From the IMG/VR virus record IMGVR_UViG_3300036806_000173, positions 1 through 42,250 of that record: 42,250 bases of DNA; one strand, given 5' to 3'. Below the pieces are notes generated by a model that was not told the DNA's origin, did no database searches, and saw only the letters and a list, made by a program, of their open reading frames with translations. Source of the stretch: a virus. This document shows positions 1 through 42,250 of this stretch, piece by piece. Numbering within the stretch: position 1 is the stretch's first letter; each line of letters opens with the position of its first letter. Both the position numbers and the translations under genes were made by a program.

Positions 1-127
1 TCATTTTTTTCCGATCACCTTGTCGACCATCAAAAACCAGTAGTCCCACCCTCTAAACCATCCGAACATCGCCAGGCGTTTCCCAAACTTGCTGTATTTC
101 GGATCCAGCGTTGCAAAGACGCGCTCA
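1..127. repeat. Terminal overlap of a circular contig (copy 1)
   Basis: These 127 bases are identical to 42124-42250. An exact overlap of this length is what a de Bruijn assembler with k=127 leaves when it walks round a circular or circularly permuted molecule. A gene reads through the join without interruption. I therefore treat it as an assembly overlap and not as a biological terminal repeat, although a short genuine direct terminal repeat cannot be excluded from sequence alone. Confidence 0.9.
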
Positions 128-405
128 AATCCTCGCGCACGCAAATCCTGAGCGATTGGCGCGTGAAAACGGCCGAAGAGCTTCACTCGCTCGTGCGGCG
201 AGCCGAACGATGAATCCATAATCGAAACGATTTCGGGTTGGAGGATCGCACCGGACCAGCAACGAATTTTCCCGTTTTCCTCCGCAACCCAGGAGGAAAT
301 AGTGTTTTCGCTTTCCAGATCGGGAAAAGCAAATCCATATCCGGCCCGCTCCCAAAGCCGGCGAATTTCCGGAATGTCTTCGCTCGTGGTGTGTCTCCAT
401 CGCAT
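1..405 (-). CDS. GNAT-like N-acetyltransferase domain protein
   Basis: A 134-residue protein. The N-terminus reads like the first strand and helix of the GNAT acetyltransferase fold (TSEDIPEIRRLWERAG), followed by SWVAEENGKIRCWSG, a typical strand 2-3 hairpin. The acetyl-CoA pyrophosphate loop is not clear, so catalytic activity is uncertain. GNAT-like proteins are common among phage structural genes, with mostly unknown substrates. The start at 405 follows the CCGTTCTATTC element with no gap and has no Shine-Dalgarno sequence. After circular closure its stop overlaps the next gene's start (42127) as ATGA, so it heads the unit encoding the internal virion proteins. Confidence 0.6.
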   Translation of the reverse strand: MRWRHTTSEDIPEIRRLWERAGYGFAFPDLESENTISSWVAEENGKIRCWSGAILQPEIVSIMDSSFGSPHERVKLFGRFHAPIAQDLRARGFERVFATLDPKYSKFGKRLAMFGWFRGWDYWFLMVDKVIGKK

Positions 406-416
406 GAATAGAACGG
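406..416 (-). promoter_or_regulatory. CCGTTCTATTC element, copy 1
   Basis: Exact copy of the 11-bp element on the minus strand, lying between the stop of the 71-residue protein (420) and the GNAT-like gene, whose ATG follows immediately. If it is a promoter, the transcript would be leaderless or nearly so. Function is inferred from recurrence and position only. Confidence 0.55.
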
Positions 417-419
417 TTT

Positions 420-635
420 TTACTTGCCCTCGAGAGCTGCGATGCGCGCGAGTGCGGCTTCGAGGGCCGCCTGTGTCGCGGCGTGCTGTGCGGCGAGTTG
501 CCCGTAAGCCGTGTTGACGTCATCAAACATTGCGGCGATCAGGTGGCCGTGAATTGCGCCCTGAGGCCCGACGGTCTTCAGGTTCCGGAGCCAGTTCAAA
601 TTTTTCAGATTGATATTCGCGTTTTGCTGCGCCAC
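420..635 (-). CDS. Small hypothetical virion-associated protein
   Basis: A 71-residue protein with a GTG start at 635, three bases after the stop of the giant tail protein. The C-terminal half is an Ala/Gln-rich helix (AAQHAATQAALEAALARIAA) likely to form a coiled coil. The N-terminal half (NLNWLRNLKTVGPQGAIHG) is not recognised. Its place behind the nozzle-like protein suggests a small structural or assembly factor, but no family is recognised. Confidence 0.7.
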   Translation of the reverse strand: MAQQNANINLKNLNWLRNLKTVGPQGAIHGHLIAAMFDDVNTAYGQLAAQHAATQAALEAALARIAALEGK

Positions 636-638
636 GAC

Positions 639-3600
639 TCACCCCCCGAAGACGGTCCCGCGAATTGGGAACACGAGATCCTTCCGGCCGCTCACGTTCA
701 TCTGCGAAAACGCGAACGCCTTTTTGTTGCTCGGATAAGCAGCCGTCGCCTCGAGCCGATACGCGCACCGATTGCCCTTTGTGATCGGATGAAACTCCAA
801 ATCAAAGCCGGGATCCTGCAGCGAGAGCGTCGTCAGCGGGAGCGGATCTTGAATCTTCGAGAGCGCATCGATGATCGGCGAGATCTTCACTTTGCCGACG
901 CCGGTCGCGTGGATGGAGAGGAAATTGAAAATCTTCCGGAAGTTCCCGACGATCGGTTGCTGCTCGGCTTCCTTTTGAAAGAAGAATGCCGTCGTGTAAA
1001 ACGCATCGATCGGCCCGTAGTCCGCGTCGACGCAATTCCAATCGGTAACATCGTTGTCCAGCGGCCAATAGTTCGCCATGTCGAGCATGTACAGATTCCC
1101 GAAGCCAGGCGCAGCGCCCGGCGCCTGTCCATTCCCGCCTCCGAATACGATCGTTTTCGCGATGCCCGTCGGGAGCGGCCGCTTGACCATCGCCGCGCAA
1201 TTTATGGGGAGCTGCCAGGGCGACCATCGCCGGCCCAAATCTGTGACGATCATCTTTCCCGAGTACTGCGAAACGTGGATCGGATCCGGCACGTTGTAGG
1301 CCGTGTCGTTCAGCCGATAGCTCATTTGCAGCATGAGGCTCGGCATCCCCGCGTCGCCGATCGGGATCCCGCAAAAGATCAGACGGTCGACGGTATCGTT
1401 CGCGAGCCAAATCGTCGTTTGCGCGTCCCAGTTGATCGATTCCCAAGTCTTCGCGAATTCCTGGGAAATCTTTTTCGCCGTCGGATCTCCGGTGAATTCC
1501 CGGATCCCATATCGCCCGGCCCAAAGCGCGAATTCCTCGCCGAAGTCGACGGCGTTCGGGCCGGAGCATCCGCACACGCCGACATACTGAATCACGTTCC
1601 ATGTCGACGGCTCGCCAGTGCCGTTGTTCTGCGATTGAAAAAGCGATTCGTCGGAATTGAGGTAGAGATAGCCGCGCTGCCGGAAAGCCGCGGTAATGTT
1701 CTCGGAAGGATCGAGGGCCAAGATCCCGCTGATCGCATCGAAGCCGAAAGGATTCTGGGAATAGCTCACGCGCGCCTGATCGAAGGAAACGGGCTGATTC
1801 TGCGGAATGAATTCGAGCTCGTCGATCGTGACAGTTCCGCCGGCGACCGTGTCGAGCAGATAAACCTCGAGGATCGCGTCGGTCGGAATTACGGCGACGG
1901 GAGTTTGCACGAAATTCTTCACAATCCAGTCGAGGCCCGTCGTGCTCAGTTGAGTCAGCAGGAAAGTCGCGGAGGCAATGATCCCTCCGCCCGAAGCGGA
2001 ATAGAGATCGACGACGACGGATCCGGTTTTGTCGGAAGAGTCGCAACGCGCCTTCATTCGCACGTTGTACGTGATGTTCGGTGAAAAGATTGGCCCGCCG
2101 TAGAAGTCAGTCGACGCGCCTTGCTGCAGGTGATTATTGAATCCGGTCTTCATGCGGTACGCGAAGCCGAACTCGGTTTGATCCTGGGAATAGGCAACGA
2201 GCGTCCCTTCGCTATCGCCCTGGGAAGCGTCCCATCCGAGCGGGATCGCGCCAACGGGACTGAAAACACTGAACGGCACGATTCCGTAAGGCATTCCCCC
2301 TGGGCCGACCAAAGTCAGCGACGTATCGGATCCGACGCCGGCGATTGTGTACGTCGTGCCGTCGATCATGATTTGCGCGTCTGCCCATTCAGCCTCAAAA
2401 AGCGCGCCCGATTGCCACGTCACAGTTGATCCGGAAACGGAACACGTTCCACTCGGAGGCTCATAGCCGCCGTCGAAGCCGGGATTGATCAGGTTTTTGA
2501 TGTTGTTTATTTCGCCCCACCAGGCCATGCGGCCCTCGTACTCGATCACGCCGAGGCACGGTGCGAGCACGACCTGATTAAAGAGATTGTTTCCAGTGAC
2601 ATCGATTTGCGTTCCTGCGATGAGTTGCGCGTCGTTGAAGTCGAGAGCGATCGATGTCGAAGTATTGTTTTCGATCACCGTTCCCGTCGCCGCAATGATG
2701 CTTTGATTCGCCCCAGGCAAAAGCCCCGTCGGCGTGATGTAGTAAAAGTTGGCACCCGCGGCCGGCGTGAAGGCGATTATCCGGCGCGCAGTTCCAGCCG
2801 GCCCGATCGCGACGTTACTCGCGAGCAAAAGATTCGTCCCGCCAAGCGTCGTAAGCTGAATTGGAATCGATGGAGCGGTGAGCGCGCCGTCGGCGGATGC
2901 AAAGATCAGAACTCCCGAGCGTTGGCCGCCCTGGATCTGGCCGATGATTTGAGCGATCGCGGTTCCACCCGTTGAACTGATTGAGGTATCCGGGCCGAAC
3001 TGGAAAAACTGAATAAAGAAGCCGTATGTCGCGTCGAATCCGCTCGCGATGATTTGCGCTGCATTTCCGTCGGTGCCGCCCGTCGGGCTCCATTGCTGAT
3101 AAACCGTGCCGCCCGCCCCTGAAGACACAGCCGTCGAGGCCGGAACCTGGTAGCAGAAAACCGTCGTTCCCCCGGAGGCGCTCACGACGCGCGTCACAGT
3201 TTGAAATCCGATCGGGAAGTCGCTCGTATCGGTCGCGGAAATGTATAGAACGGTCCCGACGGCAAGATTTGTGAGCTGCGTTGAGATCGTCACCGTCACC
3301 AGGCCGGAGACGTCGCGGGAAATCGTGGTGATATTCCAGTTCGGCCCATTGATTTGCGAGCCGTCGGAATTCTCGAATTTCGTCCAGAATCCGGGCGTGA
3401 AGTTGACGGGTTGCGTCGCCCCGAAATAGAGCGTAACGATGTTTTTTGCCCGCGCGATGTTGTAGCTACCCGATGGGCCCGTTCCCGTTCCGGAAAGGCC
3501 TGTCCCGCTGTAAAAAGTGTAGCTATTGAAACCGACCTTGAACGTGTTTCCCGAAATTGAAATCACTACGCTCGTCTGATCGGCCGGAATTCCGCATCCC

Positions 3601-4292
3601 GTAATCACGATCGTTTGACCGAGCCATTCCGACGGGACAGGGCTCGGGGATGTGAATTCCATCGTTGTGTAGTAGCGGTTGTCCGGCCCTTCGTTCACGA
3701 GGTCGGTTGTAAAAAAGTCTGTGATGGAAATCGGAGAGGGTGTCGGGCCACCTGTGGCGATGTCGACGGGCTGCGTCGGGAAATTTGAGAAATCAGGGCC
3801 CACCCCAGGCGCATCGCTCGTCACGCGATAAAGCTTGTCTCCGTTGAAGTACAGCGGCACATCGACGCCGACGAAAGGGTTATCCGAAAAGTCGAGGCTC
3901 TTCAGGTAGGAATAGAATGCGAACCATTTTTTGTTGAACGCCGTTTCGGCTTTGAACTGCACGCCGGCGGAAACTTGCGAGAGCGCTTCAGTCGTTCCCG
4001 TATCGTCGGCGAGATTCGATCGAAGGATCCCGCTCGAATCGAGAGAAAGCAAGTAGTCGTCACCCGACGGTGCCGCGAAGTCGGTGTCGGAGACGATCGT
4101 GACGTTGCCCGGTGCCGGATCCGGAACTGCGACGATCAGCGCGGGCCGTGTGAACACGCCTCCGGGAAGATAGAAGCAATCGGCGTTATCGGGAGACGCG
4201 CCGAGCGGGAGATCCGCCGGCGGGACATCCTGAACCCAGGAGCCGAAGAGTGAAAGATCGTTTGTGAAGGATCCGCGCGGATTAAAAGCCAT
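639..4292 (-). CDS. Large tail protein, nozzle-like, with carbohydrate-binding-type insertion
   Basis: A 1217-residue protein, the largest in the genome. The opening (GSFTNDLSLFGSWVQDVPPADLPLGASPDNADCFYLPGGVFTRP, here cited only as its conserved style) resembles podovirus tail-tube or nozzle proteins, which begin with a statement of ordered loops and carry many beta strands and few charged residues. Roughly residues 600-830 look like an inserted jelly-roll carbohydrate-binding module, with the pattern LINPGFDGG, W-containing strands and TVTIDELEF at the end. The C-terminal third returns to the nozzle pattern (YLYLNSDESLF, FALWAGRYGIREFTG). It follows the adaptor gene by 18 nt, as gp12-like follows gp11-like genes in podoviruses. 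It probably forms the tail tip and contacts host surface sugars. Confidence 0.65.
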   Translation of the reverse strand: MAFNPRGSFTNDLSLFGSWVQDVPPADLPLGASPDNADCFYLPGGVFTRPALIVAVPDPAPGNVTIVSDTDFAAPSGDDYLLSLDSSGILRSNLADDTGTTEALSQVSAGVQFKAETAFNKKWFAFYSYLKSLDFSDNPFVGVDVPLYFNGDKLYRVTSDAPGVGPDFSNFPTQPVDIATGGPTPSPISITDFFTTDLVNEGPDNRYYTTMEFTSPSPVPSEWLGQTIVITGCGIPADQTSVVISISGNTFKVGFNSYTFYSGTGLSGTGTGPSGSYNIARAKNIVTLYFGATQPVNFTPGFWTKFENSDGSQINGPNWNITTISRDVSGLVTVTISTQLTNLAVGTVLYISATDTSDFPIGFQTVTRVVSASGGTTVFCYQVPASTAVSSGAGGTVYQQWSPTGGTDGNAAQIIASGFDATYGFFIQFFQFGPDTSISSTGGTAIAQIIGQIQGGQRSGVLIFASADGALTAPSIPIQLTTLGGTNLLLASNVAIGPAGTARRIIAFTPAAGANFYYITPTGLLPGANQSIIAATGTVIENNTSTSIALDFNDAQLIAGTQIDVTGNNLFNQVVLAPCLGVIEYEGRMAWWGEINNIKNLINPGFDGGYEPPSGTCSVSGSTVTWQSGALFEAEWADAQIMIDGTTYTIAGVGSDTSLTLVGPGGMPYGIVPFSVFSPVGAIPLGWDASQGDSEGTLVAYSQDQTEFGFAYRMKTGFNNHLQQGASTDFYGGPIFSPNITYNVRMKARCDSSDKTGSVVVDLYSASGGGIIASATFLLTQLSTTGLDWIVKNFVQTPVAVIPTDAILEVYLLDTVAGGTVTIDELEFIPQNQPVSFDQARVSYSQNPFGFDAISGILALDPSENITAAFRQRGYLYLNSDESLFQSQNNGTGEPSTWNVIQYVGVCGCSGPNAVDFGEEFALWAGRYGIREFTGDPTAKKISQEFAKTWESINWDAQTTIWLANDTVDRLIFCGIPIGDAGMPSLMLQMSYRLNDTAYNVPDPIHVSQYSGKMIVTDLGRRWSPWQLPINCAAMVKRPLPTGIAKTIVFGGGNGQAPGAAPGFGNLYMLDMANYWPLDNDVTDWNCVDADYGPIDAFYTTAFFFQKEAEQQPIVGNFRKIFNFLSIHATGVGKVKISPIIDALSKIQDPLPLTTLSLQDPGFDLEFHPITKGNRCAYRLEATAAYPSNKKAFAFSQMNVSGRKDLVFPIRGTVFGG

Positions 4293-4310
4293 TTATGCTC
4301 GACTCGCGAT

Positions 4311-5081
4311 TCACCGTCTTCGCCCTCGTCCGGAGCCGCGGCCTCGGAATGGGATGCGTTGATAGGAAGCGTAGGCTTCCTTGCGCGCCGTGCGGTTTAT
4401 GATCGCCGCCTTCGCTTTGATCGCGCGTTTCTCGAAATCGGTCGCCATTTCCAGGCCGCCGAGCATCGCGGACACTTCGGAAACGAGCTGGCAAGCTAAA
4501 AAAGTCTGTGAATGCAAAATATAAATCAGCGAGGCTCCATCCACTACATCCGCGAACGAAGCCACGTATTTGATCTTTAGGTCGTTCGTTTGCGATGCAC
4601 CCGGAAGGATCAGTTTGTCGCCCTGGAAATCCCAAATCCGGAAGCGCCCTGTCGTCGGCCTCGAGGAAATCGAGTCGGCCGCCTGTACCATTGGAACCCA
4701 TGCCTGCTGCCCGGAAATGCACTCCCACAATTCGAGCGGCTTGATCATGTCCAAAGGAAGCGTGACGCCGCTATCGACCAAATTGAATCCGTAAGTGTAG
4801 CCGGTAAAAGAGACGGTAACATTGATTCGCGGATTGTCGAACGCCGTCGGCTCGAGGCCCAGGAGAAAGCCGTACTTATTCATGATTTCCGAGCTTCCGG
4901 AGATTAGTTCGTCTTGAAGATCTCGATAGATCTTCGTGAGCATGGGAAAGACGTAGGGTTGCGTCGACGCGAGAATGTCGCCGGCGAGGCCGTTCTCGGT
5001 TGCCGCGTCGGCGGAGATCGAGCGGGCAAGTTCGAGGATGTAGTCCGCTGTGTCGTACGGAGTGCTCGGAGCGGTTGTCAT
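4311..5081 (-). CDS. Head-tail adaptor protein (phage adaptor family)
   Basis: A 256-residue protein. The N-terminal helices (YDTADYILELARSISAD) and the following DLQDELISGSSEIMNKYGF region match the style of podovirus adaptor proteins that sit between portal and nozzle. The middle is beta-rich and the C-terminus ends in a strongly basic Arg/Gly tail (RGRGSGRGRRR). It lies directly upstream of the nozzle-like gene, which supports a T7 gp11-like role in closing the connector. The CCGTTCTATTC element sits seven bases before the ATG, so this gene may begin a transcription unit. Confidence 0.65.
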   Translation of the reverse strand: MTTAPSTPYDTADYILELARSISADAATENGLAGDILASTQPYVFPMLTKIYRDLQDELISGSSEIMNKYGFLLGLEPTAFDNPRINVTVSFTGYTYGFNLVDSGVTLPLDMIKPLELWECISGQQAWVPMVQAADSISSRPTTGRFRIWDFQGDKLILPGASQTNDLKIKYVASFADVVDGASLIYILHSQTFLACQLVSEVSAMLGGLEMATDFEKRAIKAKAAIINRTARKEAYASYQRIPFRGRGSGRGRRR

Positions 5082-5088
5082 TTCCCAA

Positions 5089-5099
5089 GAATAGAACGG
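5089..5099 (-). promoter_or_regulatory. CCGTTCTATTC element, copy 2
   Basis: Exact copy in the 23-base gap between the 65-residue protein and the adaptor gene, seven bases before the adaptor start. No convincing -35 hexamer is visible upstream; the flanking sequence is the end of a coding region. Confidence 0.55.
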
Positions 5100-5104
5100 C
5101 TTCG

Positions 5105-5302
5105 CTAGAAGGCCGCGATCCGCTCGACGAGCAGGTCGAGCAGTTGTTTCATAAGTTCGGCCTGCTTTGCGAGCCGGATCCGCTCGGCTTCGGGAAGTCC
5201 CCTGTAGATCTCGCCGCCGATGAATGCGTTCAGCCTCGAGAGCCGGCCCGCGAGCTCGTCGCGCTCTTCGACGACACGTTGCTGGTGTGGAAGGAAAGCC
5301 AT
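5105..5302 (-). CDS. crAss001_48-related small phage protein
   Basis: A 65-residue protein beginning MAFLPHQQRVVEERDEL and ending LLDLLVERIAAF. This pattern (HQQRVV, a short helix, LNAFI, an acidic mid-segment, a long helix and a final RI-AF) is that of the small helical family annotated as crAss001_48-related, found in many unrelated phages. The molecular function of that family is unknown to me. It lies one base downstream of the zinc-ribbon protein gene. Confidence 0.6.
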   Translation of the reverse strand: MAFLPHQQRVVEERDELAGRLSRLNAFIGGEIYRGLPEAERIRLAKQAELMKQLLDLLVERIAAF

Positions 5303-5303
5303 T

Positions 5304-6125
5304 TTATTCCCCCTTTTTTTCCTTGCCCTTTTTCTTGCCGCCTTCGGCCTTCAGACGATCGTACGCCTCTTGATCGAGGATCTCGTGACAGTTCCGGCAT
5401 TTCGGAATCCCGCGCTTGTTTTCGTACCCGCAAAATCGGCACTCGTCCGTCGTGTTGAGCTTCGCGCGTCGCTGAACCCAATCGGGGAGCTCTTGAATGT
5501 CTCCGGTTTTGTGCAGGTACAGCGCGGCCCTCCGGTTGACTTCCGTGATGCAGACGCGAAATTGCGTGTTCTGCAGCGCATCCGCGTCGCCGACTTTTTC
5601 GTGAAGCCGATTGCGATGCTCGAGTTCGGCTTCGTCGAGAATCCTTTGCTGCTCGTCCTCGGGAAGATCTTCGAGCGCTTTGTCTTCGAGGAAGAAACAG
5701 CCGTAGCGCTTCAGGTTATTTTCCGGGCGACCGGGGAATTCCGGCGAGCAGCACAGGAAATCCTCGACGATGTCGCGCGGATTCTCGACCATGAGCCGGC
5801 GGATCCCGTTCCCGCCGTCAAAGCCGCGGACAAGCCGGTCGTGAATGATGATCGGATCGGAAACGCGCTGATCCTCGCGCCGCGGCTGAAGCGACATCGG
5901 CCCCAGGCCAGGATAATCTTTGTGCCATTTGAAAATCGGCGAAATGTTGTAGACGTAGATCACGCCGACGGGTTGCCGAAGAGCGTCGCGCTCAAATTTG
6001 GTGAGCGGGCGGGTGCGCTGGAAGCGGTTTCCCGTTCCGCCGGCGCCGGTGCGGACGTCTGTCATTCCGGCTACTGCAGCCTGCGCTTTCGCTGATTCTG
6101 CTGGCCCTGCGACTTTCGGTGGCAT
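5304..6125 (-). CDS. Conserved phage protein with C-terminal zinc ribbon
   Basis: A 273-residue protein. It has a disordered N-terminus of about 30 residues, a central unrecognised domain (GVIYVYNISPIFKWHKDYPGLG), and a C-terminal C-x2-C ... C-x2-C ribbon (CRFCGYENKRGIPKCRNC) followed by a Lys-rich tail. The ribbon indicates zinc binding, possibly nucleic-acid contact. Its start abuts the stop of the upstream gene (TAA-ATG), so translation is probably coupled. It sits between anti-defence and tail genes; whether it is a virion protein is not clear. Confidence 0.65.
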   Translation of the reverse strand: MPPKVAGPAESAKAQAAVAGMTDVRTGAGGTGNRFQRTRPLTKFERDALRQPVGVIYVYNISPIFKWHKDYPGLGPMSLQPRREDQRVSDPIIIHDRLVRGFDGGNGIRRLMVENPRDIVEDFLCCSPEFPGRPENNLKRYGCFFLEDKALEDLPEDEQQRILDEAELEHRNRLHEKVGDADALQNTQFRVCITEVNRRAALYLHKTGDIQELPDWVQRRAKLNTTDECRFCGYENKRGIPKCRNCHEILDQEAYDRLKAEGGKKKGKEKKGE

Positions 6126-6821
6126 TTAGTTTTCTCCCAGGGAATCGTCCTGCTGAAATCCGCCTTGAAATTCGCTCGGCTTGATCCATGCGCTTCGGTG
6201 ATCGAGCAATCGGCGCTTGTAGTCGTTCACGGCGTCCTCGTTCGAGTAGTGGCCCGTTGAGCCCATCGTGAGGCCCGAGCGCGTGTGCTGCAAAGACTCC
6301 CACATTTCGTTGAACGCTGCATCCTGAAACTTTTGCTTTGATTCCTCTTCGGCTCGGATGTTGTACCGCAAATCCCATCGTGTGAGCGTGCGGCCGATGT
6401 GAACGAGCCGCGCCTGCAGCTCGACGGTGCCGGGCTCGAGTGGAACGAATCCTCGCGGGCCCGGGCCGGTCGAAAAGACGGCGACCGACTCGAATTCGCC
6501 GTGCGCGGGAAACGGGCCAACCTGGTAGAAGCCCTCAGGCGAGAGCGTTGTGCGATCCCACGCCTCCGGAGTTCCATACGTCGCCGCGGGAAGCCACTTC
6601 TCGAGTACCCACTTTTCGCCGCGGCCATACTTCGGTTGCCGGTGATAAGCGAACTCATTTTCCACGGTCCAGTAGCCGCCGACCAGGTAGCAGCGTGCCG
6701 GGCCCCAAATCACGCGATAGAGGTTTTCGCCGTAGAGATTTTTCCCGAACTTTTCGAGGATGCGTTCGTACATCGCCGGAGCGCGTCGAAGGCCCGGGAA
6801 AAAGTCGTGCCGTTTGATCAC
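6126..6821 (-). CDS. Hypothetical phage protein
   Basis: A 231-residue protein with an ATGA overlap to the Acb2-like gene upstream. It is rich in aromatic residues (RVIWGPARCYLVGGYWTVENEFAYH, quoted in part as VIWGPARCYLVGGYW). I see no signal peptide, membrane helix or catalytic motif. The pairing with the zinc-ribbon protein at 5304-6125 looks conserved in style, because the two are translationally coupled. A structural or assembly role is possible from context only. Confidence 0.6.
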   Translation of the reverse strand: MIKRHDFFPGLRRAPAMYERILEKFGKNLYGENLYRVIWGPARCYLVGGYWTVENEFAYHRQPKYGRGEKWVLEKWLPAATYGTPEAWDRTTLSPEGFYQVGPFPAHGEFESVAVFSTGPGPRGFVPLEPGTVELQARLVHIGRTLTRWDLRYNIRAEEESKQKFQDAAFNEMWESLQHTRSGLTMGSTGHYSNEDAVNDYKRRLLDHRSAWIKPSEFQGGFQQDDSLGEN

Positions 6822-7036
6822 TGGCCGTCGCAGGCGATCGACTGATTAGCAACCATGACGACCTCGCGGATCTTCCGGATCGCGACGCTCTGATCGGCCG
6901 AAGGCGGAGTGTTTTTCAGAATCACGGCCGCGAAGGCCAGGCCGGCCTCGCGGATCTCGAGATATTTCGGGAGCTGTTCGGGCTTCGGTGCATGGTAGGT
7001 GAACCAGTTGCGAAGATTGTCTTCCGTGATCGGCAT
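6818..7036 (-). CDS. Acb2/Tad1-like cyclic-nucleotide sponge (anti-defence)
   Basis: A 72-residue, two-helix protein. The pattern FTYHAPKPEQLPKYLEIREAG, a second segment with TPPSADQSVAIRKIREVV, and the ending MVANQSIAC match the Acb2/Tad1 helical-hairpin family as I know it. Members of that family bind cyclic oligonucleotide signals and so block CBASS (Acb2) or Thoeris (Tad1) immunity. It is preceded by 283 bases of structured non-coding DNA carrying two copies of the CCGTTCTATTC-type element, which suggests its own control. Ligand specificity cannot be told from sequence. Confidence 0.7.
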   Translation of the reverse strand: MPITEDNLRNWFTYHAPKPEQLPKYLEIREAGLAFAAVILKNTPPSADQSVAIRKIREVVMVANQSIACDGQ

Positions 7037-7133
7037 GTTCCCTCTTCAGAAAAATTAAAGGCGCGACGCGATGGTTCAAACCCACCTGTGGCATCGCGCC
7101 GAGGGAATTGACGTGTGGCCATATTCCCTGCAG

Positions 7134-7144
7134 GGATAGAACGT
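7134..7144 (-). promoter_or_regulatory. Variant element ACGTTCTATCC next to a palindrome
   Basis: Near copy of the CCGTTCTATTC element (two mismatches). It runs into a perfect 12-bp palindrome, TCCCTGCAGGGA at 7125-7136, that could be an operator. It lies 98 bases upstream of the Acb2-like start. Confidence 0.4.
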
Positions 7145-7161
7145 CGCGCGCGGGAAAAGTT

Positions 7162-7193
7162 TAGCCGGCGGAGCCTGTAGTCCCCGCCGGCTA
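7162..7193 (-). terminator. Possible intrinsic terminator, 10-bp stem
   Basis: The arms TAGCCGGCGG and CCGCCGGCTA pair perfectly around a 12-base loop. On the minus strand the stem is followed by AAACTTTTCC, a short T run. It could end transcripts starting at the element at 7231-7241. Confidence 0.5.
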
Positions 7194-7230
7194 CCGAAGG
7201 GGAAGATCATCGGCTTTGTACCGACAGAGT

Positions 7231-7241
7231 GAATAGAACGG
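7231..7241 (-). promoter_or_regulatory. CCGTTCTATTC element, copy 3
   Basis: Exact copy placed directly after the GC-rich hairpin that follows the capsid gene; the first bases of the element belong to the stem base. This arrangement could be a terminator for capsid mRNA followed at once by a new start. Confidence 0.5.
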
Positions 7242-7268
7242 CCCGCGAGCTCATAACTCGCGGGCCGT
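7238..7268 (-). terminator. GC-rich 12-bp hairpin after the capsid gene
   Basis: The arms ACGGCCCGCGAG and CTCGCGGGCCGT form a perfect 12-bp stem with a 7-base loop. On the minus strand it is followed by TCTATTC in place of a clean T tract, so termination may be partial. It could equally stabilise the 3' end of the abundant capsid mRNA. Confidence 0.55.
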
Positions 7269-7319
7269 GATGTTCGGGCTCGGGCCTCCCAGGCTCGGGC
7301 CCTGCTTTTTCAATTCGCC

Positions 7320-8690
7320 TTAGAAGCCGCTCGGGAGCGCGAGGGTATCGATGTAAGCCCCGCCGCGCGGTTTGTTGTTCGCGAGTTGCAAGCCGGTGAC
7401 GAAGTAGAACGCGCTGGTTGGCGCGACGCCTCCGTCTGAGCCGTAGAGCGGGAACACCGTCACTCCGTCGACGTCATAGAGCGCCGCGGGCTTCGTCTCG
7501 ATGCGGAACCAGTATTTCAGCGAGAGGAAGTCGAGGCGCGACGGCCGCGATTTGATGTTCGCGATCACTTCATGGCCGGCGATGGTCTTGATCCGATTCC
7601 GCTTCAGGTAATCCATGCGGGTATCGGATCCCTTGCCGGCGCCTTCCTGGGGAACGAAGGCCGTCGCGACTCCGGAAGTCGTGAACAGGCCGAGCGATTC
7701 CCAGGCCGTGATTTGGTCGACGTTGCAGGTGAGGACGAATTCGTCCATTTCCTCGGCGTCGATTCCGTTCGCGCGCTGCACGAGGGATTCGAGCAGCATA
7801 ACCATTTGCGGAGTGAGCGCGTCGCTCGCGCCGTTCACATACTCGGCGTTGAGCACGCCGGGATACGTGGTGCGCGGGATCCCGAACCACGTTCCCGTTG
7901 AGCTGTACACATTGATCGCCGGCACGCCGTTGAGCGACGCCGCGATCGTTGCGCTGGTGTAGCGATCGGGAGCATAGCTTCCGGTCGCGTCGCCCGAAGC
8001 GCCGCTCACGATCAGGACGTCGCCCGCCGTGGTGCCCTGCGGATAGAAATAGCCGCCGATCGCGATGGTGTAAACGATGTTGTTCGCGAGATCGGCTGTC
8101 AGGATTTGGATACTGCCGCGGTTGGTTCCACCGATCGAGGAAAGCACCTGGTAGAGCGAGCCGGCGCGCAGGTTATTCGCATTCGACACCTGCAGGTAAT
8201 TTTGCGCGTTCGAGGCGGACGGTGTGACGGTGACAGTCGCGATGTCGCCGGCGCCGGAGCTCGACGCGCACAGGCCGTCGAGGTTCGTGCGGAACTCGCG
8301 CAAGTTCGTCTTGAATTCTTCCTTGAACACGTTGACGAGCGCTTTTTCCTCGCCGTCGGTCGCCCACTCGGCCTCCTTCGTCACTTGGCACGATTGCACG
8401 AAGTAAACCGGAGTTGCGACGCCTTCGTCGTACACCGAGCCTCCGCCGACTCCCATCGAGTCGCCGGTGCCGTCGGGCACGAATTGCGCGAAGGGCGCGC
8501 CCGGCTGAACGAGCAGCGGGATGCGGCACAAGCGCGCGGAAACCTTGAGATCGTTCCGGACAGGGATGCGCGTCAGGAAAATATCGTCCTGGTTGAACTG
8601 CGCGTAGACGTTGTCTTTGAGCTTTTCCATTTCCACGCCGATTGCGGCCGCGGAATTCAGGGGAGTACTGGAATCAAGAGCGCCGGCCAT
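7320..8690 (-). CDS. Major capsid protein (HK97 fold, N4/phiKMV-like type)
   Basis: A 456-residue protein. A charged helical N-arm (VEMEKLKDNVYAQFNQDDIF) is followed by a beta-rich body and a spine-helix region (EEMDEFVLTCNVDQITAWE). The C-terminus has the strand pattern DFLSLKYWFRIETKPAALYDV, typical of HK97-fold capsid proteins; I count this as inference from style, length and position. The ATG at 8690 is preferred over a GTG six bases earlier because GAGGT lies six bases upstream of it. A 143-base leader with the CCGTTCTATTC element and a hairpin precedes it, and a strong hairpin follows. It is the probable client of the phage chaperonin. Confidence 0.7.
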   Translation of the reverse strand: MAGALDSSTPLNSAAAIGVEMEKLKDNVYAQFNQDDIFLTRIPVRNDLKVSARLCRIPLLVQPGAPFAQFVPDGTGDSMGVGGGSVYDEGVATPVYFVQSCQVTKEAEWATDGEEKALVNVFKEEFKTNLREFRTNLDGLCASSSGAGDIATVTVTPSASNAQNYLQVSNANNLRAGSLYQVLSSIGGTNRGSIQILTADLANNIVYTIAIGGYFYPQGTTAGDVLIVSGASGDATGSYAPDRYTSATIAASLNGVPAINVYSSTGTWFGIPRTTYPGVLNAEYVNGASDALTPQMVMLLESLVQRANGIDAEEMDEFVLTCNVDQITAWESLGLFTTSGVATAFVPQEGAGKGSDTRMDYLKRNRIKTIAGHEVIANIKSRPSRLDFLSLKYWFRIETKPAALYDVDGVTVFPLYGSDGGVAPTSAFYFVTGLQLANNKPRGGAYIDTLALPSGF

Positions 8691-8760
8691 AAACACACCT
8701 CACATGAGATTGAATTTCGCTCATCTGAGATCGACCGTGCTCTGGTTTGCCGGTGAGGGC

Positions 8761-8776
8761 TCGGGACAGTTCCCGA
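8761..8776 (-). promoter_or_regulatory. Leader hairpin of the capsid mRNA
   Basis: TCGGGA and TCCCGA form a 6-bp stem with a 4-base loop in the untranslated leader of the capsid gene, about 30 bases downstream of the CCGTTCTATTC element. It could stabilise the 5' end of the mRNA. Nothing else recognisable lies in 8691-8833 except the ribosome binding site. Confidence 0.4.
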
Positions 8777-8807
8777 AGTTGGTCAATCGCGGAATCGCTT
8801 ACAGGGG

Positions 8808-8818
8808 GAATAGAACGG
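8808..8818 (-). promoter_or_regulatory. CCGTTCTATTC element, copy 4 (capsid)
   Basis: Exact copy between the tail-fibre stop (8834) and the capsid start (8690). It is the only promoter-like sequence in this gap and precedes the gene expected to be the most highly expressed, which is the best positional support for a late-promoter role. Confidence 0.6.
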
Positions 8819-8833
8819 AGGGCACCGATCGCC

Positions 8834-9688
8834 CTATGTTTTCTGGCAGAAAATCACTTTGACATAAGCCGGCCGGTTGTCGAACTGGTTCAGCGTCCCG
8901 GTGACGCTCGAACTTCCGTTTGTGCCGTTTGCGGTGAGCGTATGCGTATGTCCCGAAAGCGCCGACCCGCTGAATGTCGGTGTTGAATTTGTGGGTACTC
9001 CCGCAGGCCAGGCCACGGTGCCCGCCGGGGTAAATGCAGCCGTGCCGTTTGTTCCCGCAGGCGTGATGGACGCCACTCCGCCAGCCGGATTCGCGGTGGT
9101 GGCTGTAATTGAATCGCCCGACGTTGGCGCTCTGGCCGATCCACCCGTCGCCGTACTCGTCATTATGTGCGTGCCCGTTGTGGCTGCGGTCGTGCTGCCC
9201 TGCACTAGCGATGTGACTGTTACCGTATGCGTGTGATTGATGACGGAAGAAAAAGGCGTGCCGGTAAAAGTTTCCGCCGGCACGGTGCCCGCATTGCCGG
9301 TGAATGTTGGAACGCCAACAGGCCAACTAACCGCGGGTGCCGTGACTGTGCCCGCAGGAGTGCCGCCGCTGACACTGGAACTGGTCGCGCTCGAACCTGT
9401 GAATGTCTGAGCGGCCGCCGTCAAACTTGCCACGGTGGGCGTGATCGCATTCGCTCCGCCCGTTCCGCCCACATCCCCATGTGCTGCAAGAGTACCTTCG
9501 GGCATCGCGCCATCTAGAGCCGTTATTTCTCCGAATCCGGTTGGACACCCACCAGAAACAACGATAACCGTCATTCCTGCGGGAAAGTTCCAGGCTGTTT
9601 GTGCGGCCACACTTCGCGTAGGGAGATCCACTGTGCCCACAATTAGCAGCGCTCCAAGCATCCCGGAAAGAAAAGATTTTAGGTTCAC
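8834..9688 (-). CDS. Tail fibre-like protein with Sec signal peptide
   Basis: A 284-residue protein. Residues 1-29 look like a Sec signal peptide: a basic start (MNLKSF), a hydrophobic core (GMLGALLIVG) and a SVAAQ cleavage-type end. The body is low in charge and rich in Thr, Gly and Pro, with HTHT motifs. It ends GTLNQFDNRPAYVKVIFCQKT, cited as its last segment, which resembles the C-terminus of short tail-fibre/collar proteins (DNRP-Y-KVIFC). The GTG start overlaps the tailspike stop as GTGA. The signal peptide is unusual for a virion fibre, which is normally assembled in the cytoplasm. Confidence 0.7.
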   Translation of the reverse strand: MNLKSFLSGMLGALLIVGTVDLPTRSVAAQTAWNFPAGMTVIVVSGGCPTGFGEITALDGAMPEGTLAAHGDVGGTGGANAITPTVASLTAAAQTFTGSSATSSSVSGGTPAGTVTAPAVSWPVGVPTFTGNAGTVPAETFTGTPFSSVINHTHTVTVTSLVQGSTTAATTGTHIMTSTATGGSARAPTSGDSITATTANPAGGVASITPAGTNGTAAFTPAGTVAWPAGVPTNSTPTFSGSALSGHTHTLTANGTNGSSSVTGTLNQFDNRPAYVKVIFCQKT

Positions 9689-12072
9689 TGTGCTTGCACC
9701 CGCGCGAAGATTTTATATTTCGGACTGTTGGCCGTCGTCGTCGCAAGACTCATTGCCGTGCCTGTGACGAATCGCACTGGAAAACTGAGAGATTGAATCG
9801 TGCCCGTCGTCGCTGTGCTGAAGAGCGCCCCCGTTTGTGTCTGCGCTCCGGTGTCGTCGTGGTAAGCGATGGAGACGGTCACTGTGCTAGTTGCGACGCC
9901 GGTCGAAACTTCCGTGTAGATCGTCACCAGGTACGATCCGGTAGGTTCCCCCACTCCAAGCAAGCTGGCATTGGTGTAGTTTCCGGTGATTTCCGCCGTG
10001 TGGGTATCCGCTCCGCGAATTGCCTGGTTTGCGCTCCAAGTTCCTGCTGTGTTGTAGACAGTAGCTCCGGGGCCGCTTCCGGCAACGGGAGTCGTTTCGG
10101 TGCAATCTGTACACCACACGCGAGAACCTGAATTTGCAGCGGGGAGAGTTGCGAACGTATAGCCGTCGCCTGGATAGACCGGGATGCCGTCATTTATGAT
10201 GACATCCTGCGTCCCCGGCGTGCCGCCAGTGGCAAAGAGTACCGTCGAAGCGATTCCTTCATTCCCGTAGAAGTAGTCGATCTGCGGCGCGACGGGGTAA
10301 TTTCGCAAGATGCACCGATTCGTGTTCCGGCACACGTTGTAATCGAAATGGTTTCCTTCCACTACGGCGGACGTGGTCACATCCATGAAGTAGCCGACGT
10401 CATCGGCATTTGCTTGACCGACAAGCTGGTTATTCCGCATCACGTTCCCATCGATCTGGCCCTGCAGCAATGCGGTGTCCAGGTGGATCCCGTAGTTGTC
10501 TCCCGTTGGAGTTTCTCCGCCACCCAGGCGAAGCACATTTTCCGAAATGTTGTTGCTCGCGCCGCTGAACCACACAGCCGCGATTCCCGCAACGCCAGTG
10601 GGCGTCACGGTGATTTCGTTGCTTGTGATCGTGGCAAAGTTCGTGACGAATTTAATCCCGCTGGCACTTGTGGCGCCGATATGGTTTCCGGTAATCGTGG
10701 TCGCCGCGCTGGTGCTGGAAATGGCCGGGCCGTGTGCACCACCGGCCGCCACGTTCGCATTCCCAGACATAACCAAATTTGCGCCGGTAGAGATGATTCC
10801 TGGATACCCATTGGCCTGATTGATTAACTGTGTATTTGAGACGTTCAGCAAAAACCCACTCGACCGGATTGCAGCAACGGTTCCGGTGTCGTAAATCACC
10901 CCACCTTTGATTAAGAGGCTTCCGGTGTTGTCGAGCGCAGGCCCGGTAGGTGTGATTGCGCCAAAATTGGTTGGATCGGACCACGATTCCACGTCGTCAT
11001 CAGTCACAAATGCGGTAGATGTATTCTTAAACGCCGAAACTCCCCATCCCCAAAAAGAATTGTTATTAAAGTAGTTCGCGCCGCCATCGTTGTCCAAATC
11101 ATCCGTGGCTTCGTTCAGGAAAAAGTTGTTTGCAACCGTCGCTTCGTAGGAATTTGCGTCCGCATTCAGCCCTGATCCGGTGAACCCCCCGGTCGCTCCG
11201 CCATTCAGCGTGATCCATTGAAACGACTGTCCAAAGGTACTTAGGATGAACTGGTACGGAAGATTCGCGCCCTTCGTAAACACGGTGCTTTGATTCTGGC
11301 ATCCCACGATCCCGCCGCCAGTGGTGTACAGGGCGGGACCATTCAACGTGACTGCTGCCGTCTGCGTGACTTGCTGGCCGCAAAATTTGAAAGTTACAGC
11401 CGTGCTAAGTGTTACGGCGGTTGAAAGCGTGAGCGCGCCCGTTAGATTGCTTCCATCGCAAACGCCTACACCTGCGGTTAGCTGCGCGGCGCAGTTGTTC
11501 ATTTTCGCGCCAAGATCGGCCCCTGCGATTCCGGCCATATCGAGAGTTACCGTCCCACCTGCGATGCTATTGGAAGCGGAGCCGTACGCTGATTGGCCCG
11601 CACTGATTGCACCTCCGATCGTTCCGGTCCCGCCGCCACCGCTGCCGCCTCCGCCTGGGCTCGTGAGGAATTGAATCGTCACGACGGAAGTTCCTGAAGT
11701 CGCCGTCGTGAAAACTTCGCAGACATTTGAATAAGCGACGGGCGCGACGCTCCAATTCCCATTTCCCGTTGTTGTCGTCACCGTTGAGCCGCCGGCGCTC
11801 GGCGTCACGGCCAGGGCCGACCACGTCGCGCCTTTGTTGGCGCTCGCGAAGAATGAGTTGGTGCCCGACCACGTTCCGGAGTTCGCGAATGCTACTGACG
11901 TCGGGGAATTTGTGGTGCTGTTAATCGAAAGGGAAATGGCCTTCGTCGAAAAAGAGCTTGTCGCGCTGCAGTCTGCGGAAGTTCCTGTTTCGGTGAGCGG
12001 GCCGGTAATGTTTTGGGCGTGCAGCGAAGCCGCACACAAAAGCAGAATTAGGATTCCGAGTGCTTTTTTCAT
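9685..12072 (-). CDS. Beta-helix tailspike-like protein with Sec signal peptide
   Basis: A 795-residue protein. It starts at ATG 12072 with MKKALGILILLLCAASLHAQ, a textbook signal peptide, four bases after the portal stop; longer reads to 12147 would run into portal coding. A Gly/Ser linker lies near residue 150. It is followed by a long repetitive region of short N-, G- and T-rich coils (GNANVAAGGAHGPAISSTSA, ATITSNEITVTPTG, NNISENVLRLGG) typical of right-handed parallel beta-helices in tailspikes and pectate-lyase-like enzymes. The C-terminal 130 residues look like a beta-sandwich. It probably binds or cuts surface polysaccharide. No catalytic residues can be assigned. Confidence 0.75.
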   Translation of the reverse strand: MKKALGILILLLCAASLHAQNITGPLTETGTSADCSATSSFSTKAISLSINSTTNSPTSVAFANSGTWSGTNSFFASANKGATWSALAVTPSAGGSTVTTTTGNGNWSVAPVAYSNVCEVFTTATSGTSVVTIQFLTSPGGGGSGGGGTGTIGGAISAGQSAYGSASNSIAGGTVTLDMAGIAGADLGAKMNNCAAQLTAGVGVCDGSNLTGALTLSTAVTLSTAVTFKFCGQQVTQTAAVTLNGPALYTTGGGIVGCQNQSTVFTKGANLPYQFILSTFGQSFQWITLNGGATGGFTGSGLNADANSYEATVANNFFLNEATDDLDNDGGANYFNNNSFWGWGVSAFKNTSTAFVTDDDVESWSDPTNFGAITPTGPALDNTGSLLIKGGVIYDTGTVAAIRSSGFLLNVSNTQLINQANGYPGIISTGANLVMSGNANVAAGGAHGPAISSTSAATTITGNHIGATSASGIKFVTNFATITSNEITVTPTGVAGIAAVWFSGASNNISENVLRLGGGETPTGDNYGIHLDTALLQGQIDGNVMRNNQLVGQANADDVGYFMDVTTSAVVEGNHFDYNVCRNTNRCILRNYPVAPQIDYFYGNEGIASTVLFATGGTPGTQDVIINDGIPVYPGDGYTFATLPAANSGSRVWCTDCTETTPVAGSGPGATVYNTAGTWSANQAIRGADTHTAEITGNYTNASLLGVGEPTGSYLVTIYTEVSTGVATSTVTVSIAYHDDTGAQTQTGALFSTATTGTIQSLSFPVRFVTGTAMSLATTTANSPKYKIFARVQAQ

Positions 12073-12076
12073 GATT

Positions 12077-14533
12077 TTACGCTCCCGCGTTTTGTTCCGG
12101 AGGCATGTGCTCGTCGGCAAGATTCGCCGCTTCATCGGCTGTGACATCGAGGCCGGCGCGCTTGGCGAGCTGGATCCGCCCGGAGGGCCCGAGATCTTTG
12201 AAATTGATCGACTCGCTCGGATCCTTCGGTTTATCGCCCTTCGACTTCGCCATCGCCTTCAGGCTTTCCACCTGCACGGCTTGCGCGGCGCTCGCTTGGG
12301 TTTCCTGGGCGATTGCGGCCTTGTGCTCGAGCAAATGCAGCCGCACGTTCAGGAATCCGCCAGGATTGTCGATTTTCGCTTGCTGGCCCGCCGCGGAGTT
12401 TACCCAATCGGTGCCCGCCTTCAGCTCGATCGCGTTGTTATCAAAATCCTTGTCGATCGGAATGGACGAGCGGAATAGCTTTTCCTTCGGAGGTTTCGGA
12501 GGTGCCGGCTTGCCGAGAGCGCGCGCAGCGAGCGATGCAATTAGGAACGCCGTTTCCACGTCCACATTTGGGATGGGCGCTTCCTCGAGAAGCTGCTTGA
12601 TTTCGGAGAGCTGCTTTTCGGTTTCATCGGCGCCGGGAACGACTAGACCAGGGATCGCGATGATGTCCTTCAGCACGACGGCGTTTTTCGGCTCGGCCAG
12701 GATCGCCGCGGCTCCGGCGTTGCCCGCCGTAGCTGCAGCCACGAGAACGTTATACGAATTTTGCCGATCTTCGTGCGTCCTGGGATAGCTTTCGTCGCCA
12801 TCCGGCACGCAATAGAAGTTCCCGTCGTGCAGATCCTCGAGGTCGATCGTGACTTCGAGCGATCCGGGCGAACTTACCGTGATTTTGCCGTCTTCGGCTT
12901 CGGATGCGCGGAAGTAGGCTCCAATGCGAATGAGCTGCTCGAGCGATTTCGCGTAGCCGGAGCGGAATGCCTTCCATGCGACGCCTTGCTGGCCACGGGA
13001 AGCGTCGCGCAGCGCGAGGATCCCACCTTTGGTTTCGTTGTTTGGATCCGCGTCGCCCAGGCCGGCGGGATAAATCCCGGTGAGAAATTGCGGGAACGCG
13101 CCGAAGAGTTTGTCGAGGAAGGTTTGCGCGGCTTGCGAGATCTCTGCCGTCGGCTCGCTGAAAAGCTTGTGATTGATGTCTTCGTCGGGCTCGAGCTCTC
13201 GCTTTGTCGACCAGCGCGCGCCCGGGCCCGCATGTTGCTTTGACATCGCCGCAAAATCGAAAAGGCCCTTGTCGCCGAACAGCGCCGGGATCGCCTTCAT
13301 GAAGCTTTCCATGTGAAGGTCGACCATATCGTTGACGCAATCTTGCACGGCCATGATCAGGTAGCCGGATGCCGGCGTCGATTGCCCGTCGCCCTGAATG
13401 GGGTGAATTACTTCCCAGTGATCATCCATCGACTCGTTGCGCGACTCGGCATACGTTTCTCCGATAAAGGCGACATACATCCCGTCGGGGAAATTGTCCT
13501 CGAAGAATTTGCGGTCGTCGGCATTATCGATCGCGGCGAAGAAACTAGGCCGCAACCATGTGCGCTGCCACGTCGGGAGCTGATAAACCGTATCGCCGGT
13601 CTGCGCGAGCAGCTTGATCCCTTGCGTCGTGGCAATGCGTGTCGTCCGGTCGAAGTTATATTCGCCGGGCCCGGGCTGGCCTCCGGAAATGTTCGCTGAA
13701 ATCCAGGGATACGTCGCCTTCGCGGAATTCAGATCGATCTCGAATGAGAGCTGGATGAAGGGAAAGTCTTCCCGATTCCGCATATTGATCGGGCGCTTGC
13801 ACTCGAGCACGCCGTATGCGTTGACCAGCTCGCCGCCCTTTGGCTGCCGCGGCTTTTTCTCCGGAGGCTCGCCGCCTTCGCCGAGGCCTTCGGGCGACTC
13901 TTCGACGTGTTCCTGATCCTCGTAGCCGAAGCGCGCGCCGTCGCACACCCATCGCGAATAGAGGCAAACCGGGCCATCGGTCCAGAAAAGACGCGCGACT
14001 TGTTGCGCGAGATCGTCGATATGGTTTTTGTACTCGATACGCCGCCTGAAGGCATCGGCCGAGCTCGCGATGCGATTCGCGTTCGGGCTTTCAGGATGCG
14101 CGGCGATGAATTTCACCGAAGGCGGAACGCCGACTTGCGTGATAAAGCCGCGGCCGAACGCCTGGTAAATGTTGAATCCGTAACTCAAAGAAATGTCGCC
14201 GGAATCGCTGTCCTCGCCAAATCCGCCGGCGCCCGGCTGATTCCAGATCGTGTTCGCCTCGTCGAAGTAGACGTCGAACATCGATCGCCAGTAAAAACGG
14301 CCTTCGCCGGCGCGCTTCACTTCCTCGATGCGCGCGAACATGTCGATCATCGCCACTTTTTGAACCAGACCGCGGGCAACTTCCTGGTAATGCGCGGGCA
14401 AGCGCTCATTGCGGAATCCGTATTCCGGCGTGCCGTCCTGGGCGATCAGCTCGCCAGGCGCAAATTTTTCGGGAACTTCCGGAAGGGAAGAGCTTTCTTT
14501 CGGCTCAATTTCGGGATGTAGGGTTTGAGGCAC
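12077..14533 (-). CDS. Portal protein
   Basis: An 818-residue protein, long for a portal but within the range of podovirus portals. The N-terminal half has the wing pattern with many aromatic and acidic segments (FYWRSMFDVYFDEANTIW), while the middle shows DDHWEVIHPIQGDGQSTPAS and a clear long helix (DCVNDMVDLHMESFMKAIPA). The stretch ETKGGILALRDASRGQQGVAWK followed by a helix with LEQLIRIGAYF corresponds to the stem and crown region seen in P22/N4-like portals. The C-terminus is disordered and helical. GTG start at 14533. Its place between the terminase genes and the capsid gene supports the call. Confidence 0.75.
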   Translation of the reverse strand: MPQTLHPEIEPKESSSLPEVPEKFAPGELIAQDGTPEYGFRNERLPAHYQEVARGLVQKVAMIDMFARIEEVKRAGEGRFYWRSMFDVYFDEANTIWNQPGAGGFGEDSDSGDISLSYGFNIYQAFGRGFITQVGVPPSVKFIAAHPESPNANRIASSADAFRRRIEYKNHIDDLAQQVARLFWTDGPVCLYSRWVCDGARFGYEDQEHVEESPEGLGEGGEPPEKKPRQPKGGELVNAYGVLECKRPINMRNREDFPFIQLSFEIDLNSAKATYPWISANISGGQPGPGEYNFDRTTRIATTQGIKLLAQTGDTVYQLPTWQRTWLRPSFFAAIDNADDRKFFEDNFPDGMYVAFIGETYAESRNESMDDHWEVIHPIQGDGQSTPASGYLIMAVQDCVNDMVDLHMESFMKAIPALFGDKGLFDFAAMSKQHAGPGARWSTKRELEPDEDINHKLFSEPTAEISQAAQTFLDKLFGAFPQFLTGIYPAGLGDADPNNETKGGILALRDASRGQQGVAWKAFRSGYAKSLEQLIRIGAYFRASEAEDGKITVSSPGSLEVTIDLEDLHDGNFYCVPDGDESYPRTHEDRQNSYNVLVAAATAGNAGAAAILAEPKNAVVLKDIIAIPGLVVPGADETEKQLSEIKQLLEEAPIPNVDVETAFLIASLAARALGKPAPPKPPKEKLFRSSIPIDKDFDNNAIELKAGTDWVNSAAGQQAKIDNPGGFLNVRLHLLEHKAAIAQETQASAAQAVQVESLKAMAKSKGDKPKDPSESINFKDLGPSGRIQLAKRAGLDVTADEAANLADEHMPPEQNAGA

Positions 14534-14545
14534 TCGGTCAGCGCC

Positions 14546-14974
14546 TCACAGTGCGGTAATTTTTCCGATCGCCGTGCAGGCTCCCGTCACAGCGGAAGCG
14601 TACAGGCGGAAAAAGCGGAAATTGGATGCGACGGTCTCAACAAATTCGGTCGTGCCGCTCGCTGTGTCGACCTGAACGTAATCTTCCTCGACATCGTCGA
14701 TCGCGCCCTGCAGCACCCAGGCGACGGCGCTCGGAGCTGTGCCGTACTTCACTTGCCAGGTGATTTGTCGTTGCGGGTAGCCGCGGTATCCGGTTTGCGG
14801 AGCGACCGAAACGGCGACCGACTTAAATCCGGAGGCGACGGCTTCATATTGCTCGTTCTGCAGCGCCGCGGGCCCGTCGGGGATCGCCTTGAAGCCGACG
14901 GCGTGCGCGTTCTGGCCGGGATAGATCGACTTCGACGGAGTTTCGTTGTTGTTTGCTTGCAGATAAGGCGGCAC
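14546..14974 (-). CDS. Putative virion structural protein (decoration or head protein)
   Basis: A 142-residue protein. The GTG at 14974 is chosen because AAGGAG lies seven bases upstream and it begins just after the upstream stop; a longer read would overlap a whole gene. The sequence is beta-rich with few charges (QITWQVKYGTAPSAVAWVLQG, SNFRFFRLYASAVTG) and resembles small head- or tail-surface proteins. It lies immediately upstream of the portal. No family is named. Confidence 0.6.
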   Translation of the reverse strand: MPPYLQANNNETPSKSIYPGQNAHAVGFKAIPDGPAALQNEQYEAVASGFKSVAVSVAPQTGYRGYPQRQITWQVKYGTAPSAVAWVLQGAIDDVEEDYVQVDTASGTTEFVETVASNFRFFRLYASAVTGACTAIGKITAL

Positions 14975-14987
14975 GCTTCGCTCCTTA

Positions 14988-15251
14988 CTAAACTGCCAAT
15001 TCGCCGTATACCGGATCAATGGCAACACTGCAGACGCCATGAGTTTTTTTGCCATCGGTGAAATTCGCGTGTCCTGATGCGGCGATCCGTACAACTCCAT
15101 TTCCGCCGACATTTTGAGAAAGGAGAATTTCGAGAGCAGGCTTTGCATCATCGAATTCCTGTTTCGATTGCCCAGTCAATCGCGAGCTTTCCGCGTTCAG
15201 CTTTTCGATGATCTTGTCAGGCTTGCCGACGTACTGAATGCTCCAACTCAT
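14988..15251 (-). CDS. Small hypothetical protein
   Basis: An 87-residue protein that starts MSWSIQYVGKPDKIIEKLN, with a helix containing SRLTGQSKQEFDDAKPALEILL and a beta hairpin with VVRIAASGHANF. Its start overlaps the previous gene by 35 bases. The alpha/beta pattern is seen in many phage proteins of unknown function next to portal genes. No motif is recognised. Confidence 0.65.
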   Translation of the reverse strand: MSWSIQYVGKPDKIIEKLNAESSRLTGQSKQEFDDAKPALEILLSQNVGGNGVVRIAASGHANFTDGKKTHGVCSVAIDPVYGELAV

Positions 15252-15387
15252 GTTTTTTCTCAACTTTCTTTGGCAATTTCTTGCCCTTGCTCGCTTCGTC
15301 CCATTCGGAGACATTCACTCCGAGCTTTTCGAGCTCGGCCTTGTGCTCATGAAAATAAGCGGCCTGCGCCTTTGATTTGTACGGCAT
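15217..15387 (-). CDS. Small conserved phage protein (MPYKSKAQ type)
   Basis: A 56-residue basic protein read from the sequence: it begins MPYKSKAQAAYFHEHK and continues GVNVSEWDEASKGKKLPKK. This N-terminal pattern (MP-KSKAQ-AYFH, then VSEWD-ASKGKKLP) recurs in small phage proteins encoded beside structural genes; the function is unknown. The start overlaps the previous stop as TAATG (15387-15389) and the stop is at 15217. Confidence 0.7.
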   Translation of the reverse strand: MPYKSKAQAAYFHEHKAELEKLGVNVSEWDEASKGKKLPKKVEKKHELEHSVRRQA

Positions 15388-15842
15388 TACTCGCCGCCGT
15401 ATTCACCGAGGCCCATGTCCTGCAGGCCGCCCGCGCCTTCATTTTCAGAACCTTCTCCCGCGTCTGTTTTTCCCTCATCACCCCCCTCGCTATCACCTGC
15501 AGCGATCTTCATGTGTTCCGCGGCGTGCGCGACGGAGGGATGCCCTTTGGAAGTGTGCTCGTGGCCGTCTTCGTGAGTCGTTTTGACCGTGTGATGCGCG
15601 CCCTCTTGCTTCATTTCGGAGGTCGTTGCCGGGCCGTGCTCGGCGACGACGGAGTGAATGACTTCGTGGGATCCGGCCTCGCCGGCGTGATCGTGCATCG
15701 AGGTTTTGCCGCCGTCTTCGCCCTTCGGCGCGCTTGCGGCCTTGTCGGAGGAATCCTTCGCGGCTTTGTCCTGGGCCATGCGGTGACGAGCGAGGCCGCG
15801 GCCGACGCTCGACGTGCCCATGTGCTTCCCATTTATTTCCAC
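15387..15842 (-). CDS. Histidine- and Glu-rich, low-complexity protein
   Basis: A 151-residue hydrophilic protein with an unusual content of His, Glu, Gly, Ser and Lys (HDHAGEAGSHEVIHSVVAEHG, HHTVKTTHEDGHEHTSKGHP). It has no membrane helix or fold-like hydrophobic pattern, so it is probably disordered. Repeated His pairs could bind metal. It sits in the block of small genes between terminase and portal, where head-assembly accessory proteins are often found. The role is unknown. Confidence 0.65.
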   Translation of the reverse strand: MEINGKHMGTSSVGRGLARHRMAQDKAAKDSSDKAASAPKGEDGGKTSMHDHAGEAGSHEVIHSVVAEHGPATTSEMKQEGAHHTVKTTHEDGHEHTSKGHPSVAHAAEHMKIAAGDSEGGDEGKTDAGEGSENEGAGGLQDMGLGEYGGE

Positions 15843-15844
15843 GA

Positions 15845-16117
15845 TTACCCCTCCGATTCGGGTGTCGGCACCGATGCGACCGGTTTGTTTTCGAGTTCAG
15901 TGATGCGCGCTTCGAGTTCGCCGAATCGATCGTTCAAGCTGTCGAACTTATCGACCATTTCCTCGTGCATTTGCTGGAAATCATCCGAGATCTGTTTGGC
16001 GATTTTCTTCAGGCTCGCGCTCTTGAAATCTTCGGGAGAGAATTGCGGTTCCGGAGCTGCCGGAGGCGTTGCCGCTGGAATCTTGCGCCCCCTGGTATCG
16101 GTGATTCGGTCACTCAC
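15845..16117 (-). CDS. Small coiled-coil protein
   Basis: A 90-residue protein. After a Pro/Ala-rich N-terminal arm comes a helix with heptad-like spacing (FQQMHEEMVDKFDSLNDRFG, then ELEARITELENK). It overlaps the upstream gene by 8 bases. A copy of the CCGTTCTATTC element lies inside the upstream gene, 160 bases before this start. Likely an oligomeric accessory protein; function not recognised. Confidence 0.6.
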   Translation of the reverse strand: MSDRITDTRGRKIPAATPPAAPEPQFSPEDFKSASLKKIAKQISDDFQQMHEEMVDKFDSLNDRFGELEARITELENKPVASVPTPESEG

Positions 16118-16505
16118 TGGCTTCCTCCGTCTTCGGCTCGGTGATCGCCGCGCTTTTTTTTACTTTGTCGATGAAAACTGAACTTCGCGCCGCCTGCTCT
16201 CGCGCTCGCTTGCGCGCCGACCAAGGAACATGCCCGGGCATCGCGTTGAGCTCTTCCGGCTTCGGCTGTTCACCGGGAATAGAACGGGAGGCGACGTCCT
16301 GGGCTTTCAAAAGTTCGTCGAGCTTCTCTTCTATGGCCCCGAGCGACGAATCAATTAGCTCGAGTTTGCCTTTCAACATCTCGGCTTTGAATTCTACTTT
16401 CACGAGGCGCTCTTCGACACTATTTCGCAGCTGATCGAGCTTGATCGCCGTTTGCGCGGCGAGATCGTCGACGAGCTTTTGCGGATCCGGTTTCGGTTTA
16501 AACAT
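16110..16505 (-). CDS. Coiled-coil protein with basic C-terminal part
   Basis: A 131-residue protein. The first 70 residues form a long amphipathic helix (DDLAAQTAIKLDQLRNSVEE, KLELIDSSLGAIEEKLDELL) and the remainder is basic (WSARKRAREQAARSS). It overlaps the Tat-signal gene by 8 bases. It could be a head-assembly or scaffold-type accessory, but there is no recognised family. It contains an embedded CCGTTCTATTC copy at 16277-16287. Confidence 0.6.
   Translation of the reverse strand: MFKPKPDPQKLVDDLAAQTAIKLDQLRNSVEERLVKVEFKAEMLKGKLELIDSSLGAIEEKLDELLKAQDVASRSIPGEQPKPEELNAMPGHVPWSARKRAREQAARSSVFIDKVKKSAAITEPKTEEASE
16277..16287 (-). promoter_or_regulatory. CCGTTCTATTC element, copy 5 (inside a gene)
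   Basis: Exact copy on the minus strand within the coiled-coil gene, at a point where it encodes RSIPG. It may serve the downstream small genes and the portal. Being inside a gene it could also be coincidental, but an exact 11-mer by chance is unlikely. Confidence 0.4.
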
Positions 16506-16836
16506 TTCGATGCCTCCGAATATCTGCGATCGTGCCGCGGTGAATGTGCATCGGGATCCGCGCAGGCTCCGATCCGATCTTCATTGCCGCGGCGAGGCCG
16601 AGCTGCTCGAAGGCTTTGAGCTGGTCGCGATTGAGCAAGATCACGTGCGGGCCATCCCATTCGGGATCGATCACTGAAACTCGCAGCAAGTGATCCAGGT
16701 TTAGCGTATCGATGCGCCCGACGGGGAGAAGAGTCGGTACGCTCGGGAAACTGAACACGCGAAACGGGAATGATCGCACGGCCGCGCCGGCCGCGAGGCC
16801 TCCGATCAGAGTTTTGAGGAATTGCCTTCGCTGCAT
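16498..16836 (-). CDS. Twin-arginine (Tat) signal protein
   Basis: A 112-residue protein starting MQRRQFLKTLIGGLAAGAAV. The RRQFLK motif followed by a weakly hydrophobic Gly/Ala core is a classic Tat signal, which directs folded proteins across the inner membrane. The mature part (HLLRVSVIDPEWDGPHVILL, LLNRDQLKAFEQLGLAAAMK) is a small alpha/beta domain I do not recognise. It lies downstream of the terminase large subunit and a zinc protein. Export by Tat is rare for phage proteins; alternatively the segment is only an N-terminal helix that resembles a signal. Confidence 0.65.
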   Translation of the reverse strand: MQRRQFLKTLIGGLAAGAAVRSFPFRVFSFPSVPTLLPVGRIDTLNLDHLLRVSVIDPEWDGPHVILLNRDQLKAFEQLGLAAAMKIGSEPARIPMHIHRGTIADIRRHRNV

Positions 16837-16848
16837 TTCAGTCCTCCA

Positions 16849-17022
16849 TTATCGGAATGTTGAAACTCGCCCGCACTTCACACACTCGAGAACGTAAATC
16901 CAATCGCATCGGCAATCGAGGCCGACCGTTCCCGAGCAGCTCGGCTCGTGAATGATGTCGAGCAGCTTGCAGGGATTCGATTTCAAACGGTGCTCGATGC
17001 GATGCAGAAGTCGGCGAATCAT
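16849..17022 (-). CDS. Small zinc-binding protein
   Basis: A 57-residue protein read from the sequence. The ATG at 17022 follows the terminase stop directly. It begins MIRRLLHRIEHRLKSNPC and contains LDCRCDWIYVLECVKCGR, giving C-x-C and C-x2-C pairs that fit a zinc ribbon. A competing frame (16838-17026, TTG start) has no such pattern and is rejected. The role is unknown; small zinc proteins near terminase genes are often HNH-like or assembly factors, but no HNH residues are present. Confidence 0.7.
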   Translation of the reverse strand: MIRRLLHRIEHRLKSNPCKLLDIIHEPSCSGTVGLDCRCDWIYVLECVKCGRVSTFR

Positions 17023-18705
17023 TCAATGCCTCCGCGGTTTGAAGCGCCGGGCCGAAGTGTAGAACGGCGCCGTCGTCTTCGCATCCTCGGCCTTCGCCTT
17101 CATGTGCGCGATGTAGCGACTCGAGCCGACGATCGGCAAATTCTTGAGCGTTTCCTTGAGTACTTCCTCTTTCGGCTTTTCCTCGGGCCGGATCCTCGAG
17201 GCGAGAGCGTATCGCGTGCCGTCCAAAACGTCGAGCATCGGTGAGTCGCCCTCTTTTTCGATGTCGCCGTCGTGGCCTGGTTGCCGGCTTGCCAGGGCCC
17301 AGGGCAACGCCTCGAAGACGTGCGAGAGTTCGTCGTCGATCAGCCAGTTACAAACCGTCGAGCCGTCCTCGAGCTCGTTGAGAACGACGTTCTCTTCCTC
17401 GTCGCGATCGCCCAGGAGCGAATATATGAGCGTCCAGCCGTTCACGCGATCGGAATAGGCCGCCGTCATTCGCGGCATTCCGTTTGCGACGAAGACGTCG
17501 CTCATGCGATGCCCGCGCGAGAGGCGATCGGTGCCGAGATCCGGCGAGGCGTAGATCTTGTCGATGCGCTTTTTTTCGTTCTCGGGAGTTTGATCCGCGA
17601 CTTCCTGGGCGAGCGCGCTCTCGGAAATTCCTTTGATCAGCAGCTCACGAAACGTGACGGGAAAAGTTTTGACGTGTCCGCTCTTCAGTTTGAGCTCGAT
17701 GAACGTGTTCCAGCTCACATAGGCGTGATGGACTTTCCCCCAATCCAGGCCGAGAAAAATCGGTTGCCAATGCTGCTTAGACATCGCGCGAACGATCGCG
17801 TCGTGGGAGATCGCGATGTTCAGGTATTCGTAATTATCGAAGAATTGGCCCTCGAAGCCGCTCCACTTTCCGTAAAGCCAGGCGTCCCGGATCCGCCGCG
17901 GTTGCGATTGCAGCATTTTGCGATAGGCCCGGCCGGCCGGTGTGTCGGCCGCATATGCCGGGTTATCGTCGATGAAAGTTTGAATGAAGAGAAATTCCTC
18001 GGGCGAGTAGCTTTCGGGATCCTCGCCGGTCGGGACGCTCTTCTCGATGTCACAGCCGAACAGGTGATTCAAAACGTCGCCGCCGTAGCCGCCTGGATTC
18101 GTCGCGCCCTTCACCTGGGCGATGATCGGCTTTCCAAGTACGTTGAGGCTTTCGGTCCAGCGAACTGAGCCGGCGATAAACTTCCACTCGGAGTAGGGCC
18201 ACTCCGACCACTCATCGAAATGCGCGCATAGGAACTCGCCGGATAGAGTCTTGCGAACGGCCTTCAGGTTTGCGGCCGAGCCGAAACGGATGATCGAGCC
18301 GTTCGGGAATTCGCAGCGCTCGAACGACAGCTCGCCGATGTATCGCCCGCGGAGGCCTTCAGGGAGCGACTTGAATCGATCGATGATCGTCGCTTTGAGC
18401 TCGCCCATCGTTCGCCGGAAAATGATTTGCCTCGAGCCGGGAACCAGGTACGCCTTGAAGATCGCGTCAAAAATTATGGCTTCCGTTTTTCCGGGCCCAC
18501 GCGCGCCACCAAAGAGAACGTATGGTTCTTCCGCGTCAAAATATCGAATCTGTTTGGGGTGAGGGTGGAAAATGCAGGAGCGGGTTCCATCTTCATGGTT
18601 TTCGTAGACAGAGAATCGAGTGCCGTGAAACTCGCTTCCCAATGCCAGCGTACACGCGGACTCATGCCCGCGCGAGCCCTGAAAATCAATTAGGAAACTG
18701 GGCAT
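17023..18705 (-). CDS. Terminase large subunit
   Basis: A 560-residue packaging motor with ATPase and nuclease domains. The Walker A motif GGARGPGKT is at about residues 66-74 and the Walker B region FLCAHFDEW near residue 155. The C-terminal RNase H-like nuclease shows LGLDWGKVHHAY (first acidic residue) and IYASPDLGTDRL, with a late acidic segment near MLDVLDGTRYAL. It cuts concatemers and drives DNA into the prohead through the portal. The first 20 bases overlap the stop region of the GIY-YIG gene, which separates it from the terminase small-subunit candidate. Confidence 0.9.
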   Translation of the reverse strand: MPSFLIDFQGSRGHESACTLALGSEFHGTRFSVYENHEDGTRSCIFHPHPKQIRYFDAEEPYVLFGGARGPGKTEAIIFDAIFKAYLVPGSRQIIFRRTMGELKATIIDRFKSLPEGLRGRYIGELSFERCEFPNGSIIRFGSAANLKAVRKTLSGEFLCAHFDEWSEWPYSEWKFIAGSVRWTESLNVLGKPIIAQVKGATNPGGYGGDVLNHLFGCDIEKSVPTGEDPESYSPEEFLFIQTFIDDNPAYAADTPAGRAYRKMLQSQPRRIRDAWLYGKWSGFEGQFFDNYEYLNIAISHDAIVRAMSKQHWQPIFLGLDWGKVHHAYVSWNTFIELKLKSGHVKTFPVTFRELLIKGISESALAQEVADQTPENEKKRIDKIYASPDLGTDRLSRGHRMSDVFVANGMPRMTAAYSDRVNGWTLIYSLLGDRDEEENVVLNELEDGSTVCNWLIDDELSHVFEALPWALASRQPGHDGDIEKEGDSPMLDVLDGTRYALASRIRPEEKPKEEVLKETLKNLPIVGSSRYIAHMKAKAEDAKTTAPFYTSARRFKPRRH

Positions 18706-19207
18706 TCTGCTTCCTGAGGATCGAATCGCGCTTATAGGTGTTCCCGATCAGGCGGAGCGATTGCTTTCGCGAGAACGATGCGGGCATCTTACGGCCTTTG
18801 TTGTGGCGACTATGATGAGACGAGGCTCGCATTTTCGCTCGCGTTTCCTCGGAATGTTTCTTCCCTGTTTGAACAATCCGCATGTTCTCGCGGTATTCCA
18901 GAGATCGCGGAGGAAACTTTTTGCCAGTCATTGAGCGGGCGATGCGAGCCTTTGTCTCTTCAGTGTGAGCGAGAACGCCGGTTTCATTAACTTCCTTGTC
19001 ATGATTCAGGACGTGGCATCCGAGGCCGAGGAAATGCTTCATCCAATGCGCCTCTCGTTTCCTGATTGACTGCGAATCCGTTGTCTCTAAGATGGCCCAA
19101 TCGCAGTAGAGCATTTTGTGCTCGCTCATGCGGCGAATCACATCGTCGGTGCGACCGATGTAGACGGAGAACCCCGCGAAGATCACGTACACGAATCGCT
19201 CAGGCAT
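18686..19207 (-). CDS. GIY-YIG homing endonuclease
   Basis: A 173-residue protein. The nuclease domain starts at once with FVYVIF and VYIGRTDDV, the two signature strands, followed by a helix with HKMLYCDWAILETTDS. The second half carries NUMOD3-type DNA-binding repeats (HTEETKARIARSMTGKKF, then HSEETRAKMRASSH) and a basic tail. It is free-standing, inserted between packaging genes; the terminase gene downstream is its likely target site. By eye the gene is less GC-rich than its neighbours, which fits recent arrival. Confidence 0.85.
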   Translation of the reverse strand: MPERFVYVIFAGFSVYIGRTDDVIRRMSEHKMLYCDWAILETTDSQSIRKREAHWMKHFLGLGCHVLNHDKEVNETGVLAHTEETKARIARSMTGKKFPPRSLEYRENMRIVQTGKKHSEETRAKMRASSHHSRHNKGRKMPASFSRKQSLRLIGNTYKRDSILRKQNAQFPN

Positions 19208-19556
19208 CGGCTTGCGCCGCCGCGCGCTGTTTCAAGAACGCCTGAAACTCTTGCGGGTTGAGATAGAAGCGGCCGTCGGCGCTTTGCCGGAGGCCCTTTT
19301 GCTCGAGGAAGTCGACCAGGCCATTAAAGATCACGGCGACCTGATCGCGTTGCCGCTCCATGCGCGCGATCTCTGCGCGGAGGCCGCCGAAGTTTTTCTC
19401 GAGAGTTTGCGCGAGGCCGGCGAACATGGGATGCACGTTTTTCAAGTGAAAATTGTTGATCGCCGCGATCACTTCGCGCTTTGTGGCCGGCTGATCCATT
19501 TCGAGTTCAGCTCTTGCCGCGCTTGGATCCGTGATCAGGCCTGGTTTGCTCGACAT
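19200..19556 (-). CDS. Hypothetical helical protein
   Basis: A 118-residue, mostly helical protein (ATKREVIAAINNFHLKNVHP, FGGLRAEIARMERQRDQ). It ends in a short domain with GRFYLNPQEFQAFLKQ. It overlaps the end of the terminase small-subunit candidate by 50 bases and the GIY-YIG start by 8, so translation is probably coupled. It could contribute to packaging, but no family is recognised. Confidence 0.6.
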   Translation of the reverse strand: MSSKPGLITDPSAARAELEMDQPATKREVIAAINNFHLKNVHPMFAGLAQTLEKNFGGLRAEIARMERQRDQVAVIFNGLVDFLEQKGLRQSADGRFYLNPQEFQAFLKQRAAAQADA

Positions 19557-20004
19557 TTGTTCCCCCTGTGAGCTCGACGGTTTGCGTCACCGTGCGTGTC
19601 TCTTCCTGCTTTACGACTTCGCCGCCCTGCAGAATCACCGTCGACGTCTTCGTCGCTTTCGTTTCCCCGCCGGCCGGCGCCGCGGTAAGTTCGACGGTTG
19701 GAGGCATTTCCTTGTCGTCGGCGATCGCCTGCATCTTAACTAAAGCCTCGGTGAGAAGTCGAAGTTCCTCGGGTTCCTTCGCTTTTTCCATAAGCTTTAC
19801 CCACCGAACACACCAGGCGAACATCATGCGATCGACGACAGGGCCCTTTCCCCGCATGTCTTTGCCGACCTCGATTTTCTCGAGGATCCGGATAAGCGAG
19901 TTTTGAACGGGAATCCGGCGCGCGTGCGTGCCCTTGCCGGAAGGGTTTGCGCTCTGCCCAGGGCCGACGGGTTTCAGATTTGCGAGGCTCTTCGGGTTGA
20001 CCAT
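19507..20004 (-). CDS. Terminase small subunit candidate (DUF5681-like start)
   Basis: A 165-residue protein starting at ATG 20004. The opening SLANLKPVGPGQSANPSGKG matches the NLKP--PGQSGNP-GK N-terminal motif found in many phage DNA-packaging and terminase small-subunit proteins. A helical middle (ILEKIEVGKDMRGKGPVVDR) is followed by a low-complexity Thr/Val/Glu tail (TVTQTVELTGG). Position upstream of the large subunit, interrupted only by a coil protein and a homing endonuclease, supports the role in recognising phage DNA. The helix-turn-helix is not clear. Confidence 0.55.
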   Translation of the reverse strand: MVNPKSLANLKPVGPGQSANPSGKGTHARRIPVQNSLIRILEKIEVGKDMRGKGPVVDRMMFAWCVRWVKLMEKAKEPEELRLLTEALVKMQAIADDKEMPPTVELTAAPAGGETKATKTSTVILQGGEVVKQEETRTVTQTVELTGGTNVEQTRPDHGSKRGKS

Positions 20005-20005
20005 G

Positions 20006-20959
20006 TCACACAAAAGCGCCGCAGAAGCGACACCTTGGCCCGCGCGGGTGCAGCAAGATCCGTGTCGTGCCGTCGCGCTTGCACGTTCCGTCCCAAGTCG
20101 GGAATTTTTTACGGCCAAATTCTTCGGTCGTGTGCGCGTCGAACATAAGCTTTGTGCGCCAAGGCGTGCCGCGGTCGTTCAGGTGAATCGAGAATTTCGA
20201 GCGATTCATTTCCGGCTGAAGGCCCACGTCGTAGACGAATCGTGCGTCGTGTACGAGCGGGATTTCGGCCTGGTGCAAGGCAAAGCCGACGTGTGTATCC
20301 TCGCCCCAATGCTTTACCGGAGCATCGATCACGACTTTGCAGGCCTTCGCCGAGAGCCAGTAAGCGGCGCCGCCGAGTGGGCACGAGTGGTGCGACGTCG
20401 GGTGCGCGGGACATGGGCCGCAGCCAAACGACCAGCCCGCGGCATCGATGTTGAACTTGAAAAACTGTTTGAGGCGATCGGGAAAAAGATAGGTGTCGAC
20501 GAAAATCCGAATCACGCCGTCATATTTGCGATCGAGTGCCCACTTCAGCGATTCGATCGTCTTCCAGGGCAAGCCGAGATAAGAGTCGGGACAAGCGAGC
20601 ATAACTTCGTCGAGCTCGAGCGAGTCAGCGGATCCGATCTCGGCCTTTTTCGCCGTCGCCGGCGCAAGGTTGCCGAGCGTACCAGGTGAGCCGATCATTT
20701 CCGGCGTGAAGAGCGCGGCCTGCTCTTCGTCGGTGAAGTTGCGGTCGCCGAGGAAAAACCGGAGATCCCATTCCTCGGGCATGTATTTCTTCCAGGTATC
20801 GCGGATCGCCTGGTTTGATGCGAGATCCTTCCAGCACGATGAAACGGCGACGAGGATTTTCCATTCGCGCGGAGGCTTTTCCGCCTCAACGGTTTGCGGA
20901 AGTTTTGATTTCACGCCAAGATCGACGGAAAAATCTTTTCCAGTTTTCACTTTGAGCAT
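20006..20959 (-). CDS. GT31-like glycosyltransferase
   Basis: A 317-residue protein; ATG 20959 chosen, because longer reads overlap the methyltransferase gene and are Arg-rich noise. The segments ILVAVSSCWKDLASNQAIRD-TW, LRFFLGDRNF, ELDEVMLACPDSYLGLPWKT and HWGEDTHVG follow the beta-1,3-galactosyltransferase (GT31) pattern. The metal-binding DDD is replaced by FVDTY, so donor binding may differ. A C-terminal C-x2-C pair is present. Together with the adjacent epimerase and methyltransferase it may build or modify a sugar on the virion, on phage DNA or on the host surface. Confidence 0.65.
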   Translation of the reverse strand: MLKVKTGKDFSVDLGVKSKLPQTVEAEKPPREWKILVAVSSCWKDLASNQAIRDTWKKYMPEEWDLRFFLGDRNFTDEEQAALFTPEMIGSPGTLGNLAPATAKKAEIGSADSLELDEVMLACPDSYLGLPWKTIESLKWALDRKYDGVIRIFVDTYLFPDRLKQFFKFNIDAAGWSFGCGPCPAHPTSHHSCPLGGAAYWLSAKACKVVIDAPVKHWGEDTHVGFALHQAEIPLVHDARFVYDVGLQPEMNRSKFSIHLNDRGTPWRTKLMFDAHTTEEFGRKKFPTWDGTCKRDGTTRILLHPRGPRCRFCGAFV

Positions 20960-21522
20960 GTGGGTTTTCTCGCCGTGCTGTAGATCGCGTGCGCGAACGT
21001 ATCTTCGTGAATTCCGCCTTCGGGATGCTCGACGCAGCCGCCAGTCTCGCCGCAATTCCGCGTCGCCTTCCAGAAGTCACCGTATCGCATATCGAGAACT
21101 TCGAGGCCCGAAATCTCGAGCAGGTGACGGAGGCCGCCCTCGAGGAAGCGCCAGTAATCATTCGGCAGGCAATGCGGATGGAAGCCGCCCCAGGATCGCG
21201 CCGTCGTGATGACGTGGCCGCCTGGGCGAAGTACTCGGAAGATCTCGCGATACGACGCAAAAAAGTCGGTGTCGTGCTCGAGGCGCTCGGCGTCGATCAC
21301 GACCTCGAATAAATCATCGAGGAAAATCATGTCGTGACAGTTCATCACCATGTCGACGCCGGGGCCTTTCTCTAAATCGATTCCGAGGTAATAGTGAAAT
21401 CGAGATTTGTCGGCGAAGATCGGCCGAGGCGAACCATTGATGTCCCGGCTGCCCACTTCGAGCACGGCCCCGGAAAGCGGAGCCGCGGCCATTTCGATGT
21501 ACTTCAGGCAATCGAGAGTCAT
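20947..21522 (-). CDS. Class I SAM-dependent methyltransferase
   Basis: A 191-residue protein. Motif I is GAVLEVGSRDING with the acidic residue at the end of strand 2 in YYLGIDLEKGPGVD; motif IV region DLFEVVIDAERLEH and RVLRPGGHVITTAR (post-motif strand) complete the Rossmann-type fold. No DNA-methylase catalytic motif (NPPY) is seen, so a small-molecule or sugar substrate is likelier. It overlaps the epimerase stop as ATGA and the glycosyltransferase start by 13 bases. Confidence 0.75.
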   Translation of the reverse strand: MTLDCLKYIEMAAAPLSGAVLEVGSRDINGSPRPIFADKSRFHYYLGIDLEKGPGVDMVMNCHDMIFLDDLFEVVIDAERLEHDTDFFASYREIFRVLRPGGHVITTARSWGGFHPHCLPNDYWRFLEGGLRHLLEISGLEVLDMRYGDFWKATRNCGETGGCVEHPEGGIHEDTFAHAIYSTARKPTCSK

Positions 21523-22391
21523 GCGCTCACGCTCCGCGGCACGTTCGGGAAGGCGTCAAAGATCGCATCCTCGAGCACGATTTGCGCCTCAAATCCGAGC
21601 TGCTCACGCGCTGGCTCGGCATCGCTGATAAGCGCCTGAGCGTCGCCCGGGCGCGGATCCGTGTACTCGATCGGGACCGAGAGCATTTTCGCGATCTCGT
21701 TCATTGACGTTTGCCGGCCGGTGCAGACATCGAGTGTGCAGCAAACGACCTCGGATTTCAGGGCGATGTCGAAAGCACGCGCAACGTCGCGCGCGTGTAC
21801 CCAATCTCGGGTTTGCGTGCCGTTTCCGCTGATATGAAAGCAGCGGTCGCGCTTATACGATTCATCGAGGCCCGCGAAGGCGCAAAGCTGGTGTTCGATG
21901 CGGGATTGCCCGGCGCCGTAAATGTTCGACGGCCGAAGGCCCATGCAGGGAACGCCGAGCTCACCGTAAAACTGAACCTCGAGCTCGGCGGCGAGTTTGG
22001 TCGCTTTGTAGATCGTGAACTGATCGCTCAAAACGATATTCGAGCTGCAGACGATGACGCGCTTCACGATGTCGGGGTGATCCTTCGCGATTTTGAGCAC
22101 GTTGCGCGTGCCGTGAACATTCACGCGCCACGCCTCGGAAGGGAAATCCCGGCAAGACAGGTTCCGGCCGTATGCGGCCAGGTGCGCGATGTGCGAGAAG
22201 CCGCGTTCGAGAATTGCTCTTTCGAGCGAACGATAATCAGCGACATCGCATTCGATGTGCGCCCTTGTGGGATTAGATCGAGAAAGGCTTCCTCCGCAAT
22301 GCGGATCGAGATTGTCGAGCGCCCAACCGTCGGTCTGCTCGATGACGTGACGGCCTGCGAATCCTAGCCCCCCGGTTACGCAAACTTTCAT
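21519..22391 (-). CDS. NAD-dependent nucleotide-sugar epimerase/dehydratase
   Basis: A 290-residue extended short-chain dehydrogenase. The N-terminus MKVCVTGGLGFAGRHVIE gives the TGG-GF-G NAD-binding loop; the catalytic YxxxK is YKATK and the preceding SS (VCSSNIVLS) supplies the Ser. GLRPSNIYGAGQ is the usual substrate-loop motif, and TRDWVHARDVARAF is typical of UDP-glucose 4-epimerase relatives. It acts on a nucleotide sugar and probably feeds the neighbouring glycosyltransferase. It overlaps the HNH gene as ATGA. Confidence 0.85.
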   Translation of the reverse strand: MKVCVTGGLGFAGRHVIEQTDGWALDNLDPHCGGSLSRSNPTRAHIECDVADYRSLERAILERGFSHIAHLAAYGRNLSCRDFPSEAWRVNVHGTRNVLKIAKDHPDIVKRVIVCSSNIVLSDQFTIYKATKLAAELEVQFYGELGVPCMGLRPSNIYGAGQSRIEHQLCAFAGLDESYKRDRCFHISGNGTQTRDWVHARDVARAFDIALKSEVVCCTLDVCTGRQTSMNEIAKMLSVPIEYTDPRPGDAQALISDAEPAREQLGFEAQIVLEDAIFDAFPNVPRSVSA

Positions 22392-22876
22392 CGCCTTCCC
22401 TCCGCGTAAGCTTTTTTCAGTCCCAGCGAAATCTTAATTCCTTTTTCGGGATCAGAAGGCATCCCATGAAAGCACTTTTGCGAGCAGTACCTTGTGTCAC
22501 GGTGGCGAATTCTCCATTCAGGCACATTGAACAGCTCCCCGCAATTTAGGCACGTAAGATCGATTCCGTGCTTCTTGTGATGGAGTCGGGTGTGCTCTCC
22601 ATGCGCGAGCACTTGTAGATTCTCGAAATGATCATCGAGACGAATTTCGTTTAGGTGGTGAAGATTTGTGTTTACCGGATGGCACATCCCAGTTCTTAGC
22701 CACCAAACGACATGCGCTCTTAGCGCGTATCCAGATTTGAAGGCTCGTGGGCAGTCGGGCCGATAGACGCGGAATCGTCCTTTGTTGTCGATCCATCCAT
22801 CATCCCATCGATCTGGCATCCAGATTTCATGATTACGCTGGAATGTTCCGTCGCTTTTGCGGTCGAAGTGTCGCAT
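22388..22876 (-). CDS. HNH homing endonuclease with zinc finger
   Basis: A 162-residue protein. The core NTNLHHLNEIRLDDHFENLQ, followed by HGEHTRLHH, is the HNH pattern of free-standing phage endonucleases (HH...N...NL...EH...H). The C-terminal CLNCGELFNVPEWRIRH and YCSQKC provide a four-Cys zinc finger for DNA binding. It lies between the sigma-like gene and the sugar-modification genes and likely entered as a mobile gene. A near copy of the CCGTTCTATTC element lies 16 bases upstream of its start. Confidence 0.85.
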   Translation of the reverse strand: MRHFDRKSDGTFQRNHEIWMPDRWDDGWIDNKGRFRVYRPDCPRAFKSGYALRAHVVWWLRTGMCHPVNTNLHHLNEIRLDDHFENLQVLAHGEHTRLHHKKHGIDLTCLNCGELFNVPEWRIRHRDTRYCSQKCFHGMPSDPEKGIKISLGLKKAYAEGRR

Positions 22877-22891
22877 CGGTGCCTCGTGATT

Positions 22892-22902
22892 GAAAAGAAC
22901 GC
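22892..22902 (-). promoter_or_regulatory. Variant element GCGTTCTTTTC
   Basis: Near copy (two mismatches) of the CCGTTCTATTC element, in the 43-base gap between the sigma-like gene and the HNH gene and 16 bases before the HNH start. Weaker than the five exact copies, but oriented the same way. Confidence 0.35.
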
Positions 22903-22919
22903 CTCGAGTGGGAAAAAGT

Positions 22920-23489
22920 TCACAGGCCGGCGTCGGTCCTGTTCAGGCCCATCGAATTTTGCAGCTTAAAAATCGCCTGCTTACGCTTCATGCTCACCCA
23001 GGATTTAGAGCGGCCGACGCGAATCGCGATCGACGTGTCGCTGAATTCTCCGAAGCCTTCGAGGCCATACGTCATTCCGAGAACTATGCGCTCGGGAGAC
23101 GAAAGGCAATCGAGATTCTGCAGGGCCCGCGGGAGATCTGCTTTGCCGTTCAGGTGAGGCTCGAGCGGAGGCGGAGCGTCGATCATTGCCAGGCCCTCGC
23201 CTCCGCGAAGCAATCCCATGCGGATCTCGGGCTCGTGTTTGATCGTCCGCGCGATCAGATCGCGGATTTGCGTTTTCAGGATTATCGAGATTCCCTTCGG
23301 GTTGCGGTAGGACGGGCGCGCCTTGAAGATCACGAGCAGAAGGCTTTGAACTAGATCTTGCGTCTGTTCTCGCGTGAGTTTGAACGCCTTCGCATATTTC
23401 CCGGCGATGTACTTCGCCAAATTGCCGTACCGTTCGAGCAAGATTTCGTTTGAGGCCTTCAGACGTCGGCCGTACAAGGGAGCCGGCAT
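22920..23489 (-). CDS. Sigma-70-like transcription factor
   Basis: A 189-residue protein. Residues of about 15-85 resemble sigma region 2 (LLERYGNLAKYIAGKYAKAF, then EQTQDLVQSLLLVIFKARPS), where DLVQ is the usual core-binding signature. Residues of about 128-182 resemble region 4: LSSPERIVLGMTYGLEG followed by a helix-turn-helix SDTSIAIRVGRSKSWVSMKR and QAIFKLQ. It would direct host RNA polymerase to phage promoters. It has no region 1 or recognisable region 3. It lies upstream of the packaging and structural genes, as expected for a middle-to-late switch. An unrelated helix-turn-helix regulator is the alternative. Confidence 0.7.
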   Translation of the reverse strand: MPAPLYGRRLKASNEILLERYGNLAKYIAGKYAKAFKLTREQTQDLVQSLLLVIFKARPSYRNPKGISIILKTQIRDLIARTIKHEPEIRMGLLRGGEGLAMIDAPPPLEPHLNGKADLPRALQNLDCLSSPERIVLGMTYGLEGFGEFSDTSIAIRVGRSKSWVSMKRKQAIFKLQNSMGLNRTDAGL

Positions 23490-23528
23490 GTGCGAAAAGA
23501 TACCACACGATCGCTAGTATCGTGACCG

Positions 23529-24026
23529 TCACAGGCCCGCCCCTGTTCCAGATTGAGCAATCGCCTTTTGAGCACGCGCCGCGCGCTCCGAGGCGAAATG
23601 TAGCAGGAAGCGCGCGTCGATCTCGTTATCGTTGGACAGATTCCAGCCCATCGATCGCGCGAAGACGAGCATTTGGAACTTGTTCGCGTTTCCGGATCCA
23701 GTTGCCCACTTTTTGAGCGCCGTCGGCGAGATCGAATAGCACCAGATTTCATGCTGCGCGGTGACGAGCTCGACGATCGTCTTGAATCCGTACGAGAGGC
23801 CGATTCCCGAGGCGTGTTTCATGTGAATGAAGGGCTCTTCGTAGATCACGATTTGCGGATCCTCGAAGTCGATCGTTTGCTTCAGCCAATCGCGGAAGCG
23901 AAGCCAGCGCGCGCCCGGGATCGACGTCTTCAGGCAAACGTAGACGCCGGTTTCGACTTTGCCGTCGCGACGTTGAACGGCCCATCCTGTAGAAGAAGCC
24001 AAATCCAAAGCTAAGATCCGTTTCAA
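23529..24026 (-). CDS. RuvC-like Holliday junction resolvase
   Basis: A 165-residue RNase H-fold nuclease. The first strand ILALDLASSTGWAV carries the first catalytic Asp, IVIYEEPF the second acidic residue, and NDNEIDARFLLHFA the C-terminal acidic pair. The spacing fits RuvC relatives that resolve branched DNA before packaging or during recombination. It overlaps the upstream zinc protein gene as ATGA. It likely works with the RecT and nuclease genes further upstream and with the terminase. Confidence 0.8.
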   Translation of the reverse strand: MKRILALDLASSTGWAVQRRDGKVETGVYVCLKTSIPGARWLRFRDWLKQTIDFEDPQIVIYEEPFIHMKHASGIGLSYGFKTIVELVTAQHEIWCYSISPTALKKWATGSGNANKFQMLVFARSMGWNLSNDNEIDARFLLHFASERAARAQKAIAQSGTGAGL

Positions 24027-24358
24027 AAAAGCCCCCTTTGCGCCGGATCCGGAGCTGGCTTCGGTTTTTCTGGTTTCGATTTGCGGAATTTATCCGCGTG
24101 AGGGCAAGTCGCGAAATGTGACACATACTTCCGGACGTTGCCCTCGAGAATCATTTCGCACGGCATGAGCGCGCCGGTGAGTGTGCGGAAAAAGTCGAGC
24201 GGCATCCTGCAGAGTCGGCACGGCCGCGAGGCTGCTTTTCGCCAGCCGGCCGCGATGATTTCCGGCTCCGTTGCTGGTAGTTTCACGGACGGCCTCCGTT
24301 TCCGCATTCCGCAGACGATCGCAAAGTTTCCGTTCCCCAAATCGACGCGCTCACACAT
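24023..24358 (-). CDS. Zinc-finger-like hypothetical protein
   Basis: A 111-residue basic protein. CRLCRMPLDFF gives a C-x2-C pair and HFATCPHADKF another Cys/His cluster, so a zinc site is likely. The tail is Lys/Pro-rich. It lies between a coiled-coil protein and the RuvC-like resolvase and overlaps the latter as ATGA. DNA binding is possible; no family is recognised. Confidence 0.65.
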   Translation of the reverse strand: MCERVDLGNGNFAIVCGMRKRRPSVKLPATEPEIIAAGWRKAASRPCRLCRMPLDFFRTLTGALMPCEMILEGNVRKYVSHFATCPHADKFRKSKPEKPKPAPDPAQRGLF

Positions 24359-24360
24359 AG

Positions 24361-24645
24361 CTATTCTGTTTCTTCAGCCTCTTCGTCGTGGATCCGGACC
24401 TGCACTTTTTCCTGCTCGACGATCAGGTGAATTTCGATCCCTTCGCGCTCGTAGTCTTTGCGTTTGTGACGGTGCATCGCCGTGATGAGATCGCGTTTCA
24501 GTTCGACCTCGCGGCGAGTGAGATCTTGGCGCTTATTTAGGATTTTCTTGTACTCGTGCGCCAGTGCCTCGAGATCCTCGATCTCGCGTTGCTCCATCCC
24601 CGGTAGATCGGCCTGATCCTTCGCTGCTGCTGTTTTTGCCATCAT
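24361..24645 (-). CDS. Small helical protein (host-nuclease-inhibitor-like length)
   Basis: A 94-residue highly charged protein with a long helix (EIEDLEALAHEYKKILNKRQ, TRREVELKRDLITAMHRHK) and an acidic C-terminus (HDEEAEETE). The start overlaps the upstream stop; ATG occurs twice in a row (24645 and 24642) and either may be used. It is probably a coiled coil. The function is unknown. Confidence 0.65.
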   Translation of the reverse strand: MMAKTAAAKDQADLPGMEQREIEDLEALAHEYKKILNKRQDLTRREVELKRDLITAMHRHKRKDYEREGIEIHLIVEQEKVQVRIHDEEAEETE

Positions 24646-24785
24646 TCCCCCTTTTTAGGTTTCTTGCTTTTCCAGCAAGTTCGTTTGGCGAGTTCTTCGC
24701 GGCGTGCTGCCTGGGGCCCCCATCCGAGCTCACGTTTGAGCGCGACCAGTTTCTCGATGCGCTTTTCCTCGGCGTCGGTGTTCAT
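24642..24785 (-). CDS. Small basic protein
   Basis: A 47-residue protein read from the sequence: starts MNTDAEEKRIEKLVALKREL, then GWGPQAARREELAKRTCW and a Lys-rich tail. It overlaps both neighbours as ATGA, which strongly supports it as a real gene. Its composition (charged helix, basic tail) suggests nucleic-acid contact; not recognised. Confidence 0.7.
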   Translation of the reverse strand: MNTDAEEKRIEKLVALKRELGWGPQAARREELAKRTCWKSKKPKKGE

Positions 24786-25384
24786 AGCTTGTGCAGGATC
24801 AGTGCTGCGACACCAGGAGCCAACAGAGAATCCATGATCTGTTTAGCTTCTCCGTTGCCAATGAAATGCGCGTCGATGTGCAATCGGTTCAAACTGGCAT
24901 AGGCTTCTAAGAATCTTTTTTTCGCCCATGCAAGCTCTTCGAGAGAGCAATCGGAAACGTATCCTGCTCCACCAGCCGCAGCAAGGCATCGTGAATTTAA
25001 CTGCGAAAGTTCTGGACGGTTCATGTTTCTGCAATCGGGACGATAGAAGCGACGCACCCACTCCATGCTTTTTTCCCAAGCTTGCTCGCCCGTCACGATC
25101 TGTGCGTTTTCTCGCGCCTGCTCGATTGGTAAACGCAAATGCGCTGGCACTGGGAAAGGACAGGCCGCAGTAGGGACGAATGTCCTTTCCAGCCTCTTAA
25201 ATCCTTCAGCCACTTCCTCGCGAGACAGATCATTCAATGCCCGAACCCAACGAGAAACGATCTCTCTATCGATTGCGCGCCCGAACGTAGCAGCCATCGC
25301 CATGAGCGCCTGCTCAACCAATGGCTCTAAGATTTTCAATCGATCTGCGAACTGCTTCTCTTGCACTAAGCGGCCCTCGGCCAT
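24782..25384 (-). CDS. Helicase-loader-like replication protein
   Basis: A 200-residue protein. The N-terminal half has EPLVEQALMAMAATFGRAID followed by WVRALNDLSREEVAEGFKRL and FPVPAHLRLPIEQA. This matches phage helicase-loader-type proteins, in which a helical repeat is followed by a FP-P-E motif. The C-terminal part is Cys/Ala-rich. GGAGGAAAT five bases before the ATG makes the start secure although it overlaps the upstream gene by 71 bases. It would help load the host replicative helicase; no phage helicase was found. Confidence 0.5.
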   Translation of the reverse strand: MAEGRLVQEKQFADRLKILEPLVEQALMAMAATFGRAIDREIVSRWVRALNDLSREEVAEGFKRLERTFVPTAACPFPVPAHLRLPIEQARENAQIVTGEQAWEKSMEWVRRFYRPDCRNMNRPELSQLNSRCLAAAGGAGYVSDCSLEELAWAKKRFLEAYASLNRLHIDAHFIGNGEAKQIMDSLLAPGVAALILHKL

Positions 25385-25967
25385 TTTTTATTTCCTCCTT
25401 TTTTATGGGAAAAACACCTCTCCATCCGTTCACGATGCTTTGCTCTAAAACGTCTTGGGGGCTCTGCCCTTCATCCATCCAACCGCGCAGTTTTTTCAGT
25501 ATGAGAAGCGCGGAACTCGGCATCAGTGGGGCCCTCATTTTTCGTCGCATTTCCGAAAAAGCGAACCATGTGGGCTCGGGAATCCAGACAGGCAATGGCG
25601 GCATCGCCGCCGGGGTTGCGCTTGTTTTTGTATTTGAATTAGCAGATGCAGATGCAGATGCAGACCCCCCCTTTTGCACATGCACTTGCTGTGCATTTGC
25701 ATCGTGTTTTGACCTTGCAGCGGCCGATCGTTTTTCACTTAAGTCTTTATATTCCAACCATTGGCCGTACAACTTGTCATTCACGAGGCGGCCAGCTACC
25801 TCCCGAAATGTACCTGGGTTGCGGCCGAGAAACGCTAGTACTAGACGGGGGGGTAAACCGACAACTTTCGCCCCCAGCGAAAGGGGTAGCGGAATGGTAC
25901 CCGGCTCGGCTGAAGACCATGAGGCCGCGAGCATCCGCATATAAATTCCTTGATCTCTGAAATCCAT
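25314..25967 (-). CDS. Replication initiator-like protein (DUF1376/YdaU type)
   Basis: A 217-residue protein. The start MDFRDQGIYMRMLAASWSS, then PGTIPLPLSLGAKVVGLPPR and FREVAGRLVNDKLYGQWLEY, match the winged-helix domain of phage replisome-organiser proteins. A Ser/Ala/Asn repeat linker follows, and the C-terminal LRGWMDEGQSPQDVLEQSIV-NGWRGVF segment is typical of such proteins. It probably binds an origin and recruits host replication proteins together with the downstream loader-like gene. CCGTTCT lies four bases before its ATG and there is no obvious Shine-Dalgarno sequence. Confidence 0.6.
   Translation of the reverse strand: MDFRDQGIYMRMLAASWSSAEPGTIPLPLSLGAKVVGLPPRLVLAFLGRNPGTFREVAGRLVNDKLYGQWLEYKDLSEKRSAAARSKHDANAQQVHVQKGGSASASASANSNTKTSATPAAMPPLPVWIPEPTWFAFSEMRRKMRAPLMPSSALLILKKLRGWMDEGQSPQDVLEQSIVNGWRGVFPIKKEEIKNGRGPLSAREAVRRSIENLRAIG
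25642..25672. repeat. GCAGAT tandem hexamer and C7 run inside the replication gene
   Basis: Four hexamer units (GCAGAT three times, then GCAGAC) followed by a run of seven C encode the Ser/Ala linker and the Gly pair before it. Such tracts are prone to slippage; the reading frame is intact in this assembly. Confidence 0.7.
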
Positions 25968-26165
25968 TCGGAGAACGGTTTCACTGGTGAGCCAATCTTT
26001 TGCGTAAAACTGAAAAGCGGGTGGTGTTGGCGTATGTCTCTCCTTGCACGAGAGTAAGGGCCGGACGGTGCAAGCGCCCGACCCTCTTGGGATTCGGTGC
26101 TTTTCCCGAAGAAGCGCGAACTCTACCTCAATCCACCTGTTGAAAACAAGGCGGGGTTGTGGAAA
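25968..26165. other. Non-coding gap upstream of the replication initiator-like gene
   Basis: A 198-base gap without a plausible gene. It begins with CCGTTCT just before the initiator start and has an imperfect GC-rich hairpin near 26053-26085 (AGGGCCGG with CCCGACCCT). It is a candidate for the promoter of the replication genes. No iterons or convincing -10/-35 pair were seen. Confidence 0.35.
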
Positions 26166-26264
26166 TCAGCGCTTGAAAAAGATCTGCCGTAGGCCGATGA
26201 AAAGCAGGCCGAAAACCGCGACGGCGCAGATGATGAACACAACGGCGAACGGAACAAAGTTCAT
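26166..26264 (-). CDS. Tiny membrane protein
   Basis: A 32-residue protein that is one hydrophobic helix with a basic end (NFVPFAVVFIICAVAVFG, then LRQIFFKR). GGAGGT precedes the ATG by six bases. Its start overlaps the stop of the 27-residue protein as ATGA. The topology suggests an inner-membrane peptide with the basic end in the cytoplasm. The role is unknown; superinfection or lysis timing are guesses. Confidence 0.65.
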   Translation of the reverse strand: MNFVPFAVVFIICAVAVFGLLFIGLRQIFFKR

Positions 26265-26344
26265 TGGCGACCTCCGATCTCCCCTAAAATTTTCCGCCCT
26301 GCAACCCCACACAGGACGGCAAAGAGCAAAAGAAAAAGGCTCAT
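26261..26344 (-). CDS. Tiny hydrophobic peptide
   Basis: A 27-residue peptide read from the sequence: MSLFLLLFAVLCGVAGRKIL and a short polar end. It is joined by ATGA overlaps to the genes on both sides, which is the main evidence that it is translated. A single membrane helix or signal-like segment; function unknown. Confidence 0.55.
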   Translation of the reverse strand: MSLFLLLFAVLCGVAGRKILGEIGGRQ

Positions 26345-26823
26345 GGCTGCTTGGCTCCCTCTGCGCGTAGGGCGGCGGCTTCATGTGCCATCGTTCGCAG
26401 GTTTTCGGCTGCAATTTTGCCATCCGGCCATGTATCGTCGCCTTCTAACCAACGGCAAATATTCTCACGTTCAGACTCCCGCGCCTGCCGCTTCACTTCC
26501 GCGAGTGCGGCTGCGTGGTCGGTGAGGATGGTATCTTTCACGTGCTTTTGCCATTCTCTATTGAATTCCTCGGTGCCATATCCTCGCAAGAAATACCATC
26601 CACACCTACAATCTACTTTGTAGAGGGATACCACTGGGATGTGTTCAGCCGCCTTCTCCAGCATCGCCGCACATTGCGCTTTCAGTTCCGCTACTTCGGC
26701 GGCGTAGGCATCTAAGGTATCGTAAAGATCATAGACCCGCTGCATCACCCAAATTTGGTCTGGGTATGGTTGAGTAAACAATGGCTTTTTGTATTCAGCT
26801 AACTGTTCTTTCGTCAGCTTCAT
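26341..26823 (-). CDS. Hypothetical coiled-coil phage protein
   Basis: A 160-residue protein with a helical N-terminal half (LYDTLDAYAAEVAELKAQCA), a short Cys-containing beta segment (VDCRCGWYFLRGYGTEEFN) and a helical C-terminus including RESERENICRWLEGDD. The combination is common in small phage proteins of the replication region. Both ends overlap neighbours as ATGA. The function is not recognised. Confidence 0.65.
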   Translation of the reverse strand: MKLTKEQLAEYKKPLFTQPYPDQIWVMQRVYDLYDTLDAYAAEVAELKAQCAAMLEKAAEHIPVVSLYKVDCRCGWYFLRGYGTEEFNREWQKHVKDTILTDHAAALAEVKRQARESERENICRWLEGDDTWPDGKIAAENLRTMAHEAAALRAEGAKQP

Positions 26824-26984
26824 CTCGATCCCTCCAATTCAGCGATGCGGGCCTTGAGCGTGGCTATTTCGGCATTGAGTTCCTTCTCCCGCTCGGCATC
26901 GCGTTGTTCGATCATTTCCGTTTGTTTATTTATACATCCGGGCCACAAAAACAGTGTGTTTGCAAACTCTCTCGCGTTCTGCAT
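26820..26984 (-). CDS. Small coiled-coil protein
   Basis: A 54-residue protein with ATG at 26984 preceded by GGAGGAAACT. The second half is a clear coiled coil (AEREKELNAEIATLKARIAE). No targeting signal. It overlaps the next gene as ATGA. Confidence 0.6.
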   Translation of the reverse strand: MQNAREFANTLFLWPGCINKQTEMIEQRDAEREKELNAEIATLKARIAELEGSR

Positions 26985-27034
26985 AGTTTCCTCCACGCGG
27001 CTCTGTAGCAAGCGCCCAACTCATTCCAACCCAT

Positions 27035-27145
27035 TCACAACAGAATCCTCCAACCAAACTTCCCTTCACGCTCACAACGCCGCCCAGTCTGATACCCTAG
27101 AAACCAGAACACGAAAAGCATCGCAAATATCTGTAAATTGCTCAT
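27035..27145 (-). CDS. Small membrane protein
   Basis: A 36-residue protein read from the sequence; it begins MSNLQIFAMLFVFWFLGYQT and continues GRRCEREGKFGW. One membrane helix is followed by a basic tail. The start overlaps the stop of the upstream gene as ATGA, and GGAGGGAAA precedes it. Function unknown. Confidence 0.65.
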   Translation of the reverse strand: MSNLQIFAMLFVFWFLGYQTGRRCEREGKFGWRILL

Positions 27146-27633
27146 TTTCCCTCCAACTCTTTCAGGATGGCCGCGAGTTCGTCAGCGCAGTAATGTATGT
27201 GAGTGTTCTTCTCATTGTTCCATCGCTCCACCAACTCCCACAGCCTGCTCAAGTCTCGGGGCTGCTCTGCAACAGAGGCAGTAATGTCCACCTGCCTGTC
27301 CAGAATATTCAGCAACCTTTCCTTTTGCGTTTGTAATTCCTCCCGCATGTCCGTCGCCCCTTTCGCGTATGCGGCGGCTGATTCGGCGCAGGCGGTGCAG
27401 AATAAAATGGTCCGTTTATCTTTAACGTAGTGTAGATGCTCTCTCTGTTTCCATTTTTCGTCTGGAATCGCATAGCACACTAATGAATGCTTCCCGCACG
27501 GTCCTATCTCCCGCTGAGAGGCCAGCGCGGCGGTCCAGCAGAGATGGAATGCTTCGGTTAGATCGAAGTTTCCCTGAACTTCCATCATCCAAACTTGCGA
27601 TTGCTTCCACTTCTCAAACTTCTCATCCGGCAT
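27142..27633 (-). CDS. Hypothetical phage protein
   Basis: A 163-residue protein; ATG 27633 is chosen because AGGAGG lies seven bases upstream. It opens with MPDEKFEKWKQSQVWMMEVQ, has a Cys/His-containing middle (FCTACAESAAAYAKG) and a helical C-terminus (LSRLWELVERWNNE). The region by eye is less GC-rich than the structural genes. No function recognised. Confidence 0.65.
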   Translation of the reverse strand: MPDEKFEKWKQSQVWMMEVQGNFDLTEAFHLCWTAALASQREIGPCGKHSLVCYAIPDEKWKQREHLHYVKDKRTILFCTACAESAAAYAKGATDMREELQTQKERLLNILDRQVDITASVAEQPRDLSRLWELVERWNNEKNTHIHYCADELAAILKELEGK

Positions 27634-27721
27634 GTTCGCCTCCTGGGGGTTCCGTCCCATCAATCTGGGCCTGACATTCGGCAACCCGCTCGGTTCTTTT
27701 CGTTCTTCGCCTTAGGTGGTT

Positions 27722-27871
27722 CTACTTCTCAAAACTTGTCATGGCCGGGAGCGGAACCCGAGAAACGTGGCCGGTGACCATCAGGCGATTCCGCTCCCTT
27801 TCGGTGTAGCTGCACCAGCCACGCTTGCGGGTTAGAGCCACTTCGTGACGGGTTTTCACCCGAAGGCTCAC
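27722..27871 (-). CDS. Possible small basic protein
   Basis: A 49-residue reading frame with a GTG start at 27871 and many Arg and Lys residues (LTRKRGWCSYTERERNRLMV). It fills most of a 254-base gap between two surer genes, but no ribosome binding site is convincing and longer starts would overlap the upstream gene. It may be spurious. The rest of the gap (27634-27721) shows nothing recognisable. Confidence 0.3.
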   Translation of the reverse strand: MSLRVKTRHEVALTRKRGWCSYTERERNRLMVTGHVSRVPLPAMTSFEK

Positions 27872-27887
27872 TACCGCAAATTCAATC

Positions 27888-28097
27888 TCAAAACGTCCAA
27901 AGAAGCGCCGCCAACATCCCGGTGACAACCAGCGCCCAAAACACTGCCTTGCAAAACTTCCATGCCCGCTGATTGTCGCGCTCGAATGCCGCCGAAGCGA
28001 TCTGCGGGCGCGCGTCGATGAAGTACGGCTCGCGACTGCACTTCCGGCGGGCGAAAAACTTCTCGGCCGCCTGCAGCTCGTCGTCGAAGTCGCTCAT
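27888..28097 (-). CDS. Small C-tail-anchored membrane protein
   Basis: A 69-residue protein. The soluble N-terminus (SDFDDELQAAEKFFARRK) is followed by a C-terminal membrane helix (FWALVVTGMLAALLWTF). Its start overlaps the RecT-like stop as TAATG. Position behind recT suggests an early gene; role unknown. Confidence 0.65.
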   Translation of the reverse strand: MSDFDDELQAAEKFFARRKCSREPYFIDARPQIASAAFERDNQRAWKFCKAVFWALVVTGMLAALLWTF

Positions 28098-29149
28098 TAT
28101 TTCCTCGCTTTCTCGAGCGCCGCGATCAGCGCTTGAAACTTCGCCGCTGGAAATTTCTTCGGCGCGCCGGTGTGCCCGAGTTTCTTCATGATCCCGACGC
28201 ATTGCTGCATCGTGAGTTTGAGATCAGGAAGCAAGCCGTACACCTGGTCGAATTGTTCGCCGGAGATCGGGCCCGCATCGACGACTTCCTGCACGGCCGC
28301 CGGCTTCTCTTTGATCTTCGACTCTCGCGCCGGCCGTACAGGAGGCTCTTCGGTGACTTTTTCTTCGCGCAAGATCTCGACGATCGGCACGGTTTCGCCC
28401 TCGATGATCGCCGGAGGCATGTCGACCACCTGGTGAATGCCTTGTTGCCTGTATTCGTCGCGGATCGCCGCCTGGACGAAAGGAATGAGCGACGGCGTTT
28501 GCGGAAGGCGCTTCGCGAGCCGGCGAATGGGAGTTTTTCGCCACATTTCGCCCTCGTTCTCGGTTTCCCAAATCGTCGTCTTCCCCTTTTTCTTGGCCCG
28601 GGAGACGACGACGTTCTTGATCCGGAGGATCTCTTCGGCGTCCATGTACTCGAAAACGGGCCGGCTTCGGCACATATCGGCGATCGCGTAAGCGCCCAGG
28701 CGATCGCCGCGCTTCGAGATCGGAACATCGAGCGGAACGTGTACCAGCTTCCGATCGCTCCCGAGAGTGATCCGGAACTCGTCTTTCGAGTAGCGGATCT
28801 CCCCGACGACCTCGTTCACTTCGCCCGAGCGCCGCGCGAGCTCCTGAAGGCCTCGATAGCCGTACATCACCGTTGCGACGTGAGAAAACGGCACGAGATA
28901 GCATTGCCCCAGGTGGACATCGAGCGAGAGGCCGGCCTGGGCGACCTCCGCGATCGACGTGAAGATCGAGAACTCGCTGCATTGCTGCAGCGCGTCGGAG
29001 GCCTTGATCACGGTAAGCGCCTGCCTCACGAGAGCAGGCGCCAGCACGAGCGGTGTTTGTGGGAGCGCTTGAACGAGCGCCGCCATGAAGCGCGAGTCTT
29101 TCTGAAATGCTACGGAATCGACTTTTTCGAGAATCGTGAGGTTAGCCAT
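28097..29149 (-). CDS. recT: RecT-family single-strand annealing protein
   Basis: A 350-residue protein starting at ATG 29149 (MANLTILEKVDSVAFQ). The core AQAGLSLDVHLGQCYLVPF, followed by VMYGYRGLQELARRSG and VVGEIRYSKDEF, is the RecT/RedB signature. RecT binds single-stranded DNA ends and anneals complementary strands. The C-terminal third is a linker with a small helical domain (LKLTMQQCVGIMKKLGH). With the RecB/Cas4-like nuclease upstream (30569-31105) it forms a typical phage recombination pair. It overlaps the previous stop as TAATG. Confidence 0.9.
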   Translation of the reverse strand: MANLTILEKVDSVAFQKDSRFMAALVQALPQTPLVLAPALVRQALTVIKASDALQQCSEFSIFTSIAEVAQAGLSLDVHLGQCYLVPFSHVATVMYGYRGLQELARRSGEVNEVVGEIRYSKDEFRITLGSDRKLVHVPLDVPISKRGDRLGAYAIADMCRSRPVFEYMDAEEILRIKNVVVSRAKKKGKTTIWETENEGEMWRKTPIRRLAKRLPQTPSLIPFVQAAIRDEYRQQGIHQVVDMPPAIIEGETVPIVEILREEKVTEEPPVRPARESKIKEKPAAVQEVVDAGPISGEQFDQVYGLLPDLKLTMQQCVGIMKKLGHTGAPKKFPAAKFQALIAALEKARK

Positions 29150-29454
29150 TAGAGCGGATCCTCGCTTTCGCCCGGGCGCCTCGGAATCGGCGGAGTCGGC
29201 GGAGTCTGAACTTCCGGCTCTGGATCCGAGAGCTCGTCGACGGCGTCCTTTGCGACATACTGCGCGTGAGCCCAGGAGCATGCGTGCAGAGCGCTCGCGT
29301 CGATGTCCTTATCGCTGACCATTTTGTAAACGTGGACCGTGCCACCTAATTCGCCGAGTGTTCGGTTGACGGCGATTTCAAACCAGCCTTTGGCTTCCTT
29401 CGTCGGCTTCGCCGAGCCGTAGCACGAGCGGCAATCACATTTTATCTGCAGCAT
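29149..29454 (-). CDS. Hypothetical protein of the recombination operon
   Basis: A 101-residue protein. It starts MLQIKCDCRSCYGSAKPTKE, a C-x-C-x2-C cluster that may bind zinc, continues with a small alpha/beta segment (LGGTVHVYKMVSDKDIDASA) and ends in a Pro/Glu-rich tail. It overlaps the upstream gene by 20 bases and recT by one. Not recognised. Confidence 0.65.
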   Translation of the reverse strand: MLQIKCDCRSCYGSAKPTKEAKGWFEIAVNRTLGELGGTVHVYKMVSDKDIDASALHACSWAHAQYVAKDAVDELSDPEPEVQTPPTPPIPRRPGESEDPL

Positions 29455-29704
29455 AAAATTCCCCCTTTGGAATCGCTGTACAGTGCCGAAAGCCAGCGAA
29501 CTTTCCGCCGGCGATCACAAGTTCCCCGAGTTCGCCTTCGCTGTCAAAGTAGAAAAGCCGACGTGATCCGATGTCGGGCGCGAGCCGCTTCACGACGTTC
29601 TCGGCATCGTTGGTGACGGTTGGAAATAAATCCCAGGGCCCGAGATCACGCAAAAGAATGTGTCCCGGGCCCACTTCGAGGATCCGATACATTGCGGAGC
29701 ACAT
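29435..29704 (-). CDS. Small hypothetical phage protein
   Basis: An 89-residue beta-rich protein (YRILEVGPGHILLRDLGPWD, then TVTNDAENVVKRL and SRRLFYFDSEGELGEL). The start overlaps the upstream stop as TAATG. The pattern with a conserved DLGPWD looks familiar from early regions of other phages, but I cannot attach a function. Confidence 0.65.
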   Translation of the reverse strand: MCSAMYRILEVGPGHILLRDLGPWDLFPTVTNDAENVVKRLAPDIGSRRLFYFDSEGELGELVIAGGKFAGFRHCTAIPKGEFYAADKM

Positions 29705-30513
29705 TAGCGCCCCCGATTGACGTCGACGGGCGTTTTGACGTACTCGATCCCGGGATACTTGAAGCGCTCTTTTTGATCCTCGGCCATTTTGCGGAAAGCT
29801 TTTTCGATGTCGGGAACGGCCTTTTCGAGCGTCGAGAGGATGATTTCGTTATTCAGCGCGAACCCGAGGAAGGATTTCAGGTTCGTCAGTTTCGCCGTGT
29901 ATTTGTAGCTCACCGAAACGCCGAGGCTTTGCGAAACCTGCTCGGCCTTCGACTCGATCACCGGCGCAGGCGTCGCGAGCACGTTCTGCTTGATTTCCTT
30001 CACGGTCGCATTGTCAGCGCCGGCTTTCTTCGCCGAAGCCGCGGCTTTGTCGGCCGCTTCCTTGTTGATCCGGTCTTGCTCCGCTTGCCGCTGCAGGTTC
30101 GCGCGCCGAGTCTTCTCTTCCTCGTCGGCGTTGAACTTCGCCCGCATGTTTCGCACGGCCCGGATCCCGTCGGCGAGTAGCTGGTTCAGCGTCCATTTGC
30201 GGATCGTGAGAGTGACTTCAAAATCCTCGAATCCTTGGATCGTGCGAAATTGCGATGCCGCTTCCTGAACTCGCTCGCGAAGCATTGATTTGAATTCTTC
30301 GATCTCTTCCATGCGGTGTTCGGCCATTGCCAAAACCTCGCTCGCCGGAACGAGATCCTTCACTGTGACGATCTTTACTTCGTTGAGTTTCTTTAGAGCG
30401 AGAGCCGCGGCACCAGACAGTGCCGGCAAAACATTTTCCGGGCTGTAGCGGATGAGGACTTCGGGATTGTGATGCTCTTGCTTCGGGGAGACGGCTGCGC
30501 TATCTTTGCTCAT
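29704..30513 (-). CDS. Coiled-coil recombination-associated protein (DUF1351-like end)
   Basis: A 269-residue protein; ATG 30513 has GGAGGAAAT upstream. The N-terminal part (PENVLPALSGAAALALKKLN) leads to a long charged coiled coil (AEEKT-like repeats RRANLQRQAEQDRINKEAAD). The C-terminal domain ends FKYPGIEYVKTPVDVNRGR, resembling the PGV-E end of DUF1351-type proteins found beside phage recT and erf genes. The position between RecT and a RecB-like nuclease supports a helper role in recombination; this is inference. Confidence 0.5.
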   Translation of the reverse strand: MSKDSAAVSPKQEHHNPEVLIRYSPENVLPALSGAAALALKKLNEVKIVTVKDLVPASEVLAMAEHRMEEIEEFKSMLRERVQEAASQFRTIQGFEDFEVTLTIRKWTLNQLLADGIRAVRNMRAKFNADEEEKTRRANLQRQAEQDRINKEAADKAAASAKKAGADNATVKEIKQNVLATPAPVIESKAEQVSQSLGVSVSYKYTAKLTNLKSFLGFALNNEIILSTLEKAVPDIEKAFRKMAEDQKERFKYPGIEYVKTPVDVNRGR

Positions 30514-30568
30514 GTATTTCCTCCATTTAGTTTGAATCGGGCGAGGTTTGCGGCCTCGCCCGGCAACT

Positions 30569-31105
30569 CTATACCAAACCTTGCTTCGTTTTCCACTGTG
30601 CCACGCGAACACATGCGAGCGCGTCCGCGAGATCACTTCCCCACTCGATCAGCGGGAAATTCTTCATTGAGTACGAGCCGTCGGCCTTCAGCCGCACGGC
30701 TGAACGATGCCACCAGAGATCGGGATTAAGCAAGAATCCGCCAAGCGCGAGCTGTAGGCCAACAGCCTCACCGATCACTCCGGTTTTGAAGTCGACGATC
30801 GTCTTTTTTCCTTTCAGCAGCCCGGCGCGATCGATCCGCCCGCGGAGCCGGTGATCCTTCGACTGAACTTTTTTCTCGACTTCCTGAACAATGAAGCCAG
30901 TTTCCGCGAGAAATTTTTTATGCGCGTGCAGGTAGCCGCGGAGCTCGTCCGGAACGAGCGGCTCGTGCAGGCGCCGGAGATCATAGAGTTCGATCATCTT
31001 GTGAACCTCCGAGCCCTTCCAGAGCGCTTCCTCGTCGACGAAATCGAAATTCGTCGCGCCGGCGAGGGCGAGGGCCCGGGTGATTCCCATATACTCGATC
31101 TTCAT
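30569..31105 (-). CDS. RecB/Cas4-like PD-(D/E)XK exonuclease
   Basis: A 178-residue protein. The PD-(D/E)XK core is visible as GRIDRAG (Asp), TIVDFKTG (D-x-K) and LQLALGGFLL (QxxxY-like helix), the order seen in RecB-family and Cas4-like nucleases. An upstream helix with KGSEVHKMIE carries the conserved His. It probably resects double-stranded ends so that RecT can load. It overlaps the ribbon-helix-helix gene as ATGA. Confidence 0.8.
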   Translation of the reverse strand: MKIEYMGITRALALAGATNFDFVDEEALWKGSEVHKMIELYDLRRLHEPLVPDELRGYLHAHKKFLAETGFIVQEVEKKVQSKDHRLRGRIDRAGLLKGKKTIVDFKTGVIGEAVGLQLALGGFLLNPDLWWHRSAVRLKADGSYSMKNFPLIEWGSDLADALACVRVAQWKTKQGLV

Positions 31106-31266
31106 TTCGGTTCCGGCAACGCAGGTACGATCTGCATTGCCACTTTGAGAGCGAGCACGGCGAAGGCTTCGAGAGACATATCGCGAGCCGCCGCTTCCAC
31201 TTTCAGCCGGCGATTGAGCTCAACCGGAAAATTGCGAATGCTGAACGTGATCGTTTTCTTAGGCAT
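31102..31266 (-). CDS. Ribbon-helix-helix (Arc/CopG-like) DNA-binding protein
   Basis: A 54-residue protein starting at ATG 31266. KTITFSIRNFPVELNRRLK gives the N-terminal beta strand and first helix, and RDMSLEAFAVLALKVAMQ the turn and second helix, of the MetJ/Arc fold. It would act as a dimer on palindromic operators. The nested inverted repeats at 31675-31735, upstream of the same operon, are a plausible target. It overlaps its two neighbours by 8 and 4 bases. Confidence 0.75.
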   Translation of the reverse strand: MPKKTITFSIRNFPVELNRRLKVEAAARDMSLEAFAVLALKVAMQIVPALPEPK

Positions 31267-31411
31267 TTTTGACCTCGGTTTTGAGTTCCGCCGATTCGAG
31301 AGCGACGGGCAACTGGCAATGTCTGCAAGGCTCCGTATATTTCTCCGGTGATTCCTTGCGTCCTGACAGCAAGCGCCCACACATCGGGCATCGTATGTCG
31401 CTAAGCGTCAT
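31259..31411 (-). CDS. Com-like small zinc finger protein
   Basis: A 50-residue protein starting at ATG 31411. IRCPMCGRLLSGRKES and EPCRHCQLPVALE give two C-x2-C knuckles in the order and spacing of the Mu Com translational regulator, although the second half is shorter. In phage Mu, Com activates mom mRNA translation. Here no mom-like gene was seen, so the target is unknown. Joined to both neighbours by short overlaps. Confidence 0.6.
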   Translation of the reverse strand: MTLSDIRCPMCGRLLSGRKESPEKYTEPCRHCQLPVALESAELKTEVKNA

Positions 31412-31662
31412 CGCGAGCCCCCTTCCAGGTTCGCGACGTGAAGCGGCGCAAGGATCCGGGCCGCCTCTTCGATGTCCTGGGCCGACGGGATATAGTAAAA
31501 AGGCATCTGCGCGCAGGTTAGAAAACGCATATAGCATCGCTTTCCGGTGAAGTTCAGATCTTTGTCGGCGTGGCGAATCGTTTCGGATCCGCATGAAGGG
31601 CAAGGGATTTTACGGATTGAAAGAGCCAGATCTTCGGCGCGATTCTCATTTGCGGTGAGCAT
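31408..31662 (-). CDS. Zinc-finger hypothetical protein
   Basis: An 84-residue protein; ATG 31662 is chosen because GGAGGAAAT lies upstream. IPCPSCGSETIRHADK contains C-x2-C, and the later KRCYMRFLTCAQMPFYYIP supplies two more Cys. It heads the operon of small regulators and recombination genes and lies next to the nested inverted repeats. Possibly a DNA- or RNA-binding regulator; no family recognised. Confidence 0.65.
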   Translation of the reverse strand: MLTANENRAEDLALSIRKIPCPSCGSETIRHADKDLNFTGKRCYMRFLTCAQMPFYYIPSAQDIEEAARILAPLHVANLEGGSR

Positions 31663-31674
31663 CGGGTATTTCCT

Positions 31675-31735
31675 CCAAAGACAGTGTCTCATAGCTTGCT
31701 ATGCAATACAAGCGTACAAAAGTACTGTCTTTTGG
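31675..31735. promoter_or_regulatory. Nested inverted repeats, candidate operator/promoter
   Basis: In the 95-base gap between lysozyme and the regulator operon an outer inverted repeat (CCAAAGACAGT at 31675-31685 with ACTGTCTTTTGG at 31724-31735, one base bulged) encloses two smaller ones: CATAGCTTGCTATG (31690-31703) and GTACAAAAGTAC (31714-31725). The region is AT-rich compared with its surroundings. It may be an operator bound by the ribbon-helix-helix protein, or in part a terminator for the lysozyme-side genes. Confidence 0.55.
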
Positions 31736-31757
31736 CTAGTACCAGAGGCCTACGGGT

Positions 31758-32186
31758 TTATTGCCAGATTCCGGTGCGGATCTGCAGAGCGAGGCGCTTT
31801 GCCCGAACACCGACTTGCCGAGCCCAAAGCGAGCCGAGCATTTCGTCGGATGCCTCGTCCCAGTTCCCTTTCGCGATCGCCGAGAGCATGAGCGGGAACT
31901 TCTCGAGGCCGCCAAAGCCCAAGTTAAAAGACATGTTCACGAGGACGTCTTGCCGAGCGGGATCCAGGGCGGAAAAGTACGGAAGGCGGGAAGTGAGCTG
32001 ATTTCTGACACGGTCGACGTCATTTTTGAGCAGGAAGGCGATCTCTTCGGGCGACAGGCCGGCGTCGGTCAAATTGCGGCCGACGCCGATCGTTATTTTG
32101 CCGACGGTGTCGAGATAAGGAAAAGATCTGGTTCCCTCGTCCCGGGCAAGCTGCTCGAGGATGTCCAAATTATTCCCCGAAATCAT
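31758..32186 (-). CDS. Endolysin, T4-type lysozyme (GH24)
   Basis: A 142-residue muramidase that cuts peptidoglycan between MurNAc and GlcNAc. The catalytic triad is visible as E17 (RDEGTRSFPYLD), D26 and T32 (KITIGVGRNLT), with the same spacing as E11, D20 and T26 of T4 lysozyme. It has no signal peptide, so it needs a holin to reach the wall; several small membrane proteins upstream are candidates. It overlaps the upstream gene by 17 bases. Confidence 0.92.
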   Translation of the reverse strand: MISGNNLDILEQLARDEGTRSFPYLDTVGKITIGVGRNLTDAGLSPEEIAFLLKNDVDRVRNQLTSRLPYFSALDPARQDVLVNMSFNLGFGGLEKFPLMLSAIAKGNWDEASDEMLGSLWARQVGVRAKRLALQIRTGIWQ

Positions 32187-32568
32187 TGAGGATTTTCACC
32201 AGAGCCGATCCGAAGGCCGCGGCGTCGGCCTGGAATTGCTCCGGCGAAACAATGAGCTTGCTGTGCCCAGGAAGATTCGAGGCGGCCCAAAGCTGCAGTT
32301 CCTTCGCGATCAAGGGCGTCGCCGCAGCGATCTTTGCTGATCCGGTCGGAGCTGCGCCGGCCACGGCCGGGAACATTGCTTCCGCGGTCGCTACGATGCC
32401 GGCGAACGAGTTCAAATCGCCGGCAACGGTCTGAACCTGGGCGCCAAGCCTTCCCGGGATCATGCCGAGTAATTGGCTTACAAAGGGAAAGCCGAGAACC
32501 TTTGTCACATCCTCGCCGGCCGTCGCCAGAACGATTCCGATTTTCTTCAGTACGCTAGTTGCGCTCAT
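32170..32568 (-). CDS. Hypothetical protein of the lysis cassette
   Basis: A 132-residue protein starting at ATG 32568 with AAAGGAA upstream. It is helical and Ala-rich, with amphipathic segments (ATSVLKKIGIVLATAGEDVT, GFPFVSQLLGMIPGRLG) but no clear membrane helix. Such proteins often accompany phage holin and endolysin genes. Its 3' end overlaps the lysozyme start. Confidence 0.6.
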   Translation of the reverse strand: MSATSVLKKIGIVLATAGEDVTKVLGFPFVSQLLGMIPGRLGAQVQTVAGDLNSFAGIVATAEAMFPAVAGAAPTGSAKIAAATPLIAKELQLWAASNLPGHSKLIVSPEQFQADAAAFGSALVKILNDFGE

Positions 32569-32582
32569 GTATTCCTTTCGTT

Positions 32583-32744
32583 TTATCGTTTCAGAATGTT
32601 GACCAAAGCCGCGTCGCCGAGCAGGAAGCAAAGCAGGCCCACCCAAAAAGCGATGCGCCCGATCTCGACGAGTTTCGGATTCTGTGCGAGTGCATACATC
32701 AAAACGCCGATCACGGAAACGAGCAAACTCAGGTAGATGATCAT
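32583..32744 (-). CDS. Small two-helix membrane protein, holin candidate
   Basis: A 53-residue protein, ATG 32744 with GGAGGG upstream. Two membrane helices (IIYLSLLVSVIGVLMYALA and GRIAFWVGLLCFLLGDAAL) are separated by a short loop NPKLVEI. The size and hairpin topology fit class II-like holins. It sits in the lysis cassette, so pore formation for the lysozyme is the natural proposal. Confidence 0.6.
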   Translation of the reverse strand: MIIYLSLLVSVIGVLMYALAQNPKLVEIGRIAFWVGLLCFLLGDAALVNILKR

Positions 32745-32764
32745 GGGAACCCTCCGCTCGGAGT

Positions 32765-33151
32765 TTACGCGCCTTTTGCCTCGGTGGGCGCATCGATTGC
32801 CGGCGGAACGGAATGATTCAGCCCGGGAATGAAGGCGAGAGCCGAGTCGAAAAGATAGCCGGCCATGAAGGCGACGGGCGCGCCGACGTGCAGATCGATC
32901 ATGCCGGCGGCCCATGTCGGGACCGTGATCTTCGCTGCAGAGAGCACGGCGACGAGCTCACCTTCGAGCCAAAGAGCAAAAATGGCGAACGACCAGGCGA
33001 GGCGAATGATAATCGTCGACCAGCGCGCCGACAGGATCTCGAGGCGCGAATCAGGCCCGACAGCGGAGCGCGCGATCGCATCGATCTGCGCGAGCGTATG
33101 AAAAGCGGATCCGACCAGGAAAAAACAAACGGCCAAGATAAGCGTGTGCAT
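32765..33151 (-). CDS. Membrane protein of the lysis cassette, holin candidate
   Basis: A 128-residue protein with three or four probable membrane helices (LILAVCFFLVGSAFHTLA, IIIRLAWSFAIFALWLEG, and a later APVAFMAGYLFDSALAFIPG). A GGAGGGAAT site precedes the ATG. It could be the main holin or a helper to the two-helix protein downstream. No family is named. Confidence 0.55.
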   Translation of the reverse strand: MHTLILAVCFFLVGSAFHTLAQIDAIARSAVGPDSRLEILSARWSTIIIRLAWSFAIFALWLEGELVAVLSAAKITVPTWAAGMIDLHVGAPVAFMAGYLFDSALAFIPGLNHSVPPAIDAPTEAKGA

Positions 33152-33424
33152 CTATTCCCTCCATACCTCTTCGCGGATTCGAGTCGCGATGCGTTTTCTC
33201 TTCTCGTCAGTGTCGGCGACCTCAATGTCGTCTGCAAGCTGAAGCATCCATCGACGTTCCGCCCGGGTACTGTTCTTTCGGACAAGGCCCGCCAAGCCGT
33301 CGGCCCATTGCTTCGTTTGGCGTTTCGATTCGTCGAGCTGCTCGGATGTCCTTCCGGCTTTGTAGATCAGGCCGGCAATGGTGAGCAGAAACGTCGCGAT
33401 CAAAATGATCTCGGTGACGTTCAT
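33152..33424 (-). CDS. Single-helix membrane protein, possible i-spanin-like
   Basis: A 90-residue protein with one N-terminal membrane helix (VTEIILIATFLLTIAGLIY) followed by a charged helical domain (TSEQLDESKRQTKQWADGLA). This topology resembles inner-membrane spanins, but no outer-membrane partner with a lipobox was found nearby. It overlaps the upstream gene as ATGA. Part of the lysis cassette by position. Confidence 0.45.
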   Translation of the reverse strand: MNVTEIILIATFLLTIAGLIYKAGRTSEQLDESKRQTKQWADGLAGLVRKNSTRAERRWMLQLADDIEVADTDEKRKRIATRIREEVWRE

Positions 33425-33702
33425 CGTTTTTTCGGATTCAGCTCTTCTTCGATCATGGAAATTGCGTTGCGAAGTTCTACGCCTCTCGTGAACAGGTGAA
33501 GTGTGCGCGCCTCGGTCGCCGCGGCCGTGCTCGCCATGAATTCGTTTTCTTCGGCGCGCGCGCGTAGCTCGATCAATTCAATGTGACGTCGAAAAGCTTT
33601 TTCAAAATCCCAGGTTCCGGGCAAATGATCTCTGGTTTCCCGCACGACGTTCGCCGCAATCGTCGAAAGGATGTGCGGCTGTACTCTTTGTTGTTCCAGC
33701 AT
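33421..33702 (-). CDS. Hypothetical helical protein, first gene of the lysis-side operon
   Basis: A 93-residue soluble, helical protein (DFEKAFRRHIELIELRARAE, then ARTLHLFTRGVELRNAISM). It is the first gene downstream of the divergent regulatory gap 33703-33792, where a TCGTTCTATTC element lies 24 bases before the ATG. No family recognised. Confidence 0.6.
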   Translation of the reverse strand: MLEQQRVQPHILSTIAANVVRETRDHLPGTWDFEKAFRRHIELIELRARAEENEFMASTAAATEARTLHLFTRGVELRNAISMIEEELNPKKR

Positions 33703-33792
33703 CAGGGCCCCTATGTCTTTCTTGTGAATAGAACGAGATTGGTATAGGCTTCCGCTCGCACGTCCTTACTCTCTTGTTCGAGGTGAAAGAGA
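33703..33792. promoter_or_regulatory. Divergent regulatory gap between lysis-side and chaperonin operons
   Basis: The only divergent gene pair in the genome flanks this 90-base gap. It carries a minus-strand element at 33726-33736. On the plus strand a weak sigma-70-like pair is present, TTGTGA at 33722-33727 and TATAGG at 33743-33748, with a short 15-base spacer. The two overlap, so use of one could block the other. The ribosome binding site GAGG for the plus-strand operon is at 33780-33783. Confidence 0.45.
33726..33736 (-). promoter_or_regulatory. Near copy TCGTTCTATTC upstream of the lysis-side genes
   Basis: One mismatch to the CCGTTCTATTC element, in the divergent gap and reading toward the lysis genes. 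Lysis genes are expected to be late, which agrees with a late-promoter role. Confidence 0.5.
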
Positions 33793-35202
33793 ATGGCCGA
33801 CACTCCCGCAGTTCCAGCCGCTCCCGCAGCTCCCGCAGCGCCGACAAGCCCTTCGATCACATTTGGCGGAGGCCCCCCCGCGACTCCTGCAGCTCCGAAG
33901 ACTCCGGCCGACGGTGCCGCCGGCGGGGAGAGCACTGAAGCCGGAGCTCCCAAAGTCGAGGCCCCGGATAAATTCGAGTTTCGATTCGAGGGTGACGACG
34001 AAGCGTATTCCTACGAAGAAAAGCCCGACGACACCCAAGTCGCGGAGCAGTACGACGCAAATAAGCCGCTCGATCCGAAGATCGAAGAGCTGCTCAAAAA
34101 TTCCCCTGAAGAACTGAAGGCCGTCAAAGCCGCGCACTATGAACTTCGGCAGATCAAAGCCGAAATGCAAAAGGCCGGATTCAAGTCGCCGAAGGAATTG
34201 AAGGCGTACAAGTCGCGCATCGATGCTCTCGGCGGCCCCGAAGCAATCGAAAAAGAAGCCGGAGAATGGGCGACGACCTGGGCCGGATTCCAGGCCGGCG
34301 ATCCCGCTGTGATCGATTCCTGGGCGAAGGAAAATCCCGAGGGCATGGTCAAACTCTCGGGCCCGATGCTCGACTGGCTACACAAGTCGAATCCCGGCGT
34401 TTGGGCGAATCACATGGGGAAAGTCTTCATGTCGACGCTCACGCAACCCTCGGCCGGCGGAGGCCTGTCCGCTCTCGCGTCGCTCAATCAGTTGTGGGAC
34501 GTGCCGGCGATCAAGGAATCACCGGAAGCGCAAAAGCTTCTAAAGACGATCGCGGACAGGATTAACACCGTCCACGAGGCGACGAAGGCCGGCGAAACGG
34601 CCTCTCGTGGAAGCGACGGAGACGCCAAGCGAAATCAGGAACTCGAAACGAGGACGCGCACGCTATACCTGAAGGAAGTCAACATGCAGGCGTCGCCCGT
34701 CGTTGAATCGGCCGCGCGCCAAGCGATGAAAGTCGCTCTCAAAGGCCTGAAGATTTCCAAGGAAGCCGAAGCCGACATCCTCTCGGACATCAAACGGCAA
34801 TTCAATAACATGCAAAAGGCCGATGAGGTCTTCCAGAAAAACGCGAAGGATCTGCTCGGCAAAAATGATACGACGAATTTTCTCAAGGTGCTCAAAAGCG
34901 CGATCGCTCGCAACATGCCCCGAGCAGCTCTTCGCGAGGCCCGGAAATATAAGGGGTTGAGCGGCGATTCCGCGCAGCGAAAGGCGGAAGGACAATCGCG
35001 AACGGAAACGGCCGGCGGAGGATCCGCGGGCCAGGGCCGCATGCGCTATACGGGCCCGATGAAACAAGGCGGGCCGGATCCCGCGCAGATCGATTACGCC
35101 GGCATGCGCGCGCAGTTCGGTCGCAAGGGCACGGATGAAATGCTTTCGCGTCACGAGTTTTTGAAAAAGGGAACGGACGGAAAAGTCGTCTACTTCTGGT
35201 AA
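33793..35202 (+). CDS. Scaffold-like protein, first gene of the chaperonin operon
   Basis: A 469-residue acidic and helical protein. The first 60 residues are Pro/Ala-rich and disordered, then comes an acidic stretch (KFEFRFEGDDEAYSYEEK) and long helices (SPEELKAVKAAHYELRQIKA, LKGLKISKEAEADILSDIKR). The C-terminal part is basic and Gly-rich, with a final FLKKGTDGKVVYFW. Phage scaffolding proteins share this acidic-coil-basic plan and none is otherwise found near the capsid gene. It sits three bases upstream of the PP-loop gene. The scaffold role is inference. GAGG lies nine bases before the ATG. Confidence 0.5.
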   Translation: MADTPAVPAAPAAPAAPTSPSITFGGGPPATPAAPKTPADGAAGGESTEAGAPKVEAPDKFEFRFEGDDEAYSYEEKPDDTQVAEQYDANKPLDPKIEELLKNSPEELKAVKAAHYELRQIKAEMQKAGFKSPKELKAYKSRIDALGGPEAIEKEAGEWATTWAGFQAGDPAVIDSWAKENPEGMVKLSGPMLDWLHKSNPGVWANHMGKVFMSTLTQPSAGGGLSALASLNQLWDVPAIKESPEAQKLLKTIADRINTVHEATKAGETASRGSDGDAKRNQELETRTRTLYLKEVNMQASPVVESAARQAMKVALKGLKISKEAEADILSDIKRQFNNMQKADEVFQKNAKDLLGKNDTTNFLKVLKSAIARNMPRAALREARKYKGLSGDSAQRKAEGQSRTETAGGGSAGQGRMRYTGPMKQGGPDPAQIDYAGMRAQFGRKGTDEMLSRHEFLKKGTDGKVVYFW

Positions 35203-35205
35203 GCC

Positions 35206-35994
35206 ATGAGCGACCGTACACAGTTTTGGTCAAACGGCGGAGGCGTGCAGAGCGCCGCGGTCGCCGCTTTGATTATTCAAGGAAAACTTCCTCGCCCGGA
35301 TCTTCTTGCGATTAGCGACACTGAACGCGAGCGCTCAAGTGTTTGGGAATATCTCGATCAGGTGATAAATCCGGCCCTCATTCGCGCCGGATTGAAAGTC
35401 GAACGGATCCCGAAAAGCGAATTCGCAAAAGAAGATCTTTGGGAGAATTGGGGAAACGACGAGATTCCTCAAATGCTCATGCCCGTTTTTATTGCCAATT
35501 CCGACGGCTCGACAGGTCGCCTAAAAACTCTCTGCTCTTCACGATGGAAACGTCGAGTTGTGCAGCGATGGCTTAGATCCCAAGGCGTGAAGCAGTGCGA
35601 TGCGTGGATCGGATTCAGTCTCGACGAAATGCGTCGCGTCAGAACATCTGACGAAAAATGGTATCAATTTCGCTACCCTCTCGTGTTCGACGTTCCTATG
35701 CGTCGCGGTGATTGTATCCGGCTAGTTGAGGGCATGGGATGGCCGACGCCTCCGCGATCGGCGTGCTACATGTGCCCGAATCGAGAAGATTCGGAATGGG
35801 CCGATATGAAAAAGAACTGGCCGGCCGATTTCGCCAAGGCAGTTCTGATCGAGCAACAAATTCAAACACAGAGATCAGATTTTTTCCTACATCGCGCCTT
35901 GAAGCCGCTCGATTCAATCGATTTTGAGGGCGACCAGCTCTCAATGCTCCGCGGTGATTCCGTAAACTCTTGCACGGAAGGATGTTTCACTTAA
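35206..35994 (+). CDS. PP-loop ATPase, PAPS-reductase/adenine nucleotide alpha hydrolase-like
   Basis: A 262-residue protein. The nucleotide-binding loop is FWSNGGGVQSAAVAALIIQG, a relaxed PP-loop, followed by PDLLAISDTERERSSVWEYL. Conserved family landmarks are WIGFSLDEMRRVR, YPLVFDVPMRRGDCI, PPRSACYMCPNREDSEWADM and FLHRALKPL, ending with CTEGCF. This is the widespread phage and bacterial family annotated as phosphoadenosine phosphosulfate reductase, although a role in sulfur reduction in phages is unproven; nucleotide or tRNA sulfur chemistry is possible. The stop overlaps the groEL start as TAATG. Confidence 0.8.
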   Translation: MSDRTQFWSNGGGVQSAAVAALIIQGKLPRPDLLAISDTERERSSVWEYLDQVINPALIRAGLKVERIPKSEFAKEDLWENWGNDEIPQMLMPVFIANSDGSTGRLKTLCSSRWKRRVVQRWLRSQGVKQCDAWIGFSLDEMRRVRTSDEKWYQFRYPLVFDVPMRRGDCIRLVEGMGWPTPPRSACYMCPNREDSEWADMKKNWPADFAKAVLIEQQIQTQRSDFFLHRALKPLDSIDFEGDQLSMLRGDSVNSCTEGCFT

Positions 35995-37658
35995 TGCCTA
36001 AAAAGATTCTGTACGGTGACGAGGCGCGAAGCAAAATCCTCGAAGGCGTCGACGCGCTCGCAAACGCCGTCAAGTCGACGCTCGGCCCGCGTGGCCGAAA
36101 CGTCGTGATCTTCACAAAGTACGATTCCCCTCTGGTGACAAAAGACGGTGTGACGGTCGCGAAGTCGATCGACCTCGAAGATCCTTCGCTCGATGCCGGC
36201 GCGCAGCTCGTGAAGCAAGCGGCCTCGTCGACGGCCGACACAGCCGGCGACGGCACGACGACGGCTGTCGTCCTCGCGCAGAAGATCTACTCCGAGGGCA
36301 TGAAGGCGATCACGGCGAAGGCGAATCCGGTCGGGATCCAGCGCGGCATCGAAAAGGCGATCGACTTTATTTGCGGGAAAGTCGATCCGAAGACAGGCCT
36401 CCGCGCCGCCGGCGAGCTCGACAAATACTCGCAGCCCGTCGTCGGCGATATGATCGTCCAGGTCGGCACGATCAGCGCGAACGGCGACGAAAAGATCGGC
36501 CAACTCATCGCCGACGCGATGCGCCAATCCGGAAAAGACGGCGTGATCACCGTCGAGGAATCGAAGACGATCGAAACGTCACTCGAATCAGTCGAAGGAA
36601 TGCAGCTCAAAACCGGATTCATTTCGCCGTATTTCGTGACGGACGCCGACCGACAGGAATGTGTGCTCAACGATTGCTTCCTGCTGATCTGCGAGCAGAA
36701 ACTCGGATCGATCGGGCCAATTAAAGGGATTCTTGAGCAAGTCTCCCGCACAGGGAAGCCGGTCCTCGTGATCGCCGAAGATGTCGAGGGCGAAGTGATT
36801 CCCGTTCTCGTCGTGAACAAACTCAAGGGCATGATGCAATCTTGCGCGGTGAAGGCTCCGGGCGTCGGCGCTTTCCGCAAAGAATTACTGAACGACATCG
36901 CGGCGCTCACCGGAGGGCGCGCGCTCCTGCAGGATCTCGGATCCACTACGGAGAACCTGAAGATCTCCGACCTGGGCCGCGCGGAGAAAGTGATCGTCAC
37001 GCGCACGACGACGACGATCGTCCGCGGCGCCGGAACGAAGGAAGCCGTCGCCGATCGCGTGAAGGCGATCCGGACGCAGCTCGGGATGCTTGAGGCCGGC
37101 CAGGACTACGAGCGCGATCGCCTGCAGGAACGACTCGCGAAGCTTGTCGGCGGAGTTTCGATCATCAAAGTCGGCGCCGACTCCGACGTCGCGATGCAGG
37201 AGAAAAAAGCGCGCGTCGAGGATGCGATGTTCGCGACGCGGGCAGCGGTAGAGGAAGGCGTCGTTCCCGGCGGAGGCACGGCGCTTGCCCGGCTTGTCAG
37301 TTCTTTCTATGAATTCATGCCCACGCTAAAAGGCGATGAATCCGTCGGGGCCGGAATCGTCATGGCCGCGATGCAGGAACCTCTAAAATGCATCGCTCGA
37401 AATTCCGGAGTCGATCCGGATGATGTTCTCAAAGCGGTCATTGGTTTTGATGAATTTTCGGTAGGTTGGAACGCGCTTACTTTCGATATTCAAAATTTGG
37501 TTGAGCATGGGGTAATCGATCCGACGAAAGTCGTTCGCACAGCCCTGCAGAATGCGGCGAGCGTCGCCGGGATTATGCTCACCGTTGAGACGCTGATTAT
37601 CGACGAATTGGAAGAAAAGAAAACGGCGCGTTTGCCGGGGAGAGCGGCCCGTGTCTAA
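35994..37658 (+). CDS. groL: Chaperonin GroEL (Cpn60)
   Basis: A 554-residue ATP-driven folding chamber subunit of nearly normal length. The ATP site is intact: LGPRGRNVV (31-38), TKDGVTV with D51, AGDGTTTA with D86, and KARVEDA in the second equatorial segment (the regions of D52, D87 and D398 in E. coli). Apical residues that bind substrate and GroES are conserved in type (SPYFV, GILEQVSRTGKP). Differences: an insertion after residue 130 (DPKTGLRAAGELDKYSQPVV) and loss of the C-terminal GGM repeats, replaced by KKTARLPGRAARV. ATG 35994 has GGAAGGA upstream. Confidence 0.96.
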   Translation: MPKKILYGDEARSKILEGVDALANAVKSTLGPRGRNVVIFTKYDSPLVTKDGVTVAKSIDLEDPSLDAGAQLVKQAASSTADTAGDGTTTAVVLAQKIYSEGMKAITAKANPVGIQRGIEKAIDFICGKVDPKTGLRAAGELDKYSQPVVGDMIVQVGTISANGDEKIGQLIADAMRQSGKDGVITVEESKTIETSLESVEGMQLKTGFISPYFVTDADRQECVLNDCFLLICEQKLGSIGPIKGILEQVSRTGKPVLVIAEDVEGEVIPVLVVNKLKGMMQSCAVKAPGVGAFRKELLNDIAALTGGRALLQDLGSTTENLKISDLGRAEKVIVTRTTTTIVRGAGTKEAVADRVKAIRTQLGMLEAGQDYERDRLQERLAKLVGGVSIIKVGADSDVAMQEKKARVEDAMFATRAAVEEGVVPGGGTALARLVSSFYEFMPTLKGDESVGAGIVMAAMQEPLKCIARNSGVDPDDVLKAVIGFDEFSVGWNALTFDIQNLVEHGVIDPTKVVRTALQNAASVAGIMLTVETLIIDELEEKKTARLPGRAARV

Positions 37659-38301
37659 AGGCGATCATCTGGCTTCAGGCGGGAAAGCTGCGACGTTTCA
37701 GGCCGCGCGGATCGCGACGGAGTTCGAGAGCGACATGAAGATTCAAAATGCTCGCTACGTCGGCGAAAAATATGGGATTTCTCCGGAAGCCTACAGTGGG
37801 TACGAACGAAAATTGAAAAATGGCGAACAGCTTCCAGATCTTCAGCCGTTGAACACGCCGGGAGAGACAGAGCCAGGCCTTCAACCACTCGCCGACGAGA
37901 TCGATCCTGGGCCAGTTCCGTGCGAAGCACCCGAACCCGTCTTCATGCCCGAAGGCGCGCCGCACATCCCAAACGCCGTTTTGCCATACAAAGAAAAACC
38001 GGCATTCGGCTACGAAGGCGATCCCACTGGTGATTGCGTCCTCGTTCAGCGCGTCGAACGCGAACACACGAGCAATCTGATTCTTCCCGACTCGCTGAAG
38101 GCAAAGAGCGACATCGGTTACATTAAAGCCGTCGGCGAGGCCGTGAAGTACTACAAGCCCGGGAACCTGGTTCTCTTCGACAAATTCGCGTCGCACGGCT
38201 CGGATATTTCCCTGATCGACGAAGACGGCGTCGAGCGCGCGATGCTCTTGCTCCGCGAGTTCGACATCCTCATGCGATTGAAAAAGGTTTCCTTGAAGTG
38301 A
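37651..38301 (+). CDS. groS: GroES co-chaperonin with N-terminal extension
   Basis: A 216-residue protein, twice the usual length. The C-terminal 90 residues are a GroES fold: GDCVLVQRVE, a mobile loop TSNLILPDSLKAK (with LIL for the usual IVL), GYIKAVGEA, KPGNLVLFDKF and LLLREFDILMRL. The first 125 residues are an addition: a helical part (FQAARIATEFESDMKIQNAR, YGISPEAYSGYERKLKNGE) and a Pro/Glu-rich linker. GTG start at 37651 with GGGGAGAG upstream; it overlaps the groEL stop by 8 bases. It should cap the phage GroEL and, possibly, help select capsid substrates. Confidence 0.85.
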   Translation: MSKGDHLASGGKAATFQAARIATEFESDMKIQNARYVGEKYGISPEAYSGYERKLKNGEQLPDLQPLNTPGETEPGLQPLADEIDPGPVPCEAPEPVFMPEGAPHIPNAVLPYKEKPAFGYEGDPTGDCVLVQRVEREHTSNLILPDSLKAKSDIGYIKAVGEAVKYYKPGNLVLFDKFASHGSDISLIDEDGVERAMLLLREFDILMRLKKVSLK

Positions 38302-38492
38302 AACTTCCGAAACTCAAAATCGTGATCGTCCCCGACGCGATTTGCGTGCGCTGCAGCGCGAAGGGATACGTCCTAGAGAAAGCGCGGCTTTGCCTTCCCT
38401 GTTTCAACATCGCGGCGAAAATGTACGAATCGGAAAAAAGGAAAGAGTTTTACTCCCCCATCGAAATCAAAAAGCGCGCGGCTACGGCTTAG
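38298..38492 (+). CDS. Small zinc-ribbon protein
   Basis: A 64-residue protein; GTG start at 38298 overlapping the GroES stop as GTGA. Two pairs, CVRCSAKGYVLEKARLCLPC, make a classic four-Cys ribbon, and the C-terminal half is a charged helix (MYESEKRKEFYSPIEIKKRA). It is the last gene of the chaperonin operon. Function unknown; it may be an accessory to the chaperonin or a regulator. Its end overlaps the opposing gene by 11 bases. Confidence 0.7.
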   Translation: MKLPKLKIVIVPDAICVRCSAKGYVLEKARLCLPCFNIAAKMYESEKRKEFYSPIEIKKRAATA

Positions 38493-39684
38493 GCGGAGCG
38501 ACTCGCGGAGGGCCGAACGGAACGCGGACTTTCGCGGGCACGGATCGCGGGGGCGCTTCCTTCAAGATTTGCTCCGGCGTGTAACCCTTGTCGAGCAGGA
38601 TGTCGAAAGCCTCTTGCCGTGAAAGATTCGACGGATCCGCAATTCTCCCACCCCGCGCCGCCTTGCCTGCAGACTTCCCGACGCTTTGAATGTTGCTCAT
38701 GTCCTCGCCGGATTTTCGGAGTACCTCGCGGATCTGATTCCCTTCCAGGTCGAGAAGATCATTCGCGAGATCGGGCTTGTCCTTGATCGTGTCGAGAAGC
38801 CTCGATCCGTTGACGTGAATGAATTGCCGATCCATCGGGTGAACGGTTTCTTCGTTCACTTGCGCCGGCGTGCGTGCCGGGGATGCTGGTTGTTCGATCA
38901 AGGGAATTTTCCTCTCTACGGGATTTGAGCCGGGAACCCGATTTTTCAGGTTCTCGGTCAATGTCTCGTTGCGAGAGGGAGTTTGTATCCGTGGCGATGG
39001 AATTTCAATAGTCGGCTGCTCTCCGACAGTCTGCGCTCCAACTGAGCCGCGCGCGGGACGAACGTAGATCGGCGCCTGGTCGTTCGTTCCAGCGGCTTGC
39101 TTCACGACGGAAACGATTTTGCCGGCGACTTGCCGATTTGTGAGCGGAGGCCCAGGCGTCGGGCCAGTCGCCGCAGGGGTTGCGGCCATAGCCGGCGCGA
39201 TCGCCGCCTCGGCCTCCGGAGCTGCTTTGATTGCCGGCGTCGTGAGGTAATTCCACATTTCACCAGCGCCGGAAGCGAGTCGTTTGAAAGCAGGATTCAA
39301 ATACTCCGCGGCTTTGCCGACGACGTACGGGCCCGCGGCGATCCCGGCGGTTTCGGCGGCCGTGCGGATCGGGTGAGCCTTCACTTCCTCGGGATTCATC
39401 GCGTATTTTGTGCCGGCGTACGCTGCAGCTCCCAGGCCCGGCCCGCCGAGCAATGTTCCGCCTTCGGCCGCGAACTGAGGCACGACGGCCGGTGCGGCCG
39501 CGGCATTGCCCGCCGCCTGGGTTTCCTCGCCCTCGCCGATCATCGCGAAAGGGTTTTTCTCGACTGGTTTCGCCGATTGTGGCGTTTGGGAGACAGTTTT
39601 CGGAGTTGGCGGAGGCGCGTCTTCGATCGAAAAGCCCTTCGAGGCCTGGGGAGCCTCGTCTTCGATTGTGAATTGCCCGGGCAT
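38482..39684 (-). CDS. Probable internal virion protein (Ala/Pro-rich)
   Basis: A 400-residue protein. It begins with repeated short motifs FTIEDEAP and FSIEDAPP, typical of the disordered starts of podovirus internal or ejection proteins. It continues with a hydrophobic, Gly/Ala-rich block (GGTLLGGPGLGAAAYAGTKY, GIAAGPYVVGKAAEYLNPAF) and a long Pro-rich linker. The C-terminal part is helical (FIHVNGSRLLDTIKDKPDLA). It ends opposite the chaperonin operon, its stop overlapping the zinc-ribbon gene. Role assigned by composition and position after the tail genes. Confidence 0.5.
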   Translation of the reverse strand: MPGQFTIEDEAPQASKGFSIEDAPPPTPKTVSQTPQSAKPVEKNPFAMIGEGEETQAAGNAAAAPAVVPQFAAEGGTLLGGPGLGAAAYAGTKYAMNPEEVKAHPIRTAAETAGIAAGPYVVGKAAEYLNPAFKRLASGAGEMWNYLTTPAIKAAPEAEAAIAPAMAATPAATGPTPGPPLTNRQVAGKIVSVVKQAAGTNDQAPIYVRPARGSVGAQTVGEQPTIEIPSPRIQTPSRNETLTENLKNRVPGSNPVERKIPLIEQPASPARTPAQVNEETVHPMDRQFIHVNGSRLLDTIKDKPDLANDLLDLEGNQIREVLRKSGEDMSNIQSVGKSAGKAARGGRIADPSNLSRQEAFDILLDKGYTPEQILKEAPPRSVPAKVRVPFGPPRVAPPKP

Positions 39685-41474
39685 TATGGAGCCGTCCAGG
39701 CGCCGCCCTTTGCCACGGCGACGACTTTCCCGTCCTGTTTAAGAACCTTGCCGTCGGGAACGCCTTTTGCCGGCGGAGCTCCGGAGGGAACTTTGAATTC
39801 TGCAGACGCCGACTTTCCGCCCTCGGATTCCTTGCGGATCTGCGCGGGCGATTTGAGGCCCGGAAGATTCGTCGGGAATCCTTCGCTTGCGCGATCGATA
39901 TTTTCCTGGAAGGCGTCGAGCTGTTTATTCGCGAGCGTTGCGCCGACGTACGGCGCCGGGAGTTGCTGCATTTCGATGTCGAGCTGCTCTTTGTTGGTTC
40001 GACCGATGCCCGTCAAAGCTTTTTGATAGGCGATGACGGAAGACTTCGCGCGCAGATACGAGAGCACGAGGTTCTGCTCTTCCGGCTGAAGCTTATTCCA
40101 CACTGAGGCCTTTTCGGTGTTGGTTACGACGTCGTTCAGTTGGCCCAAGTCGATCCCGACGCCGAACGGCTCGATCTTCGCGCCGATGCCCTTGTCGGAC
40201 AGGATCGCCGCCATGTTCGAGGCCGCGAGCGGGGAAATGTTGTCCTTGATCGCGTTTTGCGCCGCGCGATAGCGGCTCACGTTTTGCTGAACGTCGTTCA
40301 GTTGCCGAATCGCTTGGCGGTCTTTGTTGACCTCGGTCGGCTTTACTTCCTCGAAAGTCGAGTGCAGCTTGTCGGCATCGGCCTTGCTCATGTATGAGAG
40401 GCTTCCGTTCGCATCGACGGCGTATCCCATCGTCCGCGCATCCTTGCGCTCTTGGGCCGCGATCGGCGCATTCGCCGCGCGTTCGGCGCTCTTGTCCTTC
40501 GAGATCTCGTTCGCCCGGGCCCGGGCATCGGAGAGGATTTTCTCGGCGTCCTCATGCGAGGTAGTCGGCCCGACCTGGTAGTCCTTCGCCTCTTTGCCGA
40601 GAATGCCCTTGATCTGCTGATTGTAGGTATCGGCCGCTTTTCCGATCGGAGCGAGTTTCGCTTGCTCCGCCGGAGTCGCCAAAGGCGCTCTTTGGGGTTC
40701 CAAGGGCTTCTGTGTCGTCAAAGCTGGCCCTGCAGGCGCTCCCGCCTGAGAAGTCGCTACAGCGGGCCCGGACGGCCCCGCCACGTTTGAATTAGGGGCC
40801 GTTGCGGCCGGAGGTCCGCCTCCGCCGACGCCCGGGAAGACGTTTCGATGAAAATTCCCGTACTTGTCGTAGCCTTCCTCGCCGACTTGCTCATTTCCCG
40901 AGTAAATCGGGATCGGTTTCTCGATCGGAACTTGTCCGCCGGCGATCCGCGCGGCCTCGGCGGCCCGGGCCTCGGCCTCGGCCTGGGTATTTTTCGTTTG
41001 CGCTTGGCGCTCGGCAATGATCGACGGTTGCTCGGCCGCATGTTGGCGCGCGGCGACGGTTTGCTGGTAGTCGGGCGAGAAAGTTTCGAGGCCCTTGCCG
41101 ACATGCGTCGCGACTTTCGCGAGCACTCGAGCAAACGGGTTGTGAATGTTTTCTTCCTTCGCGAGCAGCACATTAAACGGGTTTTGAGCTGCAATCGAGT
41201 TCGGATTGAGCGCCGGAGCTGCCGCGGGAGCCGGGCGCGCGATTGGCGCGATCGCCGGAGTCGCCCGGGGAGTTATGGGAAGCGCTGCAGGTTCAGCCGG
41301 TGCGATTGGCGGACTTGCAGGTGTCGAGGGCGTCGGAGCAGCGTTCGGAATTATGGCCGGTGCCGGGGTTTCCGAGGCGACGATCGACGGAGCCGCTTGC
41401 TCTTCCTTCGGCTCGACCGGTTGCTGATCTCGCTCGTCCTCGAGTTCCTGCAGGGTTGTAGTGTCGTCGCTCAC
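39684..41474 (-). CDS. Probable internal virion protein (large, coiled-coil)
   Basis: A 596-residue protein. The first 130 residues are Pro/Ala-rich and disordered. The middle and C-terminal parts are helical with long charged segments (IKGILEGKEAKDYQ-like; RARANEISKDKSAERAANAP, QQNVSRYRAAQNAIKDN). Repeated Gln/Ala helices resemble ejection proteins of T7-like phages. It overlaps the previous and next genes by 4 and 1 bases, so all three are translated together. No enzymatic motif, such as a transglycosylase, was found. Confidence 0.5.
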   Translation of the reverse strand: MSDDTTTLQELEDERDQQPVEPKEEQAAPSIVASETPAPAIIPNAAPTPSTPASPPIAPAEPAALPITPRATPAIAPIARPAPAAAPALNPNSIAAQNPFNVLLAKEENIHNPFARVLAKVATHVGKGLETFSPDYQQTVAARQHAAEQPSIIAERQAQTKNTQAEAEARAAEAARIAGGQVPIEKPIPIYSGNEQVGEEGYDKYGNFHRNVFPGVGGGGPPAATAPNSNVAGPSGPAVATSQAGAPAGPALTTQKPLEPQRAPLATPAEQAKLAPIGKAADTYNQQIKGILGKEAKDYQVGPTTSHEDAEKILSDARARANEISKDKSAERAANAPIAAQERKDARTMGYAVDANGSLSYMSKADADKLHSTFEEVKPTEVNKDRQAIRQLNDVQQNVSRYRAAQNAIKDNISPLAASNMAAILSDKGIGAKIEPFGVGIDLGQLNDVVTNTEKASVWNKLQPEEQNLVLSYLRAKSSVIAYQKALTGIGRTNKEQLDIEMQQLPAPYVGATLANKQLDAFQENIDRASEGFPTNLPGLKSPAQIRKESEGGKSASAEFKVPSGAPPAKGVPDGKVLKQDGKVVAVAKGGAWTAP

Positions 41475-42127
41475 AGCGCCCCAATTCCCGTCGCCGCGGC
41501 GCCAACGCCCTTCCCGACCGCGCCGATCGCGTTCGAGATCGTCGTGAGAGGATTGTTCGCGCTATACGCCTTGATGTAGTCGTCGACGGCTTGATTCGAG
41601 AGGCCCAGGGCCGAGAGCGACTCGCCGATGTTGCCACTCGAAAGCGCTCCGATGCCTTGCTCGCCGGCTTGCTGCTGCGCGAGTTTGGTCTGTAAATCGA
41701 GTTGGTTCACATCGAGCGCATTCTTTGACTGCTGCTGCGCTCCGGAGCGCGTCGCCGCATCGATGATCGATGCCGTCGACGCCGGATTGCCCATACGCGA
41801 GGCCCGAAGATTCGCTTCTTCTTTTGCGTTCGCCAGCGCGCCCGATGTCGCTTCGCCGCCCGCTGTGAGTAGCTGGTTCCGGCCGGCCTCGCCGATGCCT
41901 TGCGGATTCGTCATTTCCTGCTGAAGAAACGGGAGTATTTGCGCCTGCTCTTGCTGGCCTTGCCCGAAGAGCTGCGAGTTCTCGTTGTTCGCGGTATCTA
42001 TGTTTTTCTGCGCCTGGGCCGTGCCGCCCTTGAGGAAAATACAGTAACCCTCATGCTCCCACTGTCCTCCATGGGAAATCAATTCGCCCGTCTCGATCGA
42101 AAATGTGGGGTTGAGTGTGATTCTCAT
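41471..42127 (-). CDS. Probable internal virion or ejection protein
   Basis: A 218-residue protein; start ATG 42127, overlapping the GNAT-like stop as ATGA across the contig join. The Gln/Ala/Asn-rich middle (GQGQQEQAQILPFLQQEMT, LDVNQLDLQTKLAQQQAGE) and Gly/Ala-rich C-terminal helix (ISNAIGAVGKGVGAAATGIG) match podovirus internal proteins that leave the head during infection and line a channel. First of three such genes in order, comparable to gp14-gp16 of T7. Confidence 0.55.
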   Translation of the reverse strand: MRITLNPTFSIETGELISHGGQWEHEGYCIFLKGGTAQAQKNIDTANNENSQLFGQGQQEQAQILPFLQQEMTNPQGIGEAGRNQLLTAGGEATSGALANAKEEANLRASRMGNPASTASIIDAATRSGAQQQSKNALDVNQLDLQTKLAQQQAGEQGIGALSSGNIGESLSALGLSNQAVDDYIKAYSANNPLTTISNAIGAVGKGVGAAATGIGAL

Positions 42128-42250
42128 TTTTTTCCGATCACCTTGTCGACCATCAAAAACCAGTAGTCCCACCCTCTAAACCATCCGAACATCGCCAGGC
42201 GTTTCCCAAACTTGCTGTATTTCGGATCCAGCGTTGCAAAGACGCGCTCA
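42124..42250. repeat. Terminal overlap of a circular contig (copy 2)
   Basis: Second copy of the 127-base overlap described at 1-127. Joining the two copies gives a circle of 42,123 bp. It places the GNAT-like gene (1-405) directly upstream of the virion protein gene that starts at 42127. Confidence 0.9.

Follow-up and report, generated by a model that had tools for sequence, protein, structure and literature searches.

The late promoters of phage T4 consist of a -10 element alone, TATAAATA, served by the small phage sigma factor gp55, which lacks region 4, and they depend on the sliding clamp. The sigma factor gp36 of phage phiEco32, reported to be without region 4, uses a single element, tAATGTAtA, in middle and late promoters, with transcription starting 6-8 bp downstream (PMC8948821). 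In Salmonella phage 7-11, which is related to phiEco32, promoters occupy similar genome positions with another consensus, and the late promoters of its sigma factor gp47 are bipartite, GTAAtg-16-aCTA (PMC8948821). ECF sigma factors read the -10 element in the sigma 2.3-2.4 region, and in M. tuberculosis sigma-H, where the -10 core is GTT (G-11 T-10 T-9), a specificity loop reads a flipped -10 base (PMC6411747).

The element described here, CCGTTCTATTC, is very probably the core sequence by which host RNA polymerase, equipped with the phage's own ECF-like sigma factor, recognises a set of promoters, and the system is best read as one of the phiEco32/7-11 kind. As in phiEco32, a phage-encoded sigma is found with one conserved element of ~9 bp and no -35, elements stand before middle and late genes at several places, and transcription would start a few bases downstream. 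The system is set apart by a region 4 kept without a -35 (all five sigma factors here match region 4 weakly, whereas gp36 is reported to have none), by four motif classes in one family that are all single-element, unlike the bipartite promoters of 7-11, and by elements placed against start codons, many of them at 4-7 nt; the element sequence also differs from that of phiEco32. Likeness to ECF promoters such as those of sigma-H lies in the GTT of the -10 core and in a probably two-domain sigma whose specificity loop would read the element, but ECF sigma factors need a stringent, GGAAC-like -35 that is missing here, and the conserved bases reach well beyond GTT. With T4 late promoters the system shares a -10-only arrangement and a small phage sigma, although the sequence is unrelated and gp55 differs in region 4.

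The window, meaning the whole analysed stretch of 42,250 nucleotides, has ends that are identical over 127 bp (1-127 and 42124-42250), and because of this direct repeat the record is a complete, closed phage genome of about 42.1 kb. Since 127 bp is a common assembler k-mer length and a 127-bp end repeat also occurs in one relative (G3), the repeat is probably an assembly overlap rather than a biological terminal repeat. Turned round so that terL reads on the plus strand, the window (W) shares its gene order with three 45-kb IMG/VR contigs, G1 (3300005529_000237), G2 (3300041955_000279) and G3 (3300047471_000357), to which its terL is 60-63% and its probable capsid protein ~80% identical. A second tier, with capsid protein identity of 59%, consists of G7 (3300029951_000412), G8 (3300028806_000133), which is 99.8% identical to G7 over most of its length, and G9 (3300050045_000012), a 34-kb fragment (L039/L040); a further relative, L023, is an 8.3-kb fragment, and L025 and L026, from a 30%-identical tier, were too short for motif discovery. 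Queries of IMG/VR with the capsid protein or the sigma factor returned no relatives beyond those listed, a terL query added one moderately close fragment only (L049), and no relatives were found in bacterial and archaeal genomes. Among isolated phages, no DNA-level match was found for the first 25 kb of the window and no protein-level match for the one window protein searched. The capsid label draws on conservation and a weak family match, because the predicted structure (pLDDT 32) is unusable. In G2 the capsid gene (L024; G2 about 14646-15481) seems to be broken some 30 codons in by a ~0.8-kb insertion, possibly an intron, for which Rfam gave no intron match. A divergent operon on the plus strand of the window (33793-38301) encodes GroEL (phrog_5725), a PAPS-reductase-like protein and a conserved 469-aa protein with no family match; its orientation is opposite to that of the other genes in W, G1, G2 and G3 and the same as theirs in G7 and G9.

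Table 1. Elements (P1-P7) and associated genes, in window coordinates
Feature	Position	Strand	Remarks
P1, 1 mismatch, before replication/recombination cluster	33726..33736	-	counterparts G1 12028, G2 38819, G3 12768
Phage sigma factor gene, 189 aa, sigma2-linker-sigma4	22920..23489	-	TIGR02937 E 1.8e-8, full length
P2, variant GCGTTCTTTTC, before HNH gene and epimerase	22892..22902	-	exact motif at matching G2 place (2829)
Terminase large subunit, late-gene landmark	17023..18705	-	phrog_2 E 2.5e-28
P3, exact copy, within ORF 16110-16505	16277..16287	-	kept in relatives though encoded residues differ
P4, exact copy, capsid gene start ~120 nt downstream	8808..8818	-	6/6 phages + L023; G9 variant GATACTATTA
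Untranslated leader, P4 to capsid gene	8697..8807	-	possible conserved fold, TGACC/GGTCA closing stem
Probable major capsid protein gene	7320..8696	-	~80% identical in relatives; weak match to NCBIfam capsid_maj_Podo, E 5.8e-4
P5a, exact copy, downstream of capsid gene	7231..7241	-	counterparts G2 16859, L023 8044, G7 21669
P5b, CGTTCTATCC variant, 11 nt before an ATG	7134..7144	-	less well supported; in tandem with P5a
P6, exact copy, 7 nt upstream of the gene 4311-5081 ATG	5089..5099	-	same gap in 6/6 phages
P7, exact copy, adjoins ATG of GNAT-like gene (1-405)	406..416	-	adjoins ATG in W, G1, G2, G3 with phage-specific motif

The five exact copies of the 11-base element reported in the sequence-only reading lie where it had placed them, all on the minus strand and with none on the plus strand, against a second-order expectation of 0.01; the shorter CGTTCTAT occurs 8 times on the minus strand (0.30 expected) and not at all on the plus strand (0.17 expected). 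The three near copies that it had added fare differently: that at 33726 has a single mismatch, whereas those at 7134 and 22892 are present but differ at two of 11 positions, a level at which matches alone are what chance would give (21 found with up to two mismatches, 12.9 expected). The 7134 and 22892 copies gain support from the elements that relatives have at orthologous places, and only from these; a genome-wide pattern drawn from two-mismatch matches alone was rejected. A further one-mismatch copy, at 3243, lies inside the tail gene, is not conserved and is probably chance. Placement in short gaps before late operons, as first described, holds for most copies, but the copy at 16277 is inside an ORF, and those at 33726 and 22892 precede replication-side and sugar/HNH genes. 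The HNH endonuclease gene (22388-22876), which lies between P2 and the epimerase gene in W and is absent there in G2, is consistent with a homing insertion.

Across the family the places of the element are fixed and its letters change. Elements recur upstream of the replication-side cluster and of the sugar-epimerase genes, downstream of terL, on either side of the capsid gene (on the upstream side at ~105-160 nt), ahead of a later structural gene and at the GNAT-like gene. Three relatives (G2, G3 and L023) use CGTTCTAT[TC] at the same places as W, and at these places G1 carries GTTATATT or GTTATGTT (class GTTATRTT), G7 has GATTAYTCC and G9 has GATACTTTA. On the late strand CGTTCTATY occurs 7 times in W (0.20 expected), 8 in G2 (0.30), 5 in G3 (0.29) and 3 in L023 (0.06), and the other classes are likewise enriched in their own genomes, GTTATRTT with 4 copies in G1 (0.36), GATTAYTCC with 5 in G7 (0.15) and GATACTTTA with 5 in G9 (0.06); enrichment of a class is confined to the late strand of the genome or genomes to which it belongs, and genomes of the other classes nearly lack it. 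When one mismatch is allowed, six of six phages have a copy of their own motif between terL and the portal gene, between the portal gene and the MCP gene and in the gap that precedes gene 4311-5081, the G9 portal-MCP match closest to the capsid gene being the variant GATACTATTA. The gap before gene 4311-5081 is often shorter than 30 nt, and in G2, G3 and G9 the distance from element to start codon is exactly 14 nt. The sequence-only reading had held that relatives lacking the motif but retaining the operon layout would speak against it, and on its face G1, G7 and G9 are such relatives; yet at those places each is enriched in a motif of its own, so that they support the promoter idea.

At the in-frame site P3, each phage retains its own motif and the codons change, the covered residues being RSIP in W and G2, RSII in L023, SYVD in G1 and DYS in G7. 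The element appears to act as DNA, not as protein or RNA. Read by eye, sites in G1, G2 and G7 follow directly on terminator-like hairpins that carry a T run, and in G2 two sites stand back to back between divergent genes. In the window P5a is preceded by a hairpin at about 7242-7264. Just after the capsid gene of G9, a terminator-like hairpin, CCTCCTGC-GATACTTTAT-CGCAGGAGG-TTTTCTTTTT, has a copy of GATACTTTA in its loop (late strand, 15743).

The candidate reader of the element is the phage sigma factor, which matches the sigma-70/ECF family TIGR02937 over its full length. Homologues with sigma region 2 and/or 4 are present in W, G1, G2, G3 and G7, and none was found in the 34-kb fragment of G9, which shows the motif pattern. 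Sigma70_r4 matches all five homologues weakly (best E 0.001), and the Pfam sigma matches are below curated cut-offs. The apparent sigma2/sigma4 architecture of the W protein fits that of ECF (group IV) sigma factors, which have these two domains but neither sigma1.1 nor sigma3, and the structures nearest to its low-confidence model (pLDDT 63) are ECF sigma factors such as M. tuberculosis sigma-L. Overall identity among the W, G1, G2 and G3 proteins is even (37-43%), and residues 60-78 are 63-95% identical among W, G2 and G3, which have CGTTCTAT in common, and 32-37% identical to G1; between G2 and G3 these residues are 95% identical in proteins that are 37% identical overall. Thirteen columns are identical in W, G2 and G3 but different in G1, and seven of them cluster in residues 65-76 (P 2e-6; about 2e-4 after scanning correction), as against 1, 0 and 0 columns there for the other three-versus-one splits. 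Residues 65-76, the predicted -10-reading loop, are the segment that best separates the motif-sharing phages from G1, and they align with sigma regions 2.3-2.4 of FliA. Motif class thus appears to track the -10-reading segment across four sequences with one discordant member, and the correlation, which was used to find neither the sigma nor the motif, links the two. Among the options first offered, the best supported is that of a promoter core read by the phage sigma: sigma-bearing relatives keep elements at the same places, and the element differs where the -10-reading segment differs.

That there is no common -35 box, as the sequence-only reading had stated, is borne out by a fixed-offset k-mer test against random sets. 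In 26 aligned sites strong conservation is limited to the 9-bp core, no upstream column is strongly conserved, and no 5- or 6-mer at a fixed distance upstream exceeds random sets in any motif class. A -35 at fixed or jittered spacing was rejected for every class on the same comparison, and an ECF GGAAC box at one G2 site (2829) was rejected for want of recurrence. The sigma keeps region 4, the normal reader of a -35, yet no -35 is found, which counts against the sigma reading. The distance from the element to many start codons is only 4-7 nt, which suggests leaderless or nearly leaderless mRNAs. Of the 26 sites, 22 have a purine at index 12, a count that is uncorrected for the number of columns and only suggestive of the start site. 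A possible fold of the capsid leader in W, with counterparts in G1, G2, G3 and L023, is not claimed, since covariation is weak (three of 15 pairs, one sequence each); Rfam gave no match in the window or in the relatives' loci, the capsid leader included.

The GNAT-like gene, so called from a reading of its sequence and with no family match found for its product, presents a further difficulty. With the element adjoining its ATG in four phages, the expected start site would fall 0-2 nt inside the gene, which counts against the promoter reading. Either initiation would be shifted upstream by about 2 nt to give a leaderless AUG, or the promoter would serve the next gene, and translation of the GNAT-like gene would begin by coupling to the stop codon upstream. 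A leaderless start at an out-of-frame AUG, located at +5 in the gene, was considered and dropped, since G3 does not conserve it as an open frame.

The element could instead bind another phage late activator that aids host RNA polymerase with host sigma, since any phage-encoded DNA-binding regulator would give like placement and turnover, and the spacing at the GNAT-like gene is odd for a -10 element. This is improbable, because a distance of 4-7 nt to many start codons leaves too little room for an upstream activator site, host-type -10/-35 sequences were not found beside the element (sigma-70-type matches are not above chance), and the motif class follows the -10-reading segment of the sigma. 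A role in RNA, as a processing site or a translation-control site, would fit the frequent position of the element directly before start codons without a Shine-Dalgarno sequence; such a role is a little less probable still, as it fails to explain why copies also stand inside a coding region, 105-160 nt ahead of the capsid gene, directly after terminators and, in G2, as a divergent pair. RNA processing or a separate late regulator, the other options raised at the outset, thus explains less than a sigma promoter.

Promoters of a T7-kind single-subunit RNA polymerase also place their core very near the presumed start and have no -35. No RNA polymerase family match was obtained, however, for 30 larger window proteins against PHROGs or for protein subsets against Pfam and NCBIfam, and a conserved sigma gene is present instead, so that this origin is very improbable. 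Least probable, to the point of being negligible, is a chance repeat or shared coding context, which the chance level of two-mismatch near copies might suggest; it is already refuted by the comparative data, with five exact copies where 0.01 were expected and places conserved, independently of codons, across seven contigs.

If the element is a promoter for the phage sigma, early transcription by host sigma would presumably lead to synthesis of the phage sigma, whose domain 2 would recognise and melt CGTTCTATT, the 9-bp core, as a -10-type element that has no -35 beside it. Transcription would then start a few bases downstream of the core on the minus strand, and about eight such promoters would yield successive transcription units. 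Units whose start codon follows the element by 4-7 nt would give leaderless or nearly leaderless mRNAs, and the capsid gene would instead receive a leader of ~100 nt. Across the phage family the promoter places would stay fixed, and the element sequence would shift together with the -10-reading loop of the sigma. The evidence somewhat favors a broader view, in which one phage family kept its promoter places while the core was rewritten three times or more, in concert with a short stretch of the -10-reading loop, and in which the sigma, despite its region 4, needs no -35 and gives rise to many leaderless structural mRNAs.

The element provides a regulatory map for an uncultured phage family without a match among the isolated phages searched. 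Four promoter classes and five sigma sequences form a compact set in which to see how a sigma and all its promoters change specificity together. The correlation between the sigma loop and the -10 element predicts that a swap of about 12-19 residues should swap the promoter class, and orthogonal pairs of sigma and promoter that work without a -35 would serve as expression tools.
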